NCBI GenBank assembly: GCA_017983615.1
Contig: JAGOBB010000002.1
Coordinates: 62,001-126,000, forward strand
DNA from: Azonexus sp.
GTDB taxonomy: Bacteria > Pseudomonadota > Gammaproteobacteria > Burkholderiales > Rhodocyclaceae
DNA: 64,000 nucleotides
Reading direction: 5' to 3'
Shown: positions 1-64,000 of the stretch, in pieces
Numbering within the stretch: the stretch's first letter is position 1
Layout: each line of letters starts with the position of its first letter
Made by a program: the position numbers and the translations under genes
The notes under the pieces: generated by a model
Databases searched by the model: none
What the model was told of the DNA's origin: nothing
What the model saw: only the letters and a program-made list of their open reading frames with translations

Positions 1-1
1 C

Positions 2-1036
2 GACAAGGAAATTGCCAACAAGCTGCGCCGCATCGATCGGCCGGTGTTCGTCGCGGTTAACAAGGCCGAAGGCATGAATTCCGGCATGGTTGAGGCCGAT
101 TTCCATGAACTGGGGCTCGGCGAACCCAATGCCATTTCTGCCGCCCATGGCGAAGGCGTGCGCGGCTTGGTCGAACTGGCGCTGGAAAGCTTTCCCGAGC
201 CTGAAGACGACGAATGGCACTCCGATGCCGTGCGTGTTGCGATTGTTGGGCGCCCCAACGTCGGCAAGTCTACGTTGATCAACACGTTGCTCGGCGAGGA
301 GCGCGTCATTGCCTTTGATGCGCCGGGCACCACCCGCGACTCGATCGAGATCGATTTTGAAAAGGGCGGCCGGAAATACGTGCTCGTCGACACCGCAGGT
401 ATGCGCAAGCGGGGCAAGGTCTTCGAGGCCATTGAGAAGTTTTCTGTGGTCAAGACCCTGCAGTCGATCGAAGATGCCAACGTGGTCATCCTGATGGTCG
501 ATGCCCAGGCCGATGTCTCCGATCAGGATGCTCACATTGCCGACTTCGTCGTCCAAAGCGGCCGCGCTCTGGTCGTTGCAGTCAACAAGTGGGACGGCCT
601 TGATTCCTACGTCCGTGAGCAGACCCGCCAGATTCTGCAGCGCAAGCTGAAATTCCTGGATTTTGCCAAGTTCCATTTTATTTCGGCGCGCGACAACATC
701 GGTCTCGACAACCTGTTCCGTTCGGTGGATGCCGCTTATGCCGCCGCCATGGCCAAGCTGACCACGCCGCGCCTGACCCGGGTGCTGATCGACGCGGTGG
801 CCAAGCAGGCACCGGCAAAACATGGCCTGTTCCGGCCCAAGCCGCGCTATGCCCACCAGGGTGGGTCGAATCCGCCGATCGTCGTCGTCCATGGTAGTGC
901 CGTCGAGCACATCACCGAAAGCTATCGCCGTTACCTCGAGCACACCTTCCGCGAAGCCTTCAAATTACAGGGAACGCCGTTGCGAATTCAGTTTGTCTCA
1001 GGAAAGAACCCGTTCGCCGACAAAGACAAGAAATAA
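2..1036 (+). CDS. der: Ribosome-assembly GTPase Der (EngA), 5' end outside the window
   Basis: C-terminal 344 residues of Der, a tandem-GTPase protein needed for 50S subunit maturation. The open frame runs off the left edge, so the first P-loop is missing. What remains begins in the first G domain, whose G4 motif reads NKAE. The second G domain is complete: P-loop GRPNVGKST near nt 248-274, then DTAG and NKWD. A KH-like domain ends the protein. The family is usually about 440-490 aa, so roughly 100-140 residues are outside the window. It leads the hfq-hflX-hflKC run but is separated from hfq by an 80-base spacer with its own likely promoter. Confidence 0.96.
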
Positions 1037-1048
1037 TCTGCAAATTTT

Positions 1049-1078
1049 TTGGCATCACCCCCCAAATTTGGGTACATT
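1049..1078 (+). promoter_or_regulatory. Possible sigma70 promoter for hfq
   Basis: TTGGCA and TACATT are separated by 18 bases in the der-hfq spacer. The spacer between them holds a CCCAAATTTGGG palindrome that could be an operator or simply a symmetric AT element. The match to the consensus boxes is moderate and is the only evidence. Confidence 0.4.
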
Positions 1079-1116
1079 AGGACCCTCATAACAACTACCA
1101 CCATGGAGTCCACACC

Positions 1117-1353
1117 ATGAGCAACAAAGGGCAACTTTTACAAGACCCCTTCCTCAACGCTCTCCGTCGCGAGCATGTTCCGGTCTCGATTTATCTGGTA
1201 AACGGGATCAAATTGCAGGGCCAGGTCGAGTCCTTCGATCAGTATGTCGTGCTGCTAAAAAATACCGTTACCCAGATGGTTTACAAGCACGCCATTTCGA
1301 CGGTCGTCCCGGCGCGTCCGGTCAACCTGCAGCAGGAACAGGCTGCGGAATAA
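1117..1353 (+). CDS. hfq: RNA chaperone Hfq
   Basis: A 78-residue Sm-like protein that forms a hexameric ring and pairs small RNAs with mRNAs. The start is set by GGAG nine bases upstream of the ATG. The Sm1 region ([20 protein letters not shown]) and the Sm2 motif with KHA ([11 protein letters not shown]) are both intact. The short C-terminal tail is normal for betaproteobacteria. It lies between der and hflX, the usual family context. A CCCGCC/GGCGGG hairpin follows at about 1372-1387, without a T-run, so read-through into hflX is likely. Confidence 0.98.
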
Positions 1354-1416
1354 TCGATTCCTGTTCAGCGACCCGCCCGAGTGGCGGGGGCGCACTTCTC
1401 ACTCCCGGAAACACCC

Positions 1417-2571
1417 ATGATTGAACGACCCGCCGCCGGAGAACGCGCGGTGATCGTTCAACTTGATTTCGGCCAGTTTGATCTCGAAGATCAACTGGAA
1501 GAAGTCAGGCTGCTCACCGAATCGGCAGGCGGAACGGTCGTGGCGGAAGTGGGCGGGCCCCGGCAGAGCCCCGATCCAAAGACCTTTGCCGGCAAGGGCA
1601 AGGTCGAGGAAATCCGGGCGATGATTGCCGCGACCGATGCCGATCTGGTGATTTTCAACCATGAATTGTCACCAGCTCAGCAGCGCAATCTTGAGCGTTC
1701 GCTACAGTGTAGGGTGATTGACCGGACCAGCCTGATTCTAGATATCTTTGCGCTTCGGGCGTCCAGTGCCGAGGGCAAGTTGCAGGTCGAACTGGCACAG
1801 CTCGAACATCTCTCGACCCGCTTGGTCCGTGGCTGGACCCACCTGGAGCGTCAGCGGGGCGGCATCGGCATGCGTGGCCCGGGTGAAAAGCAGTTGGAAA
1901 CTGACCGCCGCCTACTTGGCAATCGCGTCAAATTGTTGAAGGAGCGGCTAGCCAAGTTGTCCCGCCAGCGCGGAGTTCAGCGCAAGGCGCGAATGCGCGG
2001 TGATGTGTTGAGTGTTTCGCTGGTTGGCTACACCAATGCAGGCAAGTCGACCCTGTTCAATGCGCTGACCCATGCCGGTGTTTTTGCTGCTAACCAGTTG
2101 TTTGCAACGCTCGATACCACCTCGCGCAAGCTGTGGATCGAGGGGGCGGGAAATATCGTTGTTTCGGATACTGTCGGCTTTATCCGCGATTTGCCGCACT
2201 CGCTGGTCGATGCCTTTCATGCAACTCTTGAAGCGGCAACGGATGCCGATTTGCTCTTGCATGTCGTAGACAGCGCCAGCCATGCGCGCGACGAGCAGAT
2301 CAGCGAAGTCGACAAAGTTCTCGCTGAAATTGGTGCGGATGCTGTCCGGCAGGTCATAATCTGGAACAAGATCGACCTCACAGAAGCATCGCCGGGAGTC
2401 GAGCGGGACGAGTATGGTAATATCGCGCGCGTTCGCATCAGTGCGCGTTCCGGAGAGGGCCTCGATTTGCTGCGTGAATCGCTGGCCGAATATGCAAAAG
2501 CCAAGGCCCAAGCCCGACAAAAGGCCTTGATCGAAGCTGAACGAGAAGCACAACACGACTACATCAACTGA
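1417..2571 (+). CDS. hflX: Ribosome-splitting GTPase HflX
   Basis: A 384-residue TRAFAC GTPase that binds the 50S subunit and rescues stalled or stress-damaged ribosomes. Seen: the N-terminal HflX domain with a glycine-rich GIGMRGPGEKQLETDRR segment near residues 149-166, then a coiled helix, then P-loop GYTNAGKST at 204-212, DTVGFI and NKID. I place the start at ATG 1417 (MIERP...) because family members begin there. An in-frame GTG at 1381 would add 12 residues with no clear ribosome binding site. It is co-directional with hfq and hflK, with 37 bases to hflK. Confidence 0.96.
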   Translation: MIERPAAGERAVIVQLDFGQFDLEDQLEEVRLLTESAGGTVVAEVGGPRQSPDPKTFAGKGKVEEIRAMIAATDADLVIFNHELSPAQQRNLERSLQCRVIDRTSLILDIFALRASSAEGKLQVELAQLEHLSTRLVRGWTHLERQRGGIGMRGPGEKQLETDRRLLGNRVKLLKERLAKLSRQRGVQRKARMRGDVLSVSLVGYTNAGKSTLFNALTHAGVFAANQLFATLDTTSRKLWIEGAGNIVVSDTVGFIRDLPHSLVDAFHATLEAATDADLLLHVVDSASHARDEQISEVDKVLAEIGADAVRQVIIWNKIDLTEASPGVERDEYGNIARVRISARSGEGLDLLRESLAEYAKAKAQARQKALIEAEREAQHDYIN

Positions 2572-2608
2572 ATCCCCGACACTCATGATTCCGACCCTAG
2601 GTATATTC

Positions 2609-3919
2609 ATGTCGCTCAACGACCCGCAGTGGGGCAACCGTGGCAGCAACGACGGTGACAAGCCCAACGGCAATGGTCCGCGCCGACCCAATGACGGCCC
2701 GCCGGACCTCGAAGAGCTCTGGCGCGACTTCAATCGCAAGTTGTCCGGCATGTTCGGCAACAAGGGCGGTGGTGGTGGAAACGGTGGCGGCGACGGTCCG
2801 CGCATGCCGCAAATCGATTTCAATCCAAAATTCCTCGGCGGTGGCATTGGTTTGCTGCTCGGCCTTGTTGCCATCGTCTGGCTGGCCTCCGGTTTCTACA
2901 TCGTCGATGCCTCGCAACGCGGTCTGGTGCTGCAGTTCGGCAGTTTCAAGGAAGCGACCGACCCTGGTCTGCGCTGGCGCCTGCCCTATCCGATTCAGTC
3001 GCACGAGTTGGTCAATCTGACCGGCGTGCGTACCATCGAGATCGGCTATCGGGGCAGTGAGCGCAACAAGGTGCTCAAGGAGGCCTTGATGCTGACTGAT
3101 GATGAAAACATCGTGAATATTCAGTTCGCGGTGCAGTACATCCTCAAGGATCCGGTCGAATACCTCTTCAACAACCGTCATCCGGACGAAGCAGTGATGG
3201 GGGCCGCCGAAGCTGCTGTCCGTGAAATTGTTGGCAAGAGCAAGATGGACTATGTGCTCTATGAAGGTCGCGAGCAGATCGCTACCCAGGCCGCCAAGCT
3301 GATGCAGGACATCCTTGACCGCTACCAGAGCGGCATACTGATTTCCAAGGTGACGATGCAGAATGCGCAGCCGCCGGAGCAGGTGCAGGCAGCTTTCGAC
3401 GATGCGGTCAAGGCTGGTCAGGATCGCGAGCGCCAGAAAAATGAGGGCCAAGCCTACGCCAACGACGTCATTCCGAAGGCCAAGGGTACGGCAGCGCGGC
3501 TTCTCCAGGAGGCTGATGGCTACAAGCAGCGGGTCATTCAGTCCGCCGACGGTGATGCTTCCCGATTCAAGCAGGTGCTGGCCGAGTATGCCAAGGCGCC
3601 GGAAGTGACGCGTCAGCGTCTGTATCTGGAAACCATGCAGCAGATTTACGCCAACACCAGCAAAGTCATGGTCGATGCCAAGGGACAGGGCAATTTGCTC
3701 TATTTGCCGCTCGACAAACTGATGCAGGCTGCTGGCGCGGCAACTGCCGCGCAGGCAGCCCCGGAAGCATCGGTAGCCCCGTCGACGGTGAAACCTTCGG
3801 CGCCACTGTCTTCTGAAGCTCCGCCGCAGTTGGAAAGCGCACCCAAGGTCGGTGGCGGTTCATATTCTTCGAGTTCGCGCGATGGTTCGCTGCGCTCGCG
3901 TGATCGGGAGGGACGCTAA
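2609..3919 (+). CDS. hflK: FtsH modulator HflK (SPFH family)
   Basis: A 436-residue inner-membrane protein that, with HflC, forms the periplasmic cage around the FtsH protease. The N-terminus is rich in Gly and Asn, as in HflK. One membrane span lies near residues 80-100, followed by an SPFH/band-7 domain and a long helical region, then an Ala/Pro/Ser tail. The start at 2609 gives the typical MSLNDPQWG opening; an in-frame ATG at 2585 is less likely. The stop overlaps the hflC start by one base (TAATG), which implies translational coupling. Confidence 0.96.
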   Translation: MSLNDPQWGNRGSNDGDKPNGNGPRRPNDGPPDLEELWRDFNRKLSGMFGNKGGGGGNGGGDGPRMPQIDFNPKFLGGGIGLLLGLVAIVWLASGFYIVDASQRGLVLQFGSFKEATDPGLRWRLPYPIQSHELVNLTGVRTIEIGYRGSERNKVLKEALMLTDDENIVNIQFAVQYILKDPVEYLFNNRHPDEAVMGAAEAAVREIVGKSKMDYVLYEGREQIATQAAKLMQDILDRYQSGILISKVTMQNAQPPEQVQAAFDDAVKAGQDRERQKNEGQAYANDVIPKAKGTAARLLQEADGYKQRVIQSADGDASRFKQVLAEYAKAPEVTRQRLYLETMQQIYANTSKVMVDAKGQGNLLYLPLDKLMQAAGAATAAQAAPEASVAPSTVKPSAPLSSEAPPQLESAPKVGGGSYSSSSRDGSLRSRDREGR

Positions 3920-4806
3920 TGAGTCCGCGCATCAATTTGCTGGGGGCCATCGTCGCCACCGTGCTGGTGATCATGGCGATGTCGATTTTTACCGTCGATC
4001 AGCGCCAGTTCGCCGTGGTATTCCAATTGGGTGAAATGAAGCGTGCCATCGCCGAACCGGGTCTCTACTTCAAGGTTCCGATGGTCCAAAACGTGCGCTA
4101 TTTCGAGAAGCGCATCATCACGCTCGACAACAATGAGCCAGAGCGTTTTATTACCTCCGAGAAGAAGAACGTTCTGGTCGATTCCTACATCAAGTGGCGC
4201 ATCGTCGACCCGCAGCTCTATTACATCTCGGTCGGCGGCGATGAGTCGCGAGCCAAGACGCGCCTGAACCAGACGGTGAATGCTGGCTTGCGCGAAGAGT
4301 TTGGCAAGCGCACGGTGCATGACGTGGTTTCTGGCGAGCGCGACAAGGTCATGGAACAGATGCGCGAAAAGGCCGACCAGGATGCGCGCAAGATTGGTGT
4401 CCAGATCGTTGACGTCCGTCTGAAGCGCGTCGAACTGCCGACCGAAGTCAGCGAGGCCGTTTATCGTCGTATGGAAGCCGAGCGCAAGCGGGTGGCCAAC
4501 GAACTGCGTTCTGAAGGCTCTGCGGAAGCGGAAAAAATTCGTGCCGATGCTGACCGCCAGCGCGAGGTTATCGTTGCTGAAGCCTATCGTGACGCCCAGA
4601 AGATCAAGGGTGAAGGTGACGCCAAGGCAACCAATACCTACGCTCAGGCATTTGGTCAAAATCCCGAGTTTTATGCCTTCTACCGTAGCCTTGAAGCCTA
4701 CCGCGGCAGTTTCAAGAGCAAGAGCGATGTGCTGGTCGTCGAGCCGAATTCCGAATTCTTCAAGTACATGAAAAATTCGGGACGGGGAAACGACAAGGGT
4801 AAATGA
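3919..4806 (+). CDS. hflC: FtsH modulator HflC (SPFH family)
   Basis: A 295-residue partner of HflK in the membrane complex that restrains FtsH. One N-terminal membrane span (about residues 5-25) leads into a band-7 domain starting DQRQFAVVFQLGE. The last third is a charged coiled-coil rich in Ala, Glu and Arg. It overlaps hflK by one base and the next small gene by four bases (ATGA), so the three are translated as a unit. Confidence 0.97.
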   Translation: MSPRINLLGAIVATVLVIMAMSIFTVDQRQFAVVFQLGEMKRAIAEPGLYFKVPMVQNVRYFEKRIITLDNNEPERFITSEKKNVLVDSYIKWRIVDPQLYYISVGGDESRAKTRLNQTVNAGLREEFGKRTVHDVVSGERDKVMEQMREKADQDARKIGVQIVDVRLKRVELPTEVSEAVYRRMEAERKRVANELRSEGSAEAEKIRADADRQREVIVAEAYRDAQKIKGEGDAKATNTYAQAFGQNPEFYAFYRSLEAYRGSFKSKSDVLVVEPNSEFFKYMKNSGRGNDKGK

Positions 4807-4988
4807 CCACAAACCTCCTGCTCGCCTTTGCGCTGATGCTCGTGCTCGAAGGTGCTATGCCTTTTATAGCCCCGGCGGCCTGGCGTGAAACCTTTCGCCG
4901 CCTCATTCAATTTTCGGATGGGCAGATTCGCTTCGTCGGTCTGACGTCGATGCTGATCGGCCTGATCCTACTGATTCTTTTCTCATGA
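4803..4988 (+). CDS. DUF2065 (YjeT-like) small membrane protein
   Basis: A 61-residue protein with two hydrophobic segments (about residues 4-22 and 42-60) joined by a short polar loop containing WRETFRRL. This is the DUF2065/YjeT family, usually found beside hflC; its function is unknown. It overlaps hflC at its start and hisZ at its stop, both by ATGA, so it is certainly translated in this operon. Confidence 0.9.
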
Positions 4989-6139
4989 ACTGGCTGTTAC
5001 CTGAATACCTCGCCGATGCGCTGCCCGCCGAGGCGGCACGCATCGAACGCCTGCGCCGCACGGTTCTCGACCACTTTCGCAGCCGCGGCTTCGAACTGGT
5101 CATGCCGCCGATGCTGGAATATCTCGAATCATTGCTTACCGGCGCCGGGCAGGATCTGAAACTGCGCACCTTCAAGCTGGTCGACCAGTTGTCTGGCCGG
5201 ACCATGGGTGTGCGGGCCGATATCACGCCGCAGGCGGCGCGTATCGATGCGCATCTGCTCAACCACCAGGGCGTGACGCGTCTCTGTTATTGCGACAGCG
5301 TGCTGCATACACTGCCGGCGACCATTTCCGCCAGCCGTGAGCCGGTCCAGATCGGCGCCGAACTTTACGGCTACGCCGGGATCGCTGCCGATCTCGACAT
5401 CATCCGTCTGATGGCTGGTGCCTTCGACAGGATCAAGCTACCTGTCGGTCGAATCGATCTCGGTCACGTTGGAATTTTCCGCGCTCTGGCCGAAGCGGCA
5501 GGTTTGCCGCAGGAGGCCGAGGATAATGTATTGAGCCTGCTCCAGGCCAAGGATGTGCCGGGGCTGGCCGAAGCTTGTGCCGACGTCCCCTCGCCCTATC
5601 GCGAGGCATTGCAACGCCTGCCACAACTCTATGGTGGGGCCGAGGTGCTGGATAGGGCAGCCGCCGAATTGCCGCCGCTGCCTGCAATCGCTGTTGCACT
5701 GGACAGCCTGCGCCACCTGTTGGCTGGCGCTCCGGAGCTGCCTTTCTCGATCGACCTTTCAGACCTGCGTGGCTATCACTATCACAATGGTGTGGTCTTC
5801 GCCGCCTACTGCGACGGCTATCCCGCCGCAATTGCGCTGGGCGGACGTTACGATGGTGCCGGCAAGGCTTTCGGTCGGGCCCGTCCGGCGACCGGTTTTT
5901 CGATGGACCTCCGCGAGGTGGCGCGTCTGGCGCCCGCCGGCAAGCCGGTCGGCGCGATCCTTGCGCCGCACGCCGGGCATGACCCGCGTCTTGCCGCCCA
6001 TGTTGCTGCGCTGCGCGAACAGGGCGAGATTGTCGTCGAACTGCTACCGGGCGAGATGGCCTGTGAAGGGCCGCTCTGCGACCGCAAGCTGGCGCTGGTC
6101 GGCGAGCACTGGATTATTGAAGCAATACAAGAGGATTAA
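4985..6139 (+). CDS. hisZ: ATP phosphoribosyltransferase regulatory subunit HisZ
   Basis: A 384-residue paralogue of histidyl-tRNA synthetase that lacks aminoacylation and acts as the regulatory subunit of short-form HisG, the first step of histidine synthesis. Seen: HisRS-like opening ([15 protein letters not shown]), class II motif 2-like region around [11 protein letters not shown], and a C-terminal GGRYDGAG. No anticodon-binding domain follows, which separates HisZ from HisS. It sits between DUF2065 and purA, as in other betaproteobacteria; hisG is not in the window. Confidence 0.95.
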
Positions 6140-6142
6140 GAA

Positions 6143-7450
6143 ATGGCCAAGAATGTCATCGTGGTGGGCACCCAGTGGGGCGACGAGGGTAAGGGCAAGA
6201 TCGTCGACTGGCTCACCGATCACGCCAAAGGCGTGGTTCGTTTTCAGGGCGGCCATAATGCCGGTCATACGCTGGTCGTCGGCGAGCAGGTATACAAGCT
6301 CAATCTGGTACCTTCGGGTATCGTGCGCGACGGCATTGACTGCTACATCGGCAATGGCGTCGTGCTCGACGTGCATCACCTGATTTCCGAAATTGCCGAA
6401 CTTGAAAAGGGTGGCATCGACGTCCGTTCGCGTCTGAAAATTAGCCCGGGATGCCCGCTCATCCTGCCGTATCACTCAGCCATCGATCAGGCACGCGAGG
6501 CGGCCAAGTCTGGCGACAAGAAAATCGGCACGACCGGCAAGGGTATCGGTCCGACCTATGAGGACAAGGTTTCCCGCCGCGGCCTTCGGGTCTATGACCT
6601 CTTCCATCCTGAACGTTTCGCCGAAAAATTGAGGGAAGTGCTGGAATACCACAACTTCGTATTGACCCAGTATTTCAAGGCCGATCCGGTTGATTTTCAG
6701 ACTGTCTACGATCAGGCGATGACGGATGCCGAAGTCATCAGGCCGATGGTCGTCGATGTCTCCGCGGCTCTGTACGATGCCCACAAGGCAGGCCATAACA
6801 TGCTGTTCGAAGGTGCCCAGGGTACGCTGCTCGACATCGATCATGGCACCTACCCGTTCGTCACCTCGTCGAACTGCGTCGCCGGTCAGGCGGCTGCTGG
6901 TGCCGGTATTGGTCCCGGCATGCTGCACTACGTGCTGGGCATTACGAAGGCCTATTGCACGCGTGTCGGTGGCGGTCCTTTCCCGAGCGAACTGGATATC
7001 GATACTGAGGGTACGCCGGGTCATCAGATGTTCTCCGTCGGCAAGGAATTTGGTACGGTGACTGGCCGCAAGCGCCGCTGCGGCTGGTTCGATGCCGCAC
7101 TTTTGCGCCGTTCGGCCCGGATCAACGGCCTGACCGGACTCTGCATCACCAAGCTCGACGTCCTTGACGGACTGACGGAAATCAAGATCTGCACCGGTTA
7201 CAAGCTGGGCGACAAGATTGTCGACCTCTTGCCGATCGGTGCCGATGAAGTAGCCCGTTGCGTGCCAATCTACGAAACGATGCCGGGCTGGGAAGGGACC
7301 ACCTTCCGGGTCAAGCGTTGGGAAGACCTGCCGGTCAATGCCCAAGCCTATCTGAATCGCCTTGAAGAGTTGTGCGAAGTACCGATCGCCATTGTGTCGA
7401 CCGGCCCGGAGCGCGATGAAACCATCCTCAAGCAGCATCCGTTCAAGTAA
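6143..7450 (+). CDS. purA: Adenylosuccinate synthetase
   Basis: A 435-residue enzyme that makes adenylosuccinate from IMP, aspartate and GTP, the first committed AMP step. The signature [11 protein letters not shown] lies at residues 8-18, the [19 protein letters not shown] loop near 130-148, and the C-terminal GTP/aspartate region includes [10 protein letters not shown]. Length is typical. It starts four bases after the hisZ stop and is followed by a strong intrinsic terminator, so it closes the operon. Confidence 0.98.
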
Positions 7451-7474
7451 TCGCGGGCGCGAATGCGACGATTA

Positions 7475-7502
7475 CGGGCCCCGCAGGGCCCGTTTTTATT
7501 TT
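7475..7502 (+). terminator. Rho-independent terminator after purA
   Basis: A 7-bp perfect stem CGGGCCC/GGGCCCG with a CGCA loop is followed by TTTTTATTTT. It lies 25 bases after the purA stop and reaches the last base of the convergent gene. Confidence 0.92.
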
Positions 7503-7852
7503 CAGCGGGCCGGAACGGCCTGCCAACCTTCCGGGCAGGCGTCGGTGTAGGGGTAGTATTGTCCCGAGGAGCCGCAGTAGTACCAAGTGTCGTAGCCTCG
7601 GGGCGGCATTGGGCGGGGCGGGGCGCTATAGACCGGGGCCGGCGCGTAATAGTAATTTTGCGAAGCCACGGCGGCGCCCACGGCCAGCCCGGTGATGGCC
7701 AGCACGGCAGCGGGGCCGACCCAGCCGCCGCCACCGTGATGGTGGCCGTGGTGACGGTGGCCACCGTGATGACGACCCCAGTCCGCCTGGGCGGAAGTGG
7801 TGCCGGTCAGGGCCAGGGTGGCGGCAATGCAGAGGGTGGTAATCTTTTTCAT
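7502..7852 (-). CDS. His-rich secreted protein with C-terminal Cys pair, function unknown
   Basis: A 116-residue protein with a clear signal peptide (MKKITTLCIAATLALTGTTSAQA). A His/Gly-rich stretch follows (residues about 26-40, with HHGG and HRHHGHHH), then a hydrophobic GxxxG-like helix, then a Tyr/Pro segment ending in a conserved-looking YYCGSSGQYYPY and CPEGWQ. The histidines suggest metal binding, but that is inference. Similar short proteins with this tail are common and uncharacterised in proteobacteria. The ATG at 7852 is chosen because the signal peptide begins there. It converges on purA. Confidence 0.8.
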   Translation of the reverse strand: MKKITTLCIAATLALTGTTSAQADWGRHHGGHRHHGHHHGGGGWVGPAAVLAITGLAVGAAVASQNYYYAPAPVYSAPPRPMPPRGYDTWYYCGSSGQYYPYTDACPEGWQAVPAR

Positions 7853-8036
7853 GGTTCGACTCGATTTGTCGTTTGGACAAGTCGAATAACGCAGCCCCCC
7901 CGCCGGACGACTACGTGGGCTACCTACGCAAGTGTTAGCAATTGTTTCGGCAGGACGGCCGGTATGGTGCTGTGAGACAATGCGTGGCGTTTGGCCAGCG
8001 GATCGTGTTGATCGGCGGTCAAAACCCGGCGGCAGA

Positions 8037-8068
8037 AATGAAAAAAGGCCTTGTTTGAACAAGGCCTT
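8037..8068 (-). terminator. Terminator of the tRNA-Leu gene
   Basis: On the minus strand an 11-bp perfect inverted repeat (AAGGCCTTGTT and its complement) is followed by six T residues, 14 bases after the encoded CCA of the tRNA. Confidence 0.9.
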
Positions 8069-8081
8069 CTGTCAAAATCGC

Positions 8082-8166
<85 letters not shown>

Positions 8167-8206
8167 ACAGGTGCGAAGAGCCGCTATTATAGAGAAAGAA
8201 AAATTG

Positions 8207-10675
8207 ATGTCAAGAAAAAAGCTGTCAAAAATCCGTCGTGCCGACCCCTTCTTCGAGCGTGAATTGGCCCGCTATGAGTTTCCATTGCCGTCGCGTGAGT
8301 ACGTGTCTCAGGTGCTGGCGGACGAAGGGCGACCGCTGGAGTTTGCCGAACTGATTGAACTGCTGGATATCACTAGCAGCGAACGCGAGATGTTCCAGCG
8401 CCGCCTCGGCGCCATGGAGCGCGAAGGGCAGTTGCTACGCAACCGCAAGGGCGCCTACATCCTGCCCGAACGGGCCAGCCTGACGCCGGGCCGTATCCAG
8501 GGGCATCCGGACGGCTATGGCTTCCTTGTCCCCGATGACGGCAGTGCCGACATCTTTCTCGACCAGCATCAGATGCGCAAGGTGCTGCATGGCGACCGGG
8601 CGCTGGTCCGGGTCACCGGCATCGACCGCAAGGGACGGCCTGAAGGCGGTATCGTCGAGGTCACCGAACGGGTCAATACGCGGATCGTTGGCCGGGTTTT
8701 TGTCGAGCATGGGGTGGTCGTCGTGGCGCCGGAGAACAAGCGCATTGCCCAGGATATCCTGGTGCCGCCGGAGAGCAAGGCGAAGCACAAGCCGCAATCC
8801 GGACAGGTGGTGATGGTCGAGATCATCGAGCAGCCGAGCAAGTTCTCGCAGCCGATCGGCAAGATTATCGAGGTGCTCGGCAACTACGCCGATCCGGGCA
8901 TGGAAATCGAGATCGCGCTGCGCAAGCACGATCTGCCGTTCGAGTTTTCGAGGGCGGCGCTGGACGAGAACAAGGCGCTGCCGGACAAGGTCAAGAAAGC
9001 TGATTTTGCCGGCCGCGAGGATTTGCGCGAATTGCCGCTAGTGACCATCGACGGCGAGACGGCACGTGATTTCGACGACGCGGTGTTCTGCGAGAAGAAG
9101 GGGCGTGGCTGGCGGCTGGTGGTGGCGATTGCTGACGTCTCGCATTACGTCAAGCCGGGCATGGCGCTCGACAAGGAGGCGCTGGAGCGCGGCAATTCGG
9201 TGTATTTCCCGCGCCGGGTCATCCCGATGCTGCCGGAGAAACTGTCGAACGGTATCTGTTCGCTGAATCCGGACGTCGAGCGGATGGCCATGGTTTGCGA
9301 CATGGAGATCAGTTCGAGCGGCAAGATCGGCAAGTACCGCTTTTATCCGGCGGTTTTTCGCTCGCATGCCCGGCTGACCTATAACCTGGTGTGGTCGTGG
9401 CTGGCCGGTGAAAAAGTGCCGGAAACCGATGCCCACCGTAGCGTTTTGCCGCACGTGCAGAACCTCTACAAGCTGTTCGGCGCTTTGCACAAGGCGCGCG
9501 GCCAGCGTGGCGCGATCGATTTCGAGACCACCGAGACGCAGATGCTATTCAACGATCAGGGCAAGATCGAGAACATCGTGCCGGTGGTGCGCAACGACGC
9601 CCACCGCATCATCGAGGAGTGCATGCTGGCGGCCAATGTCTGCGCCTCGGATTTCCTGGCCGAGCACAAGCAGACCTGCCTCTACCGCATCCACGAGTCG
9701 CCGTCGGAAGACAAGCTGAAGAACCTGCGCGCCTTCCTCGGCGAGTTCGGCCTGGCTCTCGGCGGCGGAGATGCGCCGACGGCCAAGGATTACGGCCTGC
9801 TGCTCGAAAAGGTCAAGCTGCGTCCCGATTTCCAGTTGTTGCAGACGGTCATGCTGCGTTCGCTGAAGCAGGCGATGTACAGCCCGGACAACGTCGGCCA
9901 CTTCGGCCTGGCCTACGAGCATTACACCCACTTCACCTCGCCGATTCGTCGTTACCCCGACCTGCTGGTGCATCGGGCGATCAAGGCGGTGCTCGCCGGC
10001 GAGAAGTATGTGCCGACCCGCGAGTGGGACGACATCGGCCTGCAATGTTCGTCGACCGAACGCAGGGCTGACGAGGCGACGCGCGACGTCGAGAACTGGC
10101 TGAAGTGCTTCTTCATGAAGGAGCGCATCGGCGAGGAATTTGACGGGACGATTTCGGCGGTGACGGCATTCGGCATTTTCGTGGCGCTCGACACCATCTA
10201 CATCGAAGGCCTGGTGCATGTTTCAGAACTCGGTTCGGATTATTTCCAGTTCGACAACATCAAGCACCAGATGCTCGGTGAGCGGACCGGTCAGCGTTTC
10301 CGGCTCGGTGACAGGGTGCGGGTCAGGCTGGTCCGGGCGGATCTGGAGTCTAATCGGATCGACTTCGTGCTGGCTGGTGACGACAAGGCGTCGCGGGGCC
10401 GGGGCGGGGCTGGAAAGACCTCGCCGAAGTCGGCTGGTCGTCCGGTCGTGGCCAGGGCGTCCGTTGAACATGAGCGGCCGCCTGTGTCAGCCGTCAAGTC
10501 TGCAGGTCGGGCGAGGAGCAAGACCACGGCCAAGCCGGTGGCAGCGGTCAAGACAAGCTCGCCGGCAAAGGCAGCTGCCAAGCCAGCCGGCAAGAAGAAA
10601 ACGTCTACTAGCAAGGCCAAGGTCGGCGCCGGCAAAGCGCCGCGGAAAACGGCCCAAAAAAAGGGGCGACCGTAG
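8207..10675 (+). CDS. rnr: Ribonuclease R
   Basis: A processive 3'-5' exoribonuclease of 822 residues (E. coli about 813) that degrades structured RNA. Seen: N-terminal helix-turn-helix-like and cold-shock domains, the RNB catalytic centre with GETARDFDDAV, and a C-terminal S1 domain starting near EEFDGTISAVTAFGIFV. A Lys/Ala/Pro-rich basic tail of about 100 residues follows. The start is ATG 8207 (MSRKKLSKIRR); the frame is open further upstream, but that region is the antisense of the tRNA. The stop codon itself lies inside a copy of the dispersed repeat. rlmB, its usual partner, is two genes away. Confidence 0.96.
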   Translation: MSRKKLSKIRRADPFFERELARYEFPLPSREYVSQVLADEGRPLEFAELIELLDITSSEREMFQRRLGAMEREGQLLRNRKGAYILPERASLTPGRIQGHPDGYGFLVPDDGSADIFLDQHQMRKVLHGDRALVRVTGIDRKGRPEGGIVEVTERVNTRIVGRVFVEHGVVVVAPENKRIAQDILVPPESKAKHKPQSGQVVMVEIIEQPSKFSQPIGKIIEVLGNYADPGMEIEIALRKHDLPFEFSRAALDENKALPDKVKKADFAGREDLRELPLVTIDGETARDFDDAVFCEKKGRGWRLVVAIADVSHYVKPGMALDKEALERGNSVYFPRRVIPMLPEKLSNGICSLNPDVERMAMVCDMEISSSGKIGKYRFYPAVFRSHARLTYNLVWSWLAGEKVPETDAHRSVLPHVQNLYKLFGALHKARGQRGAIDFETTETQMLFNDQGKIENIVPVVRNDAHRIIEECMLAANVCASDFLAEHKQTCLYRIHESPSEDKLKNLRAFLGEFGLALGGGDAPTAKDYGLLLEKVKLRPDFQLLQTVMLRSLKQAMYSPDNVGHFGLAYEHYTHFTSPIRRYPDLLVHRAIKAVLAGEKYVPTREWDDIGLQCSSTERRADEATRDVENWLKCFFMKERIGEEFDGTISAVTAFGIFVALDTIYIEGLVHVSELGSDYFQFDNIKHQMLGERTGQRFRLGDRVRVRLVRADLESNRIDFVLAGDDKASRGRGGAGKTSPKSAGRPVVARASVEHERPPVSAVKSAGRARSKTTAKPVAAVKTSSPAKAAAKPAGKKKTSTSKAKVGAGKAPRKTAQKKGRP

Positions 10676-10680
10676 CATTC
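10643..10680 (+). repeat. Dispersed uptake-signal-like repeat, copy A
   Basis: Core CGACCGTAGCATTC at 10667-10680, preceded by GGCCC, an A7 run and GGGG. It supplies the rnr stop codon (the TAG of CGTAGC). This copy has an A-run where most have a T-run in this orientation. Confidence 0.75.
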
Positions 10681-10681
10681 G

Positions 10682-11548
10682 TCAGTGGTGCGTCGGGTCG
10701 AGCAGGTCGTTGGTCTTGTGAACGATGTTGGCGACCTGGCTTTCGTCCAGGCCGGGCAATTGCTCGGTCAGCCACTCGAGAGTCGCGCCGGGGATGATGT
10801 GCTTGGCTTCGGCGATGTCGGAAGGCAGCGCCGGGCTTTCACCGCCTTCGGCATGAAGATGGCGGGCCGTGTCGACGCACAGGCGGGACAGGTTGGCGCG
10901 GGTGTTGTCGACGCCGCGGATCAGTTGTGTCAGCAGGCCGGGCAGGTGCCAGATCAAGGCGACCTTGAGCGTGAGATCCTTGAAGCGGAACCCACAGGTA
11001 TCCAACTGGGCCTGCACCGAGCGCTGCGAGTGCCCTGAATGCAATGCTGCCAGGGCAGTTTGCGGGATTTCATCGGCAAAGGACCAGAGCAGCAATTCGC
11101 CGATTTCGGAGAGCAGGGCGGCCATGGCAATTTCATCGGGCGAGACATCGGCTCGGGCCGATCCCCAGCGCAGGGCAAGCCGGCTGGCCAGATGGGCTCG
11201 CGCTTCGCATTCGACCAGGCCAGGGTTGCTTTCATCGGTTTCCGGGCATTCGAGCAGCAGCTTGTGGAAAGTATCCGTGCCAAGCTGCATGACGGCGCCG
11301 AGCGGTGTGGTTGTTTCATGGCCTAGGCGTTGGGCGCGATGATTTTCGGCTTCGCGTAGGAGTCGCAGGCAGAGAAACGGGTCGGCGGCTGCGATGTCGG
11401 CGAGATCGCGGGCAGCCAGGCGTTCTCCCTGTGCCGCCTCGAGTTCAAGCAGGCGTGCCTTGGAGCGTGGCATGCAGGGCAATTCCCGGCTGCTCAGATA
11501 GGCTGCCCATTGATCGACGCCCCACCGTTTCTGGTTCTCCGTCAGCAC
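10682..11548 (-). CDS. HDOD-domain protein
   Basis: A 288-residue protein with one HDOD domain, an HD-superfamily fold lacking the metal-binding His-Asp set, found in bacterial signalling proteins. Seen: LPCMPRSKARLLELE start of the domain, DPFLCLRLLREAE, and the C-terminal helices with VALIWHLPGLLTQLI. No EAL or receiver domain is attached. The start codon is GTG at 11548. It converges on rnr with only six bases between stops and lies opposite to the hemerythrin gene. The target process is unknown. Confidence 0.85.
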   Translation of the reverse strand: MLTENQKRWGVDQWAAYLSSRELPCMPRSKARLLELEAAQGERLAARDLADIAAADPFLCLRLLREAENHRAQRLGHETTTPLGAVMQLGTDTFHKLLLECPETDESNPGLVECEARAHLASRLALRWGSARADVSPDEIAMAALLSEIGELLLWSFADEIPQTALAALHSGHSQRSVQAQLDTCGFRFKDLTLKVALIWHLPGLLTQLIRGVDNTRANLSRLCVDTARHLHAEGGESPALPSDIAEAKHIIPGATLEWLTEQLPGLDESQVANIVHKTNDLLDPTHH

Positions 11549-11661
11549 GTTATCCCCTCGTTGGCTGTTGGGCGGACATTACTACAAAAGTTGACAATTT
11601 AATGGGCGGATAGATTCGCAGTCGCTGTAGAATAATTGCCTTTACTACTTTCGGAATAGCG

Positions 11662-12225
11662 ATGACCGCTCAACGGATGGTTGCCAAGCCATGGACAACT
11701 GGGGTTTCCGTTGACGCGCTGTCCGACGTGGTTGCGCATTGGCGGGAGACCGGCGAGTTGCCGCCGGAGCTGGTCACCGGTCACAAGCTGATCGATTTCG
11801 AGCATCGTTTCCTGGTTTCCTCCATCGCAGACCTGCAACGGGTGTGTATTGACCACGAAGCCCATGCCAACTGTCTTGGTTGCTCGCCAGAGCAGCGTGT
11901 CAAGTGCGAGGGCAATCTGATCTGCATGCTTGGCGACGTGTTTTCCTTCATCCTTGAACATTTCAAGAACGAAGAAACCATCATGCGTGAATCGCTGCTC
12001 CTGACGGTTGATCGCGATGTCTGCCAGGCTCACATGGAAGACCATGCCGCCATCGCTGCCAAGGTGCAGGAAATCGTCTCCTCGCTTGACCGCTTGCACA
12101 CGGTGTCGCGCATTCGCGAACTCGATGCCTTGCTGGCCCGCTGGATGACCAATCACATTGCGTTGCACGACATGCTGCTGTCGCGCTGGATTTCGCGCGA
12201 GGATTCGCTGCTCCGCGATTTCTGA
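11662..12225 (+). CDS. Hemerythrin-like protein with a Cys-rich insert
   Basis: A 187-residue hemerythrin-type di-iron protein, likely an O2 or NO sensor or carrier. Candidate iron ligands are visible in the expected order: HKLIDFEH (about 40-47), HFKNEE (about 99-104), HMEDH and NHIALHD. Between the first and second helices is an unusual insert with four cysteines, NCLGCSPEQRVKCEGNLIC, plus a fifth Cys just upstream. Such a set could hold a metal or form a redox switch; that is inference. The gene stands between rnr and rlmB but on its own promoter region. Confidence 0.85.
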   Translation: MTAQRMVAKPWTTGVSVDALSDVVAHWRETGELPPELVTGHKLIDFEHRFLVSSIADLQRVCIDHEAHANCLGCSPEQRVKCEGNLICMLGDVFSFILEHFKNEETIMRESLLLTVDRDVCQAHMEDHAAIAAKVQEIVSSLDRLHTVSRIRELDALLARWMTNHIALHDMLLSRWISREDSLLRDF

Positions 12226-12302
12226 CCGGTCGCGGCCGGCGCGGTTTTTGGCAGCAGCAGCGGGCAGGGTAAAATTCGCCATCCGAATTCACGAAAGCCC
12301 CC

Positions 12303-13034
12303 ATGTCTTCCCGCCTGATCTACGGCTTTCATGCCGTGACCGCCAAGCTTCGCCACGACCCGGAATCGGTCAAGGAAATCCTGATCGACGCGACGCGCCA
12401 TGATGCACGCGCCCGCGACCTGCTGGCGCATGCCGAACTGCAGGGCGTCAAGGTCATCGCCGGTGATGGCAAGCGGCTCGACGGCATGGCGCCGGGAGCC
12501 CGTCATCAGGGCGTCATCGCCCGCATCGAGGGGGGGCGCAAGGCGGCGCATCTCGACGACGTGCTCGACACGCTCGAAGAGCCGGCTTTTCTGCTCGTTC
12601 TCGACGGCATTACCGACCCGCGCAACCTGGGCGCCTGCCTGCGCGTCGCCGATGCGGCCGGCGTTCACGCGGTGATCGCCCCCAAGGACCGGGCCGTCGG
12701 CCTGACCGACGTGGCGGCCAAGACGGCCTGCGGCGCGGCCGAAACGGTGCCTTACGTAATGGTGACCAATCTGGCGCGGACCCTGCGCGAATTGCAGGAA
12801 CGCGAGATCTGGGTGATTGGCACGGCCGGCGAGGCGGAGAGCGATCTTTACGCAGCCGAATGGCCGAAGGCGACGGCGTGGGTGCTGGGTGCCGAAGGCG
12901 AGGGGATGCGCCGGCTGACCCGCGAGAACTGTGACCAGCTGGTCAAGATTCCCATGCACGGCACGGTGGAAAGCCTCAACGTTTCCGTGGCTGCCGGGAT
13001 TTGTCTGTTCGAGGCGCGTCGCCGCCTCGGCTAG
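12303..13034 (+). CDS. rlmB: 23S rRNA (guanosine-2'-O)-methyltransferase RlmB
   Basis: A 243-residue SpoU-family (SPOUT) enzyme that 2'-O-methylates G2251 in the 23S P-loop. The N-terminal substrate-binding domain begins with YGFHAV. The catalytic domain contains DGITDPRNLGACLRVADAAG (motif 1), VLGAEGEGMRRL (motif 2) and IPMHGTVESLNVSVAAGI (motif 3, knot). Length matches the family. It normally follows rnr directly; here two unrelated genes separate them. Confidence 0.96.
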   Translation: MSSRLIYGFHAVTAKLRHDPESVKEILIDATRHDARARDLLAHAELQGVKVIAGDGKRLDGMAPGARHQGVIARIEGGRKAAHLDDVLDTLEEPAFLLVLDGITDPRNLGACLRVADAAGVHAVIAPKDRAVGLTDVAAKTACGAAETVPYVMVTNLARTLRELQEREIWVIGTAGEAESDLYAAEWPKATAWVLGAEGEGMRRLTRENCDQLVKIPMHGTVESLNVSVAAGICLFEARRRLG

Positions 13035-13036
13035 AT

Positions 13037-14017
13037 TCAATTTTCGGCAGCGACGACGCGATTTCGCCCGGCTGACTTGGCGCGATAGAGCGCGCTGTCG
13101 GCTGCTTGGATCAGCATTTCAGGGGTGTTGCCGGCATTGGGGAGCCGCACGGCGACGCCCAGGCTGAGCGAGACGCGCGGAGAGGTTTCCGAGGCAGCAT
13201 GGCGAATGGCCAGGTCGCGTACCGCCGTGCAGATGCGCTCGGCGACGGCCGTGGCGCCGGCCAGGTCGGTGTTGGGCATGATGATGGCGAACTCTTCGCC
13301 GCCATAGCGCGCCGTCAGGTCGGCGGGCCGGAAGACGGTGGCGGCGATGGCGCCGGCGACCAGGCGCAGGCACTCATCACCTTTCTGGTGGCCGTAGTGA
13401 TCGTTGTAGAGCTTGAAGTGATCGACGTCGGCAAGAATGAAGGCGAGCGGTGTCGCGTTACGCTGGCCGCATTTCCATTCGTGCTGTAGTTTTTCGTCCA
13501 GCGAGCGGCGATTGGCCAGCCCGGTCAGGCTGTCTACAGTGGCCAGATTTTGCAGTGCCATTTCGGCCAGCTTCTGGTCGGTGATGTCACGCAGGGTTTC
13601 GACGACGGCAACCAGCTTGCCGTGGTCGTCGTAGATCGGACCGGCGTCCACCGCCAGGTAGCGCTTTTCACCGGACACCGGCATGACACACCAGTTTTCG
13701 GCACGCAGCCCGAAGCCGAACTCACCGGGGCTGGTGTGCGCGGCATAGAGTTCGGACAGCTTGTCGTATTCGTCGTGGACAACCAGATCGGCCAGGCAGG
13801 GGCGTGCTTCGCTGTAGAAGCCGCGCCACTGGTTGCTGGTGCCGACGATGTCGGCGGCTGGAATGCCGGTCAGCCGTTCGCAGGCATGGTTCCAGATGGT
13901 GACGCGATGTTCGGCATCGAGCACGAAGGTGGGGACGACCAGGTGTTGCATCAGGCGCACGGCCAGGCTATGGACCAGGTCTCGGCTGGCGGGATTGATG
14001 TCCGGAACGAGATTCAA
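13037..14017 (-). CDS. PAS-GGDEF diguanylate cyclase
   Basis: A 326-residue cytoplasmic protein predicted to make c-di-GMP. A PAS domain (about residues 25-140, with FVLDAEHRVTIWNHACERLTG) precedes a GGDEF domain whose active site reads GGEEF. RPAD lies five residues before it, giving an intact product-inhibition I-site. I keep the TTG start at 14017 because GGAG lies seven bases before it; an ATG 22 codons later is the alternative. It is the last gene of a minus-strand run that begins with the DUF599 gene. Confidence 0.9.
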   Translation of the reverse strand: MNLVPDINPASRDLVHSLAVRLMQHLVVPTFVLDAEHRVTIWNHACERLTGIPAADIVGTSNQWRGFYSEARPCLADLVVHDEYDKLSELYAAHTSPGEFGFGLRAENWCVMPVSGEKRYLAVDAGPIYDDHGKLVAVVETLRDITDQKLAEMALQNLATVDSLTGLANRRSLDEKLQHEWKCGQRNATPLAFILADVDHFKLYNDHYGHQKGDECLRLVAGAIAATVFRPADLTARYGGEEFAIIMPNTDLAGATAVAERICTAVRDLAIRHAASETSPRVSLSLGVAVRLPNAGNTPEMLIQAADSALYRAKSAGRNRVVAAEN

Positions 14018-14138
14018 GGAGTGTCTCCGATCGATTTTGGGTGGTGCTCGAAGGTGAAGCGCGCCGGGTATTCCGGTCTGATGGTGCCGGAAACATACCC
14101 CTAGGCGGAACCCTTGTCAAAGCCTGCACTGCCTCTGT

Positions 14139-15482
14139 TCATCGGGAACGGGAGAGGTCGAGGTCGGCGCGGTTGATTTCATCGACATAGATGCCGGTAG
14201 ATGCCGGCTGGCTACTGGCATGACAGGCGACTTCGACGTTGGCCAGTGGCTTTGCCTTGTGCAGCACCTCCACCGCACAGCGCCCGAAAACACTGTCGAT
14301 GGTGGCCAGAAGATGGCGGGCGTAGGGCGTTTCCAGCTTGCCGTCGAGGATCAGGTTGGCGAGCAGCACGCCGTCCGGCTTCAGCACGCGGCGGGTGGCG
14401 GCCCAGAACTCGCGGGTGACCAGATGGCTCGGGATGGCGGTGTGCGAGCTGTAGACATCGACGACGACGGCATCGAAGCGGCGTTCAGTGGTGGCTATGA
14501 AGCGCCGGGCATCGTCGGCGATGAACTCGCCGCGTGCCGGCTCGCGCAGGAAGTGCTTTTCGGCGATGGCGCGGATGGCCGGGTCGATGTCGACGTAGGT
14601 GTAGCGATTGAGTGGTTCGCGGTGCGACAGCGTGAAGCCGCCAGCGCCGAGGACCAGAATGTCCTTGTCCTTGAAGCCGAGGTCATCGAGCAGGACCTGG
14701 CGCAGGTGCTTGATGTAGCGCGTGTAGTTGGGCGGTTCGCTGTCATCGAGCAGGGAGGCCAGCGACTTGTTGACGAAGAAGGCGCGCGGCGCTTGCTGGC
14801 CGGGCAGTTCGACCGGGCCGACGATGTACTCGGCGTAGGCGGTGTCGGCAGTGACCGGCGACTGGAGATTGAGCAGGGCGGCAAATGCTACGGTGAGCAG
14901 CGAAAAAAGGCCAAATTTCAAATTTCTGCCGGTGAGCAGCACGACGCCAACGAGCAGTCCGAGCGAGCAGGCGAACACCGCGGCCGACACCCCCAGCCAT
15001 TGCATGACGAGCAGCGACAGCGTCAGCGAGCCGAGGAAGGAGCCGAGGGTGGACCAGTAAAGCGCCAGGCCGCTGGCTTCGCCGGTTCGTTCGGCCTGCA
15101 TCAGGTTGGTCAGGATCGGCACGGTCTGGCCGAGCAGCCAGGCCAGCGGGCAGAGGATGCCGGCGATGAAGCACAGGTAGGCGAACAGCGCCGGTTGCAG
15201 GTGGGCGAACATGCCGTCGACGGTGAGGCCGGCCAGCCCGATGCCGGCCAGCGCGGCCGAGATCAGGAAATTGCGGGCGACGATGCGCCGGTAGTCGGCC
15301 GCCACCCGGGCGCCGGAGGCGTAGCCGAGAGCCAGGGCGAGCAGGAAGAAACCGATGGTCGGCGCGGTGACGACGATGGAACTGCCGACATGCGGTACCA
15401 GCCGGCGCAGGGCGATGACCTCGGCGCCGAGCGAGCAGAAGCCTTCGATGAAGACGATGGCGTAGAGCAGGGTGCGAGACAT
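14139..15482 (-). CDS. Membrane-fused spermidine-synthase-like methyltransferase-fold protein
   Basis: A 447-residue protein. The N-terminal half has about seven hydrophobic segments (MSRTLLYAIVFIEGFCSLGAE onward). The C-terminal half is a spermidine-synthase-type Rossmann domain: LVLGAGGFTLSH, then YVDIDPAI and VVVDVYSSHTAIPSHL. The substrate is unknown; fused family members are often annotated as spermidine synthases without proof. The start overlaps the rarD stop (ATGA). A copy of the dispersed repeat lies inside the gene and encodes LKFGLFSLLTVAF. Confidence 0.85.
   Translation of the reverse strand: MSRTLLYAIVFIEGFCSLGAEVIALRRLVPHVGSSIVVTAPTIGFFLLALALGYASGARVAADYRRIVARNFLISAALAGIGLAGLTVDGMFAHLQPALFAYLCFIAGILCPLAWLLGQTVPILTNLMQAERTGEASGLALYWSTLGSFLGSLTLSLLVMQWLGVSAAVFACSLGLLVGVVLLTGRNLKFGLFSLLTVAFAALLNLQSPVTADTAYAEYIVGPVELPGQQAPRAFFVNKSLASLLDDSEPPNYTRYIKHLRQVLLDDLGFKDKDILVLGAGGFTLSHREPLNRYTYVDIDPAIRAIAEKHFLREPARGEFIADDARRFIATTERRFDAVVVDVYSSHTAIPSHLVTREFWAATRRVLKPDGVLLANLILDGKLETPYARHLLATIDSVFGRCAVEVLHKAKPLANVEVACHASSQPASTGIYVDEINRADLDLSRSR
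14883..14925 (-). repeat. Dispersed uptake-signal-like repeat, copy B
   Basis: On the plus strand: core AAATGCTACGGT at 14883-14894, then an A6 tract, GGCC, and AAATTT twice. It is in frame inside the membrane-fused spermidine-synthase-like gene, sense-oriented with that gene by the T-tract-first reading. Confidence 0.85.
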
Positions 15483-16369
15483 CAGCCCGGCCTCCGGTGC
15501 TTCTGCCAGGCGCTCCAGCTAAAGATGAACAGGCCGAGCCAGATCAGCGCGAAACTGGCCAGCCGGGCCGGCTGCAGCGGTTCATCGAAGACGACCACGG
15601 CAGTGAGGAATTGCATGGTCGGATTGATGTACATCAGCATGCCGACCATGGCCAGGTCGAGGCGCTGGGTGGCAGCAGCGAAGGCCATCAGCGGCAGGGC
15701 GGTCAGGATACCCGAGCCGACCAGCAATGCTACGGTACCCCCCTCAAAAAGGCCAAAAACGAAATGTCCCTGCTGCGCCTGCCAAACCGTGTAGATCAGG
15801 CAGAGCGGCAGCATGGCCAGGGTTTCCAGGCACAGCCCGGAAATGGCGTCGACCGGCACCTGCTTGCGCAGCAGGCCGTAGCTGCCGAAGGTCAGGGCGA
15901 GGAACAGCGAAATCCACGGCAGGGTGCCAAGCGTAGCCAGTTCGTTGCCGACGGCGATGACGGCCAGACCGATGGCCGCCCATTCCTTGCCGTTGAGCTT
16001 TTCCTTGAGGACGAGCAGGCCGAGCAGCACATTGACCAGCGGGGTCAGGAAGTAGCCGAGGCTGGAGGCGACGACCTGATGGTGATTGACCGCCCACAGG
16101 AAGCCCAGCCAATTGGCGCTGAGCAACAGCGCGGCAAGCGCCAGGCGGACGAGGTGGCGGGGTGTCGCGAACAGGGCGAAGACGTTCGCCCAGCGGTGGC
16201 GCAGCGTGAGCAGCAATGCCACGAAGGCAAAGGCCCAGGTGGTCCGGTGACAGAGGATGTCGATCGGCTCGATCGCCGCCAGTTGGCGAAAATAAAGCGG
16301 GAAGAAGCCCCAGATGACATAGGCGGTCAGACCGTAGGCGATGCCGGCCAGCGGGGCTTGCCGGTTCAT
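15482..16369 (-). CDS. rarD: EamA-family transporter RarD
   Basis: A 295-residue inner-membrane protein with ten predicted spans and the RarD opening GIAYGLTAYVIWGFFPLYF. HRTTWAF, NHHQVVASSLGYFLTPLVN and QRLDLAMVGMLMYINPT are family landmarks. The substrate of RarD proteins is not established. It starts four bases after the DUF599 stop and overlaps the next gene by ATGA, so the three form an operon. The dispersed repeat encodes FVFGLFEGGTVALL in the loop after IYTVWQAQQ. Confidence 0.92.
   Translation of the reverse strand: MNRQAPLAGIAYGLTAYVIWGFFPLYFRQLAAIEPIDILCHRTTWAFAFVALLLTLRHRWANVFALFATPRHLVRLALAALLLSANWLGFLWAVNHHQVVASSLGYFLTPLVNVLLGLLVLKEKLNGKEWAAIGLAVIAVGNELATLGTLPWISLFLALTFGSYGLLRKQVPVDAISGLCLETLAMLPLCLIYTVWQAQQGHFVFGLFEGGTVALLVGSGILTALPLMAFAAATQRLDLAMVGMLMYINPTMQFLTAVVVFDEPLQPARLASFALIWLGLFIFSWSAWQKHRRPG
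15724..15766 (-). repeat. Dispersed uptake-signal-like repeat, copy C
   Basis: On the plus strand: core GCAATGCTACGGT at 15724-15736, a C-rich spacer, A5, GGCC, then AAAAACGAAAT. It lies within rarD in frame. Confidence 0.8.
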
Positions 16370-16373
16370 CGTC

Positions 16374-17060
16374 TCAGTCGCGCAGGACGCGCAGCGCCGG
16401 CGAACGGTAGTCGCGGCGGAAGAGTACGACCAGCACGATCACCGACAAGAGACCGAGGGCCCAGCTGTTGAGCAGCCAGCCGGTGGCAGCCAGCCCGAAG
16501 TAGTAGGCGCGGATGCCGCGGTTGAAGTCGTCACCGGCCAGGTTGTTGGCGCCGGCCACGCGATGCGCGTAGGCGTCGATGCCCGGCTCGCCGGTCTTGC
16601 CCATCGGCGCAGCGCCAACCAGGATGGAGAGCAGGTTGAACTGGCGCAGCGACCACGTGAACTTGAAATAGGCAAAAACGAAGCTGACCAGCACCAGCAT
16701 CAGCTTGATTTCGAGCAGTTCGCGGTTGCCGGCGTTGGCGAAGGGCAGGTCGGCGGCGATGTTGATCAGCTTGTCAGATGCGCCGAGCGCGGCGACCAGG
16801 CCGGCGATGATGTAGATGGTGGTATTGGCGTAGAACGATACGCTGGTCATCAGGTTGCCGATCAGCGTCGAATCCATGACCCGGATGTCGCGTTCCAGCA
16901 TGCGGTAGGCCCAGAGCAGGCGGAAATTCTGGCTGGTCCCGATCAGACCGTCGGCCCCGCGTCGGCTGTGCTCCGAAAACCAGGCATAGCCGGCCCAGCA
17001 GGCGAAAAAGACGGCCAGGGAAAACCAGTCGGCGAAAGCGAGGTGGGGCAGAGCGTGCAT
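16374..17060 (-). CDS. DUF599 membrane protein
   Basis: A 228-residue inner-membrane protein with about five spans, matching the DUF599 family of unknown function. Landmarks are DWFSLAVFFACWAGYAWF near the start, LMTSVSFYANTTIYIIAGL, and a C-terminal NRGIRAYYFGLAATGWLL. The start at ATG 17060 (MHALPHLAFAD) is preceded by a GGGGG stretch. An in-frame start 32 codons upstream would add a polar stretch unlike the family. First gene of the DUF599-rarD-spermidine-synthase-like operon. Confidence 0.85.
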   Translation of the reverse strand: MHALPHLAFADWFSLAVFFACWAGYAWFSEHSRRGADGLIGTSQNFRLLWAYRMLERDIRVMDSTLIGNLMTSVSFYANTTIYIIAGLVAALGASDKLINIAADLPFANAGNRELLEIKLMLVLVSFVFAYFKFTWSLRQFNLLSILVGAAPMGKTGEPGIDAYAHRVAGANNLAGDDFNRGIRAYYFGLAATGWLLNSWALGLLSVIVLVVLFRRDYRSPALRVLRD

Positions 17061-17281
17061 GCCCCCATATTGCCATAGCCGGCCGCCGAAAAGCCAACCG
17101 TGCCGGCCGTCCCGGTGCTGCCTCTTTCCTGATGCCAGACTGGCCCAGGGATGCACACGGTATATCAGTGAAAACCCGGTTGCATGCGGCCGGCGCTTTG
17201 TTCTATTCTGGAATCCCCAGCACGGAGGCTTGAAGCAGCCTTCGATGTTCCAGCGTGAGGCCCAAACGAGGCACGACGACG

Positions 17282-18418
17282 ATGAACAGAATGCATCCGC
17301 TGACCCTGAGCTTCCACGATTCGGAAACGGAGCGGGCGTTCGTCCGTTACATGCTGCCCCGGTGGCGCGATCAGGGACGGGCGGCGATCATCGTCGGAAT
17401 CAGCATCTACCTGCTTTACGGTGCGCTGGACCACCTGTTTATTCCGGTCGAACAACTGTCCATGGTCTGGGCCATCCGCCTGTCTGCGGTGCTGTTCGCC
17501 GTGGGCGTGCTGGTGCTGACCTTCTCTCCGTGGTTCGAAAAGATCAACCAGATACCGCTCGCCCTGGTCGGGCTGGTTGCATCGCTGGGCCTGATCGCCA
17601 TTCTCTGGCACTTGCCGGCCGGGGGCAGCGCCTATTATTTTCCCGGCTTGATGCTGGCGGCTTTCTACACCTACGACCTGCTCGGCGTCCGCTTCATTCT
17701 GGCGCTGGCCGTCAATCTGCTGGTGCTGTTGCTCTACAACCTGCTGTTTGGCGGCCTGCGCGAGTATCCGCAAGCGATGCTGCTCAGCCAGAATTTCTTC
17801 ATGGTCTCGGCCAACCTGATCGGTGGCGCAGCCGGCTATCTGGTCGAGTACCAGCGCCGCAAGCTGTTCCTGCGCGAACTCCAGCTCGATGCCGAGCGGC
17901 GTCGGCATCTGCAGCGCTCGCTGCACGACCGCCTGACCGGCCTGCCTAACCGCGACTTGCTCAGTGACCGGATCAGCCAGGCGCTGGCCCTGGCGCGCCG
18001 GGATTCCGGCCGGCATGCCGGCCTGTTCGTCGATCTCGACGGCTTCAAGAACGTCAATGACCGGCATGGACACGATATCGGCGATATCGCCCTGCGCGAA
18101 GTCGCCCGCCGGCTCGCCGCCAACATGCGTGAGACGGACACCGTCTCGCGTCTCGGCGGCGACGAATTTTTCCTGCTTGTCCATGATGTGGGCTCTTGCG
18201 ACAGCGCCGCCCATCTTGCCGAGAAACTGATCGCGGTGATCGAACAGCCGATTGCCGGCCTGCCACCCGATCACCTGCTCAGCGCCAGCATCGGTATCTG
18301 CCTGTTCCCGCGCGAAAACGGGCCGAATACGCCGGAGGCGGTGATCCGCTGTGCCGACCTGGCAATGTATCGGGCCAAGGCCAGGGGCAAGCGCTGCTGC
18401 CACTTTTGGGAAGGCTGA
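17282..18418 (+). CDS. Membrane-bound GGDEF diguanylate cyclase
   Basis: A 378-residue protein with five or six N-terminal membrane spans (a MASE-like sensor, about residues 30-190). A GGDEF domain follows, with active site RLGGDEFFLL and I-site RETD five residues before it. It should make c-di-GMP in response to a membrane signal that I cannot identify. ATG 17282 is used; another ATG three codons later and a GTG at 17255 are possible. It is divergent from the DUF599 gene. Confidence 0.88.
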   Translation: MNRMHPLTLSFHDSETERAFVRYMLPRWRDQGRAAIIVGISIYLLYGALDHLFIPVEQLSMVWAIRLSAVLFAVGVLVLTFSPWFEKINQIPLALVGLVASLGLIAILWHLPAGGSAYYFPGLMLAAFYTYDLLGVRFILALAVNLLVLLLYNLLFGGLREYPQAMLLSQNFFMVSANLIGGAAGYLVEYQRRKLFLRELQLDAERRRHLQRSLHDRLTGLPNRDLLSDRISQALALARRDSGRHAGLFVDLDGFKNVNDRHGHDIGDIALREVARRLAANMRETDTVSRLGGDEFFLLVHDVGSCDSAAHLAEKLIAVIEQPIAGLPPDHLLSASIGICLFPRENGPNTPEAVIRCADLAMYRAKARGKRCCHFWEG

Positions 18419-18475
18419 AACGCCGGCGGGAAAACTCCTGTATCCTGCCAGCCTTTGAAATTCTGGAGAGCAGAC

Positions 18476-18790
18476 ATGGGACAAGCCAAGAACCGCGGTA
18501 CGCAGGCTGAGCGCGTTGCCCAGGCGCAAGCCAAGATCGAGGCGACACGGCCCGAAAAGCTGGTGTGCAATGGCTGCAACGCCGATGTGACGACCATCCA
18601 CCCGGTCAGCACGCGCGGCCTGCGCGGCATCGACGCCATCTGGGTCGGCCAGTGCGACTGCGGCCAGACGACCTTTGCCGCCTCGGGCGAGCCGCAGGCG
18701 GTCGATGCCTTTTTCTTCGCGCTCAGTGAAAACACCGAACTGACGCTGGGCAGCCAGAGCAAGGACGGGGCGCAGCATGACAAGGTCTGA
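18476..18790 (+). CDS. Small protein with a putative zinc-binding Cys set, unknown
   Basis: A 104-residue cytoplasmic protein I do not recognise. The start is firm: GGAG eight bases before ATG 18476. The N-terminus is basic and helical (GQAKNRGTQAERVAQAQ). CNGC near residue 32 and CDC near 62 look like a zinc ribbon holding four cysteines. No membrane segment or signal peptide is visible. It follows the diguanylate cyclase by 57 bases, and a copy of the dispersed repeat begins just after its stop. Confidence 0.7.
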   Translation: MGQAKNRGTQAERVAQAQAKIEATRPEKLVCNGCNADVTTIHPVSTRGLRGIDAIWVGQCDCGQTTFAASGEPQAVDAFFFALSENTELTLGSQSKDGAQHDKV

Positions 18791-18800
18791 GCGCCCGAGA

Positions 18801-18841
18801 ATTCTGATTTTGGCCGCTTTTTGGGCCGACCGTAGCATTTG
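18801..18841 (+). repeat. Dispersed uptake-signal-like repeat, copy D
   Basis: ATTTTGGCC, a T5 run, GGGCC and core GACCGTAGCATTTG, starting 11 bases after a stop codon. Among the best matches to the family consensus. Confidence 0.9.
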
Positions 18842-18929
18842 CCCGCGAAGCGCCGCCGCAGCCCGCTTGATTGCCTGCGGCGACCGGCGCAGACTGGACG
18901 CATCGTCCATCCGACCGGGGAGTACCGCC

Positions 18930-19175
18930 ATGACCGATGCGCAACTCAAGGAAGCCGTGCTGGCGCAATGGCCATTCTTCGGCGTCAGTTCACGCGGCGA
19001 CGTGTTCGCCCGTTATATCCCGTACGGGCCGGTATTTCGCTGGAACTGGAACCAGATGGTGCCGATGCCGGTACAGGGCGGCGACCTGGTCTGGCTGCTG
19101 CATGCGCTGGACGAAGAGGAAAACTCGCTGGGTGAAACTGGCGATGCCGCCCGGCGGGCCGGCCGGGGCAAATAG
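18930..19175 (+). CDS. Small hypothetical protein
   Basis: An 81-residue protein with no recognised domain. GGGGAG lies six bases before the ATG at 18930, which supports translation. The sequence is rich in aromatic residues in the middle (YIPYGPVFRWNWNQMVPMP) and ends in a charged tail. No signal peptide or membrane span. It converges on the DUF1415 gene with four bases between stops. Confidence 0.6.
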   Translation: MTDAQLKEAVLAQWPFFGVSSRGDVFARYIPYGPVFRWNWNQMVPMPVQGGDLVWLLHALDEEENSLGETGDAARRAGRGK

Positions 19176-19179
19176 CCGC

Positions 19180-19752
19180 TCAGCTTGTCCAGAGCTTCTG
19201 CCAGCCCGCGTGGCCGAGGCGCTCCATCGTCTCGATGTTGCGCTCGAAAATGTCCGCCGCGTCCGGAAAGGCCGCCACAGCGCGGTCGATGCTGCTTTCG
19301 CGCAGCAGGTGCAGGGTCGGGTAGGGCGAGCGATTGGTGAAATTGGCAATGTCGTCCGGCTCGCTGCCGGCGAATTCGTACTGCGGGTGCAGGCTGGCGA
19401 TCTGGAAGACGCCGTCGTAACCGAGGTTGCGGATCAGCGCATCGACTTCGCCGAGAAAAAAATGGAAGTCGAGAAAATCGGTCATCGCCAGTGGATGGAT
19501 CAGCAGCGTCGTATCCAGTTCGGCCGGATCGGTTGCAGCCAGTCGCTGCAACTCGCTCTCCAGCTCGGCCAGCAATTCGTCAGCCGTGCTGGCAGCGGTC
19601 AGTGCGTAGCGGATCTGCTTCTTGACGAAGACGCTCTTGGCAAAGGGGCAGAGGTTCAGCCCGATTACTGCCCGCTCCAGCCAGCGTTGTGTCTCGGCGA
19701 CGATACGTTCGCCGGCGGTGAGATCGGAAAAAACCTTGAGGACCGGGGGCAT
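19180..19752 (-). CDS. DUF1415 family protein
   Basis: A 190-residue cytoplasmic protein of unknown function matching DUF1415. Landmarks are ETQRWLERAVIGLNLCPFAK near the start, TTLLIHPLAMTDFLDF in the middle and NRSPYPTLHLLRESSIDRA near the end. It lies 14 bases after the stop of the upstream response-regulator gene and is probably co-transcribed with it. Confidence 0.88.
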   Translation of the reverse strand: MPPVLKVFSDLTAGERIVAETQRWLERAVIGLNLCPFAKSVFVKKQIRYALTAASTADELLAELESELQRLAATDPAELDTTLLIHPLAMTDFLDFHFFLGEVDALIRNLGYDGVFQIASLHPQYEFAGSEPDDIANFTNRSPYPTLHLLRESSIDRAVAAFPDAADIFERNIETMERLGHAGWQKLWTS

Positions 19753-19766
19753 GGCGGCGCGGCAGG

Positions 19767-20405
19767 CTATTCCGTTGCACCGGCAGCCGAAGGTTCGGCT
19801 CTGGGAACGGCCCGGCGCGGGACCAGGTTTTCGTCGAGCAGGCGCTCGATGCGGAAGAAGATTTCGTAGCGAGAGAAAGGCTTCTTCATGAAATCGTCGG
19901 CACCGATCCGGGTGCCGAAGAACTGCTCGACGGCCTGTTCATTGCCGCTCATCATGATGACCGGGATGTCGCGCAGCTGCGGATCGCGGCGGATGGCGCG
20001 GAGCGCCGCAAAGCCGTTCATTCCCGGCAGCACGATGTCGAGAAAGACCAGTTCCGGAAGATGTTCGCGCATCAGGGTCAGGCCCATTTCGGCATCCAGC
20101 GCCTCGATGGTCTCATAGCCGGCCGAGCGCAGGAATTTGCGTAACGCAGTCACAATGGTCCGCGAATCGTCGATGATCAGGACGCGGGTTCCCTCGCGGG
20201 CGTCAACACGTGCCCGCTGGCGGCGTTCGACGATGCCACCCACGGACTGCGGTGGTTCCGGAAGTGCGGGTTGTGGCTGGGGCGGGGCTTCAGGAGCGAG
20301 CAGCGCCTTGAGTTGATCGAACAATCCCACCATTTCCCCTTGTCGTATCGTTTGCCGAAATTGCTCGTGCGTGGCTTGATCGATGTGCTCCCATGTCAGG
20401 CGCAC
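19767..20405 (-). CDS. Single-domain response regulator with N-terminal extension
   Basis: A 212-residue protein. A receiver domain occupies about residues 74-195: the acidic pair is at D79/D80, the phosphorylation site at D123 in VFLDIVLPG, and the lysine in MKKPFS. The first 70 residues are Pro/Gln/Arg-rich and probably flexible. No output domain is attached. The start is uncertain: GTG 20405 or ATG 20333 (MVGLFDQLKALL), with neither having a strong ribosome binding site. No cognate kinase adjoins it. Confidence 0.85.
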   Translation of the reverse strand: MRLTWEHIDQATHEQFRQTIRQGEMVGLFDQLKALLAPEAPPQPQPALPEPPQSVGGIVERRQRARVDAREGTRVLIIDDSRTIVTALRKFLRSAGYETIEALDAEMGLTLMREHLPELVFLDIVLPGMNGFAALRAIRRDPQLRDIPVIMMSGNEQAVEQFFGTRIGADDFMKKPFSRYEIFFRIERLLDENLVPRRAVPRAEPSAAGATE

Positions 20406-20465
20406 TCGGTTGTCATTTGAATTCGCTGACCGTATTGTACGGGAAGCCGGGCCGGACGGGCTTTT

Positions 20466-21032
20466 CTAGCGCGTGCAATTTTTGTTTGCCGGTGGGCAAA
20501 AGATCGTGGTCGGGGCGCTGGGCACGGCCGGTTTTGCTTGGGGCTGAGGCTCGTGGTGCGGACGTGGCCGGTGGTGTGGCGGGCCGACGATGATCGGTAC
20601 ATAAACCGGCTGGGCATCGGCCGGCGTTTTGACGAGGGTACGGCATTCGGCTTCGAGCCGGACACGCTGCGTTGCTTCTAGTGCCTGCTGGTCGAGGCCG
20701 CGCAGGCAGGCGTCGGGGTCGCCGTAGTTTCGCGGTAACGGGCTGGCGGTCTGGCGCTGGATGGCCCGTTCCTGGCGTTCGGCGGCTTCGTCGGCACGTT
20801 GTGCAGCCTCGCGCTTGTCGACGTATTCCTTCATTCGCTCGACATCGCGTTCAGCCTGCTGGCGCGCGGCATCCGGTATTTTTTCGTCGGGCCGCACGGT
20901 GAGCGTTCCGCTGCCGGTCGGGCAGGGGGCGTTCGAAATCTCCAGCTTCCCGTTGGGCAAGCGGCATTTGTAGATTTCCGCCGATGCCGTAAGTGGCATG
21001 AGAAGGGCGACCAGCGGAACCCAGTATTTCAT
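20466..21032 (-). CDS. DUF4124 domain periplasmic protein
   Basis: A 188-residue secreted protein with signal peptide MKYWVPLVALLMPLTASA. A DUF4124 domain follows directly (EIYKCRLPNGKLEISNAPCP), then a charged helix (about residues 55-95) and a Pro/His-rich tail with two cysteines near the end. Function unknown. It lies just downstream of the larger response regulator on the same strand. Confidence 0.85.
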   Translation of the reverse strand: MKYWVPLVALLMPLTASAEIYKCRLPNGKLEISNAPCPTGSGTLTVRPDEKIPDAARQQAERDVERMKEYVDKREAAQRADEAAERQERAIQRQTASPLPRNYGDPDACLRGLDQQALEATQRVRLEAECRTLVKTPADAQPVYVPIIVGPPHHRPRPHHEPQPQAKPAVPSAPTTIFCPPANKNCTR

Positions 21033-21068
21033 GCCTTTCTCCCTCGCAAGGCGTGTGTGGCAATGCCC

Positions 21069-22232
21069 TCAGAACAGATCGACGTCGCCTTGCGACTCCG
21101 GTCCCCGGAGGGATCCGAGGACGGTGGCGAATTCGGTTTCGAACTGGCCGCGCGTGGACAGTAGTTCGAGTATTTGCTCAACCGATTGGTTCATGGTGTT
21201 GTTGATTGCGACTTCCTGGTCGGTGGTGGTGCCCAGCCAGGAGAAGGACTTTTCGATGTTTTCGACCAGTTCCTGTAGCAGCATGCGGGTATCGGCCAGC
21301 ATCTGGCGGTGTTGATCCTGCAGCGACTGAACGGCGCCGGAGGCGCCCATCAGAGCGATTTGCAACTGCTCGGCACGGGCCATGGACTCCTGGCGCATCT
21401 CGACGTTCTCGGCCAGCGCTTCGGCTGTTTCGGCCAGAACGGTGAGATTGTCGCGGAACGTGCTGGTCTTTTCCGGCGACTCGATCGGAACATTGGTGGC
21501 TATGATCGACACGTGGTCGCAATTGACAACCAGTTGCCGCTTGAACTGGAAGACGCGCCCCATGGTGGAAACCTTGGCCAGAACGTCTTTTTCGAGGCCG
21601 GTTGGTTCACCGTCGCTGCGGAAGTATTGGTCGCCGGTGCTGGTCCGAATGACGCCGTAGCATTGCATGTCCAGCATGCGGGCCGCGTCGGCCAGGCGTG
21701 CTGCGAGTTCGTAGAACGAGCGGCACTGAATACTGGTGCGCAGGAAGTTCAGCAAAATTCCCGTTTCGTCCACGGACGAGAGAAGATTCATCGCCATGTT
21801 CTGGAAAGAGTTTTTTTCCAGATGCAGGCGCCGCCAATTCAGGTGGGTCTGAATGGCGCGCGCGGTCTTTTTCAGGAACAGGTCTTGAGCCACCGGCTTG
21901 GTGACAATATCGTTGGCGCCGGCCTCAAACGCCTCAAGTTGTGATTCCAGCGAACTGTGCGAGGTCGCGAACATGATCGGGACATGACTGGATTCACGGA
22001 TGCGCCGGCATGTTTCGTAGCCGTCCAGGCCTGGCATTTCGATGTCGAGGACGATCAGGTCGGGTGATAGTTCGCCCAGAATCTGGAGCGCATCGGCACC
22101 GGATTCCGCTGTTTCAACCTCGTAGTCCCTGATCAGCATGTTCTGAAGCAAGATGCGGGTACTTGGGTCGTCGTCAACAACCAGTACCAATCCGGCCTTT
22201 TCATTGGTAACGATGTTTTTGTCCTGGCTCAT
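21069..22232 (-). CDS. Response regulator with long uncharacterised output region
   Basis: A 387-residue protein. The receiver domain covers about residues 14-135, with the acidic cluster VVDDD, phosphorylation site D63 in VLDIEMPG, and lysine in VTKPVA. A GAF-like region may follow (around SIQCRSFYELAARLADAARMLD). The last 120 residues are helical and Gln/Glu-rich, suggesting a coiled coil. There is no DNA-binding or enzymatic motif. The partner kinase is not adjacent. Confidence 0.85.
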   Translation of the reverse strand: MSQDKNIVTNEKAGLVLVVDDDPSTRILLQNMLIRDYEVETAESGADALQILGELSPDLIVLDIEMPGLDGYETCRRIRESSHVPIMFATSHSSLESQLEAFEAGANDIVTKPVAQDLFLKKTARAIQTHLNWRRLHLEKNSFQNMAMNLLSSVDETGILLNFLRTSIQCRSFYELAARLADAARMLDMQCYGVIRTSTGDQYFRSDGEPTGLEKDVLAKVSTMGRVFQFKRQLVVNCDHVSIIATNVPIESPEKTSTFRDNLTVLAETAEALAENVEMRQESMARAEQLQIALMGASGAVQSLQDQHRQMLADTRMLLQELVENIEKSFSWLGTTTDQEVAINNTMNQSVEQILELLSTRGQFETEFATVLGSLRGPESQGDVDLF

Positions 22233-22324
22233 GGCAAATTCTTGGCCTGTGCGTGGTTTGAGTTCGAAGTTTCAAATTTACCAAAATAGGCAAGTTTCGG
22301 GATCACATTTTTCTGCTGTTCAAC

Positions 22325-22352
22325 AAAAAAGCGCCCCGTGGAGCGCTTTTTT
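22325..22352. terminator. Bidirectional-looking terminator after cysN
   Basis: AAAAAAGCGC and GCGCTTTTTTT flank a CCCGTGGA loop. It lies 16 bases after the cysN stop on the minus strand and also ends in a T-run on the plus strand. Confidence 0.88.
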
Positions 22353-22367
22353 TGATGACGGACAGAG

Positions 22368-23636
22368 TCAGAGGATCATCCCGGCGCCGACGGTGTTGTT
22401 GTTGCTTTCGTCGATGACGATGAAGGCGCCGGTGCCGCGGTTTTCCAGGTAAGGGTCGGCGAACAGCGGCTGGGCCAGCTTGAAATTGACAACCGCGATG
22501 TCGTTCATCGCCAGTTTTTCGGCCGGCAGGTTTTCCAGCGTGTTGACGTCCAGACGATGGTCGATGCCGGTCAGCTTGGCCTTGGAGTCGCGTGTCGTGT
22601 GGCGGATCAGGTAGGTGCGGGCGCGGTCGAGCGGGGTTTCCGACAGCCAGCAGACGGTGGCGCGGATTTCCTTGACGGCCGCCGGGACTTCGCTCGACTT
22701 GACGATCATGTCGCCGCGCGACGTGTCGATTTCGTCGGCCAGAAGGATGGTCACGGACTGCTCGGTGATCGCTTCCGGAATGTCGACACCGCCGATCTGG
22801 ATGGCCTTGACCGTGGAGGTCAGTCCGTTCGGCAGCACGGTCACGGCATCGCCGACCTTCAGCGTACCGGCTTCGACACGGCCCATGAAGCCGCGGTAAT
22901 CGTGCAGATCAGGGTTGGCCGAATCCTGCGGGCGGCAGACGTATTGCACCGGGAAACGGAACTTCTCGGTGTGCTCGGTGTGGGCGGCCGGCGCCACTTC
23001 CAGCATCTCGAGCAGGGTTGGGCCGTCATACCAGTTCAGGCTGTCGCCGCGGTCGACGATCATGTCGCCATTCAGCGCCGACAGGGGAATGAAGCGGATG
23101 TCCTCGATGCCGACCTTGGCGGCGAATTCGAGGTATTCGGCCTTGATCTTCTCGTAGGTTTCCTGCGAGTAATCGACCAGATCCATCTTGTTGATGGCGA
23201 CGATCAGGTGCGGGATGCCGACCAGCGCGGCCAGCTTGGAGTGGCGGCGGGTTTGGGTCAGGACGCCCTTGCGGGCGTCGATCAGGATGATGGCGAGGTT
23301 GGCGGTCGAGGCGGCGGTGACCATGTTGCGGGTGTATTGCTCGTGGCCCGGGGCGTCGGCGATGATGTACTTGCGCGTGCCGGTCGAGAAGTAGCGGTAG
23401 GCAACGTCGATGGTAATCCCCTGTTCGCGCTCGGCCTGCAAGCCGTCGGTGAGCAGCGACAGGTCGACGGCACCGAGGCCGCGCTTTTCCGAGGTGCGGG
23501 CGATGGCGCTCAGGGTGTCGGCCAGGATGGTCTTGGTGTCGAACAGCAGGCGGCCGATCAGGGTGCTCTTGCCGTCATCGACGCTCCCGCAGGTCAAGAA
23601 GCGCAGCAGGCCGTGGTCTTCAACTTGGGCGGTCAT
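22368..23636 (-). CDS. cysN: Sulfate adenylyltransferase large subunit (GTPase) CysN
   Basis: A 422-residue EF-Tu-like GTPase that drives sulfate activation to APS by CysD. P-loop GSVDDGKST near residues 17-25, DAPGHEQYTRNM (G3) and NKMDLV (G4) are present, followed by two beta-barrel domains. There is no CysC kinase domain; the protein ends at the third domain. That fits the APS reductase encoded at 52.5 kb, which needs no PAPS. It overlaps the cysD stop by one base (TGATG). Confidence 0.97.
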   Translation of the reverse strand: MTAQVEDHGLLRFLTCGSVDDGKSTLIGRLLFDTKTILADTLSAIARTSEKRGLGAVDLSLLTDGLQAEREQGITIDVAYRYFSTGTRKYIIADAPGHEQYTRNMVTAASTANLAIILIDARKGVLTQTRRHSKLAALVGIPHLIVAINKMDLVDYSQETYEKIKAEYLEFAAKVGIEDIRFIPLSALNGDMIVDRGDSLNWYDGPTLLEMLEVAPAAHTEHTEKFRFPVQYVCRPQDSANPDLHDYRGFMGRVEAGTLKVGDAVTVLPNGLTSTVKAIQIGGVDIPEAITEQSVTILLADEIDTSRGDMIVKSSEVPAAVKEIRATVCWLSETPLDRARTYLIRHTTRDSKAKLTGIDHRLDVNTLENLPAEKLAMNDIAVVNFKLAQPLFADPYLENRGTGAFIVIDESNNNTVGAGMIL

Positions 23637-24565
23637 CAGAAGTAACCCTCTTTCTTGCGTTGTTCCATGGAGGCGTCGCTGGTCTGGTCGTCCAGGCGGG
23701 TAGCGCCGCGCTCGGTGATGGTGGTGGTGGCGGTTTCGAGAACGATCTTTTCGACAGTGTCGGCATCCGATTCGACCGGTGCCGTACAGGAAATGTCGCC
23801 CACCGTGCGGAAACGCACCTGCAGGTTGATGATCTCTTCACCAGCCCGGGACGGATTGGCCAATTCGCCGCTGACCAGCGGTACATCGACCGGCACGATG
23901 GCGCCCTGGCGCATGACGACCGGGCGGGTGTGGGCGAAGTAGATCGACGGCAGTTCGAGGCCTTCGCGCTCGATGTATTGCCAGACGTCCATTTCCGTCC
24001 AGTTCGAGATCGGGAAGGCGCGGATGTTCTCGCCCTTGTGGCTGCGGGCGTTGTACAGGCTCCACAGTTCCGGACGCTGGTTCTTCGGGTCCCACTGACC
24101 GAATTCGTCGCGGAAGCTGAAAATGCGTTCCTTGGCGCGGGCCTTTTCCTCGTCCCGGCGGGCGCCGCCGATGCAGCAGTCGAAGCCGAATTCCTCGATG
24201 GCTTCGAGCAGGGTGACCGACTGGTGCTTGTTGCGCGATTCACCTTCATGCTTCAGCACCACGGTGCCGCGCTTCATCGAATCTTCGACGGAGCGGACAA
24301 TCAGGCGCTCGCCGAGTTCTGCGGCGCGCTTGTCGCGGAAGGCAACGACTTCCTGGTAGTTGTGGCCGGTGTCGATGTGCATCAGCGGGAAGGGGAACTT
24401 GCCAGGGCGGAAGGCCTTTTCGGCGATACGCAGCATGCAGATCGAGTCCTTGCCGCCAGAGAAAAGCAGCACTGGGTTGGAACACTGGCCGGCCACTTCG
24501 CGCATGATGTGGATGGCTTCGGCTTCGAGCCAGTCGAGATGAGACAAGGTAGAGCTTTGGGTCAT
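23636..24565 (-). CDS. cysD: Sulfate adenylyltransferase small subunit CysD
   Basis: A 309-residue PP-loop ATPase that adenylylates sulfate with CysN. The PP-loop SGGKDS is at residues 36-41, and the C-terminal part carries the usual CRRDEEKARAKER-like segment (GGARRDEEKARAKERIFSF). Transcription comes from the 199-base spacer shared with the divergent sodC. That spacer is AT-rich around 24615-24670, a plausible place for CysB control, though I cannot define a box. Confidence 0.97.
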   Translation of the reverse strand: MTQSSTLSHLDWLEAEAIHIMREVAGQCSNPVLLFSGGKDSICMLRIAEKAFRPGKFPFPLMHIDTGHNYQEVVAFRDKRAAELGERLIVRSVEDSMKRGTVVLKHEGESRNKHQSVTLLEAIEEFGFDCCIGGARRDEEKARAKERIFSFRDEFGQWDPKNQRPELWSLYNARSHKGENIRAFPISNWTEMDVWQYIEREGLELPSIYFAHTRPVVMRQGAIVPVDVPLVSGELANPSRAGEEIINLQVRFRTVGDISCTAPVESDADTVEKIVLETATTTITERGATRLDDQTSDASMEQRKKEGYF

Positions 24566-24763
24566 TGCAGGGTAATCCGCGGGGATTGTCGAATGGGCGC
24601 CATTGTAGCAAGGGCTTAATATTGTTTTAAGAACAAGTGCGCATCTTGTTATTTCGGATCGTTATAAAGATGTGCGTCGAGTGCTTGAACGTTCGGCAGC
24701 GGATGGGGTCCATTGGCTACCCCATCAGCATTTTTACACGAATCATCTTTTCGGGAGAACGCC

Positions 24764-25282
24764 ATGTTGCCACGTACTGCCTTCGTTTTCAGTGCCCTCT
24801 CTGCCATCGTTCTCGGCGGCTGCGCTACCTCTGCGATGGGGCCGTCGGCCAGCGCGGACCTGCAGGCCCGCTCCGGGAGTGCGGTGGCCGGCAAGGTCAG
24901 CTTTTCCGAAGCCAATGGCCACCTGCGCGTTGAGGCCATGGTGTCGGGGCTGACGCCAGGTGAGCACGGTTTCCACGTCCATGAAGCGGGCGATTGCAGC
25001 GCCCCGGATGCGAGCAGCGCGAAGGGGCATTTCAACCCTATGGGCAAGGCACACGGCCATCACGCCAGCGAGGAACGGCACGGCGGGGACATGCCGAACC
25101 TGGTTGCCAACGCCCAAGGCGAGGCCAAATACAGCGCCGAAGTCGCCGGCCTCAGTCTCAACGGCCCAACCGGCATCGTTGGTCGCAGCGTCGTGATCCA
25201 CGCCGATCCTGACGACTACAAGTCGCAACCGGCCGGCAATTCAGGCAAGCGGGTTGCCTGCGGGGTGATCGCGGCCCGCTGA
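24764..25282 (+). CDS. sodC: Cu/Zn superoxide dismutase, lipoprotein form
   Basis: A 172-residue periplasmic superoxide dismutase. The N-terminus ends in a lipobox (VLGGC, Cys at about residue 20), so it should be anchored in a membrane. Metal ligands are in place: GFHVHEAGDC, GHFNP, the Zn loop with HGHH and HGGDMPNL, and VVIHADPDDY with the second disulfide Cys in RVACGVI. GGGAG before ATG 24764 fixes the start. It is divergent from cysD. Confidence 0.95.
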   Translation: MLPRTAFVFSALSAIVLGGCATSAMGPSASADLQARSGSAVAGKVSFSEANGHLRVEAMVSGLTPGEHGFHVHEAGDCSAPDASSAKGHFNPMGKAHGHHASEERHGGDMPNLVANAQGEAKYSAEVAGLSLNGPTGIVGRSVVIHADPDDYKSQPAGNSGKRVACGVIAAR

Positions 25283-25500
25283 TTTACAAGCTGGCGAGCA
25301 TGATCTGTTTGTTTTGAACCGGGAAATGTGTCGAAAATGCTTACACATCTCAAAATGCAAGAATCAGCTGGCCTTGATCTAGCAGGCTTTGTGAGTCTAG
25401 GCATTCTGTTTGCTTTGTGTTCGTATCAACTACAACAGTTTTTATAAGCCTCCTGAGGGCAACTACACAGGAGGATGCCGAGTTCAAAGCGAGGAAAAAT

Positions 25501-25842
25501 ATGACGGAACAAGCGACTCCCGGCGACAAGGGACTCAGAATCCTGCTCGAGGCCCTGACCACCATTTCCTATCTGAAGGGTGATGAAGGGAGAGCTTCCG
25601 CCATCGCCGAATACGCGCTGGACCTCTATGAGAAAGCCATGCGGGATGCCGAGGCTTTTGAAGGCGAGGCCGAGATTCCGTATTTGCCCGGTCTTTGTCC
25701 GGAGCAGCGCAATCACAACTCGCGCCGGCGAGTCGACAGGCGGCACATGAATGGCACCCCGCCGGCCGGCGAGATCGAGCGACGGATCAATGCCGAGCGC
25801 CGGATGAATCCGGATCGTCGGTGCAATCCGTCACACCACTAA
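25501..25842 (+). CDS. Hypothetical protein with Arg-rich C-terminus
   Basis: A 113-residue protein I do not recognise. GAGG eight bases before ATG 25501 supports the start. The first half is a helical, acidic domain (LLEALTTISYLKGDEGRASAIAEYALDLYEKA). The second half is basic, with repeated RR spacing (NSRRRVDRRH, IERRINAERRMN, PDRRCN). Such a tail could bind nucleic acid or nucleotides; that is a guess. It lies 218 bases after sodC, with no clear feature between them. Confidence 0.6.
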   Translation: MTEQATPGDKGLRILLEALTTISYLKGDEGRASAIAEYALDLYEKAMRDAEAFEGEAEIPYLPGLCPEQRNHNSRRRVDRRHMNGTPPAGEIERRINAERRMNPDRRCNPSHH

Positions 25843-25855
25843 ACGGCGCGGCCAC

Positions 25856-25979
25856 AAATTCAAATTTGCTTTTTTTTCGGGGCGACCGCGCCCCGCAGGA
25901 ATCCACAGCGACGCGCCAGCTAAGCGGGCCGTCTGGCTGTGCAGGGGCTTCATCAGTCCCCTTGGGGGATAGCATTTGG
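25856..25979 (+). repeat. Dispersed uptake-signal-like repeat, copy E (split)
   Basis: The A/T tracts (AAATTCAAATTTG, T8) and GGGGCGACCG lie at 25856-25888. The rest of the core, TAGCATTTGG, is at 25970-25979, separated by 81 unrelated bases. It starts 13 bases after a stop codon. The second half is short, so its assignment is less certain. Confidence 0.5.
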
Positions 25980-25981
25980 TC

Positions 25982-26004
25982 CCGGCGACCGCAGTGGTCG
26001 CCGG
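25982..26004 (-). other. Strong hairpin after the cytochrome cluster
   Basis: A 9-bp perfect stem CCGGCGACC/GGTCGCCGG with a GCAGT loop, 12 bases beyond the stop of the last cytochrome gene. It has no T-run, so it is a transcript-end or stability hairpin rather than a clear intrinsic terminator. Confidence 0.5.
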
Positions 26005-26016
26005 AAACGGGTTCTA

Positions 26017-27492
26017 CTACAGCGTCTTTAGAAACTCGACCAGCGCGTCCTTCTCGTTCGCGCTAAGGCCCGTCCCGAACTCATGCCCCTGGTTGCCCCC
26101 GCCCTTGCTGGCAGTGTCGAGCCGTGTGCCGATGCGCCGGGCTTCCGGGCCGTCGGTGACGAAGCCGACCTTGGCCTGGTCGTAGACGTCGTAGCCGCGC
26201 CAGAACACTTTCGGTCGCTTGGCGGCCGGTTCGAGCAGGTCACGTAGCGTCGGTACCGAGCCGTTGTGCAGGTAGGGCGCTTTCAGCCAGATGCCGTCCA
26301 GGAAGGCAGCGACGTAGCCGTGTAGGTCTTCCTCGACCAGCCCCTTGCGCTCCAGGCCCATTTCCTTGACGACCTGGTTGGCCTTGATCGCCGCGCCCTT
26401 GTTCCACGAGTCCAGCCGGCCGCGGTCGGTGCCAACGTCGGCCAGAGGCAGCGGCGTGCCGGTCTTGTCGCTGGCGTGGCAGCCGGCGCAATGGGCCGCG
26501 AATAGAGGCTTGCCGGCGGCGGCCTTGGCGGTGTCGATCGGGAAGGGGTATTTCGGTGGCGGCAGCTCCGACAGGTAGTTCTTCAGCCATTTGACCTGGT
26601 CAACGAAATCCTCCTTGTCCTTGGGTGCGGCACCGAGCAGGCCTAGCGCCGAATCCATGATCACCGAGGTCGGGTCGTGGCTGTCGCCAGCATAGTTCAT
26701 CCGGTGGCCCTTATCCCAGACATACTTCTTCAGGTTCCATACGGATGGCATGTCGGTCGGGCCGAAGGTGTCGTCCATCGGCGCCCGAATCATGAAGTAT
26801 TTGGTCAGGTTCATTGCGTCGTCGCGGCCGCGGCCCCATTCCGGGAAATCCTTGCGGTAGAGCCAGGCGAACTGCGCCTCGCGTTCGAGCAGGCGCTGTT
26901 TGGTGATCGGGATGATGAAGAAACGGTAGAGCAGGCTGTCGATCAGATCGAGGTCGGTGACCCGGTTGATCTCGGCCATCAGGATGTCGGCGTTGAAGCG
27001 TGGATCCTTGGCACAGTCGATCAGCAGCCGGAAAAAGCCCTGGACATTGGTCGTGTGGCCCGAGCCACCGACCACATAGACCGGGTTGGAATCGGCCGAG
27101 ACGCGGTAGCTGGTGGTGTGGCAGACGGCGCAGTTGTTGGCGACGCGGGGAAAGCCGATGGTCTTCTTGGTGAAGCCGACCGGCAGTTCCTGGCCCTGTT
27201 CCCACGCGACCCCAAGCGCCGCATAGCCGCCGGGGACGACCTTGCCGTCCTGGACGAATTTCTCGGGGAAGACGCGGGGTAGCACATAGAAGATCCAGTA
27301 GGGCACGCCGGCGTCCTGCTCGGCGCCGATCGAGCCGTACTTGAAGCGCATCTCTGGCGTGGCGGTCACCCAGTTGGGCTGCGGGTATTCGCGGAAACCG
27401 CGGTCATAGCCGATCATGGCGCCGATGATGCCGACGACCAGCAGGGCGAGGCCGAGGTATTTGAAGCAGGTCTTGCAGGAACAGTGGCTCAT
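26017..27492 (-). CDS. Diheme c-type cytochrome, RoxA/MauG-like, paralogue of the next gene
   Basis: A 491-residue membrane-anchored cytochrome. One N-terminal span (residues 11-28) would leave the rest in the periplasm. Heme sites are CAVCH at 121-125 and CAGCH at 335-339. The C-terminal segment APYLHNGSVPTLRDLLEP is typical of the diheme peroxidase/RoxA/MauG superfamily, but I see no basis to name a substrate. A Cys-rich opening (CSCKTC) precedes the span. It is closely related to the gene just upstream, from which it is separated by ten bases. Confidence 0.88.
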   Translation of the reverse strand: MSHCSCKTCFKYLGLALLVVGIIGAMIGYDRGFREYPQPNWVTATPEMRFKYGSIGAEQDAGVPYWIFYVLPRVFPEKFVQDGKVVPGGYAALGVAWEQGQELPVGFTKKTIGFPRVANNCAVCHTTSYRVSADSNPVYVVGGSGHTTNVQGFFRLLIDCAKDPRFNADILMAEINRVTDLDLIDSLLYRFFIIPITKQRLLEREAQFAWLYRKDFPEWGRGRDDAMNLTKYFMIRAPMDDTFGPTDMPSVWNLKKYVWDKGHRMNYAGDSHDPTSVIMDSALGLLGAAPKDKEDFVDQVKWLKNYLSELPPPKYPFPIDTAKAAAGKPLFAAHCAGCHASDKTGTPLPLADVGTDRGRLDSWNKGAAIKANQVVKEMGLERKGLVEEDLHGYVAAFLDGIWLKAPYLHNGSVPTLRDLLEPAAKRPKVFWRGYDVYDQAKVGFVTDGPEARRIGTRLDTASKGGGNQGHEFGTGLSANEKDALVEFLKTL

Positions 27493-27502
27493 GATCGTGC
27501 CC

Positions 27503-29035
27503 TCAGAAGGTTTTCAGGAACTCGACCAGCGCCATCTTCTCGGCCGGGCTGAGTTCGGTGCCGTAGGCCTTGCCCTCGTGGCCGCCGTTGCCGTTGCCGG
27601 GCTGGCTGGTGTCGAGGCGGAAGAACTTCTTGCCGTCGGCTTCGGCGACGGAGGAGACGAAGCCCATCTTGACCGGGTCGTAGACGTCGTAGCCGCGATA
27701 GAAGGCCTTGGGCCGCTTGGCCGAGGGTTCGAGCAGGTCGCGCAGGCTGGGCACCGAGCCGTTGTGCAGGTAGGGCGCGCGCAGCCACAGGCCGTCGAGC
27801 GGCATGTTGGCGTAGCCGTGGGTCTTCTGGAAATGCGTGAAGCGCCACGGGTAGCCGGCGTAGAGCGTCGCCTGGTTGACGGCCAGCGTGTAGGTGTAGG
27901 AGTCCAGCCGGCGGCGGTCGGTGCCGATTTTGGCCAGCGGCTCGACGGTGCCGACGTACTTGCCGGTGAAGTCGCTGCCGGAAGCGCCGTGGCAGTCGGC
28001 ACAGTATTTCTGGTAGATCGGCGCGCCCTGGGCGGCAATGCTACGGTCGATGGCAAAAAAGTCCGAAAATGCAGGTGGCCGGGCATCCAGGATCCAGTCC
28101 TCGACGCGCTTGATGCGCTGGAGGTCGATGGTCGGCGGTGTCGTGCCGGTGCCGAAGGCGGCGCTCTTGTTGCGCTCCTCGACGGTGGTGTTGTTGCCAT
28201 CCCAGTGCAGTTGCATCTCCTTCGGCTCCTTGCGCTGGCGTTGCAGCCAGATTGACGGGAAGTCGGCCGGGGCGTCGAACTCCTTCGGGTCGAGGTGGCT
28301 CATCGGGAAATTGAAGATGACCTTGGCCGAGTTGAAGGTGTCGACCCGGCCCGGACCCCATTCCTGCTGCTTGAACACCCAGTCGAAGCGCCCGGCCAGC
28401 GCCAGTACCCGGTCACGCATGATGGCGATGGCGATCGGGTAGACGAGATAGCGGTCGAGCAGGTCGAGCTTGCCGCCCTGTTTCTCGATTTCCGGAAGGA
28501 TGTATTCCTTCGAGAATTTCGGATCGGCGGCGCAACGGAAGAAGAATTCCTCGAAGCCCTTCATGTTGAAGGTGGCGGCCGGCATGCCCAGTACGATGGT
28601 GGCTGGTTTGTCGGCGGCGGTACGCACGGTACTGACGTGGCAGGCGGCGCAATTGACGAACACGCGGTCGATGCCCTGGAAGCGGCGCTTCGAGGTGCCG
28701 ATCGGCACGTCTCGGTCGGTGCCGTCCGGATTTTTCTCGTAGACCATGCCCAGCGACTGGTAGCCCTTGCCCGGCAGGTACTGCGGGCAGACCTCCGGAA
28801 GCGCCCGCCAGATCCAGTACGGGAAGCCCATTTCGTGTTCGCCGCCGGTCGAACCGTATTTGAAGTGTTCGGCCGGGCTGGCGTGATCGACTGGTTCATC
28901 GCCGCCGAAGCGCTGCAGCATCACCATGCCAATAAAGGCTGGCAAGGCGATGGTGAGGATGAAAAGGATCAGGAAGCGGCGCTTCCAGGGACTGGCGTTT
29001 TGTTCGCCGGGGCTTGATTCGAGTTGTTCATTCAT
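27503..29035 (-). CDS. Diheme c-type cytochrome, RoxA/MauG-like
   Basis: A 510-residue paralogue of the downstream cytochrome. One N-terminal span (about 20-40) anchors it. Heme sites are CAACH at 129-133 and CADCH at 344-348. APYLHNGSVPSLRDLLEPSAKRPK near the end matches the neighbour almost exactly. A dispersed-repeat copy encodes AFSDFFAIDRSIA (321-333) just before the second heme, aligned without any gap to the neighbour. GGGGG upstream of ATG 29035 fits as ribosome binding site. Confidence 0.88.
   Translation of the reverse strand: MNEQLESSPGEQNASPWKRRFLILFILTIALPAFIGMVMLQRFGGDEPVDHASPAEHFKYGSTGGEHEMGFPYWIWRALPEVCPQYLPGKGYQSLGMVYEKNPDGTDRDVPIGTSKRRFQGIDRVFVNCAACHVSTVRTAADKPATIVLGMPAATFNMKGFEEFFFRCAADPKFSKEYILPEIEKQGGKLDLLDRYLVYPIAIAIMRDRVLALAGRFDWVFKQQEWGPGRVDTFNSAKVIFNFPMSHLDPKEFDAPADFPSIWLQRQRKEPKEMQLHWDGNNTTVEERNKSAAFGTGTTPPTIDLQRIKRVEDWILDARPPAFSDFFAIDRSIAAQGAPIYQKYCADCHGASGSDFTGKYVGTVEPLAKIGTDRRRLDSYTYTLAVNQATLYAGYPWRFTHFQKTHGYANMPLDGLWLRAPYLHNGSVPSLRDLLEPSAKRPKAFYRGYDVYDPVKMGFVSSVAEADGKKFFRLDTSQPGNGNGGHEGKAYGTELSPAEKMALVEFLKTF
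28036..28072 (-). repeat. Dispersed uptake-signal-like repeat, copy F
   Basis: On the plus strand: AATGCTACGGTCG at 28037-28049, then A6 and GAAAAT one turn later. It is coding sequence of a diheme cytochrome, sense-oriented. Confidence 0.88.
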
Positions 29036-29059
29036 GAGGGTCCCCCTGGTGTGTAGGTA

Positions 29060-31219
29060 TTACGGTGTCGGCAGGCAAGGGCGCAGGGCCTCGTAGCCGC
29101 CTGCCAGCATTTCGTCGAGTCTCGGCGGGCGACCGGTTTCGGCGCGCAGCCAGTCGCCAACCTGGGCGAGCAACGCGGCGCGGGCCGGGCTCCTTTTCCA
29201 GCCGGCGGAGTCGGTCGCAAAAGCAGGCAACATGCTTTCCGGCGGCATCGGTGTCTTGTCGCGCTGGTCCGCCGGCAGATCGGCCATGCCCAGACGCACG
29301 TAGAGGCGCGGCGCGCACTGGCGCAGGCGGGCCTGGACCTGAGGGCCGCTGCCGCTGAGGAAATTGGGTGGGAAGGTCTCGGCTGACTGGTGACAGGCCG
29401 CGCAATACGGAAAAAAGCCCTGGATGGACTTGTCCACCGGCATATCGGCACCGCTGCCGGGTATTGCAGCCGGTACTTCGAGGCGCGGCGGCGGCAGCGA
29501 CGCGGTGACCTGCACGGCCGCCGCCGGGCTGCCCAGTCGGGCCAGCAGAGCCGAGAACAGCCCGGTTCGAGGAATGGCGGCAGGGTCGAACAGGCTCGTG
29601 CCAGCCGGCGAGTTTGCCGGCGATTCGGCCAGCGCCGTCAGCGCTTGTGCAGCGGCGGTGAAGTCCTCGCGCACATCCAGGCTTAGTTCGCCCCCCTCCG
29701 GGTGCCCGGCAGTACGTCGAAACGCCAGGCTGGCCAGCGCATCGCCATTGGATGTGCGCGGCAGGCGGCCGTCCAGCCGCGGCGTGAAGCGCCAGTCGCC
29801 GGCTGCGACTGCGGGCCGGGTCAGCTCGATATTGCTCAGCGCCGTGCCGCCGGGCAAGGCGAGGCGATTGACGACGCCTTCAACCGGCTGGCCGTTACGG
29901 ATTGCCAGCGTGGCGTTCAAGGTCGGCCCGGACTGGCCGGCGGCCGGTGCGCAGTGCACCGACCAGCGCGAGGCGGTGGCGTCGATGCGGCAGGGCGAAA
30001 CGTGGGTTGATGTCGTGATGCCAGACTGCCTGGCCAGCGCCGTTTCCAGGCGCTGGCGGTCGGTGGCCGAGACGAACTCGGCCAGGCCGGCGATCAGGGT
30101 GTCGACTGCACCCGGTGCATCGGGCCGCCAGGTGCCGAGCGGCGGGCGCGGGGACAGCGGGTCAAAGCGCGCCGCGACGTGCGAATGGGCGATGCGCGCC
30201 GCCGGGTCGGCCGGCCAGACCTGCGTGGCGGCCAGCGGATTGCGGTTGGGCAGGTCGGGGTTGCCGACCGCCAGGCCGCCCGGCCAGCGACGGCGTGCTT
30301 CGGATATCAGGCGGTCAGTGACCGTGGCGCGGAAATCGGCGTCGGGATGCCGGGCCTGGCCGCCGGACAGCGCATGACGTAGCGCCGCAGTGAACAGCCC
30401 CGCCCGGCAACGGCGGGCCGGCAAGTCATTGCCGCCGCAGCCCTCGCGCCAGAGACGCTGGGTCAAGGCGAAGCCATTGGCCCGCTCGGTGGCGTTGTCG
30501 ATGGCGTACGGAATGTCTACGCCGCGATCCGGGGCAATGCCGTAGAAACGTCGTCCCGTGCCAGCGAGCAGCGCCGCCGTTTGCGGGTTGGCATTGGTCT
30601 CGTCCCACAGGGCGCGCGAGAAAATCGGCGAACCGTTCTGATGGCAGGCGAAGCACAGCGTCCGGTTGGCGTAGAAGACCTGCGGCCTGCCGCCGGCCCG
30701 GTAGTCCTTGACCAGCTGGAACTCGAAGCGGCCGGCCGCCTCGTTGTAGCTGATCACTTCCAGCACTGCCGATTTTTCCTGGTAGCCGATGTACAGCCGG
30801 TCCTTCAGGTAGGGTACGGTAGTCGAGGCTGGTTGTGCGTCCATGGCGACAACGACGCGCGGGTAGGCGAAATAGTCCGGCGCCGCGGCGGTGCGCTGCA
30901 GCGAGCGGCCGAGCGGGATCAGCACGCGCCGCGTTGGCGGGCGGCCTGGATTGGCCGGATCGCGCACCAGGCGGGCATCGAGCTTGGCGAGCAGCGCTTC
31001 GAACGGGAAGGGCAGGTCGATGCGGCCCTGACCGCTGGCGCTGACGGCGAATAGCTCGTCGAACAACGAATGGCCGACCGGCGGCAGGTTGTCGCCAGGT
31101 TGGCTCGGGGTGACGACCCAGTCGGCAGTCGGACGGCTTTCAGCAGCGGCGACCATACTTGCCCCCGACCCGCCGGCCAGGGCAAGCAGGCCGGCCAGGA
31201 AGGCGCTGCGCAACGTCAT
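29060..31219 (-). CDS. Large secreted diheme c-type cytochrome of unknown function
   Basis: A 719-residue protein with a signal peptide (MTLRSAFLAGLLALAGGSGA...). Heme motifs are CFACH near residue 200, followed by QNGSPIFSRALWDE, and CAACH in the last 120 residues. The region between is long and not recognised. It ends with RPPRLDEMLAGGYEALRPC. ATG 31219 is chosen because the signal peptide begins there; a GTG eight codons earlier is open. It lies in the middle of the cytochrome operon, 24 bases before the next gene. Confidence 0.8.
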   Translation of the reverse strand: MTLRSAFLAGLLALAGGSGASMVAAAESRPTADWVVTPSQPGDNLPPVGHSLFDELFAVSASGQGRIDLPFPFEALLAKLDARLVRDPANPGRPPTRRVLIPLGRSLQRTAAAPDYFAYPRVVVAMDAQPASTTVPYLKDRLYIGYQEKSAVLEVISYNEAAGRFEFQLVKDYRAGGRPQVFYANRTLCFACHQNGSPIFSRALWDETNANPQTAALLAGTGRRFYGIAPDRGVDIPYAIDNATERANGFALTQRLWREGCGGNDLPARRCRAGLFTAALRHALSGGQARHPDADFRATVTDRLISEARRRWPGGLAVGNPDLPNRNPLAATQVWPADPAARIAHSHVAARFDPLSPRPPLGTWRPDAPGAVDTLIAGLAEFVSATDRQRLETALARQSGITTSTHVSPCRIDATASRWSVHCAPAAGQSGPTLNATLAIRNGQPVEGVVNRLALPGGTALSNIELTRPAVAAGDWRFTPRLDGRLPRTSNGDALASLAFRRTAGHPEGGELSLDVREDFTAAAQALTALAESPANSPAGTSLFDPAAIPRTGLFSALLARLGSPAAAVQVTASLPPPRLEVPAAIPGSGADMPVDKSIQGFFPYCAACHQSAETFPPNFLSGSGPQVQARLRQCAPRLYVRLGMADLPADQRDKTPMPPESMLPAFATDSAGWKRSPARAALLAQVGDWLRAETGRPPRLDEMLAGGYEALRPCLPTP

Positions 31220-31246
31220 GACCGCTGTCCATGACCTGAGCACAGA

Positions 31247-32143
31247 TCACGATTTGGCAGCGGGCGCGGCGGCAACGCGCACCTGGGTGCCCGGCCAGCA
31301 GTCCTCCTGGACCTTGCCGGTCTTCACGAAATCGTCGCGGGCCTTGTCGTCGGTCGCCTTGTCGTAGAGCGTGAAATTCAGCCCGAAAGCACGGTCGAGA
31401 TAGGCGCGGCCAAGGTAGAGACCGGGCCGGATCATGCGGATCTCGTCGCGCACCTTGAGGCCGCGGCGGCCGGCCAGGAAGTCCGGGCTTTCCTGGTAGC
31501 CGGGAATTTCGTCGGTGAAGAAATAGTCGATGATGATCGACTCCCGGCGGGCGTCGAGCAGGCTCTGGCCGCAGTACAGCTTGGCCGGGAAGAGCAGCCA
31601 GGTTTCCTTGCCGCCGTACTGCATTTTCTTCGGCTCGCCCTCGACCAGGCCCATCTTCTTGAGGATGGAGAGGTCTTCGATACGGTTACGCAGCACCCGT
31701 TCGTCGCGGAAGAAGACCTTGCCGCGCCACAGCGCCTCGCCGACATCCTCGATCAGCAGGCCCTTGAGGTGCAGGCCGAGGCCGGTAAAGCCGCCGACGA
31801 TCTCGGACAGCCGGAATTTGCCGCTTTCGCCGCGCGGCAGCAGGATGCGGCCCTCGAAGGCACCATCCGGGATGGGGCCGGCCGGCAGGCGGGCGTAGAT
31901 CTGGTCGAGCTGCTCCTGGTCCAGCTTGGCCAGGTAGTCCGGCGTGATCCTGGCTAGTTCGGATGCGGGGATCGGATACTTGTACTCGACCTGGGCGAGG
32001 TTCATCCTGGTCGCGTAGTCCTTGTCGTAGGGCGCGTAGCCGATGTTGGGCGGCTCCGGCTTGCTGCAGGCGGCGAGGCCGAGGGTGGCGAGAGCGGCCA
32101 GGGTGAAAAGGCCGGTGCGCGAGGTGGTGGTGTGCAGTCGCAT
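31247..32143 (-). CDS. Lipoprotein of the cytochrome cluster, unknown function
   Basis: A 298-residue lipoprotein: the signal ends in LGLAAC, with the lipobox Cys near residue 26. No heme motif is present. The mature part has a charged N-terminal region and a segment with LYCGQSLLDARRESIIIDYFF; a second Cys is near the C-terminus. I do not recognise the fold. Its fixed place between two cytochrome genes, 18 and 27 bases from them, suggests that it is a structural or assembly partner. Confidence 0.75.
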   Translation of the reverse strand: MRLHTTTSRTGLFTLAALATLGLAACSKPEPPNIGYAPYDKDYATRMNLAQVEYKYPIPASELARITPDYLAKLDQEQLDQIYARLPAGPIPDGAFEGRILLPRGESGKFRLSEIVGGFTGLGLHLKGLLIEDVGEALWRGKVFFRDERVLRNRIEDLSILKKMGLVEGEPKKMQYGGKETWLLFPAKLYCGQSLLDARRESIIIDYFFTDEIPGYQESPDFLAGRRGLKVRDEIRMIRPGLYLGRAYLDRAFGLNFTLYDKATDDKARDDFVKTGKVQEDCWPGTQVRVAAAPAAKS

Positions 32144-32161
32144 GGTCGTGTCTCCCGTGCC

Positions 32162-34783
32162 TTAAAGAGTGGCGAGGAAGGCGGTCAGCGCCTTCTTGTC
32201 GGCTTCGGAGAGGTCTTCGCCGAAGCGGTGTCCGCCGTTTTCGATTTCCTCGGTGCAGGTCTGGTAATGCGCGCTGAGGAAGTCGCGCTTTTCGCGCAGA
32301 ATGTCGACGAAGCGGGCCGGGTTCTTCAGGACGTCGTCGGCCAACGCCTGCAGGGTGGCTAGCTGAGCCTTCTTGCCGGCGGCTTCCAGCTTGTCCGGGT
32401 GGCGCTTGGCCAGGAACAGGTCACCGACCAATTGCTTGTATTGCAGGCCGTTCAGGAAGCCGGCGCTGGCGCCCATCGGGATCTTGACCTGGCCGAAGCC
32501 GCCGAGCGGCTTCTCGGTCTTGCCATCAAGCGGCCGGAGGCCGACGTCGAGCAGCAGGTCGGCGTTGGTCAGCGTGCGCTTGGTGCCGCGCTCCTTGGGG
32601 TTCAGGAGTTCGTGCATCGAACGCTTGTAGAGCTCGAAGCGCCCGTCCACCGTCGGGTCGTAGCGCAGACAGTCGGGCTGTTCTGGCAGCAACTGGCCAT
32701 CGGTGCCGACATAGCGGGCGCGGTGGAAGTCATTGTCCTTGTTGGCCGGTTTGCCGCAGATTTCCGGGCCGACGGCGTTGTTGTGCATGAACGGCGCGGT
32801 GGCCCAGACATTGACCAGCGAGATGTTGCGCATATAGCCGCGGCCGCCGTCCTTCAGTTCGCCGCGCTCGGGAATGTCGGCGACCGGCGGCTGCTTGCGC
32901 AGCGTTTCGGAAGCGTATTCCATGTACAGGTGTCCGGCCTTGTGGTTGGAGTGCAGGGAGCGGCAGCGGAAGGTGCCGACCTCGGTGATCGGCGTCGGCT
33001 GGTCGTTGCCCAGGAAGTCGGCGCGCACCTTGCGCGGATGCGCATCGTTCGGCGCCGCGAAGTCGCGGTTCTTGAAGGCGCTGCCGGCGCTTTCCGGGAT
33101 GCTCGAATGGCAGCGCGCGCAGTTGTCGGCGAAGACCGCTTGGCCACGGCCGACGGCACCCTTGCCGAATTCCTTGTCGAGGTCGGCGATCAGCTCGGCG
33201 CGGCCGTATTTGGCGGCCGGGTTGGTCGCCTTGCGCTGGTTCGCGCGGGCAGCGTGGAGGTCGGTTTCATCAGATTCGGCCGAGGCAAAGAAATCGAGCA
33301 GGTTCTGCAGGCGGTCCTCGACGGCCCGGAAGTTCGGGCAATCACGCCGGCACTGGCCGATGTTGAACGGCGTCTGGCCGAAGCCGCGCTGTTCCGGATC
33401 GAGCTGGCGCATGTCAGTGAAGTTGTTGACCCAGCACTGTTCGGAGCAGGAGCCTATGTTGAAATAGACGCGCTGGATGGCTTCCAGGGCGCCGATCGAG
33501 TCCTCGCCACCCTTCAGGATGTGATGGACGCCGGGTAGGACGACCTTCTGGCCGCCGAGGAAAACGGTCGTTGTATCGTCGTCGCGCGTACTCTTCTGCC
33601 AGCACTTGCCGTTGCGGCCGGGTTCGCACCAGCATTTGTCCTCATCCTTCTCGGTGCCGCAGGTGGCTGCCTTGCGCCACTTGGTGACCATCTCGCCCTT
33701 GAAGACCGGGCGTTGGGCAACATTCACCAATGCGTTGATCGTGCCCGGATTGTTGATCTGGTCGTGCGAGATGGCCGAGGTGTCGGTCACGCCGGGGCGG
33801 GCGTGGGCGAACATCTGGTATTCGAGGCTGGTCTTCGGCATGCCGGAGCCGAGGAGTTCAGACATCCGGGTGTATTGGTTGCCGACCAGGCCCTTGATGT
33901 TTTCCCACTTCGGATGCGCCGGGTCGGCCGGCGGGTTGAGCGGGTCGAAGGCGATGTGGCAGGAGCCGCAGGAGGTGCCGATCAGGAAGGGCGGCTCGAC
34001 CGAGGCGTCGGCCAGCTTGCTGACCCGGGTATCGGACTCGATGCCGGTGGCGGCGGCCTTGGTTGCGGCGAAGCCGGCCCAGGTGGCATTGCCACCGTTC
34101 AGGGCTTTCCACTTGGCTGCGTCAAAGCGCGGGTTGGGGAATTTGCGGATGCCGAGCGCACCGGTCGAGGTGCCGAACTTGAGGTCGCAGGCGGAATGAC
34201 GCTGGTCGGCCTTGCCGCCCTGGCTGTGCGGGTCGTCCGGGTCGAGCGCGGCATCTTTGAGGCCGCAGGCCGGGTCGACGTAACCGGGCTTGCCGACGTA
34301 CTTGAGCAGCACGTCGTCGCCCGGGCACCAGTCGAAGCCATAGGTATCTTCGGCCGATTTGGCCGGGCAGTCGGGGTCGCCCGGCTTGCAGCAGGCCGGG
34401 TCGTTGATGATGCCCCAGGCCCAGAAGCGGTCGTCGCGCTGGTCGGCGCGCAGCACGCGGAACCAGTCGACGAGCACGCCGATGCGCTGCTGGAAGGTGT
34501 AGGTGTGGAAACGTTCGTTGCCGCCGGTGGCCTTGAACCAGATCAGGCGGCCGACGCATTCGGACTGGTTCAGCCCTTCGCGGGCGCAGGCCTCGAAGTA
34601 GGGCGCGTCCTGATCGACGACGGTGGCTTCGGGCTGAGGCTGGCCGGATGGCGCTGCAGCCAACGCCGGAGGCGCATTCTCGGCATGGGCATCGCCGACG
34701 CCGTGGTTCTGGACCTGGAAGATCCCGATGCCGGTGGCAAGGATCGTGATGGCCGATATGGTGGCCAATAGCGCGCGTTTCAT
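32162..34783 (-). CDS. Very large secreted c-type cytochrome of unknown function
   Basis: An 873-residue protein with a signal peptide or anchor (MKRALLATISAITILATGIGIF). Heme motifs are CGSCH near residue 270 and CARCH near residue 570. It holds many other cysteines in the first 180 residues and around 385-490 (CWCEPGRNGKCW, CSEQCW, CRRDCPN), which is unusual. The C-terminal half resembles the diheme peroxidase superfamily (ISLVNVWATAPFMHNNAVGP). GGGGGAG six bases before ATG 34783 sets the start. It is the first gene of the five-gene operon. Confidence 0.82.
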   Translation of the reverse strand: MKRALLATISAITILATGIGIFQVQNHGVGDAHAENAPPALAAAPSGQPQPEATVVDQDAPYFEACAREGLNQSECVGRLIWFKATGGNERFHTYTFQQRIGVLVDWFRVLRADQRDDRFWAWGIINDPACCKPGDPDCPAKSAEDTYGFDWCPGDDVLLKYVGKPGYVDPACGLKDAALDPDDPHSQGGKADQRHSACDLKFGTSTGALGIRKFPNPRFDAAKWKALNGGNATWAGFAATKAAATGIESDTRVSKLADASVEPPFLIGTSCGSCHIAFDPLNPPADPAHPKWENIKGLVGNQYTRMSELLGSGMPKTSLEYQMFAHARPGVTDTSAISHDQINNPGTINALVNVAQRPVFKGEMVTKWRKAATCGTEKDEDKCWCEPGRNGKCWQKSTRDDDTTTVFLGGQKVVLPGVHHILKGGEDSIGALEAIQRVYFNIGSCSEQCWVNNFTDMRQLDPEQRGFGQTPFNIGQCRRDCPNFRAVEDRLQNLLDFFASAESDETDLHAARANQRKATNPAAKYGRAELIADLDKEFGKGAVGRGQAVFADNCARCHSSIPESAGSAFKNRDFAAPNDAHPRKVRADFLGNDQPTPITEVGTFRCRSLHSNHKAGHLYMEYASETLRKQPPVADIPERGELKDGGRGYMRNISLVNVWATAPFMHNNAVGPEICGKPANKDNDFHRARYVGTDGQLLPEQPDCLRYDPTVDGRFELYKRSMHELLNPKERGTKRTLTNADLLLDVGLRPLDGKTEKPLGGFGQVKIPMGASAGFLNGLQYKQLVGDLFLAKRHPDKLEAAGKKAQLATLQALADDVLKNPARFVDILREKRDFLSAHYQTCTEEIENGGHRFGEDLSEADKKALTAFLATL

Positions 34784-34899
34784 ACGTTTCTCCCCCGTCA
34801 ACGCTGATGACTGCCGGACCGCTCGGGCCGGCTTGCTGGTTTTATGACATATGCAGCTTGCGAAAGTTCAAACGCTGTTTTGCCGGGCCGCCCCGGAGC

Positions 34900-34942
34900 A
34901 AATTTGGAAAATGGCCGTTTTTTTGGCCGACCGTAGCATTTG
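34900..34942 (+). repeat. Dispersed uptake-signal-like repeat, copy G
   Basis: AAATTTGGAAAATGGCC, T7, GGCC and core CGACCGTAGCATTTG. It sits in the 166-base spacer between fumC and the large cytochrome gene, opposite in strand to both. One of the most complete copies. Confidence 0.92.
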
Positions 34943-34949
34943 GCCCCGC

Positions 34950-36368
<1,419 letters not shown>

Positions 36369-36603
36369 GATGCACTCCTTGCCGGGCATGAGCAGGCATG
36401 CCCGTTTGTTGGATTCGTCCGGCCGGCGTAAGTTCGGTGGATTCGTGTTTTTGCCAGTTTTTCCATGGCATGGATACAATGGCCTGAAAAACCCTGCATT
36501 CTTGCCCGCGGGAGGCGCGCTTGATGACATTTCTCGTTGGAATTCCCTGCTGGCGTACACCGGGCCCCGAGGGCGCTGTGGGTGCGCTGCGAAAGGGACA
36601 GCG

Positions 36604-39477
36604 ATGAACCGCCGGCTGCTGCTGTTCATGACCGGCCTGCTCGTCTTCGGGCTGGTCCTGGAGGCGTATGTTGCCGAACGCATCAGCGACGAGCAGCATG
36701 CTACGGCCTTGCGTGCCCAGGTCCAGAACGATCTGGCGCGGTTCCGCAATGCGCTGGAAGGCAACCTCAACAGCAATATCCAGTTGGCGCGCGGCTTGGT
36801 CGGGGTGGTCGCACTGCAGCCCGACCTTGGCCAGGAAGGCTTCGCGCTGGCTGCCCGCCCTCTGTTTGATGACAGTACGCAACTACGCAACATCGCCGTG
36901 GCGCCCGATCTGGTGATTCGGATGGTTTATCCGGTGCGTGGCAACGAAAAGGCAATCAACCTCGATTACCGCTCGGTACCGGCGCAGCTTGCCGCCGTCG
37001 AGCAGGCGCGGGATAGTCGCCGGATCGTGCTGGCCGGGCCGCTCAATCTGGTTCAGGGCGGTGTTGGCCTGGTGGCGCGCCTGCCGGTCTATCTGCCGGA
37101 CCGCCGTGGGCAGGAGTATTTCTGGGGAGTGATCAGCGCCGTCATCGATGCTGAGAAGCTGTTTGTCACGAGCGGCTTGCGCGATGCTCACCTACCCATC
37201 GACATTGCCATCCGTGGGACGAATGGGAAGGGGTCTGCCGGCGAAGTGTTTTTCGGGCGGCCGGCGCTGTTTGACGATGCGCCGGTGCTGGCCGATATCC
37301 AGTTGCCGCAGGGCACGTGGCAGATGGCGGCGACGCCGCGCGGCGGCTGGGGCGGTGCCCCGGAAAGCCGCTGGCTGCTGCGCCTGGGCATGGCGGTGGT
37401 TGCACTGCTGGTGATGGGTACCTTTGTCGCGCTCTGGCGTGCCCTGAACCAGGCGTCGCAGGCCTGGCGGCGGGCCGATGCGGCGGGGCGGCAATTATCT
37501 GCGACGCTGGAAAATACGCCGGATGTCGCGGTTCAATGGTTCGATGCCGAGGGCAGGGTCATCTACTGGAACCGCGCTTCTGAGCGCCTCTATGGCTGGA
37601 CGGCAGCCGAGGCAGCGGGCAAGACACTGGACAAGCTTTTGTTTTCGCGCCAGCAGGCGGCAGATTTTCGCCGTGTTCTGGAGCAGATCGCCGCCACCGG
37701 CGAGCCGGTCGGGCCGGTCGAATACGCCGTCCGGACACGCGGCGAAGAGGCGCGCTGGATCGACGCGAGCATGTTTTCGATACCCGGCGACAGTCCGGGC
37801 GAGTTGATTTTTGTCTGCATGGATGTCGACATCACCGAGCGCAAGCTGGCGCAGAAGGAGCTGGCCGAATTCAACCGGGATTTCGAGACCTTCCTGAACC
37901 AGACCACCGATTTTGTCTATTTCAAGGATGCCAACAGCCGCTTCCGTTTTTGCAGCCAGACGATGGCCGACATCACCGGCCACCGGCACTGGCGCGACCT
38001 GATCGGCAAGCACGACCGCGACATCTTCCCGGCCGAAACGGCCCGGCTTTACGAAGAGGCCGAATACCCGGTCTTTGCCGAGGGAAGGCCGCTGCTTGGC
38101 TACATCGAGAAATACTTCGATGCCGCTGGCCAGGTTGGTTACGTGGAAACCAGCAAGTGGCCGCTGTTCGACGAAAGCAACAAGGCGGTCGGGCTGTTCG
38201 GAATTAGCCGCGACATTACCGAGCGCATGCGTAACCTGGAGGAATTGCGGCGCTATCGCCAGCACCTGGAGGAACTGGTCGCCAGTCGAACCGAAGAACT
38301 GGCGCAGGCCAAGGAAGCTGCCGAGGCGGCCAACGTCGCCAAGAGCGCCTTCCTGGCCAACATGTCGCACGAGATACGCACGCCGCTCAACGCCATCACC
38401 GGCATGGCTCATCTGATCCGCCGCGCCGGCCTGGCCGGCGAGCAGTTGGCACGGCTCGAACGGCTGGAACTGGCCGGCGAGCATTTGCTGGAAATTATCA
38501 ATGCCATTCTCTACCTGTCGAAGATCGAAGCCGGCAAGTTCAGCTTCGAGGAGGTGCCGCTGCGGGTCGAGACCATCGTCGCCAATGTTGCCGCTATCCT
38601 GCGCGACCGTGCCCAGGCCAAGGGGCTGGACCTTGTCGTCGAGGCCGGCGACCTGCCGGAGACCTTGCTCGGCGATTCAACGCGCCTGCAGCAGGCCTTG
38701 CTCAACTACGCCACCAACGCGATCAAGTTCACCGAGACCGGTCGTGTTGTCCTGAGCGTCGGCCGGGTCGACGAGAACGCCGAGGGGGTGCTGCTGCGCT
38801 TCTCGGTGGTGGATACCGGCATCGGCATCGCACCCGAACATCTGGCCAGGCTGTTTAACGCCTTCGAGCAGGCCGACAACACGATCACCCGCCGCTATGG
38901 CGGCACCGGTCTGGGCCTGGCGATTACCCGCAAGCTGGCCGGCCTGATGGGCGGCGATGCCGGTGCGATCAGTACGCCTGGGCAGGGCAGCACCTTCTGG
39001 CTGAATGTGCGCCTGCCGCGCGCGCCGGGCGGCGAAACGGCGGTTGGCGATGCGCTGACCGATATCGCCGATGCTGCGGAAATCATTCGCCGCGACTACG
39101 CGGGGCGCACCGTCCTGCTCGTCGAAGATGAAATGATCAACCGCGAGGTGGCGCTGGCCATGCTGGACGAGGTCGGACTGGTTGTCGATGTTGCCGAGGA
39201 CGGCGAGTTCGCGGTGGAAATGGTCAGCCGGAATGACTACGACCTGATCCTGATGGACATGCAGATGCCGCGCATGGATGGTCTGACGGCAACCCGCCGG
39301 ATTCGCGAACTGCCCGGCAAGGCGCTGATGCCTATCGTGGCGGTCACCGCCAATGCCTTCGCCGAGGACAAGGCGCGCTGCATCGAGGCCGGGATGAGCG
39401 ATTTCATCGCCAAGCCGGTCGATCCGCTGGCCTTGTACGCGGTCGTGCTCAGGGGGCTGGCCGGGGCGGGACGCTGA
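36604..39477 (+). CDS. Hybrid sensor histidine kinase (CHASE-like, PAS-PAS-HisKA-HATPase-REC)
   Basis: A 957-residue membrane kinase. A first span (about 5-20) and a second (about 260-280) flank a CHASE-like periplasmic sensor. Two PAS domains follow, then HisKA with H589 in [11 protein letters not shown], an ATPase domain with [14 protein letters not shown], and a receiver with D885 in LILMDMQMP. There is no HPt domain, so it needs one in trans; the HPt protein at 63.2 kb is a candidate but far away. AAGGGA before ATG 36604 supports the start. Confidence 0.92.
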
Positions 39478-39510
39478 GCAGCCCTGTCGCCGGAACTTTC
39501 CGGCCGCAGC

Positions 39511-39553
39511 TATTTTGATTTTTGCCCTTTTTTGCGGCCGACCGTAGCATTTG
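39511..39553 (+). repeat. Dispersed uptake-signal-like repeat, copy H
   Basis: TATTTTGATTTTTGCCC, T6, GCGGCCG and core GACCGTAGCATTTG, starting 34 bases after the kinase stop codon, in sense orientation. Confidence 0.92.
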
Positions 39554-39600
39554 CAATGCCGGCCCTGCTCATTGACCGGATGGCGCCGGCAAGACCCGGA

Positions 39601-39975
39601 TCAGCCTGCTGAGGCAGGTGGCCGGACGTCGATCAGGTGATGAAAGGCCTCATGGACATCGAAGAAGGCAGCGTCCACCTCGGCCGGTTTGCCTTTACAG
39701 GTGGATTGCAGGCGGTGGATGGCGGCGACCAGCGCCGTCGCGTCGGCCGAGCGGATCTCCGCGGCACCCTTTGCGAGCTCGCCGGCCTTGGTACAGGCGT
39801 TCCGGGTGCGCGCCTTGCCCGGACGGGCATGCCAGAGCGGAGCGAGCAGAGAATGAAAGGCGTCAACGTCCGGCGCGAAATGCGGATGCGCGTGCCCATG
39901 TTCGTCGGCAATGGCAGCGCCGATCCAGAAAGCCGTGGTGACGACGAGTAGCGTTGTTGCAAATGGTTTGGCCAT
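39601..39975 (-). CDS. Hypothetical secreted protein
   Basis: A 124-residue protein with a signal peptide ending near IGAAIA. The mature part is His- and Ala-rich at its start (DEHGHAHPHFAP), then helical with two cysteines (NACTKAG and STCKGK), and ends in FDVHEAFHHLIDVRPP. AGGA before ATG 39975 supports the start. The spacing of His and Cys suggests a small helical bundle that could bind metal or heme, but there is no CxxCH. Converges on the kinase gene. Confidence 0.6.
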   Translation of the reverse strand: MAKPFATTLLVVTTAFWIGAAIADEHGHAHPHFAPDVDAFHSLLAPLWHARPGKARTRNACTKAGELAKGAAEIRSADATALVAAIHRLQSTCKGKPAEVDAAFFDVHEAFHHLIDVRPPASAG

Positions 39976-40267
39976 GATTTTCCTTGCTGCGTACAAATCC
40001 GACGATCTCGGGGAGGTTGAGGCGGCATTGTAGGGCCTTGCGCGTGTAGCAGTAGCGGCGATGCCGTTGGGGAAAAGCGGGGGAAATCACCCGCTGGGTT
40101 TGGGTTTATGCCCCGCTTGCGCGAAGGGATGTTCGAAATTGAATCCAAGTGACTGATTTCATGGGGTGACATGGCGTGGCACGGCTGATGCTGAATAACG
40201 CTCAAGCCTGTATGCGGCTTTTTCGCCCGAAGACAGGTAGGTAGTCATCGATAAAGAGGTCAATCAA

Positions 40268-40624
40268 ATGACGAAAATCCTGGTCTTGATGTTATTGCTT
40301 GGATTGGCTGGCGCGTCGGCCGCCCACGAAATCCGGAGTCAGGCGTCGGCCAGCCTGCTCGGGCTGGGCCAGATGGCCAAATTGCAGGCGCAGAAAAACT
40401 GTGCTGATCGGTCGGGCCGTGATCAGAGTTTGTGCGAAGCAGAGCAGATTCGCTCCCTGGCCGAAACGGCGGCATCGCTGCCGGCCCTTCGCCCCGCCCG
40501 GCTGTCGCCGGCAGAGTTTGCGACTTTGATTGAGGCAACTGCCGGCATGAGTGATCCCGGCGGGCGGCGAATGAGTTCAGCCGGTGCAAGCCAAGGCATC
40601 GATTGCCGGGTAAACGTCTGCTAA
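40268..40624 (+). CDS. Hypothetical small secreted protein
   Basis: A 118-residue protein with a signal peptide (MTKILVLMLLLGLAGASAAHE). The mature chain has four cysteines, including one in KNCADRSGRDQSLCEAE and two at the very end (DCRVNVC). The first pair looks like a helical hairpin disulfide. AAGAGG before ATG 40268 supports the start. No recognised family. The 292-base spacer upstream, shared with the divergent small gene, holds no feature I can support. Confidence 0.6.
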   Translation: MTKILVLMLLLGLAGASAAHEIRSQASASLLGLGQMAKLQAQKNCADRSGRDQSLCEAEQIRSLAETAASLPALRPARLSPAEFATLIEATAGMSDPGGRRMSSAGASQGIDCRVNVC

Positions 40625-40650
40625 CTGTTTGGCTTTTGCCGAATGCAGGG

Positions 40651-40719
40651 TTTCGGTTTTTGCCTGTTTTTGGCACCGACCCTGGGGCCAGCCTTTGATT
40701 CTATGGTCGTAGCATTTGG
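40651..40719 (+). repeat. Dispersed uptake-signal-like repeat, copy I (split)
   Basis: The A/T tracts and GGCACCGACC lie at 40651-40682; TCGTAGCATTTGG is at 40707-40719, after a 24-base interruption. It starts 26 bases after a stop codon. Confidence 0.65.
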
Positions 40720-40767
40720 CAGTCCGGTGTGGCCGGGCAGGCAGTGCCTTCAACCCGGCCGACGCCA

Positions 40768-42486
40768 CTAATGGACTTTACGGTATTCGCCGAGCAGGCG
40801 CTGGTGCAGGTCGCAGCCGGCGAGGTCGAGGCACGGTGAGACCAGCCCGAAGAAGCGCACTTCGCCGTCGATCAGGTCACTTGCCAGGTCCAGCGTTTCC
40901 TCGCCGTAGAGGCTGACCAGGGCGTCTTCGAAGGCATTCGGATCTTCCATGTCGAGCAGCGTGGCGATGCAGCGATAGACGCGGCGGCGGCTGGCGTCGA
41001 GCTGTTCGAACTGGCGCACCCATTCGCAGCCTTCGAGGGTGGCGTCGGTGTCGCCGACGGCCAGGGCCAGCAGGGTCTTGAGTTCGCCAATACGGAGGTC
41101 TGCCCACAGCGAGGCGGGGTCCGGGGCGAGGCCGATCAGCGCGGCAACCGGGCGTTCGTCGGCGATGTTCAGTTCGTTCAGGGTATCGAGCAGCTGGCCG
41201 CACTGGTCGTCGTCGAGTTCGGCCAGATTCAGGATGGCCGGGCGGACGGCGGCACCGTTGCTGTTGTTTTCCCATTCCAGGTCGTCGATTGGGTAGATCT
41301 CGGACATGCCGGGGACCAGGATGCGGCAGGCGTAGACGCCGAGGTGATCGAAGTCGGCGACGTAGATGTCGTGCCCGTCGGCATGGATGCGTGCGGTGAG
41401 CCATGCGTAGTCGTCGGCGGTCTTGCCGTTTTCGATGTCGTTGAAGTTCCAGTCGACGAAGTCGAAGTCCGGCGTATCGCCAAAGAAGTCCCAGTGAACG
41501 ATGCCGCTGGAGTCGACGAAATGGATTTCGAGGTTTGGCGCGGTCGCCACTTCGTCGAGGTCGAAGCCGGGCGGCGGGAAGCCGTCGAGGGCTTCGAGGG
41601 CGCGGCCCTGGAGCAGCTCGGTCAGGGCGCGCTCAAGGGCGATTTCGAAGCGCGGATGCGCCCCGAAGCTGGCGAAGACACCCTGGTCGCGCGGGTTGAG
41701 CAAGGCCACACACATCACCGGGTAGTGGCCGCCCAGCGAGGCGTCCTTGACCAGGATGCCGAAGCCGGCGTCGCGCAGGCCCTGGAGGCCGGCGGCGATG
41801 GTCGGGTAGCGCGCGATGACGTCATCCGGGACGTCGGGTAGGCACAAACCCTCGGCGATGACCTTGAACTTGATGTGGCGTTCGAGGATTTCCGACAACG
41901 CCTGGGCGCGTGCCTCGGTCGGCGTGTTGCCGGCCGCCATGCCGTTGCTGACGTAGAGGTTGCCGACGATGTTAACCGGAAAGAAGACCCCGGCGCCATC
42001 GCGTTGGCGGACGTAGGGAATGGCGCAGATGCCGCGTTCGTAGTGGCCGGTGTTCATGTCGATCAGCGCTTCGGCCGGGATGCTGCCTTCCGGGTTGTAG
42101 AAGGCCTGCAACTCCGGGGTCAGCAGTTCGACCGGCCAGTCGGCGCCGGTGACCGGGAACCAGCGCTCGCGCGGGTAGTGGGCGAATTCGCCGTTGGCGA
42201 TGGTGTCGCCGAGGTAGTAATGGTTCCAGAAATAGTTGCACGACAGGCGCTCGAAGAACTCGCCCAGCGCGCTGGCGAGAGCGGCCAGCCTGCCGGCGCC
42301 CTTGCCGTTGGTGAACATCAGCGGGCAGGCGCGGTTGCGAACATGCACCGACCAGACATTTTCAACCGGATTGAGCCATGAGTATTCCTCGATGTCGAAA
42401 CCGCGCTCGGCTAGCCTGGCCTGCATCGTGGCGATGGAGTGCTCTAGCGAGGCGTCTTTGCCCGGGATGAAGTGTTCGTTTTGCAT
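40768..42486 (-). CDS. ycaO: YcaO family protein (E. coli YcaO type)
   Basis: A 572-residue YcaO-fold ATP-dependent enzyme related to azoline-forming cyclodehydratases. Its opening FIPGKDASLEHSIATMQARL and the segments NVWSVHVRNRACPLMFTNGKGAGRLAALASALGEFFERLS closely match E. coli YcaO, which is linked to S12 beta-methylthiolation and has no known peptide substrate. The C-terminal half is the extra acidic domain of that subfamily. AGGA seven bases before ATG 42486 sets the start. There is no precursor peptide or dehydrogenase nearby, so it is not a RiPP cluster. Confidence 0.9.
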   Translation of the reverse strand: MQNEHFIPGKDASLEHSIATMQARLAERGFDIEEYSWLNPVENVWSVHVRNRACPLMFTNGKGAGRLAALASALGEFFERLSCNYFWNHYYLGDTIANGEFAHYPRERWFPVTGADWPVELLTPELQAFYNPEGSIPAEALIDMNTGHYERGICAIPYVRQRDGAGVFFPVNIVGNLYVSNGMAAGNTPTEARAQALSEILERHIKFKVIAEGLCLPDVPDDVIARYPTIAAGLQGLRDAGFGILVKDASLGGHYPVMCVALLNPRDQGVFASFGAHPRFEIALERALTELLQGRALEALDGFPPPGFDLDEVATAPNLEIHFVDSSGIVHWDFFGDTPDFDFVDWNFNDIENGKTADDYAWLTARIHADGHDIYVADFDHLGVYACRILVPGMSEIYPIDDLEWENNSNGAAVRPAILNLAELDDDQCGQLLDTLNELNIADERPVAALIGLAPDPASLWADLRIGELKTLLALAVGDTDATLEGCEWVRQFEQLDASRRRVYRCIATLLDMEDPNAFEDALVSLYGEETLDLASDLIDGEVRFFGLVSPCLDLAGCDLHQRLLGEYRKVH

Positions 42487-42946
42487 CGGGCGTCCTGCCA
42501 TGAGAGTGAGCCGCGGAGTGTACGCCAAGGGGGCGGAATGCCTTAGTGAATTCGTTCCTTCGCGGGGTCGGGATGGTCAGCACCGAAACACGGAATAGGC
42601 CATGGCCAAAAGGCTGGCGCCGAACGCTACGGTCGCCTCGAAAAAAAGGCAATTTTCGAAATCTGGCTGGCGAGCCAGTGCAAACGTCTCTCTTCCCAAA
42701 ATTGAGATGGCGCTCTTGGAATTGAGCACAGTCTGCTTGCGGAAAAGGCCTGGTATTCTTATTCAAGCGATTGTTTATTAATTGTTTTATTGGCTTAAAG
42801 ATCAGCGGCACGATGCTTGCGTTCCGACTGGAGAACTACGCGTTGAAGCGATACAGTCGGTCCGCAATGCGTGCCAAATCGATCGGCTATTCGATCTCGG
42901 GGCGAGAGGGCGCAGTTTCAGCGGGGACTTCAGTGAGCGTGATCAG
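42487..42946. other. 460-base divergent spacer
   Basis: The stretch between ycaO and the heme-sensing GGDEF gene. It holds repeat copy J at 42621-42663 and an AT-rich tract at about 42755-42795 that could contain promoters. An in-frame upstream extension of the GGDEF gene to 42782 is open but encodes no recognisable sequence. I see nothing else. Confidence 0.5.
42621..42663 (-). repeat. Dispersed uptake-signal-like repeat, copy J
   Basis: On the plus strand: CGAACGCTACGGTCG (one core change), A7, GGC, AATTTTCGAAAT. Intergenic. Confidence 0.82.
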
Positions 42947-45109
42947 ATGAATCCGGTTCGTAGCATCAAAAGCCTGTTGCTGGTGGCGGGATTTGTGTTT
43001 TCTCTGGTCATGGTGGTGGTGACGGGCCTGATCGTGTCGCGGATCTACGAGAAATCTGTCCGCGAAGATGCTGCCCAGTCTGCCGACAGTTTTGCAGCGC
43101 TGACTTTCAATGCGATGTTCGAGCTGATGAGCACCGGCTGGAACCGGCAACAGCTCGAAGGCTACCTTGGGGCCATCCAGAAGTCAGTCGACGACACGCC
43201 CCGCCGGATCGACATTTACCGCGGCCCGAGGGTCAGCGCCTTGTTTGGTGAAGTGGCGCAAAAGCCGTTCGATGTGGCCGTAGCCCGTGGCTTTGCTGAA
43301 GGGCTGCCGGTACGAGAGGACATTGGCGATGTCGTCCGGGTTATCCGGCCGCTTGCGGCTACCGAGGTGTGCCGCGCTTGCCATACCAATGCCGCCGTCG
43401 GCGACGTTCTCGGGGTCATCGATGTCCAGGTGGATGTCGGTCGGCAGATTGCCGTGCATCGCGAACGTTTCCTCTTTGCGCTGGCCCCCATCGTTCCGCT
43501 GGCCCTGATCGCCACCCTGCTGATGGTTTCCTATATCCAGCGAAGACTGGCGACTTCGCTGGCCGGATTGGCCGACGATATCGGCACGGTGAACAAGGTT
43601 GCCGATCTGCGCGTGCTCGAATCCCGAACCGGGCGCTTCGGCTTTGCCGAGTTCAATCTGATCCAGCATGAAATCGGGCAGCTCACCGAGCGCATCCGCA
43701 GCATCGCAGTCGACAAGGAGATGCTCGAGTTCGAGATCCGGCTGCTTGAGAAATTCGTCCTTACGTCGGAAGTGGTCAAGGACTGGCGTGAGTACGTGAA
43801 GCGCCTGATGGTGGAGATCGATACCATCATGCCGGCCTACGCGATGTTCTCGATCTTCAAGACCGGCGAAGGCAGCTATGATCTGGAGGTCTTCTGGCGC
43901 TACAGCCCGACCGAGCAAACCAAACGCTGCTTCGAAGGCTGCATGCGGGCTGTGCTGCCCGCCACGCCTTATTTCACGAGTGGCTGTGCGGTGCGTGTCG
44001 CGCACAACGTGGCTGACCGCTCCGTCGAATTGCCGGAACTGTCGATGGCAGACATCGAGGTCAAGGTGAAGTCACTGCTCGTCGATATCCCGAAGATCGG
44101 TGGCATCGTCGGCATTGGCATGCAGCCGCAGGACGCGCAGGAGCCCAGCCGTTTGCTGGCGGTGCAAAGTATCCTCGCCACCCTGCTCAACGTCGTCGGT
44201 TCCGTCAAGGCGATTGACAAGTACACCAAGGAACTTGAGTACCACGCCACGCGCGATCCCCTGACCAATCTGTATAACCAGCGGGTTTTCTGGGAACTGA
44301 TCGATAGCGAGGTCAATCGCTCGGCGCGCCAGGGCAACAAATTTTCGATCCTTGTTATCGATGCCGACAACTTCAAGTCGGTCAACGATTCCTATGGCCA
44401 CGGCGTCGGCGATCTCTTTCTGCAGAAGATGGCCGACGGCATCCGCCAGGCCATCCGCGACGATGACCTGCTTTCGCGCTACGGCGGCGACGAGTTCGTC
44501 GCCATCCTGCCAGATAGCGACCAGGCGACGGCTCACCGGGTGGCCCGCCGGATCATCTATGCGCTGTCTGAGGTATGCATGCTTGGGCCTGACGGCGCCC
44601 GCATCACGACTTCGGTGTCGGTTGGCATGTCGACCTATCCCGACCATGCGCTCAGCAGCCGCAATCTCTTCCTGTTTGCCGACAACATGATGTACCGCGC
44701 GAAGGCGGAGGGTAAAAACCGGGTGATCGTGCCCACAGCCGAAGATGTCATCGAAGTCTTCCGTACCCTTGGCGAGAAGAGCATGCTGGTTCTCGACGCC
44801 ATTGAGCGGCGGGCCGTTGTCCCCTTCTACCAATCGATTCTCAACGCGCAGACTGGCGAGGTGGAGGCAGTGGAGGTGCTGTCGCGCATCCGCCTGGAAG
44901 ACGGCAGCTACATGGCGGCCGACCACTATGTCGAGATCGCCGAGAAAATGGGTGTCATGCACCGGCTTGATTTCATCCAGCTGGAAAAGGCGCTCACCGC
45001 CGTCGAGGAGTGCGGCTATGCCGGCTACCTGTTCATCAACCTGTCGCCCAGGGCACTGGTCCTGCATGACTTTATGGACGAAACCCGCCGAATTGTCAGC
45101 CGGTTCTAG
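42947..45109 (+). CDS. Heme-containing periplasmic sensor-GGDEF protein, EAL domain cut by amber codon
   Basis: 720 residues before an in-frame TAG. A first membrane span (about 8-30) and a second (about 168-190) bracket a periplasmic domain with a covalent heme site CRACH at 142-146 (DUF3365-like sensor). A cytoplasmic GAF-like region, a GGDEF domain (RYGGDEFVAIL, I-site RDDD) and the first half of an EAL domain follow (VVPFYQSILNAQTGEVEAVEVLSRIR). The frame continues after the TAG with the rest of EAL. The GGDEF half should still work. ATG 42947 is chosen because the first span begins there. Confidence 0.85.
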   Translation: MNPVRSIKSLLLVAGFVFSLVMVVVTGLIVSRIYEKSVREDAAQSADSFAALTFNAMFELMSTGWNRQQLEGYLGAIQKSVDDTPRRIDIYRGPRVSALFGEVAQKPFDVAVARGFAEGLPVREDIGDVVRVIRPLAATEVCRACHTNAAVGDVLGVIDVQVDVGRQIAVHRERFLFALAPIVPLALIATLLMVSYIQRRLATSLAGLADDIGTVNKVADLRVLESRTGRFGFAEFNLIQHEIGQLTERIRSIAVDKEMLEFEIRLLEKFVLTSEVVKDWREYVKRLMVEIDTIMPAYAMFSIFKTGEGSYDLEVFWRYSPTEQTKRCFEGCMRAVLPATPYFTSGCAVRVAHNVADRSVELPELSMADIEVKVKSLLVDIPKIGGIVGIGMQPQDAQEPSRLLAVQSILATLLNVVGSVKAIDKYTKELEYHATRDPLTNLYNQRVFWELIDSEVNRSARQGNKFSILVIDADNFKSVNDSYGHGVGDLFLQKMADGIRQAIRDDDLLSRYGGDEFVAILPDSDQATAHRVARRIIYALSEVCMLGPDGARITTSVSVGMSTYPDHALSSRNLFLFADNMMYRAKAEGKNRVIVPTAEDVIEVFRTLGEKSMLVLDAIERRAVVPFYQSILNAQTGEVEAVEVLSRIRLEDGSYMAADHYVEIAEKMGVMHRLDFIQLEKALTAVEECGYAGYLFINLSPRALVLHDFMDETRRIVSRF

Positions 45110-45544
45110 ATCGATCGTTCGCGGCTGGTGTTCGAAATTACCGAGCGGGAGACGATCAAGAACACGGCCTTGCTCGACCGATTTGTTGCCGACCTGCGCG
45201 CCGAGGGTTTCAAGCTGGCGATCGACGATTTTGGATCAGGTTTCTCGTCGTTCCATTACATCAAACGCTTCCCGATCGATTTTCTGAAGATAGAAGGCGA
45301 CTTCATTCGCGGCTTGCGCAACGACGAAAAGGATAGAACGCTGGTGCGCAGCATCGTCAGCCTGGCCCAGGAACTGGGTATCCGTACGGTTGCCGAATAC
45401 GTCGAAGACCAGGCGGTGCTCGACCAGGTGTTTGCCCATGCAATCGACCTTGCCCAGGGTTACCACCTCTGTCGCCCCACTAACTCCCTCCAGCAAGCCA
45501 TGGAGGCGAAATTGGCACCCCGGTCCAGGCCGGCTTTCGCCTAG
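45110..45544 (+). pseudogene. Second half of the EAL domain, in frame after the amber codon
   Basis: The same frame continues for 144 residues with intact EAL landmarks: LVFEITERE, the DDFGSGFSSFHYIKRFPIDFLKIEG block, and TVAEYVEDQAVLDQVFAHAIDLAQGYHL. It lacks its own ribosome binding site; the first possible start is GTG 45128. The break is a single codon in the normal spacing between SRF and IDRSRLVFEIT. It is either a nonsense mutation, a read-through site or a sequence error. Confidence 0.8.
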
Positions 45545-45572
45545 GCTTTCGCTGATTCAGGTTTTGCGCCCG

Positions 45573-46976
45573 TCAAGGCATCCAGAATTTCGACTGCTCG
45601 GTGACGGCGACCTTGTCGTCGGCGGTATCCGCAACGCTAAAGCGGATTGGCGATGCACCGGCGCGAATGGCGCCGGGTTCGGCGCTGACGATTGCGGTCT
45701 GGCTGCCGATCTCGCCGCCCGGGATGGTGATTTCCGTCGCGCTGCTAAGGCGGGCGCCCTCGATGCCGCCGATGCTGATCCGGAAAGTCCGCGTCTGGTC
45801 GCCGGTGTTCATGATCTGCAGTCTGTAGCTATTCTCGATGCTGCCATCGTCGGCTTCCCGCGACAGCACGTTGCGGTCCTTCAATACATTGACCTTCAAG
45901 GGGATGCGGGTGGCCAGCGACCAGGCGGTGGCGGCGGTCAGCAGCACCAGGATGGCCGTGTAGAAGATGACCCGTGGCCGCGCCGCCCGGCGGAGAATAT
46001 CCAGCGACGTGTAGTTCTTGCTCACGGCGTTTTCGGTCGAATAGCGGATCAGGCCGCGCGGGTAGTTCATCTTGTCCATGACTTGGTCGCAGGCGTCGAT
46101 GCAGGCAGCGCAGCCGATGCACTCGTTCTGCAGGCCGTTGCGGATATCGATGCCGGTCGGGCAGACCTGAACGCAGATGCTGCAATCGACACAGTCGCCA
46201 AGGCCCAGCGCACGGGGATCGGCGCCTTTGGCACGGGTTCCGCGCGATTCGCCACGGGCCGTGTCGTAGGCGATGATCAGCGTGTCTGGGTCGAACATCA
46301 CGAACTGGAAGCGGGCGTAGGGGCAGATCTGCCGGCACATCTGGTCGCGCAGGAAGCCGGCATTGCCGTAGGTCGCGAAGGCGTAGAAGACTACCCAGAA
46401 TGCCGACCAGGCGCCGGGTGTGAGGGTCGCCAGATCATGAACCAGTTCGCGGATCGGCATGAAATAGCCAACGAAGGTGATGCCGGTCCACAGCGAAAAA
46501 GCCAGCCAGGTGCCATGCTTGAGCGTCTTGATCCACAGCTTGCGCGCCGACCATGGGGCGGCATCGAGCTTGATGCGCTGCGGCCTTTCGCCTTCGATGA
46601 CTTTTTCAAACCAGAGGAAAATTTCCGTGTAGACGGTTTGCGGGCAGGTGTAGCCGCACCACAGCCGTCCGGCAATCGCCGTGAACAGGAACAGGGCGAA
46701 GGCCCCCAGGATCATCAGCAACACCAGATAAATCGTGTCCTGCGGCCAGAGGACGAGGTCGAAGAAATAGAATTTCCGGGTGTCGATGTCGAACAGGATG
46801 GCTTGGCGACCGTGCCAGGGCAACCAGCACAGGCCGTAGAAAACGATCTGGGTCAGCCAGACCGAAGCCCAGCGCCAGCGGGTGTACGGGCCGCTGATCG
46901 AGCGCGGATAAACTTTGGCACCCGGTTCGACAACGGGCTTGATTTCGATGATTTTCTTGCTTGGCGGCTTGGCCAT
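45573..46976 (-). CDS. ccoG: Cytochrome c oxidase accessory protein CcoG (RdxA/FixG)
   Basis: A 467-residue membrane iron-sulfur protein that helps mature cbb3 oxidase, probably by reducing Cu(II) for CcoN. Seen: about five spans, CGYTCPQTVY, CRQICPYARFQ, and two [4Fe-4S] ferredoxin motifs CVDCSICVQVCP and CIGCAACIDACD, then a C-terminal immunoglobulin-like FixG domain. GGAAG before ATG 46976 sets the start; an open frame reaches further but does not match the family. The ccoNOQP genes are not here. The promoter region carries an NsrR-like operator. Confidence 0.95.
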   Translation of the reverse strand: MAKPPSKKIIEIKPVVEPGAKVYPRSISGPYTRWRWASVWLTQIVFYGLCWLPWHGRQAILFDIDTRKFYFFDLVLWPQDTIYLVLLMILGAFALFLFTAIAGRLWCGYTCPQTVYTEIFLWFEKVIEGERPQRIKLDAAPWSARKLWIKTLKHGTWLAFSLWTGITFVGYFMPIRELVHDLATLTPGAWSAFWVVFYAFATYGNAGFLRDQMCRQICPYARFQFVMFDPDTLIIAYDTARGESRGTRAKGADPRALGLGDCVDCSICVQVCPTGIDIRNGLQNECIGCAACIDACDQVMDKMNYPRGLIRYSTENAVSKNYTSLDILRRAARPRVIFYTAILVLLTAATAWSLATRIPLKVNVLKDRNVLSREADDGSIENSYRLQIMNTGDQTRTFRISIGGIEGARLSSATEITIPGGEIGSQTAIVSAEPGAIRAGASPIRFSVADTADDKVAVTEQSKFWMP

Positions 46977-47025
46977 TTTTCTTCCGGGGGCGTCTCGTCG
47001 GGCAGATTGCGCCAGAGGTCGCCAT

Positions 47026-47048
47026 AAGATATAAATAAAATAGATCTT
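47026..47048. promoter_or_regulatory. NsrR-like operator, ccoG side
   Basis: A 23-base dyad of 11-1-11 layout, half-sites AAGATATAAAT and AAATAGATCTT. It matches the NsrR consensus (AAGATGYATTT and its mirror) at most outer positions. It lies 50 bases upstream of the ccoG start in a very AT-rich stretch that also offers -10 elements. Confidence 0.7.
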
Positions 47049-47072
47049 GATGCTACCAAGCCATGATCGTAT

Positions 47073-47095
47073 AAGCAATATTTTGAATGTATCTT
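47073..47095. promoter_or_regulatory. NsrR-like operator, nsrR side
   Basis: A second 23-base dyad with half-sites AAGCAATATTT and GAATGTATCTT. The right half matches the NsrR consensus at nine of eleven positions. It ends ten bases before the nsrR ATG, as expected for autoregulation. Confidence 0.65.
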
Positions 47096-47105
47096 ACAAA
47101 TCGCC

Positions 47106-47531
47106 ATGAGACTGAGTACGTTTTCCGATTTCAGCCTGCGCGTCCTGATGTACCTCGGCGCGCAAAACGACCGGCTGGCGACCATCGCCGAGATTGCGGC
47201 CGCCCACGGCATTTCCAAGGCCCATCTGATGAAGGTTGTGCATCAGCTTGGGCGGGGTGGATACATCGAGACGGTGCGCGGCAAGGGCGGCGGCCTGCGC
47301 CTGGCCCTTCCGCCGCAGGACATCGTCGTTGGCGAGGTAATCCGGCAGGCTGAATGCGATTTTTCGCTGGCCGAGTGCTTCGGCGACAAGACCACCTGCC
47401 GTATTCAGGGCGCCTGTTGCCTGCCCGCGATCCTGAATGAGGCCTTGAAAGCCATGTTCCTGGTCCTCGACAGCTATACGCTGGCCGACCTGTTGCACTC
47501 GCCCCGGGGGCTGGTCCCGGGGTTGCGCTGA
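47106..47531 (+). CDS. nsrR: Rrf2-family NO-sensing repressor NsrR
   Basis: A 141-residue winged-helix regulator with an iron-sulfur cluster. The N-terminal helix-turn-helix has ATIAEIAAAHGISKAHLMKVVHQLGRGGYIETVRGKGGG. The three cluster cysteines are in ECFGDKTTCRIQGACCLP, the spacing seen in NsrR rather than IscR. It is divergent from ccoG, with two NsrR-like operators between them, one beside its own start. NO would release repression of both genes. The ribosome binding site is weak. Confidence 0.88.
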   Translation: MRLSTFSDFSLRVLMYLGAQNDRLATIAEIAAAHGISKAHLMKVVHQLGRGGYIETVRGKGGGLRLALPPQDIVVGEVIRQAECDFSLAECFGDKTTCRIQGACCLPAILNEALKAMFLVLDSYTLADLLHSPRGLVPGLR

Positions 47532-47568
47532 CCGACACGGCTGTCATCGGCCTGGATCCGGCGTTGGC

Positions 47569-49878
47569 TCAGTGCCGGCTCTGGATCGCTTCGATGTAGC
47601 CGAGCATGCCGGTATGGATGTTGCCGGCGTTGCCTTCGTCAGTGTCGATGTGCATGGCCAGGCGGAATCCCGGATTCACGCGGACGACGACGTCGCCGAA
47701 GATCAGCTGGCGCTCGCCTTCGATACGCACGCGGACGACGTAGTTGTCGCGTACGTGGAAACGCAGGGCATCTTCCGGCGTCATGTGGATGTGACGCTGG
47801 GCGCAGATCACGCCGCGTTCGATGGTCGTGCTGCCGTATGGGCCTTCGAGGGTCACGCCGGGCGTGCCTGCAAGGTCGCCGGACTGGCGGATCGGCGGCT
47901 GGACGCCGAGCTTGAACTGCTCGGTCATCGCGATCTCGACCTGGGTTTCCTTGCGCGTCGGACCGAGCACGCGGACGTTGGCGATGCGCCCCTTGGGGCC
48001 GACCAGATGGACCTTCTCGGCGCAGGCGAACTGGCCGGGCTGCGAAAGCTCATGTTCCGGCGTCAACTGGTGGCCGGGGCCGAACAGCGCTTCGACGTCG
48101 GCTTGCGACAGGTGGACGTGGTGAGCCGAGATTTCGACCGGAATCGGTATTTCTTCGGCCTTGGCCGCCAATAGCAGCTGGTTGCGCTCGATGGCGCGCA
48201 GCGTTTCCCAGGCAACCAGACGTTCGTCGTCATTGGCGACGACCAGGATGGTGACCGGCGAATCGTCGGTGGAAATGACGGAATAAGGGTTGATCCGGCT
48301 GACGTTTCGGTTCCTTTCCTCGTCGAGCCGGATACCCATGTAGCCAAGGCCCTGGCAGGCCAGGCTGCGCACGGTGGCGCTGGTTTCGCCGACGTCGCCG
48401 GTGAAGGCCAGGACGTCGATGCCGCCCATTGCCGCGACGTAGGCGCCGATGTTCTTGCGCACCTGGTAGCAGAAGGCCTTGTGGGCGAGCAAGGCGCGGT
48501 GGTGGCCGTCGGCGGCCGCTGCCTCGATCTCGTGGATGTCGCTGGAAATGCCGGAGATGCCCTTGAGCCCGCTTTCGCAGTTGATCAGGGTGGATAGCTG
48601 CTCCGGCGACATCTTGTGCTGTTCCATCAGATGGATCATCACGGCCGGGTCGATGCTGCCTGAACGGCTAGGCATGATCAGGCCGTCGCTTGGCGTCATG
48701 CCCATGGTTGTGTCGATCGACCGGCCGTGGTCGATGGCGCACATCGAGGCGCCGATGCCGAGGTGGCAAGAGACGATTTCCAGTTCGCCGAGCGGCCGTT
48801 GCAGTACCTCGGCAGCTTTCAGGGAAACGTAGCGATGCGAGGTGCCATGGAAGCCGTAGCGGCGGATGCCGTGCTGCTTGTAGAGGTCGTAGGGCAGGCC
48901 GTAGAGGTAGGCGTAGGGCGGCAGCGTCTGGTGGAAGGCGGTGTCAAAGACAGCAACCTGCGGCACGTTCGGGAACATCTTCATGGCCACGCGGATGCCG
49001 GCGACATTGACCGGATTGTGCAGTGGCGCGAAGAGGGACAATTCCTCGATTTCGGCGATCACCGCCGAATTGATGACGACCGAGCTGGAGAATTTGTTGC
49101 CACCATGGACGACGCGATGGCCGATGGCGCTGACGTCTTCCGGGTGGAAGGTGAAGGCGTCGCCAAGCAGGGCCGTCACTTCAGTCATCACCTTGAACAG
49201 TTCGGAGAGCTTGAACGGCGCATGCTCGATGGCCTTCTGCTGGGTGCCGACCATGACGGTGATCAGGGCGACCTGCTTGTCGGCATGGTCGACGATGCCA
49301 TGCACGTCGGCGCCGCTTTCCTCGGTGTCGTAGATGCCGAAATGAATCTGGCTGATGCCGACGTTGAGGACGACGACCTTGCCCGGCGCGTTGGTGTTCA
49401 GCGACAGGGTGTACGGATCGTCGGCGCGCGAAACGGCGCTGCTGACCTCGTCGGAGGACATGGCGCGCGTGCGGTCGGCGAGCAGGCGGGAGAGGTAGCC
49501 GACGGCTTTCGGATTGGTCAGGATGTGGGTATTGAAGACTTCCTGCGGGATCATCAGCACAAAGCAGCGGTTGCCGGCGATCACGTCGGCGACGATGCGG
49601 TCGCCGGTGAGCAGTGACATTACGCCAAACACATCGCCCGGGACCAGCTGCGTAACGACAGCGCGCGTGCCGGTGTTGTCGGTGACCGAGATTTCGGCGT
49701 GGCCGCTAATCATCACGCCGATGTAGTGGCCCTCGTCGCCGGTTTCGAGGATGGCTTCATTGCCCTCGTAGGTGGCCAACCGGGACTTGATGACGATTTC
49801 CTCGACCTTGTCGGCGGGAAAACTCTCAAACAGGCGTACCTGTTCGAGGAAGAAGCGTTTGAGATCGATTTCGGACAT
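47569..49878 (-). CDS. Fusion: cyclic-nucleotide-binding domain + acetate kinase + PduL phosphotransacylase
   Basis: A 769-residue single chain. Residues 1-145 form a cNMP-binding (CRP-like) domain: EGNEAILETGDEG, SGHAEISVTDN, PGDVFGVMSLLTGDR. Residues about 165-560 are acetate kinase: GHRVVHGG (253-260), FDTAFHQT, HGIRRYGFHGTSHRY, SRSGSIDP, TGDVGETS. Residues about 575-769 are PduL-type phosphate acyltransferase with metal-binding HHVH (586-589) and RHIH (696-699). Together they would convert acyl-CoA to acyl phosphate and on to the acid plus ATP. The kinase motif near N172 (LNVGISQIHF) and HLGIGAS (usually HLGNGAS) deviate from canonical AckA. Confidence 0.9.
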   Translation of the reverse strand: MSEIDLKRFFLEQVRLFESFPADKVEEIVIKSRLATYEGNEAILETGDEGHYIGVMISGHAEISVTDNTGTRAVVTQLVPGDVFGVMSLLTGDRIVADVIAGNRCFVLMIPQEVFNTHILTNPKAVGYLSRLLADRTRAMSSDEVSSAVSRADDPYTLSLNTNAPGKVVVLNVGISQIHFGIYDTEESGADVHGIVDHADKQVALITVMVGTQQKAIEHAPFKLSELFKVMTEVTALLGDAFTFHPEDVSAIGHRVVHGGNKFSSSVVINSAVIAEIEELSLFAPLHNPVNVAGIRVAMKMFPNVPQVAVFDTAFHQTLPPYAYLYGLPYDLYKQHGIRRYGFHGTSHRYVSLKAAEVLQRPLGELEIVSCHLGIGASMCAIDHGRSIDTTMGMTPSDGLIMPSRSGSIDPAVMIHLMEQHKMSPEQLSTLINCESGLKGISGISSDIHEIEAAAADGHHRALLAHKAFCYQVRKNIGAYVAAMGGIDVLAFTGDVGETSATVRSLACQGLGYMGIRLDEERNRNVSRINPYSVISTDDSPVTILVVANDDERLVAWETLRAIERNQLLLAAKAEEIPIPVEISAHHVHLSQADVEALFGPGHQLTPEHELSQPGQFACAEKVHLVGPKGRIANVRVLGPTRKETQVEIAMTEQFKLGVQPPIRQSGDLAGTPGVTLEGPYGSTTIERGVICAQRHIHMTPEDALRFHVRDNYVVRVRIEGERQLIFGDVVVRVNPGFRLAMHIDTDEGNAGNIHTGMLGYIEAIQSRH

Positions 49879-49927
49879 GCAGGTACTCCGCCTTGATGGC
49901 TTGATTCTATGTCGCCAAGACTACCAT

Positions 49928-49947
49928 TTTGTTGCGGTGCAGCAAAG
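49928..49947. promoter_or_regulatory. TTTGTTGC/GCAGCAAA dyad upstream of the kinase fusion
   Basis: TTTGTTGCGGTGCAGCAAAG, an imperfect dyad 50 bases upstream of the fusion gene. It is identical at 19 of 20 positions to a site 1.1 kb away upstream of the LysR gene. Probably the operator of a shared regulator. Confidence 0.6.
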
Positions 49948-50002
49948 GGCCGAGGCCGAACGCTGCCCGCAGCGAACGAAAAGGAGCTTCAGTGGAGCAG
50001 CT

Positions 50003-51013
50003 TTAGCCCGGACGAGAACCCGATTTTTCGGGCTTGTCAGGCGCTGGTACGAGCGCCTGCTGAGTCCGGTCGGCAGCGCGTTCGCGGGCCGCCTCGCGGA
50101 TCAGCCAGGTCCGCAGTGCAAGGACAGTCGGGCGTTTGGCTGTGGCCGTCGGGGTGCACGCGAAATAGGCGTAACGGGATGGAATGGACAGCGGGAAAGG
50201 CATGGCCAGGCGTCCGTCGGCGATGTCGGCGCTGACCATGGGGCGCGCCGCCAGCGCCACGCCCTGGCCGGCAACCGCCGCGGCCAGAGCCAGCGCGCCG
50301 TCCTGGAAATGGATGGCGCGCATCTCCTTTTTCAGGTAGCCGACACCCGCCAGCTCCAGCCATTGATCCCAGCCGGGACGCTCGTCCAGTTCGGGAACCG
50401 TGGCGTCGTGGATCAGTGTGTGCCGGCGTAAGTCGGCCGGGGCGCGCAGCTTGCCATTTCCGTCAATCAGCGCCGGGCTGCAGACTGGAATATAGGCCGG
50501 CGAAAACAGGCGATCCACGGCGTATCCCCGATAAATGCCGCGGCCGAAGCGAATCATCAGGTCATACCCTTGTTCTTCGCCAGCAGGTTCCGTATCGCGG
50601 TCGATTTTGTCGATCATCGCCACGCTGCTCGACAGGCGGAGGTCGATGTCGGGGTGTGCCCGCGAGAAATTCCCCAGCCGGGGGACTAGCCAGCGCGCAG
50701 CAAAGGAGGGCGGGGCACAGAGGGTGACGATGCCCCCCGTTTCTTTTCGCCGCGTTGCTTCGACTGCAGCGAGCAGGCTGGCAAACCCCTCCTGTACCTT
50801 GGGCAGCATTGCCGCGCCCTCCGGCGTCAACTCCAGCGCCCGGGTAAGTCGATGAAACAGCACCAGATCGAGAAATTCTTCCAGCAACTTGATCTGATGG
50901 CTGATCGCCGCAGGGGTCACCGATAGTTCGGCCGCCGCCTTCTTGAAACTGAGCAGGCGTGCCGCCGCCTCGAAGGCACGCAAGGCATTGAGCGGAGGCA
51001 GACGGGGTTGCAT
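50003..51013 (-). CDS. LysR-family regulator (GcvA-like)
   Basis: A 336-residue LysR regulator. The N-terminal helix-turn-helix reads LNALRAFEAAARLLSFKKAAAELSVTPAAISHQIKLLE, the GcvA/AmpR-like pattern, followed by a substrate-binding domain with LCAPPSFAARWLVPRLG. The last 30 residues are a basic, Pro-rich tail. The effector is unknown. It lies upstream of the kinase fusion on the same strand, and both carry the same 20-base dyad in front. Convergence of these facts makes the fusion a likely target, by inference. Confidence 0.88.
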   Translation of the reverse strand: MQPRLPPLNALRAFEAAARLLSFKKAAAELSVTPAAISHQIKLLEEFLDLVLFHRLTRALELTPEGAAMLPKVQEGFASLLAAVEATRRKETGGIVTLCAPPSFAARWLVPRLGNFSRAHPDIDLRLSSSVAMIDKIDRDTEPAGEEQGYDLMIRFGRGIYRGYAVDRLFSPAYIPVCSPALIDGNGKLRAPADLRRHTLIHDATVPELDERPGWDQWLELAGVGYLKKEMRAIHFQDGALALAAAVAGQGVALAARPMVSADIADGRLAMPFPLSIPSRYAYFACTPTATAKRPTVLALRTWLIREAARERAADRTQQALVPAPDKPEKSGSRPG

Positions 51014-51051
51014 GGTTAATATTTTCTAATGCATCGGCTGAAAATTGATCG

Positions 51052-51071
51052 TTTGTTGCGATGCAGCAAAG
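51052..51071. promoter_or_regulatory. TTTGTTGC/GCAGCAAA dyad upstream of the LysR gene
   Basis: TTTGTTGCGATGCAGCAAAG, 39 bases upstream of the LysR start and in the spacer shared with the divergent small secreted protein. Twin of the site at 49928. Confidence 0.6.
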
Positions 51072-51183
51072 TCGATATCTTGGCATCACTGACTCGGTGC
51101 TGCATGCCATCCCGTTATGCCGCGTCGAGAACGAAACCGATTCTACGCAATATTTTCAGTTTGCCTCTAAGGAGTTAGCCATC

Positions 51184-51426
51184 ATGAACAAGCCCCTTCT
51201 CTGTCTTGCGGCCTTACTGATCGCTGCGCCGGCATTTTCCGGCGAGTCCCGGATGCACACCACCCGCGATAGCGGCAGCTATGAGGCTACTCTCCGTCAG
51301 GCAGGCATTCCGCTGGCCGGCGGCCTGGCCTGGACCTCCCGCACGTCTGCAGAGCTTCCCCGAAAAAACAGCCGCTCTGCGGCAGCCATGCACGCAGCGG
51401 CACCGCAACTCATCCGGGCGAATTGA
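51184..51426 (+). CDS. Small secreted hypothetical protein
   Basis: An 80-residue protein with signal peptide MNKPLLCLAALLIAAPAFS. The mature 60 residues are Ser/Ala/Arg-rich with no cysteines and no recognised motif. AAGGAG eight bases before the ATG and a strong terminator 51 bases after the stop show that it is a real transcribed gene. Divergent from the LysR gene, which may control it. Confidence 0.72.
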   Translation: MNKPLLCLAALLIAAPAFSGESRMHTTRDSGSYEATLRQAGIPLAGGLAWTSRTSAELPRKNSRSAAAMHAAAPQLIRAN

Positions 51427-51476
51427 TTCGCCGGGCAACCAGTGTCTCCTCCCCCTGGCTTCGGTCGGGGAGTTTA

Positions 51477-51506
51477 CGGCCGGGCTGATGCCCGGCCGCT
51501 TTTTTT
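51477..51506 (+). terminator. Rho-independent terminator
   Basis: A 9-bp perfect stem CGGCCGGGC/GCCCGGCCG with a TGAT loop, followed by C and T7. Confidence 0.93.
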
Positions 51507-51534
51507 GGCGCCGTTCGCGTGGCGAATCGGGTGT

Positions 51535-52257
51535 CTAGTACCCGTAAAACTCCTCGCTGCGCAGATCGTCGTCGTCAACACCGGCTTCGTTCAAGGTCTG
51601 GCGCATCGCCGCAACCATTGCCGGCGGTCCGGCCAGGTAGTAAATCGGCGCAGCCAGTTCGGCGGCGATCCGTCTGAGCAGTTTTTCGTCGATGCCTTCC
51701 GTCGCTCCCTGCCAGCCTTGGCTGGATTCGTCCATCCGGGTCATCGTCGCCAGCAGACGAAAATTTGGATTCGACCGTTCCATCGCCTGCAGTTCGGCCA
51801 GAAATGCGGTGTCCTCCGGTCGATGGTTGGAATAAAGCAAGACCAGGCGTCGTGGCGACGGATCGATCGCCGCCTGCCGCAGGATGCTGACGAATGGCGT
51901 GATGCCGATGCCGCCGGCAATCATGATGGCCGCCCGCTCGGGTTTGCTGTGCAGGACCAGCGAGCCGGAGGGCCCTTCGATCCCGATCGGCGAGCCATCA
52001 GGCAAGTCTTTCAGGCGACGCTTGAAGGGCGTGTCGCGCATGCGTGTCGCAATCGTCAGCTTGTCCTCGAACGGTGCCGTGACAATCGAGAAGGTGTGCC
52101 GCGTATTGCCATCGTCGACACCTGCCGGGTCGCTCAGGACGATATCAATTGCCTGGCCGGCCTTGAAACTGAAGCCGGCGGGTTTGGCGAAATGGAATGC
52201 CATGGTCCACGCGGCAATTTCTTCGCGGCCGAATAGTGTGCTCTGGTAGTTGCTCAC
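51535..52257 (-). CDS. FAD/NAD(P)H oxidoreductase, ferredoxin-reductase type
   Basis: A 240-residue single-unit flavoprotein reductase with no ferredoxin or globin domain attached. The FAD-binding barrel includes RHTFSIVTAP (the RxxS/T flavin motif) and the phosphate-binding IEGPSGSLVL. The NAD(P) domain has IAGGIGITPFVSIL and YYLAGPPAMV, ending in EEFYGY. It would pass electrons from NAD(P)H to an unidentified partner. It is separated from the sulfur operon by a 299-base spacer with hairpins. Confidence 0.88.
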   Translation of the reverse strand: MSNYQSTLFGREEIAAWTMAFHFAKPAGFSFKAGQAIDIVLSDPAGVDDGNTRHTFSIVTAPFEDKLTIATRMRDTPFKRRLKDLPDGSPIGIEGPSGSLVLHSKPERAAIMIAGGIGITPFVSILRQAAIDPSPRRLVLLYSNHRPEDTAFLAELQAMERSNPNFRLLATMTRMDESSQGWQGATEGIDEKLLRRIAAELAAPIYYLAGPPAMVAAMRQTLNEAGVDDDDLRSEEFYGY

Positions 52258-52390
52258 GGTGTCCTCCTGTCAGCAAGAGGCGCTTCAGAGCGCTACGCGC
52301 TTCGTTTTCTCTATGGGATAGGAACCCGCCTTGGGCGCTTGGTTCAGTGCTTTCGCGACATCCACCAGTCGCGCAAGATCAGAAATGACA

Positions 52391-52415
52391 AAGCCCCGGC
52401 TTTTGGCCAGGGCTT
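52391..52415 (-). terminator. Hairpin, likely terminator of the cysH operon
   Basis: AAGCCCCGGC and GCCAGGGCTT form a 10-bp stem with one mismatch around a TTTTG loop. On the minus strand it is followed by a weak T-rich tail (TGTCATTTC). Confidence 0.5.
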
Positions 52416-52445
52416 CGTTTCTTGGCTTCGTGTGATGGGCTTGGC

Positions 52446-52487
52446 CTACGCCTTCATATGAAGGCGACATTCCTTGGATTCCGGACT
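52446..52487 (-). pseudogene. Remnant of a second cysH 3' end
   Basis: Read on the minus strand this encodes SPESKECRLHMKA followed by TAG. The intact cysH just upstream ends in NPESKECGLHVKG. The fragment lies 70-110 bases downstream of that stop, in the same orientation. No longer cysH similarity is visible between them. It looks like a leftover of a tandem duplication or of an older cysH tail. Confidence 0.55.
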
Positions 52488-52513
52488 TTGTCTTCGGCCG
52501 GCGCTGCGCGCCT

Positions 52514-52534
52514 TAACTTCGCGGTGCGAAGTTA
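52514..52534 (-). terminator. Perfect hairpin after cysH
   Basis: TAACTTCGC and GCGAAGTTA form a 9-bp perfect stem with a three-base loop, 23 bases beyond the cysH stop. No T-run follows, so it may stabilise the 3' end rather than terminate. Confidence 0.45.
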
Positions 52535-52556
52535 GCCTGCGACGAAACCCCGAGTA

Positions 52557-53276
52557 TTAGCCCTTCACGTGTAACCCGCATTCCTTCGACTCGGGGTTTT
52601 CCCACCACCAGCGTCCGGCGCGGACGTCTTCGCCTGGCGAGATGGCACGAGTGCACGGGGCGCAGCCGATGCTGGGGTAGAACTTGTCGTGCAGGGCGTT
52701 GTAGGGGACGCCATTTTGCTTGATGTAGGTCCAGACTTCCTTCTCGGTCCAGTCAGACAGCGGATTGAATTTTTCCAGGCCGTTGCCTTCGTCGTATTCG
52801 CGGAAGGGCAGGCCGGTGCGGGTGGTCGCCTGTTGGGCACGCAGGCCGGTGATCCACGCGCGCTTGCCCGCCAGGGCACGTTTCAGCGGCTCGACCTTGC
52901 GGGCATGACAGCAGGCCTTGCGCAGGGTGACTGAGTCATAGAAGCCGTTGATGCCGTGGTTGCGGACGAAGGCTTCGACTTCCTCGGGCTGCGGGAAGTA
53001 GATTTTCAGTTTCAGGCCGTAATGCTTGTCTACCGCGGCCATCAGGTCGTACGTTTCGACCGGCAGGCGGCCGGTGTCGAGACTGAAAATTTCGATCGGC
53101 AGTTTGGCCTTGACGATCAGGTCGGTCAGCACCATGTCCTCGGCGCCGAGGCTGTTGGCGAAGGCGGCCGGCGACCAGCTGGCGGCGATGTCGGCAAGCA
53201 GGGCGTTGACGGCCAAGGTCTTGGCGGCAACGCTGGCGGTCAGTTCGGGCGTGATGTTGAGCAGGCTGGGCGTCAT
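52557..53276 (-). CDS. cysH: Assimilatory APS reductase CysH
   Basis: A 239-residue PP-loop reductase that makes sulfite from adenylylsulfate. The CC pair (KACCHARK) and CxxC (GCAPCTRA) that hold a [4Fe-4S] cluster mark it as APS-type rather than PAPS-type. The catalytic Cys is in the C-terminal KECGLH. SLDTGRLPVETYDL and GLRAQQATTR bind substrate. GAGG before ATG 53276 (MTPSLLNIT) sets the start. It follows DUF934 by seven bases. Its type agrees with the lack of a CysC domain in CysN. Confidence 0.96.
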   Translation of the reverse strand: MTPSLLNITPELTASVAAKTLAVNALLADIAASWSPAAFANSLGAEDMVLTDLIVKAKLPIEIFSLDTGRLPVETYDLMAAVDKHYGLKLKIYFPQPEEVEAFVRNHGINGFYDSVTLRKACCHARKVEPLKRALAGKRAWITGLRAQQATTRTGLPFREYDEGNGLEKFNPLSDWTEKEVWTYIKQNGVPYNALHDKFYPSIGCAPCTRAISPGEDVRAGRWWWENPESKECGLHVKG

Positions 53277-53283
53277 GAAGTCC

Positions 53284-53793
53284 TCAGGCGCGGCGGCGGA
53301 AGTGGGGTTGCGGCTGGTCGGTAGAGGTCTGGTAGGCATCACCGAAGGTGGTGAAACCTTGCTGGATGGCATGCACGACATCCTTGCCGTCCTTTAGCGC
53401 ATAGCTGTCGAAGCCGACGCGCTGCAGGTAAAAAAGTTGATCGTGCAGCACGTCGCCGACAGCGCGCAGTTCGCCCTGGTAGTGGTAGCGCTGGCGGAGC
53501 AGGGCGGCGGTGGAGTAGCCACGGCCATCGACGAATTTCGGAAAATTCACGGCGATGACGACAAAGTATTCGAGGTCGCCTGCAATGTCCTCTACGCGCC
53601 CGTCAGGCTGGAACAACAGGCCGATGCGCTTGTGGCAGGAGATGATTTCGGCCTTGCGCACCTGCCAGACGGCAAGCGGGAAGATGACGTCGCCGCTGGG
53701 CAGTTCAACGCTTTCGGGCGTTTCACCTTCGGCGAGCTCCAGAGTTTTCCAGGTATCGACCGTGGCGGTCCGGTGCTTGATCAGTTGCGCCAT
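53284..53793 (-). CDS. DUF934 protein of the sulfite reductase operon
   Basis: A 169-residue protein of the DUF934 family, which is constantly found between cysI and cysH in proteobacteria. Its role is not proven; it may serve electron transfer to or assembly of the reductase. Landmarks are FPLAVW near residue 38, FPKFVDGRGYSTAALLRQRY in the middle and the acidic, Gln-rich tail. It overlaps the cysI stop by one base. Confidence 0.92.
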   Translation of the reverse strand: MAQLIKHRTATVDTWKTLELAEGETPESVELPSGDVIFPLAVWQVRKAEIISCHKRIGLLFQPDGRVEDIAGDLEYFVVIAVNFPKFVDGRGYSTAALLRQRYHYQGELRAVGDVLHDQLFYLQRVGFDSYALKDGKDVVHAIQQGFTTFGDAYQTSTDQPQPHFRRRA

Positions 53794-55466
53794 TATGCGG
53801 CCTCCTGTTGTGCTGCCTTGGCCTTGCCGTGGGCGCGGCCTTCGTAAACGCGGTTCTTGAACGGGTCGATGCCGATGCGATCGAAGGTGTCGAGGAAACG
53901 CTCGTCAGCATGGCGGTGTTCGAGATAAACCTTGATGATCTTGTCGACGACATCCGGCATTTCCTCGGCCGCGAACGATGGGCCGATGACCTTGCCGAGC
54001 TTCGCGTCGTTGCCTTGGCGCCCACCGAGGGTGACCTGGTAGAACTCCGAATCGTTCTTATCGACGCCCAGCACGCCGATGTGGCCAACGTGGTGGTGGC
54101 CACAGGCATTCATGCAGCCGGAGATGTTGAGGTCAATCTCACCGATGTCGAACAGGTAGTCGAGATCGTCGAAACGGGCCTGGATGGCATTGGCGATGGG
54201 AATGGACTTGGCGTTGGCCAGATCGCAGAAATCGCCGCCCGGGCAGCAGATGATCCCGGTCAGCAGGCCGGTGTTCGGCGTCGCCAGTCCAGCAGCCTTG
54301 GCCTTCTGCCAGACTTCGTGGAGGTCGGACTTTTTGACGTCGGCCAGGATGATGTTCTGCTCGTGGCTGATGCGTAGCTCGCCGAAGCTGTACTCGTCGG
54401 CGAGGTCGGCGACGGCCAGCATCTGTTCGGAAGTGATGTCGCCTGGCGCCACGCCTGGCTTTTTGAGCGACAGCGTGACGGCGGCGTAGCCGGGCACCTT
54501 GTGTGGGTGAATGCTACGGTCGGCCCAATTTTTGAAGGCTTTTTCAGACGGCAGTTCGGGTTCGTCCAGCTTTTCGTAGGCCGGGGCGGTGAAATGGCTG
54601 GCGACGCGCTCGAATTCGGCTTGCGTGATGGTGGCCGGGCCGTCCTTGGTGTGCGCCCATTCTTCTTCGACCTGTCTGGCGAATTCCTCAACGCCGAGCG
54701 CCTGGACGAGAATCTTGATGCGCGCCTTGTAGGCGTTGTCGCGGCGGCCCTGGCGGTTGTAGACGCGCAGGATCGCTTCGCAATAGGTCAGGATGTGCTG
54801 CCAGGGCAGAAATTCGCGCACGATCTGACCGCGGATCGGTGTGCGGCCCAAGCCGCCGCCGACGATGACGCGGAAGCCTGTCTCGCCGTTCTGTTGCTGC
54901 AGTTGCAGGCCGATGTCGTGGAACCAGGTGACGGCGCGGTCTTCCCGGGTGCCGGAAATGGCGATCTTGAACTTGCGCGGCAAGAAAGCGAACTCCGGGT
55001 GGAAGGTCGTCCACTGGCGGAGGATTTCAGCCAACGGTCGCGGGTCGATGATCTCGTCAGCCGCGACGCCGGCAAACTGGTCGGTGGTGATGTTGCGCAG
55101 GCAGTTGCCGGAAGTCTGGATGGCGTGCATCTCGACTTCGGCCAGTTCGGCGAGTATCTCGGGGACATCCTCGACTTTTGGCCAGTTGAGCTGCAGGTTG
55201 TGACGCGTCGTGAAGTGGCCGTAGCCCCGGTCGTATTTGTGGGCGACGCGGGCCAGCCTGCGCATCTGGGCCGAATTCATCATCGCGTAGGGCACGGCGA
55301 TCCGGAACATTGGCGCGTGGCGCTGGATGTAGAGACCGTTTTGCAGGCGCAGCGGGCGGAATTCATCGTCGCTCAACTCGCCGGCTTTCCAGCGGCGGAC
55401 CTGATCGCGGAATTGCTCGACGCGCTCGTTGATCAGCTGGCGGTCGATGGCATCGTATTTATACAT
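53793..55466 (-). CDS. cysI: Sulfite reductase hemoprotein (CysI-type)
   Basis: A 557-residue siroheme protein that reduces sulfite to sulfide. Two ferredoxin-like repeats precede the cluster-ligand region: IICCPGGDFCDLANAKS and SGCMNACGHHHVGHIG. The N-terminal parts RGYGHFTTRHNLQLNW and TSGNCLRNITTDQFAG match the nitrite/sulfite reductase family. AAGGA before ATG 55466 (MYKYDAID) sets the start. No cysJ lies nearby, so the electron donor is unknown. A repeat copy encodes FKNWADRSIH. Confidence 0.93.
   Translation of the reverse strand: MYKYDAIDRQLINERVEQFRDQVRRWKAGELSDDEFRPLRLQNGLYIQRHAPMFRIAVPYAMMNSAQMRRLARVAHKYDRGYGHFTTRHNLQLNWPKVEDVPEILAELAEVEMHAIQTSGNCLRNITTDQFAGVAADEIIDPRPLAEILRQWTTFHPEFAFLPRKFKIAISGTREDRAVTWFHDIGLQLQQQNGETGFRVIVGGGLGRTPIRGQIVREFLPWQHILTYCEAILRVYNRQGRRDNAYKARIKILVQALGVEEFARQVEEEWAHTKDGPATITQAEFERVASHFTAPAYEKLDEPELPSEKAFKNWADRSIHPHKVPGYAAVTLSLKKPGVAPGDITSEQMLAVADLADEYSFGELRISHEQNIILADVKKSDLHEVWQKAKAAGLATPNTGLLTGIICCPGGDFCDLANAKSIPIANAIQARFDDLDYLFDIGEIDLNISGCMNACGHHHVGHIGVLGVDKNDSEFYQVTLGGRQGNDAKLGKVIGPSFAAEEMPDVVDKIIKVYLEHRHADERFLDTFDRIGIDPFKNRVYEGRAHGKAKAAQQEAA
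54509..54545 (-). repeat. Dispersed uptake-signal-like repeat, copy K
   Basis: On the plus strand: AATGCTACGGTCG at 54510-54522, GGCCC, AATTTTT, then CTTTTT about one turn on. In frame inside cysI. Confidence 0.8.
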
Positions 55467-55488
55467 GGAACGTCCTTGGGGTAATACG

Positions 55489-56265
55489 TCAGGCAAAAAC
55501 CAGCTTGGTGCCGATCAGCACCAGCATGGCAGCCAACAGGCGGCGAAGAATATGCTCCGGCACCTTGGCGGAAACATGGGTGCCCACCCAGATACCGGGC
55601 AGCGAACCGAGCAACAGTGCGCCGAGCAACGCCCAGTCGACGCCGCCGAGGAGCCAGTGGCCAAGCCCGGCAACCAGCGTCAGCGGTACGGCATGGGCGA
55701 CATCCGATCCGACAATCTTGACCGGCGAAAGTTTTGGGTAGAGGAAGAACAGCGCTGCGACGCCCAGTGCGCCGGCGCCGACTGACGAAATGGTGACCAG
55801 CACGCCAAGGACGGCGCCGACGGCGACGGTGATCTTGCCCAGGCAGCATCGGCGCAGGGCCGAATCATCGTGCTTGCTGGCATAGTCGCGCAGCTTGCGG
55901 CCGAACAGCAGTGCAATGGCGGTCAGCAACAACGCAAAGCCGAGGCCATGCGAGATGAGCTGGCCGATAACATTGCTACCCTTGGGCAGTTGCGACAGCA
56001 CCCAGAGCGTAACCGCCGCGGCAGGAATGCTGCCGGCAGCCAGGCGGCCAGTGATGGCCCAGTCGATATGCCCCTTCCGGCCGTGGGCGACGGTGCCGCC
56101 GGCCTTGGTCATCGCTGCGTAAAGCAGGTCGGTGCCTACCGCCGTGGCCGGCGGAACGCCGAATAGCAGCACGAGAAGCGGCGTCATCAGCGAGCCGCCG
56201 CCAACGCCGGTCAGGCCTACAATCGCACCGACTGCGAAGCCGGAAAGGGTGTAAAGGTAATCCAT
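55489..56265 (-). CDS. TauE/SafE-family sulfite/anion exporter
   Basis: A 258-residue inner-membrane protein with about eight spans. The repeated family motif appears as GAIVGLTGVGGGSLMTPLL near the start and GVLVTISSVGAGALGVAAL after the midpoint. It heads the cysI-DUF934-cysH run by 22 bases, which suggests sulfite or another sulfur oxyanion as substrate, by inference. Divergent from the CysB gene. Confidence 0.92.
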   Translation of the reverse strand: MDYLYTLSGFAVGAIVGLTGVGGGSLMTPLLVLLFGVPPATAVGTDLLYAAMTKAGGTVAHGRKGHIDWAITGRLAAGSIPAAAVTLWVLSQLPKGSNVIGQLISHGLGFALLLTAIALLFGRKLRDYASKHDDSALRRCCLGKITVAVGAVLGVLVTISSVGAGALGVAALFFLYPKLSPVKIVGSDVAHAVPLTLVAGLGHWLLGGVDWALLGALLLGSLPGIWVGTHVSAKVPEHILRRLLAAMLVLIGTKLVFA

Positions 56266-56335
56266 AGCCTACATCGTAGCAGCGGCCATTTGAATCAAAA
56301 AGAATATTGGGTTAGATTGTTATAGCGGCTGGTTA

Positions 56336-56386
56336 TTAGGATCGAGGATCGAGCTGCGAGCAAACCCACTCGATCCTCGATCCTAA
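56336..56386. promoter_or_regulatory. 18-bp perfect inverted repeat in the cysB leader
   Basis: TTAGGATCGAGGATCGAG (56336-56353) and its exact complement (56369-56386) enclose a 15-base loop. A third partial copy, CACTCGATCCTCGA, runs straight into the ATG of cysB. The usual purine-rich ribosome binding site is absent there. Confidence 0.85.
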
Positions 56387-56401
56387 GCACTCGATCCTCG
56401 A

Positions 56402-57343
56402 ATGAAACTCCAACAGCTACGCTACATCGTCGAAATCCAGCGTCAGGGCCTGAATGTCTCTGAGGCGGCCGAGTCGCTCTACACCTCGCAGCCTGGCATT
56501 TCCAAGCAGGTCAAGCTGCTCGAGGACGAACTCGGTATCGCCATCTTCGAACGCAGTGGCAAGCGCTTCACCGGTGTGACCGAGCCCGGCAAGGTTGTCC
56601 TGAGCATTGCCGAACGCATCCTTCGCGAAGCGGAAAACCTCAAGCGGGCAAGCAGCGAGTTTGCTACCGGTGACACCGGCCGGCTGGTGCTGGCAGCAAC
56701 CCATACCCAGGCACGCTACGCGCTACCGGTGGTCGTTCGCGACTTCATGGCGCAGCACCAGGACGTCAAGCTGGAAATGCACCAGGGCAGCCCGACCCAG
56801 ATCGCCGAGTGGGTGATGGCGGGCGATGCCGACATCGGTATTGCCACTGAAGCACTCGACCAGTATCCGCAATTGATCTCGTTGCCGGTGCGCCAGTGGA
56901 CGCATTGCGTGATCGCTCCGGAGGGGCATCCCATCCTCAAGTCGCAGCCGCTGTCGTTGAATGAACTGGCACGATGGCCACTGATTACTTACGACACGGC
57001 CTTTACCGGCCGTTCGCGGATCAATCGCGCCTTCGAGCGCATCGGCGTGCAACCCAATGTTGCGCTGACTGCCCTCGATGCCGATGTGATCAAGACCTAC
57101 GTCAGCCTTGGCCTCGGTCTCGGCATTATTTCAGCGCTGGCTTTCGATGCCCAGCGCGACATCGGACTGGTCGCCACCGATGCAGCCCACCTGTTCGAGT
57201 CCAATACGACCCGGCTGGCGCTGCGCCGCGGTACTTATCTGCGCCGCTACGATTACGATTTGATCTCCCTGTTCGCGCCGCACCTCTCTAAGCGGGTCGT
57301 GGACATGGCCATGCAGGGCGGCGGCGACGAATATCAGTTGTGA
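56402..57343 (+). CDS. cysB: CysB-type LysR regulator
   Basis: A 313-residue LysR regulator of sulfur assimilation. The opening MKLQQLRYIVEIQRQGLNVSEAAESLYTSQPGISKQVKLLE is the CysB helix-turn-helix. The effector domain contains ATHTQARYALPVVV and GSPTQIAEWV, where the family binds O-acetyl- or N-acetylserine. It is divergent from the sulfite exporter and cysI operon, its likely target, along with cysDN. The leader carries a long hairpin and no clear ribosome binding site. Confidence 0.95.
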   Translation: MKLQQLRYIVEIQRQGLNVSEAAESLYTSQPGISKQVKLLEDELGIAIFERSGKRFTGVTEPGKVVLSIAERILREAENLKRASSEFATGDTGRLVLAATHTQARYALPVVVRDFMAQHQDVKLEMHQGSPTQIAEWVMAGDADIGIATEALDQYPQLISLPVRQWTHCVIAPEGHPILKSQPLSLNELARWPLITYDTAFTGRSRINRAFERIGVQPNVALTALDADVIKTYVSLGLGLGIISALAFDAQRDIGLVATDAAHLFESNTTRLALRRGTYLRRYDYDLISLFAPHLSKRVVDMAMQGGGDEYQL

Positions 57344-58548
57344 CGCCCCATGCGCGGCGCAGTGTCACGCAGGATCAGGGATGGCGCCGAAAACGGCGCC
57401 AGTTTTTCGAGAAAGTCGAGCAATTCGAGGACCGGTGAGTTGCGGAAGAAGGTGGCGCTCGGCGTTTCTATCCAGATTCGGTCGGCCCAGGCGTGCAGTT
57501 CGTGCGGCGTGTCGCCGAAGCCGTCGGCGTCGAGGTCGAAGCCCTCGTAGTTGTCCCAGCTGTTGCCCCACCACGTGTCGTTCATCGGGTCGCCGTCGCC
57601 GATGATCGTGACCGGCCACAGATTGCTGCGGAAGGTGTTGTTGATGGCAATGTGGCCGCCCTTGGCACCATAGAAATAGATGCCGGTAATGTTGTGGGCG
57701 ATCAGGTTGTCGACGAACACGATGCGGTTGATCGGATTCATTGGCGAATCGGCCATGATGCCGTGGGCGCAATGGACGATCTCGTTGCCCTGGATCAGCG
57801 CTGCCGAGGTCTCCTTGAGCGCGATGCCGGCCCCGGAGGCGTCCATGGCGTGCAGGATGCGGTTGTGGCGGATGATCATTCCCTCGGAGTTGAGCGCAAT
57901 GATGCCGGTCGAGTTCTTCTCCAGCAGGTTGCGCTCGACCACGCTACGATGCGAAAAAAGGAAATTGAAGGCACGCCGGCTGTCGCGAACGGTGTTCCCG
58001 GTGTAACGATTACGCGGCGAGTTGCTGACCGTGATGTCGCGAATCCGGGCGATATCGTTGTCTTCGATGCGGTTGCCCGTGCTGTACCAGAGCCGCAGGC
58101 CATCGCCCCGGTCGGCCGAGTCGACGGGCCGCGAGCGGATACGGTTGTGGCGCACCATGCTGTCCGTCACCCGGTGTAGCGAGACGCCAAACAGCACGTC
58201 CTCGATGATGTTGTTCTCGATCAGCAAATGGCTGCCTTCGGCCATGATGCCGCCATCGATGGCATCGTGCGAGCCGCCGCTGTTCCGTACGGTGAGGCCT
58301 CGTATAGTCACGTGATCGGCCTTGATGGTCAGCACGGTTCCGGTGCCGCCACCGTCGATGATCACCTTGCCTATGCTCTCGAGCACCAACGGCTTTGCAA
58401 TGACAGCGGGTCCGCGATAAGTCCCTGCCGGCAGGCGCAACACGGTGCCTGGCAAGGCAGTATCGATCCAGGCTTGCAGGGATTGGTCGGCCGAGGCCGC
58501 CAGCGGCAGGAGCAGGCCGAGCAGCACGAGGATGAAACGGGGAATCAT
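57334..58548 (-). CDS. nosD: NosD-like periplasmic beta-helix protein
   Basis: A 404-residue secreted right-handed beta-helix protein. Signal peptide MIPRFILVLLGLLLPLAASA; then parallel beta-helix repeats (IENNIIEDVLFG, VRHNRIRSR, IEDNDIARIRD, IQGNEIVH). NosD helps build the copper sites of nitrous oxide reductase, but no nosZ, nosF or nosY is here, so the assignment to NosD rather than another beta-helix protein is a family-level call. It overlaps the cysB 3' end by ten bases. A repeat copy encodes NFLFSHRSVV. Confidence 0.82.
   Translation of the reverse strand: MIPRFILVLLGLLLPLAASADQSLQAWIDTALPGTVLRLPAGTYRGPAVIAKPLVLESIGKVIIDGGGTGTVLTIKADHVTIRGLTVRNSGGSHDAIDGGIMAEGSHLLIENNIIEDVLFGVSLHRVTDSMVRHNRIRSRPVDSADRGDGLRLWYSTGNRIEDNDIARIRDITVSNSPRNRYTGNTVRDSRRAFNFLFSHRSVVERNLLEKNSTGIIALNSEGMIIRHNRILHAMDASGAGIALKETSAALIQGNEIVHCAHGIMADSPMNPINRIVFVDNLIAHNITGIYFYGAKGGHIAINNTFRSNLWPVTIIGDGDPMNDTWWGNSWDNYEGFDLDADGFGDTPHELHAWADRIWIETPSATFFRNSPVLELLDFLEKLAPFSAPSLILRDTAPRMGRHN
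57941..57971 (-). repeat. Dispersed uptake-signal-like repeat, copy L (degenerate)
   Basis: On the plus strand: ACGCTACGATGCG, A6, GG, AAATTGAA. Two or three core changes; in frame inside nosD. Confidence 0.6.
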
Positions 58549-58612
58549 TGCTGAGGATTAAGCCATCAGGCACCGTTTCGCGCCTCAACCTGCATCAAGT
58601 TTTCGTCGGGGG

Positions 58613-59956
58613 CTATTCCCAGTATTCGGTCACTTCGCTGGCCCAGGCCGTGGCAGCAAGCAGGGCGCGATTGACGATGTGCGGATCGACACCGGCGGCC
58701 AGGGCCGTGCTCTCCAGTCTTGGCAGGTCGAAATCCTCGCCGGCTTCGGCAACAGCCAGCAGTGACGCATAGGGCCCGCTGCGCTCGAGCAGCGCCTGCC
58801 TGATTTCATCGGCGATTGGCAATTCGCTGAGGGCTTCGGTCATCGGGCGACGCAACAGGCGATCGAGGCAGGAAAAAATGCCAGTCAGGAACAACGGGTC
58901 GTGTGTCTTGCCTGGCAGGGTCTGTTCGCCCAGCGACTCCATCAGGCGGCCGCGGGTCAGCGCGTTTTCGACCAGCAGCCAGTCGCTGAGTTGTGGTTCG
59001 CGCACCGAAAAAAGCAGGACAGCCAGCCAGCGGGTCAGGCGTTGCCGGCCAAGGATGATCAGCGCCTGATCGAGCGATTCGATACGGTGGCTTAGCCCGA
59101 GGGCCGGGGAGTTCAGGTAGCGCAGGATGCGGAAGCTGAGCACCGGGTCAAGTTTCATCGCCGCCGCGATTTCAGCCGTTTCGGCATCGCCCTGGACGAG
59201 GCGCATCAGATTCAGCAACTGGGCCTTGTGTGGGTCGCCGGTCTGTTCCTGCTCCAGCGTCGGGGCCGATTCGGCAAACTTGCCATGGAAATTCTCGAAG
59301 TGCCACTGGTGGCAGAACATATGGTCGTCGAAAGTCTCGACGTTGCAGGCAAACAGCCGGAGCGGGCGGGCACTTCCCGCGGCGCGCACGGCAGCCGAGA
59401 AATCGCGGACGGTGCCGGCTTCGTTGCCGCCGACATCGACAGCGGCATAGTCGACCTGCTGGATCACCTTGGCGAAGGCCCGATGTTTCGGCTGGCGGAA
59501 GAGACCGATCTGGAAGCCGCGCTGGCGCAGTCGCTCGATCGCCTCGACGACCATCTCGGCTTCAGCGTCGGCCGCCAGTTGCACGACGAGGACAATGTTG
59601 GTGGTTTTCAGGCGGTCGAGCGCCGGACTGTCCAGGCTGGACGAACTGAGCGGAATGAAGGCACGACTGGTGTTCCAGGCGTCGGGGCTGGCATTGAGCG
59701 TGTCGAGCAGAATCCGGTCGAAGTCGCGTTGAAGACCATTTTCACCATCGGCCAGCAGGCTTGATTGCCGAAGACGGAAGAGGTGGCCGGAAAGCCGGTT
59801 TCGGCGGTCGAATACTGCTTCCCGGCGGAGAAACGATGAGCCACCGGCCGGGCTGGTTTCAGCGGGGACCTTCTCACCGTCGGGAGCGGCCGAAGGGGTA
59901 GGGGGGGTGGGTTGGTCGGCATTCTTGCCGAACAGTTTTTTCAGGTTGTCGAACAC
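58613..59956 (-). CDS. HDOD protein with degenerate EAL-like N-terminus
   Basis: A 447-residue signalling protein. After a charged, Pro-rich start, residues about 55-245 resemble a degenerate EAL domain (RREAVFDRRNRLSGHLFRLRQ) without catalytic residues. An HDOD domain follows (LLNLMRLVQGDAETAEIAAAMKLDPVLSFRILRYLNSPALG). This layout is known from YuxH-like proteins. GGGGGAG six bases before GTG 59956 sets the start; an in-frame ATG ten codons upstream lacks a ribosome binding site and overlaps the terminator. Confidence 0.88.
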   Translation of the reverse strand: MFDNLKKLFGKNADQPTPPTPSAAPDGEKVPAETSPAGGSSFLRREAVFDRRNRLSGHLFRLRQSSLLADGENGLQRDFDRILLDTLNASPDAWNTSRAFIPLSSSSLDSPALDRLKTTNIVLVVQLAADAEAEMVVEAIERLRQRGFQIGLFRQPKHRAFAKVIQQVDYAAVDVGGNEAGTVRDFSAAVRAAGSARPLRLFACNVETFDDHMFCHQWHFENFHGKFAESAPTLEQEQTGDPHKAQLLNLMRLVQGDAETAEIAAAMKLDPVLSFRILRYLNSPALGLSHRIESLDQALIILGRQRLTRWLAVLLFSVREPQLSDWLLVENALTRGRLMESLGEQTLPGKTHDPLFLTGIFSCLDRLLRRPMTEALSELPIADEIRQALLERSGPYASLLAVAEAGEDFDLPRLESTALAAGVDPHIVNRALLAATAWASEVTEYWE

Positions 59957-59970
59957 GCGAGTCTCCCCCA

Positions 59971-60001
59971 AAAGAAAAATGCCCACCGCAGGGTGGGCAT
60001 T
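59971..60001 (-). terminator. Terminator after the parvulin gene
   Basis: A 10-bp stem AATGCCCACC/GGTGGGCATT; on the minus strand it is followed by TTTTTCTTTT. It lies 21 bases after the parvulin stop. Confidence 0.9.
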
Positions 60002-60021
60002 CTCGCATGGCTCATTGGTGT

Positions 60022-60813
60022 TTAGTCCACCTTGGCCTTGGTGCGCAGTTCCTTGACCAGATTCTCGACCTGCTGCTGACCGGCGCGCTGCTGCAGTTGC
60101 GGCTTGACCTGCTCGTACGGCGGCGGGGTCATCGGGCGGGAGTCGTCCAGCTGGATGACGTGGTAGCCGAAATCCGACTTGACCGGGGTCTTGGTGTATT
60201 CACCCTTCTTCAGCTTGCCCAGCGCTTCGCCGAACGGCTTGACGTAGGCCGCAGCCGAGCTCCAGCCCAGTTCGCCACCCTTGTCCTTGGAGCCCGGATC
60301 CTTCGACACCTTGGCCAGTTCGGAGAACTTCTCGCCCTTGTCCAGCTTGGCGATGATGGCCTTGGCATCTTCTTCCTTCTCAACCAGCACATGGCGGGAC
60401 TTGTATTCGGTATTGCCAAGGTTGTTCTTGATGGTTTCGTACTCGGCCTTGAGCTGGGCTTCGCTGATCGGGTGGGCCTTGACGTAATCGGACAGATAGG
60501 CGCGGATCAGGACGGCCTGCTTGGCCAGTTCGATCTGGCCCTGGACGTTGGCGTTCTTGTCGAGGCCCTTCTTCTTGGCTTCCTGGGCGATCACTTCGCG
60601 GCGAATCAGCTCTTCCTTGACGGCGCTTTGCAGTTCCGGAGAGTCGGCGTTGCCCTGGGCTTTTTGCTCGGCGACGAAGGCATCGTAGACACCTTGCGAA
60701 ATCGGCTGGCCGTTGACGGTGGCGAAGGCCTTGCCCTTTTCGGCAGCAAATACCGGGGCGGAAACGATGGCGCCGGCGACAAGCAGGGCGGCCAGACGGG
60801 AGAGCTTGAGCAT
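60022..60813 (-). CDS. Periplasmic parvulin-type peptidyl-prolyl isomerase
   Basis: A 263-residue PpiC/SurA-like foldase. Signal peptide ends near APVFAAEK. A SurA-like N-terminal helical part (VNGQPISQGVYDAFVAEQKAQ) leads to one parvulin domain: SRHVLVEKEEDA, GGELGWSSAAAYVKPFGEA and SDFGYHVIQLDD. A Gln-rich C-terminal helix follows. AAGGA before ATG 60813 sets the start. It lies downstream of bolA in the same direction. Confidence 0.94.
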   Translation of the reverse strand: MLKLSRLAALLVAGAIVSAPVFAAEKGKAFATVNGQPISQGVYDAFVAEQKAQGNADSPELQSAVKEELIRREVIAQEAKKKGLDKNANVQGQIELAKQAVLIRAYLSDYVKAHPISEAQLKAEYETIKNNLGNTEYKSRHVLVEKEEDAKAIIAKLDKGEKFSELAKVSKDPGSKDKGGELGWSSAAAYVKPFGEALGKLKKGEYTKTPVKSDFGYHVIQLDDSRPMTPPPYEQVKPQLQQRAGQQQVENLVKELRTKAKVD

Positions 60814-60847
60814 GTATCTATCCTTGGGTGGAGGGAATAACGAAAAA

Positions 60848-61114
60848 TTATACTTCGCCAGGTACTTTGGCGTGGATGCTGAGCGCATGAATTTTCCCGC
60901 GCATCAAATTACCGGCAGTATCATAAATCAGGCGGTGGCGGGCAATGGTACTTTTCCCGGCAAATGCCTGTGCAACAATTTGTAACTGGTAGTGGCCGCC
61001 TTCGCGCGCCCCGGCATGACCGGCATGGCGCTGGGAGTCGTCGTGAATGCTGATCGACTCCGGTTCCAGCGTGGCCAGCCGCTGGCGCAACAGCTCGATG
61101 GTTTCGGCGCTCAC
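60848..61114 (-). CDS. bolA: BolA-family protein
   Basis: An 88-residue BolA protein, a partner of monothiol glutaredoxins in iron regulation and stress shape control. [43 protein letters not shown] contains the conserved His and the class II helix-turn-helix-like region. It overlaps the YciI gene by four bases. Confidence 0.92.
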
Positions 61115-61413
61115 GCCGGCAGCACTTTCTTGAACGGCTTGACGGTAACTTTTTCGTAGACGCCGGCCGCCACATAGGGATCGGCGTCGGCCCAGGTGCG
61201 GGCGGCTTCCAGCGAGGCGAATTCTGCGACGATGATGCTGCCTGAAAAGCCGGCCGGGCCGGGGTCCGGCGAGTCGATGGCCGGGCAGGGGCCGGCCAGG
61301 ATCAGCCGGGCTTCCGCCTGCAGGGCCTGCAGGCGTTCAACGTGGGCGGGGCGGGCGGCGAGACGCTGGTCGAGCGTGCCGGCGCGGTCTTCACCAATGA
61401 TGACGTAAAGCAT
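61111..61413 (-). CDS. YciI-like protein
   Basis: A 100-residue protein of the YCII dimeric alpha-beta barrel family, with no proven reaction in this context. MLYVIIGED at the start, [11 protein letters not shown] and the conserved His-Asp pair (H24; [19 protein letters not shown]) are seen. It overlaps yciB by one base and bolA by four, giving a tight yciB-yciI-bolA-parvulin operon. Confidence 0.93.
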
Positions 61414-62021
61414 TATTTTTCTTCCTCAAGATATTTGGACAGCAGCACGCCTTGGATGAGCATGAATAGGAGCATCAATCCCATACTGCCGAAGGTCTTG
61501 AAATTGACCCAGACGTCAGTTGGAAAATTGAAGGCAACGATTAAATTGAGAATGCCCATAAAGAAGAAAAAAGCAATCCAAGAGTAATTGAGCTTGTCCC
61601 AGACGATGTCCGGTAGCTTCAATTCCTCGCCCAGCATGGATTTGATTGCATTCCTTTTCATGATCAGCGTAGAGAAGGCCATACCACCGGCAAACACCCA
61701 ATCGAGAATGGTTAACTTCCATTTGATGAAAGATTCATTCTGAAAGACTAGGGTCAATCCACCGAAGACAAGAACTAGTACCAGACTGACCCAGAGTATT
61801 TTGCTCACCTTGCCATGACGGAACCAGACCCAGAATATTTGGGCAACTGTTGCAGTCATTACAACCACCGTCGCGAGCAGGATGGGCGCCAATTTGGGGT
61901 CGACCGCAGCCGAGCCGAGCAGTGAACTGACCCAGCTCGCGGCGAGTTCCGGGTTCTTTTCCGAATACTTGAAGCTAACGAAAAAGAGGATGACGGGGAA
62001 GAGGTCGAAGAGTAGTTTCAT
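61413..62021 (-). CDS. yciB: Inner-membrane protein YciB (intracellular septation protein A)
   Basis: A 202-residue membrane protein with five spans, linked to cell-envelope synthesis and septation. [16 protein letters not shown] at the start and [25 protein letters not shown] near the end are family landmarks. First gene of its operon; divergent from the HD-GYP regulator with 52 bases between the starts. Confidence 0.95.
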
Positions 62022-62073
62022 GGCGAGGCATTATATACTCCCGGAAACAACTGACCCGCAAGCAAGAGAGCGT

Positions 62074-63126
62074 ATGCATACTGTCCTGATCGTCGATGAC
62101 AGCGACATCAATCTGACCCTGATCAAGGCGCTCGTCCTCAAACTCGGCGACTGCACCCCGGTTCTTTTTGACCATCCCGTGGCGGCGCTCGAGTGGACCC
62201 GCACCAACGTGCCTGATCTGGTCATCGTGGATTACATGATGCCGGACATGGACGGTCTCAAGTTCATCAGTGCCTTTCGTGCCCTGCATGGCCGCAATGA
62301 AATCCCCGTCTTGATGATCACGGCCAACGACCAGAAGGACATCCGCTACGATGCCCTGCTCGGCGGGGCCAACGATTTCCTGACCAAACCGATCGACCGC
62401 ATTGAATTCTCGGCGCGGGCCCGCAACATGCTGTCGTTGCGCACCGGCCAGAAATTCCTGGCCGACCGTGCCGAACACCTGACGGCGCTGGTCGAGGCGC
62501 GAACAGAGGAAATTCGCCAGCGTGAGAAGGAGCTGATTTTCCGCATCTCGCGGGCGGCTGAATTCCGCGATCCGGAGACCGGCGCCCATATCCAGCGCAT
62601 GGCGCACTATTCGCAGGTTATCGCGATGGGGCTGGACCTCAGCCAGGCCCAGCAGCAGCTGGTCCTTGAGGCGGCGCCGATGCATGACGTGGGCAAGATC
62701 GGAATTCCCGACTATATCCTGCTCAAGCCGGGCAAGCTGACGCCGGAAGAGTTCGAGGTCATGAAGGGGCATTCGAAGATTGGCCATGAGCTGCTCAAGG
62801 ACAGCCGTTCGGAAATCATGAGGGCGGGTGCCGAGGTGGCGATTTCGCATCACGAGAAATTCGACGGGACGGGCTATCCGTACGGCCTGAAGGGCAATCA
62901 GATTCCGCTGTTCGGACGCATCGTCGCGGTGGCGGATGTCTTCGATGCGCTGACCTCGGAACGTCCCTACAAACGGGCGTGGTCGCTGGACGATGCCTGC
63001 AAGTTTCTCGAAGACGGGCGGGGCAAGCATTTCGACCCGCTGTGCATCGAGGCTTTCCTGGCCGGCTGGGAACAGGTTCTGGAAATTCGTCAGCGCTTCC
63101 AGGACGAGGAAGCTCCGCAAATCTGA
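62074..63126 (+). CDS. Response regulator with HD-GYP output
   Basis: A 350-residue regulator. The receiver domain has D53 in VIVDYMMPD and LTKPID. A short coiled linker leads to an HD-GYP phosphodiesterase domain with HDVGKIGIPD, HSKIGHELL, HHEKFDGTGYP and DVFDALTSERPYK, complete for c-di-GMP hydrolysis. AGAGAG before ATG 62074 supports that start; longer in-frame starts lie in the yciB promoter region. The next gene is an HPt protein. Confidence 0.92.
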   Translation: MHTVLIVDDSDINLTLIKALVLKLGDCTPVLFDHPVAALEWTRTNVPDLVIVDYMMPDMDGLKFISAFRALHGRNEIPVLMITANDQKDIRYDALLGGANDFLTKPIDRIEFSARARNMLSLRTGQKFLADRAEHLTALVEARTEEIRQREKELIFRISRAAEFRDPETGAHIQRMAHYSQVIAMGLDLSQAQQQLVLEAAPMHDVGKIGIPDYILLKPGKLTPEEFEVMKGHSKIGHELLKDSRSEIMRAGAEVAISHHEKFDGTGYPYGLKGNQIPLFGRIVAVADVFDALTSERPYKRAWSLDDACKFLEDGRGKHFDPLCIEAFLAGWEQVLEIRQRFQDEEAPQI

Positions 63127-63177
63127 ACGATCGTCAGTCCTGGCGCAGAGGATCGCCGGGACACAATGGAGAAATGT

Positions 63178-63516
63178 ATGGCTGAAGCTTTCGTGCTGGA
63201 CCGTGGGTCGATTCTTGAGCGATTGGGCGGTGACGAAGAAATTTACGCGATGATGGTGGACATGTATCTGCAGGATGTCGACAACAACTGCACGGCGATA
63301 GCGGCGGCTCTTGCGCAGGGCGATGCTACGGCGCTAAGGCGTGAAGCCCATACCATCAAGGGTTTGCTGGCCACTTTTTCCGATGACGGCGGGGCGGCTG
63401 ATGCGGCTGCTGTCGAGCATCAGGCTCGGTTGGGTGCGCTTGACGGACTGGGCGAGGCGGTGAGTGGTCTACAGCAGCGACTGCGCGAAGTTGCTTCGGT
63501 GTTAAGCGCCGGGTAG
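63178..63516 (+). CDS. HPt phosphotransfer protein
   Basis: A 112-residue histidine phosphotransfer protein. The phospho-accepting His is in [14 protein letters not shown], near residue 59. GGAG before ATG 63178 sets the start. It may pass phosphate between a hybrid kinase and the HD-GYP regulator just upstream (51-base spacer). Its end overlaps the bioD end by 15 bases. Confidence 0.85.
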
Positions 63517-64000
63517 TTTCAGATAGCGGGCGGCGCCGGGTGCGCCGCCTTCCGGCCCGTACGGCACGACTCCGAGCAGCGGGGCCGGCAGGAGTTTTTC
63601 CAGGGTATCCAGGTTTTCGGCGAAGCGTGCCATGGCCGGGTCGATGCGGTTGGCGACCCAGCCGGCCAGTGTCAGGCCTCGGGCGGCAATGGCTTCCGCC
63701 GTCAGCAGCGCGTGATTGATGCAGCCCAGGCGCAGGCCGACGACGAGGATGACCGGCAGGTCGAGCTCGATTGCCAGACCCGCGGTGTCGCGGTTTCCAC
63801 CGAGCGGTACGCAGAAGCCCCCCACGCCTTCGACGATGATCAGGTTGGCCTGTTGTCGGGCTTGATTGCAGGTGGCCACGATGGTCCCGAACTCGATGCA
63901 GCGCCCTTCTTCGGCCGCCGCGATGTGCGGCGCGATGGCCGCCCCGAAACAATACGGATTGACGATTTCGCGCGGCAGCTCGACGTTGCTGGCGTTGCGG
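63502..64000 (-). CDS. bioD: Dethiobiotin synthetase BioD, 5' end outside the window
   Basis: C-terminal 165 residues of BioD, which makes dethiobiotin from DAPA, CO2 and ATP in biotin synthesis. [15 protein letters not shown], the glycine loop [14 protein letters not shown], and the C-terminal GVVPYGP region are seen. The P-loop half lies beyond the right edge. The frame runs through the window end without a start. Confidence 0.93.

What the first reader, a model, noticed from the sequence alone, without database searches (positions are those of the whole stretch)
10643..57971. A dispersed ~40-bp repeat with the layout of an extended DNA uptake signal
Twelve copies share core AAATGCTACGGTCG, a short GC spacer, an A-tract, and a second A/T tract that starts about 8-13 bases later, often with GGCC between. 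Copies lie at 10643, 14883, 15724, 18801, 25856 (split), 28036, 34900, 39511, 40651 (split), 42621, 54509 and 57941. The exact 9-mer ATGCTACGG or its complement occurs 11 times by my reading, against about 0.5 expected by chance in 64 kb of both strands. A fixed core followed by two A/T tracts one helical turn apart is the known layout of the Haemophilus USS; Neisseriaceae, another betaproteobacterial group, use a different DUS. I know of no such signal in Rhodocyclales. It could instead be a binding site for a nucleoid protein.
Basis: partly seen in the sequence, partly recalled or inferred. Interest (0 to 1): 0.88.

Follow-up and report, generated by a model that had tools for sequence, protein, structure and literature searches.

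The report
New DNA uptake signal with dialects
This bacterium's genome carries hundreds of copies of a 40-letter DNA tag that looks like the self-recognition label some bacteria use when taking up DNA, and relatives carry the same tag in different spellings at the same places.

Summary
The repeat is real. The window holds 10 significant copies (18.7-63.8 bits; control maximum 8.2). The genome holds 464 exact AATGCTACGGT, reversed control 0. Consensus: AAATGCTACGGTCGGCC, short spacer, AAAAA, GGCC, AAAAT, then a third tract; tracts start near +18, +29 and +36.

This spelling is dense in 3 of 76 genomes of the genus, one supported clade. Other members carry the same layout with another core: TGCGGTCRAC (20 genomes), CACGGTCRAC (12) or mixed (5). 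Samples of the order and class outside the genus were not enriched for these cores.

Copies do not look like insertions. At 19 alignable loci, 56 of 94 pairs with relatives hold TGCGGTC or CACGGTC at the site, against 3 of 666 at random positions. So sites were respelled in place.

Best reading: an uptake signal sequence with dialects, in a third bacterial group. Uptake is untested. Against it: ComEC integrity does not track the signal (p = 0.65), no receptor was found, density is lower than in known systems, and only 32 of 172 copies could be aligned.

The parts
4648..4694 (-). weak, degenerate copy (CAAGGCTACGGTAG core) inside a predicted gene
   Evidence: matrix score 18.7, control maximum 8.2
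10635..10681 (-). element, T-tract form, at the 3' end of the ribonuclease R gene
   Evidence: score 29.0; gene
14882..14928 (+). element inside a fused MFS/spermidine-synthase-like gene; G021 and G069 have TGCGGTC at this place
   Evidence: score 53.5
15724..15770 (+). element inside a rarD-like gene; G021 and G069 have TGCGGTC at this place
   Evidence: score 37.5
18795..18841 (-). element between convergent predicted genes
   Evidence: score 38.9
28035..28081 (+). element inside a di-heme cytochrome c peroxidase gene; TGCGGTC in G021, G024, G069, G092 and CACGGTC in G002, G056 at this place; signal-less G018 and G007 have neither
   Evidence: score 37.6
34896..34942 (-). element in a gap between two predicted genes of the same direction
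   Evidence: score 42.1
39507..39553 (-). near-consensus element in a gap between convergent predicted genes
   Evidence: score 63.8
42621..42667 (+). element with CGCTACGGTCG core, in a gap between divergent predicted genes
   Evidence: score 45.5; gene calls
54508..54554 (+). element, T-tract form, inside a nitrite/sulfite-reductase-like gene; G021 and G069 have TGTTGCGGTCGAC at this place
   Evidence: score 30.6
25856..25889 (-). degenerate site reading GCGGTCGCCCCGAAAAAAAAGCAAATTTGAATTT; possibly a remnant of another core
   Evidence: sequence; not significant with the matrix
40651..40717 (-). split site: AAATGCTACGACC, 26 bases, then CGGTGCCAAAAACAGGCAAAAACCGAAA
   Evidence: sequence; not significant with the matrix
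57929..57967 (+). damaged site; the similar stretch of G021 (L111) reads TTGCGGTCGACCAGGCTGCGATGGGCAAAAAGGAAATTG
   Evidence: compared by eye; not significant with the matrix

Best explanation
The repeat is a DNA uptake signal sequence. Inferred mechanism: a receptor of the type IV pilus / competence machinery binds the core and the helically phased A/T tracts, so DNA of the same or a closely related species is taken up preferentially. DNA carrying the signal is recombined back more often, so point changes that improve the signal accumulate through this biased transfer (molecular drive). The genus shares one extended layout with several core dialects. In the ancestor of the window's three-species clade the receptor's preference shifted, and existing sites were respelled in place to AATGCTACGGTCGGCC. 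Shown here: abundance, layout, dialects by clade, in-place substitution at the alignable loci, bias to gene ends, presence of ComEC and pilin genes. Inferred: uptake, receptor, drive, and the extension from 19 loci to hundreds.
For: Abundance: 464 exact AATGCTACGGT in G000, 234/230 by strand, reversed control 0; 411 and 330 in two others, controls 0. Exact copies exceed one-mismatch copies, 23 to 9 in 164 kb of G000 and 22 to 9 in 180 kb of G078; the reversed pattern gives 0 to 5 and 0 to 6. Layout: 51 of 53 unselected G000 copies and 22 of 22 G078 copies have two tracts, against 3.8% of random positions. Dialects: 40 of 76 genus genomes have 20 or more copies of one or more of three cores (tabulated). 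In an 18-taxon tree of one locus the TACGG and the CACGG group are each one clade, 100/100. In-place change: 94 aligned pairs at 19 distinct loci, 56 with TGCGGTC or CACGGTC at the site (G069 18 of 25, G021 8 of 8, G056 6 of 7); 0 of 18 pairs with signal-less G007, G018, G059, G073, G082; random control 3 of 666. Location: 27 of 45 copies are intergenic or at gene boundaries although 88% of bases are called coding; of 25 with both neighbours known, 15 lie between convergent genes, 9 tandem, 1 divergent, while convergent gaps make up 27% of bases in gaps over 40 bp. ComEC is found in 71 of 76 genomes, including G000; FimT and a PilE-like pilin are present.
Against: No uptake data exist. Density, one exact core per 6.3 kb, is below the roughly one per kb given for Haemophilus and Neisseria (PMC1626085, passage). 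ComEC integrity is not associated with the signal: 2 of 5 genomes with a disrupted gene and 23 of 41 with an intact one carry it, Fisher p = 0.65; 18 good genomes with intact ComEC have under 20 copies. Signal carriers G002 and G008 have a split ComEC and G078 a short frame of 499 aa. FimT type does not visibly track signal or dialect (by eye). Only 32 of 172 copies could be aligned under my thresholds; 25 of the 94 pairs come from G069, and pairs repeat loci shared by the three TACGG genomes. 72 of 94 signal pairs have no net length change, against 625 of 666 random pairs, so indels are commoner at these sites than elsewhere; in 3 pairs the own copy is 4 or more bases longer and in 4 shorter. 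Six of the 18 signal-less pairs still read CGGTC at the site with other bases in front, and the 18 come from few loci.
Confidence: 0.8

Rival explanations
1. Binding site of a nucleoid-associated or chromosome-organising protein; the phased A-tracts bend DNA.
For: A/T tracts about 11 and 7 bp apart; copies on both strands across the contigs.
Against: Core spelling differs between clades of one genus while sites are kept; 36 of 76 genus genomes have under 20 copies of any of the three cores; no enrichment outside the genus in the order sample. That conserved chromosome proteins rarely show such turnover is general knowledge, not a call.
Confidence: 0.1
2. A small mobile repeat (MITE or REP type) that spread by insertion.
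For: High copy number of a 40-bp consensus; single stray copies of the 16-mer in G005, G049 and G055; most intergenic copies could not be aligned; indels somewhat commoner at the sites than at random positions.
Against: Relatives carry the alternative core at the same place in 56 of 94 pairs, and only 3 pairs have the own copy longer by 4 or more bases; 18 of 45 copies lie inside genes.
Confidence: 0.03
3. A transcription terminator or other gene-end signal.
For: 15 of 25 non-genic copies lie between convergent genes; the A-tract gives a T-run on the other strand.
Against: 18 of 45 copies lie inside genes; one window copy lies between divergent genes (42621); clade-specific cores have no obvious use in a terminator. 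A secondary terminator role would be compatible with the best reading.
Confidence: 0.03
4. A recombination hotspot (Chi-like) or segregation (KOPS-like) motif.
For: Genome-wide, with a short core.
Against: Such motifs are usually strand-polarised along replication (recalled); here strands are mixed within contigs of G000 and in a relative, and the element is about 40 bp with several parts.
Confidence: 0.02

Closest known systems
Uptake signal sequence (USS) of Pasteurellaceae (Hin AAGTGCGGT, Apl ACAAGCGGT)
   Same: Core with AT-rich segments on its 3' side; many copies; arises by substitution, not insertion; dialects by clade (passages of PMC1626085). The TGCGGTCRAC dialect of this genus contains the GCGGT inner core.
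   Different: Other taxon; the window's core is TACGGTC; both full USS 9-mers are near absent (0 in the window); first tract begins 7 bases after the 11-mer, with a GGCC spacer and a third tract; lower density; uptake not tested.
DNA uptake sequence (DUS) of Neisseriaceae, eight dialects described
   Same: Dialects that follow phylogeny (PMC3630211 and PMC12616744, passages).
   Different: GCCGTCTGAA-type core with CTG inner core and no flanking motifs; that 10-mer occurs once in the window and not in 280 kb of other G000/G078 sequence.

Membership tests
Pasteurellaceae USS | Core AAGTGCGGT or ACAAGCGGT | tested here: not met
   0 and 0 in the window, 0 and 1 in 100 kb more of G000. Relatives' TGCGGTCRAC shares only GCGGT.
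Pasteurellaceae USS | Two AT-rich segments 3' of the core, about one turn apart | tested here: met
   Starts at +18 and +29; 51 of 53 copies. Distance from the core differs.
Pasteurellaceae USS | Host lies in Pasteurellaceae | tested here: not met
   The two other genomes dense in the element are records titled beta proteobacterium and are of the window's genus (G041/G042 are G089/G078 by positions and contig length).
Pasteurellaceae USS | Competent cells prefer DNA carrying the motif | not testable with these tools
   Needs an uptake competition experiment.
Neisseriaceae DUS | GCCGTCTGAA-type core | tested here: not met
   1 in the window, 0 in 280 kb more of G000/G078, 1 in 1.32 Mb of relatives. 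Only this one DUS dialect was counted.
Neisseriaceae DUS | Receptor ComP, a minor pilin | tested here: inconclusive
   A PilE-like pilin heads the minor-pilin operon of G078 and a close copy lies beside FimT in G000. In solved chains it matches pilins in general, best a PilA; no link with dialect was seen.
Uptake signal sequences in general | Exact copies outnumber near-misses | tested here: met
   23:9 and 22:9; reversed pattern 0:5 and 0:6.
Uptake signal sequences in general | Arise by substitution in place | tested here: met
   56 of 94 pairs hold another dialect core at the site, against 3 of 666; 32 of 172 copies alignable.
Uptake signal sequences in general | Presence goes with intact competence genes | tested here: not met
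   No association with ComEC integrity in 46 genomes, Fisher p = 0.65. Recent loss of the gene would blur such a link.
Mobile repeat (MITE/REP) | Insertion gaps against relatives | tested here: not met
   3 of 94 pairs have the own copy 4 or more bases longer; 140 of 172 copies could not be tested.

The most novel reading that the evidence does not exclude
A third, independently evolved uptake-signal system, so far seen in one betaproteobacterial genus, with at least three core dialects on one extended 40-bp layout. One clade switched dialect and rewrote its sites, by extrapolation hundreds of them, in place. The genus's TGCGGTC dialect has converged on, or shares a receptor ancestry with, the GCGGT core of Haemophilus.
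Probability: 0.72. Interest if true: 0.92.

Novelty: new variant of a known kind. Interest (0 to 1): 0.87.

Why it matters
[quoted passage not shown] A third group would show that self-labelling of DNA evolves repeatedly. This genus offers close species with different dialects at the same sites and close species without any, so the order of events in a dialect change, and the receptor behind it, become testable. The shared GCGGT core asks whether a common receptor surface favours it.

Tried and rejected
Strand polarity: the listing looked one-sided for G056; the stretches read show both strands, so the listing is partial and no polarity is claimed.

ComEC loss as the cause of signal loss: suggestive in G018, G063 and G082, but over 46 genomes p = 0.65. 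That table used genomes at least 90% complete and at most 5% contaminated and left out those whose ComEC frame was under 700 aa or at a contig end without clear disruption.

FimT/GspH and the PilE-like pilin as receptor: no visible link with dialect in the alignments, and the FimT type of G000/G078 occurs in carriers and non-carriers alike. This was judged by eye; no count was made. Left open.

Viral contigs: 4 stretches carry the element, one copy each in the piece fetched; not pursued.

Limits of the searches: the class sample used only AATGCTACGGT and the order sample only CGGTCRAC cores, so other signals elsewhere are not excluded. The genus counts need AAAA and GGC behind the core, so T-tract copies are missed. 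The de novo search printed nothing for 12 of 27 genomes; two of these, G024 and G051, do carry a signal by genome-wide counts, so a blank there is weak evidence of absence. Control windows were first-order Markov resamples. Gene calls come from a simple codon-usage caller that I wrote; some of its gaps exceed 1 kb and may hide genes.

Literature. Nothing listed reports such a signal outside the two known families, but only listings were seen (20 of 57, 12 of 101, 10 of 215), passages of three papers were read, no paper was read whole, and the library lacks preprints and most subscription journals. Unused: structure prediction, fold search, RNA family search.
Full report
Observation. The 9-mer ATGCTACGG occurs 11 times in the window, against 0.28 in shuffles. 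A matrix trained on 69 copies from outside the window finds ten copies inside it, at 18.7 to 63.8 bits; 30 resampled windows never exceed 8.2. Three of the exact 9-mers lack tracts.

Genome-wide. The own genome (2.92 Mb, 34 contigs) holds 464 exact AATGCTACGGT, 234 and 230 by strand, and none of the reversed control. In 164 kb of it exact cores outnumber one-mismatch cores 23 to 9; in 180 kb of G078, 22 to 9. Whole, the first two hold 411 and 330 exact 11-mers, controls 0, and the third 4, control 3. Among 369 genomes of the class only the own genome is enriched; the rest have 0 to 6.

Anatomy. In 53 G000 copies chosen by the 11-mer alone the consensus runs AAATGCTACGGTCGGCC, a short spacer, AAAAA, GGC, AAAAT, C, AAA. 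Tract starts peak at +18, +29 and +35/+36 from the first A of the 11-mer. 51 of 53 copies have two tracts, against 3.8% of random positions; in G078 22 of 22.

Dialects. Stretches of 27 relatives were searched for k-mers followed by two tracts. They gave TGCGGTCGAC, TGCGGTCAAC, CACGGTCAAC and CACGGTCGAC in different species, and nothing in 12 (sequences). These copies have the same layout, with weaker tracts in some species. Genome-wide counts over the 76 genomes of the genus, controls 0 to 1, give 20 genomes TGCGG, 12 CACGG, 3 TACGG, 5 mixed, 5 with 6-19 copies and 31 with 0-5. In 300 genomes of the order, six of them of the same family but other genera, genomes outside the genus have 0 to 5 matches, like their controls. 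A tree of 18 members from one 5.7-kb locus puts the three TACGG genomes in one clade and four CACGG genomes in another, both 100/100; TGCGG is scattered and may be the older state there. The other 58 genomes of the genus are not in this tree.

Substitution in place. 172 distinct copies from G000, G078 and G089 were compared with the held stretches of relatives; 32 copies at 19 distinct loci aligned, giving 94 pairs. 39 pairs hold TGCGGTC and 17 CACGGTC at the site: G069 18 of 25, G021 8 of 8, G056 6 of 7. Five signal-less genomes hold neither in 18 pairs, though six of those still read CGGTC there. 72 of 94 pairs have no net length change; 3 have the own copy longer by four or more bases and 4 shorter. 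At random positions 3 of 666 pairs hold such a core, and 625 of 666 have no net length change. Example: window 54514 reads GTGAATGCTACGGTCGGCCCAATTTTTGAAGGCTTTTTC; G021 reads GTGGGTGTTGCGGTCGACCCACTTTTGAAAGGCTTTTTC. At these loci the copies are old sites that were respelled.

Location. With a simple gene caller, 18 of 45 exact copies in 344 kb are inside genes and 27 intergenic or at boundaries, although 88% of bases are called coding. Of 25 non-genic copies with both neighbours known, 15 lie between convergent genes, 9 between tandem and 1 between divergent genes; convergent gaps make up 27% of the bases in gaps over 40 bp. One inexact window copy (42621) lies between divergent genes.

Competence genes. 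ComEC is found in 71 of 76 genomes and all 51 good ones. It is truncated or split in G018, G063 and G082, which lack the signal, but also in G002 and G008, which have it. Over 46 genomes there is no association. FimT-type genes and a PilE-like pilin are present; neither visibly tracks dialect, so the receptor is unknown.

Interpretation. Abundance, strand balance, excess of exact copies, phased tracts, clade-specific dialects and in-place respelling together are what known uptake signals show, and no rival accounts well for the dialects. The step from pattern to uptake is inference. PMC12616744 (passages) names only Neisseriaceae and Pasteurellaceae as families with such motif-specific binding and gives GCGG as the inner USS core. 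That USS are not insertions and have two 3' AT segments is from PMC1626085 (passages); DUS dialects from PMC3630211 (passages). The literature listings that I saw report no such signal in this group.

Noticed in passing
L136, L142, L143, L154, L155 (G020, G079, G011): TGCGGTCGACCGCA and CACGGTCGACCGTG form palindromes: two cores in opposite directions sharing GTCGAC, offset 13 nt, in several places.
   Followed up: partly
G018, G063, G082, G002, G008: ComEC looks truncated, split or interrupted; in G082 and G002 two parts lie over 30 kb apart, split near the same place (the smaller G002 part is under the family cut-off).
   Followed up: partly
L196:10230, L197:6785, L198:305, L199:4734: Four viral contigs carry one copy each in the piece fetched; L198 and L199 share nearly the same copy and flank.
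   Followed up: no
L038:433 (CTSoil_120, same genus): One near-consensus TACGG copy in a genome with few others; its flanks are about 80-89% identical to stretches of the two TACGG genomes. That genome is listed as 10% contaminated, so transfer or binning error is possible.
   Followed up: partly
minor-pilin loci L175, L183-L195: Two kinds of fimT cluster occur: one headed by a short PilE-like pilin and with a FimT ending in RMCDP...C, the other without these.
   Followed up: partly
window 40783-42532 and G000:C7:2263-4018: The YcaO-type gene of the window has a second stretch, 87% identical, elsewhere in the genome.
   Followed up: no
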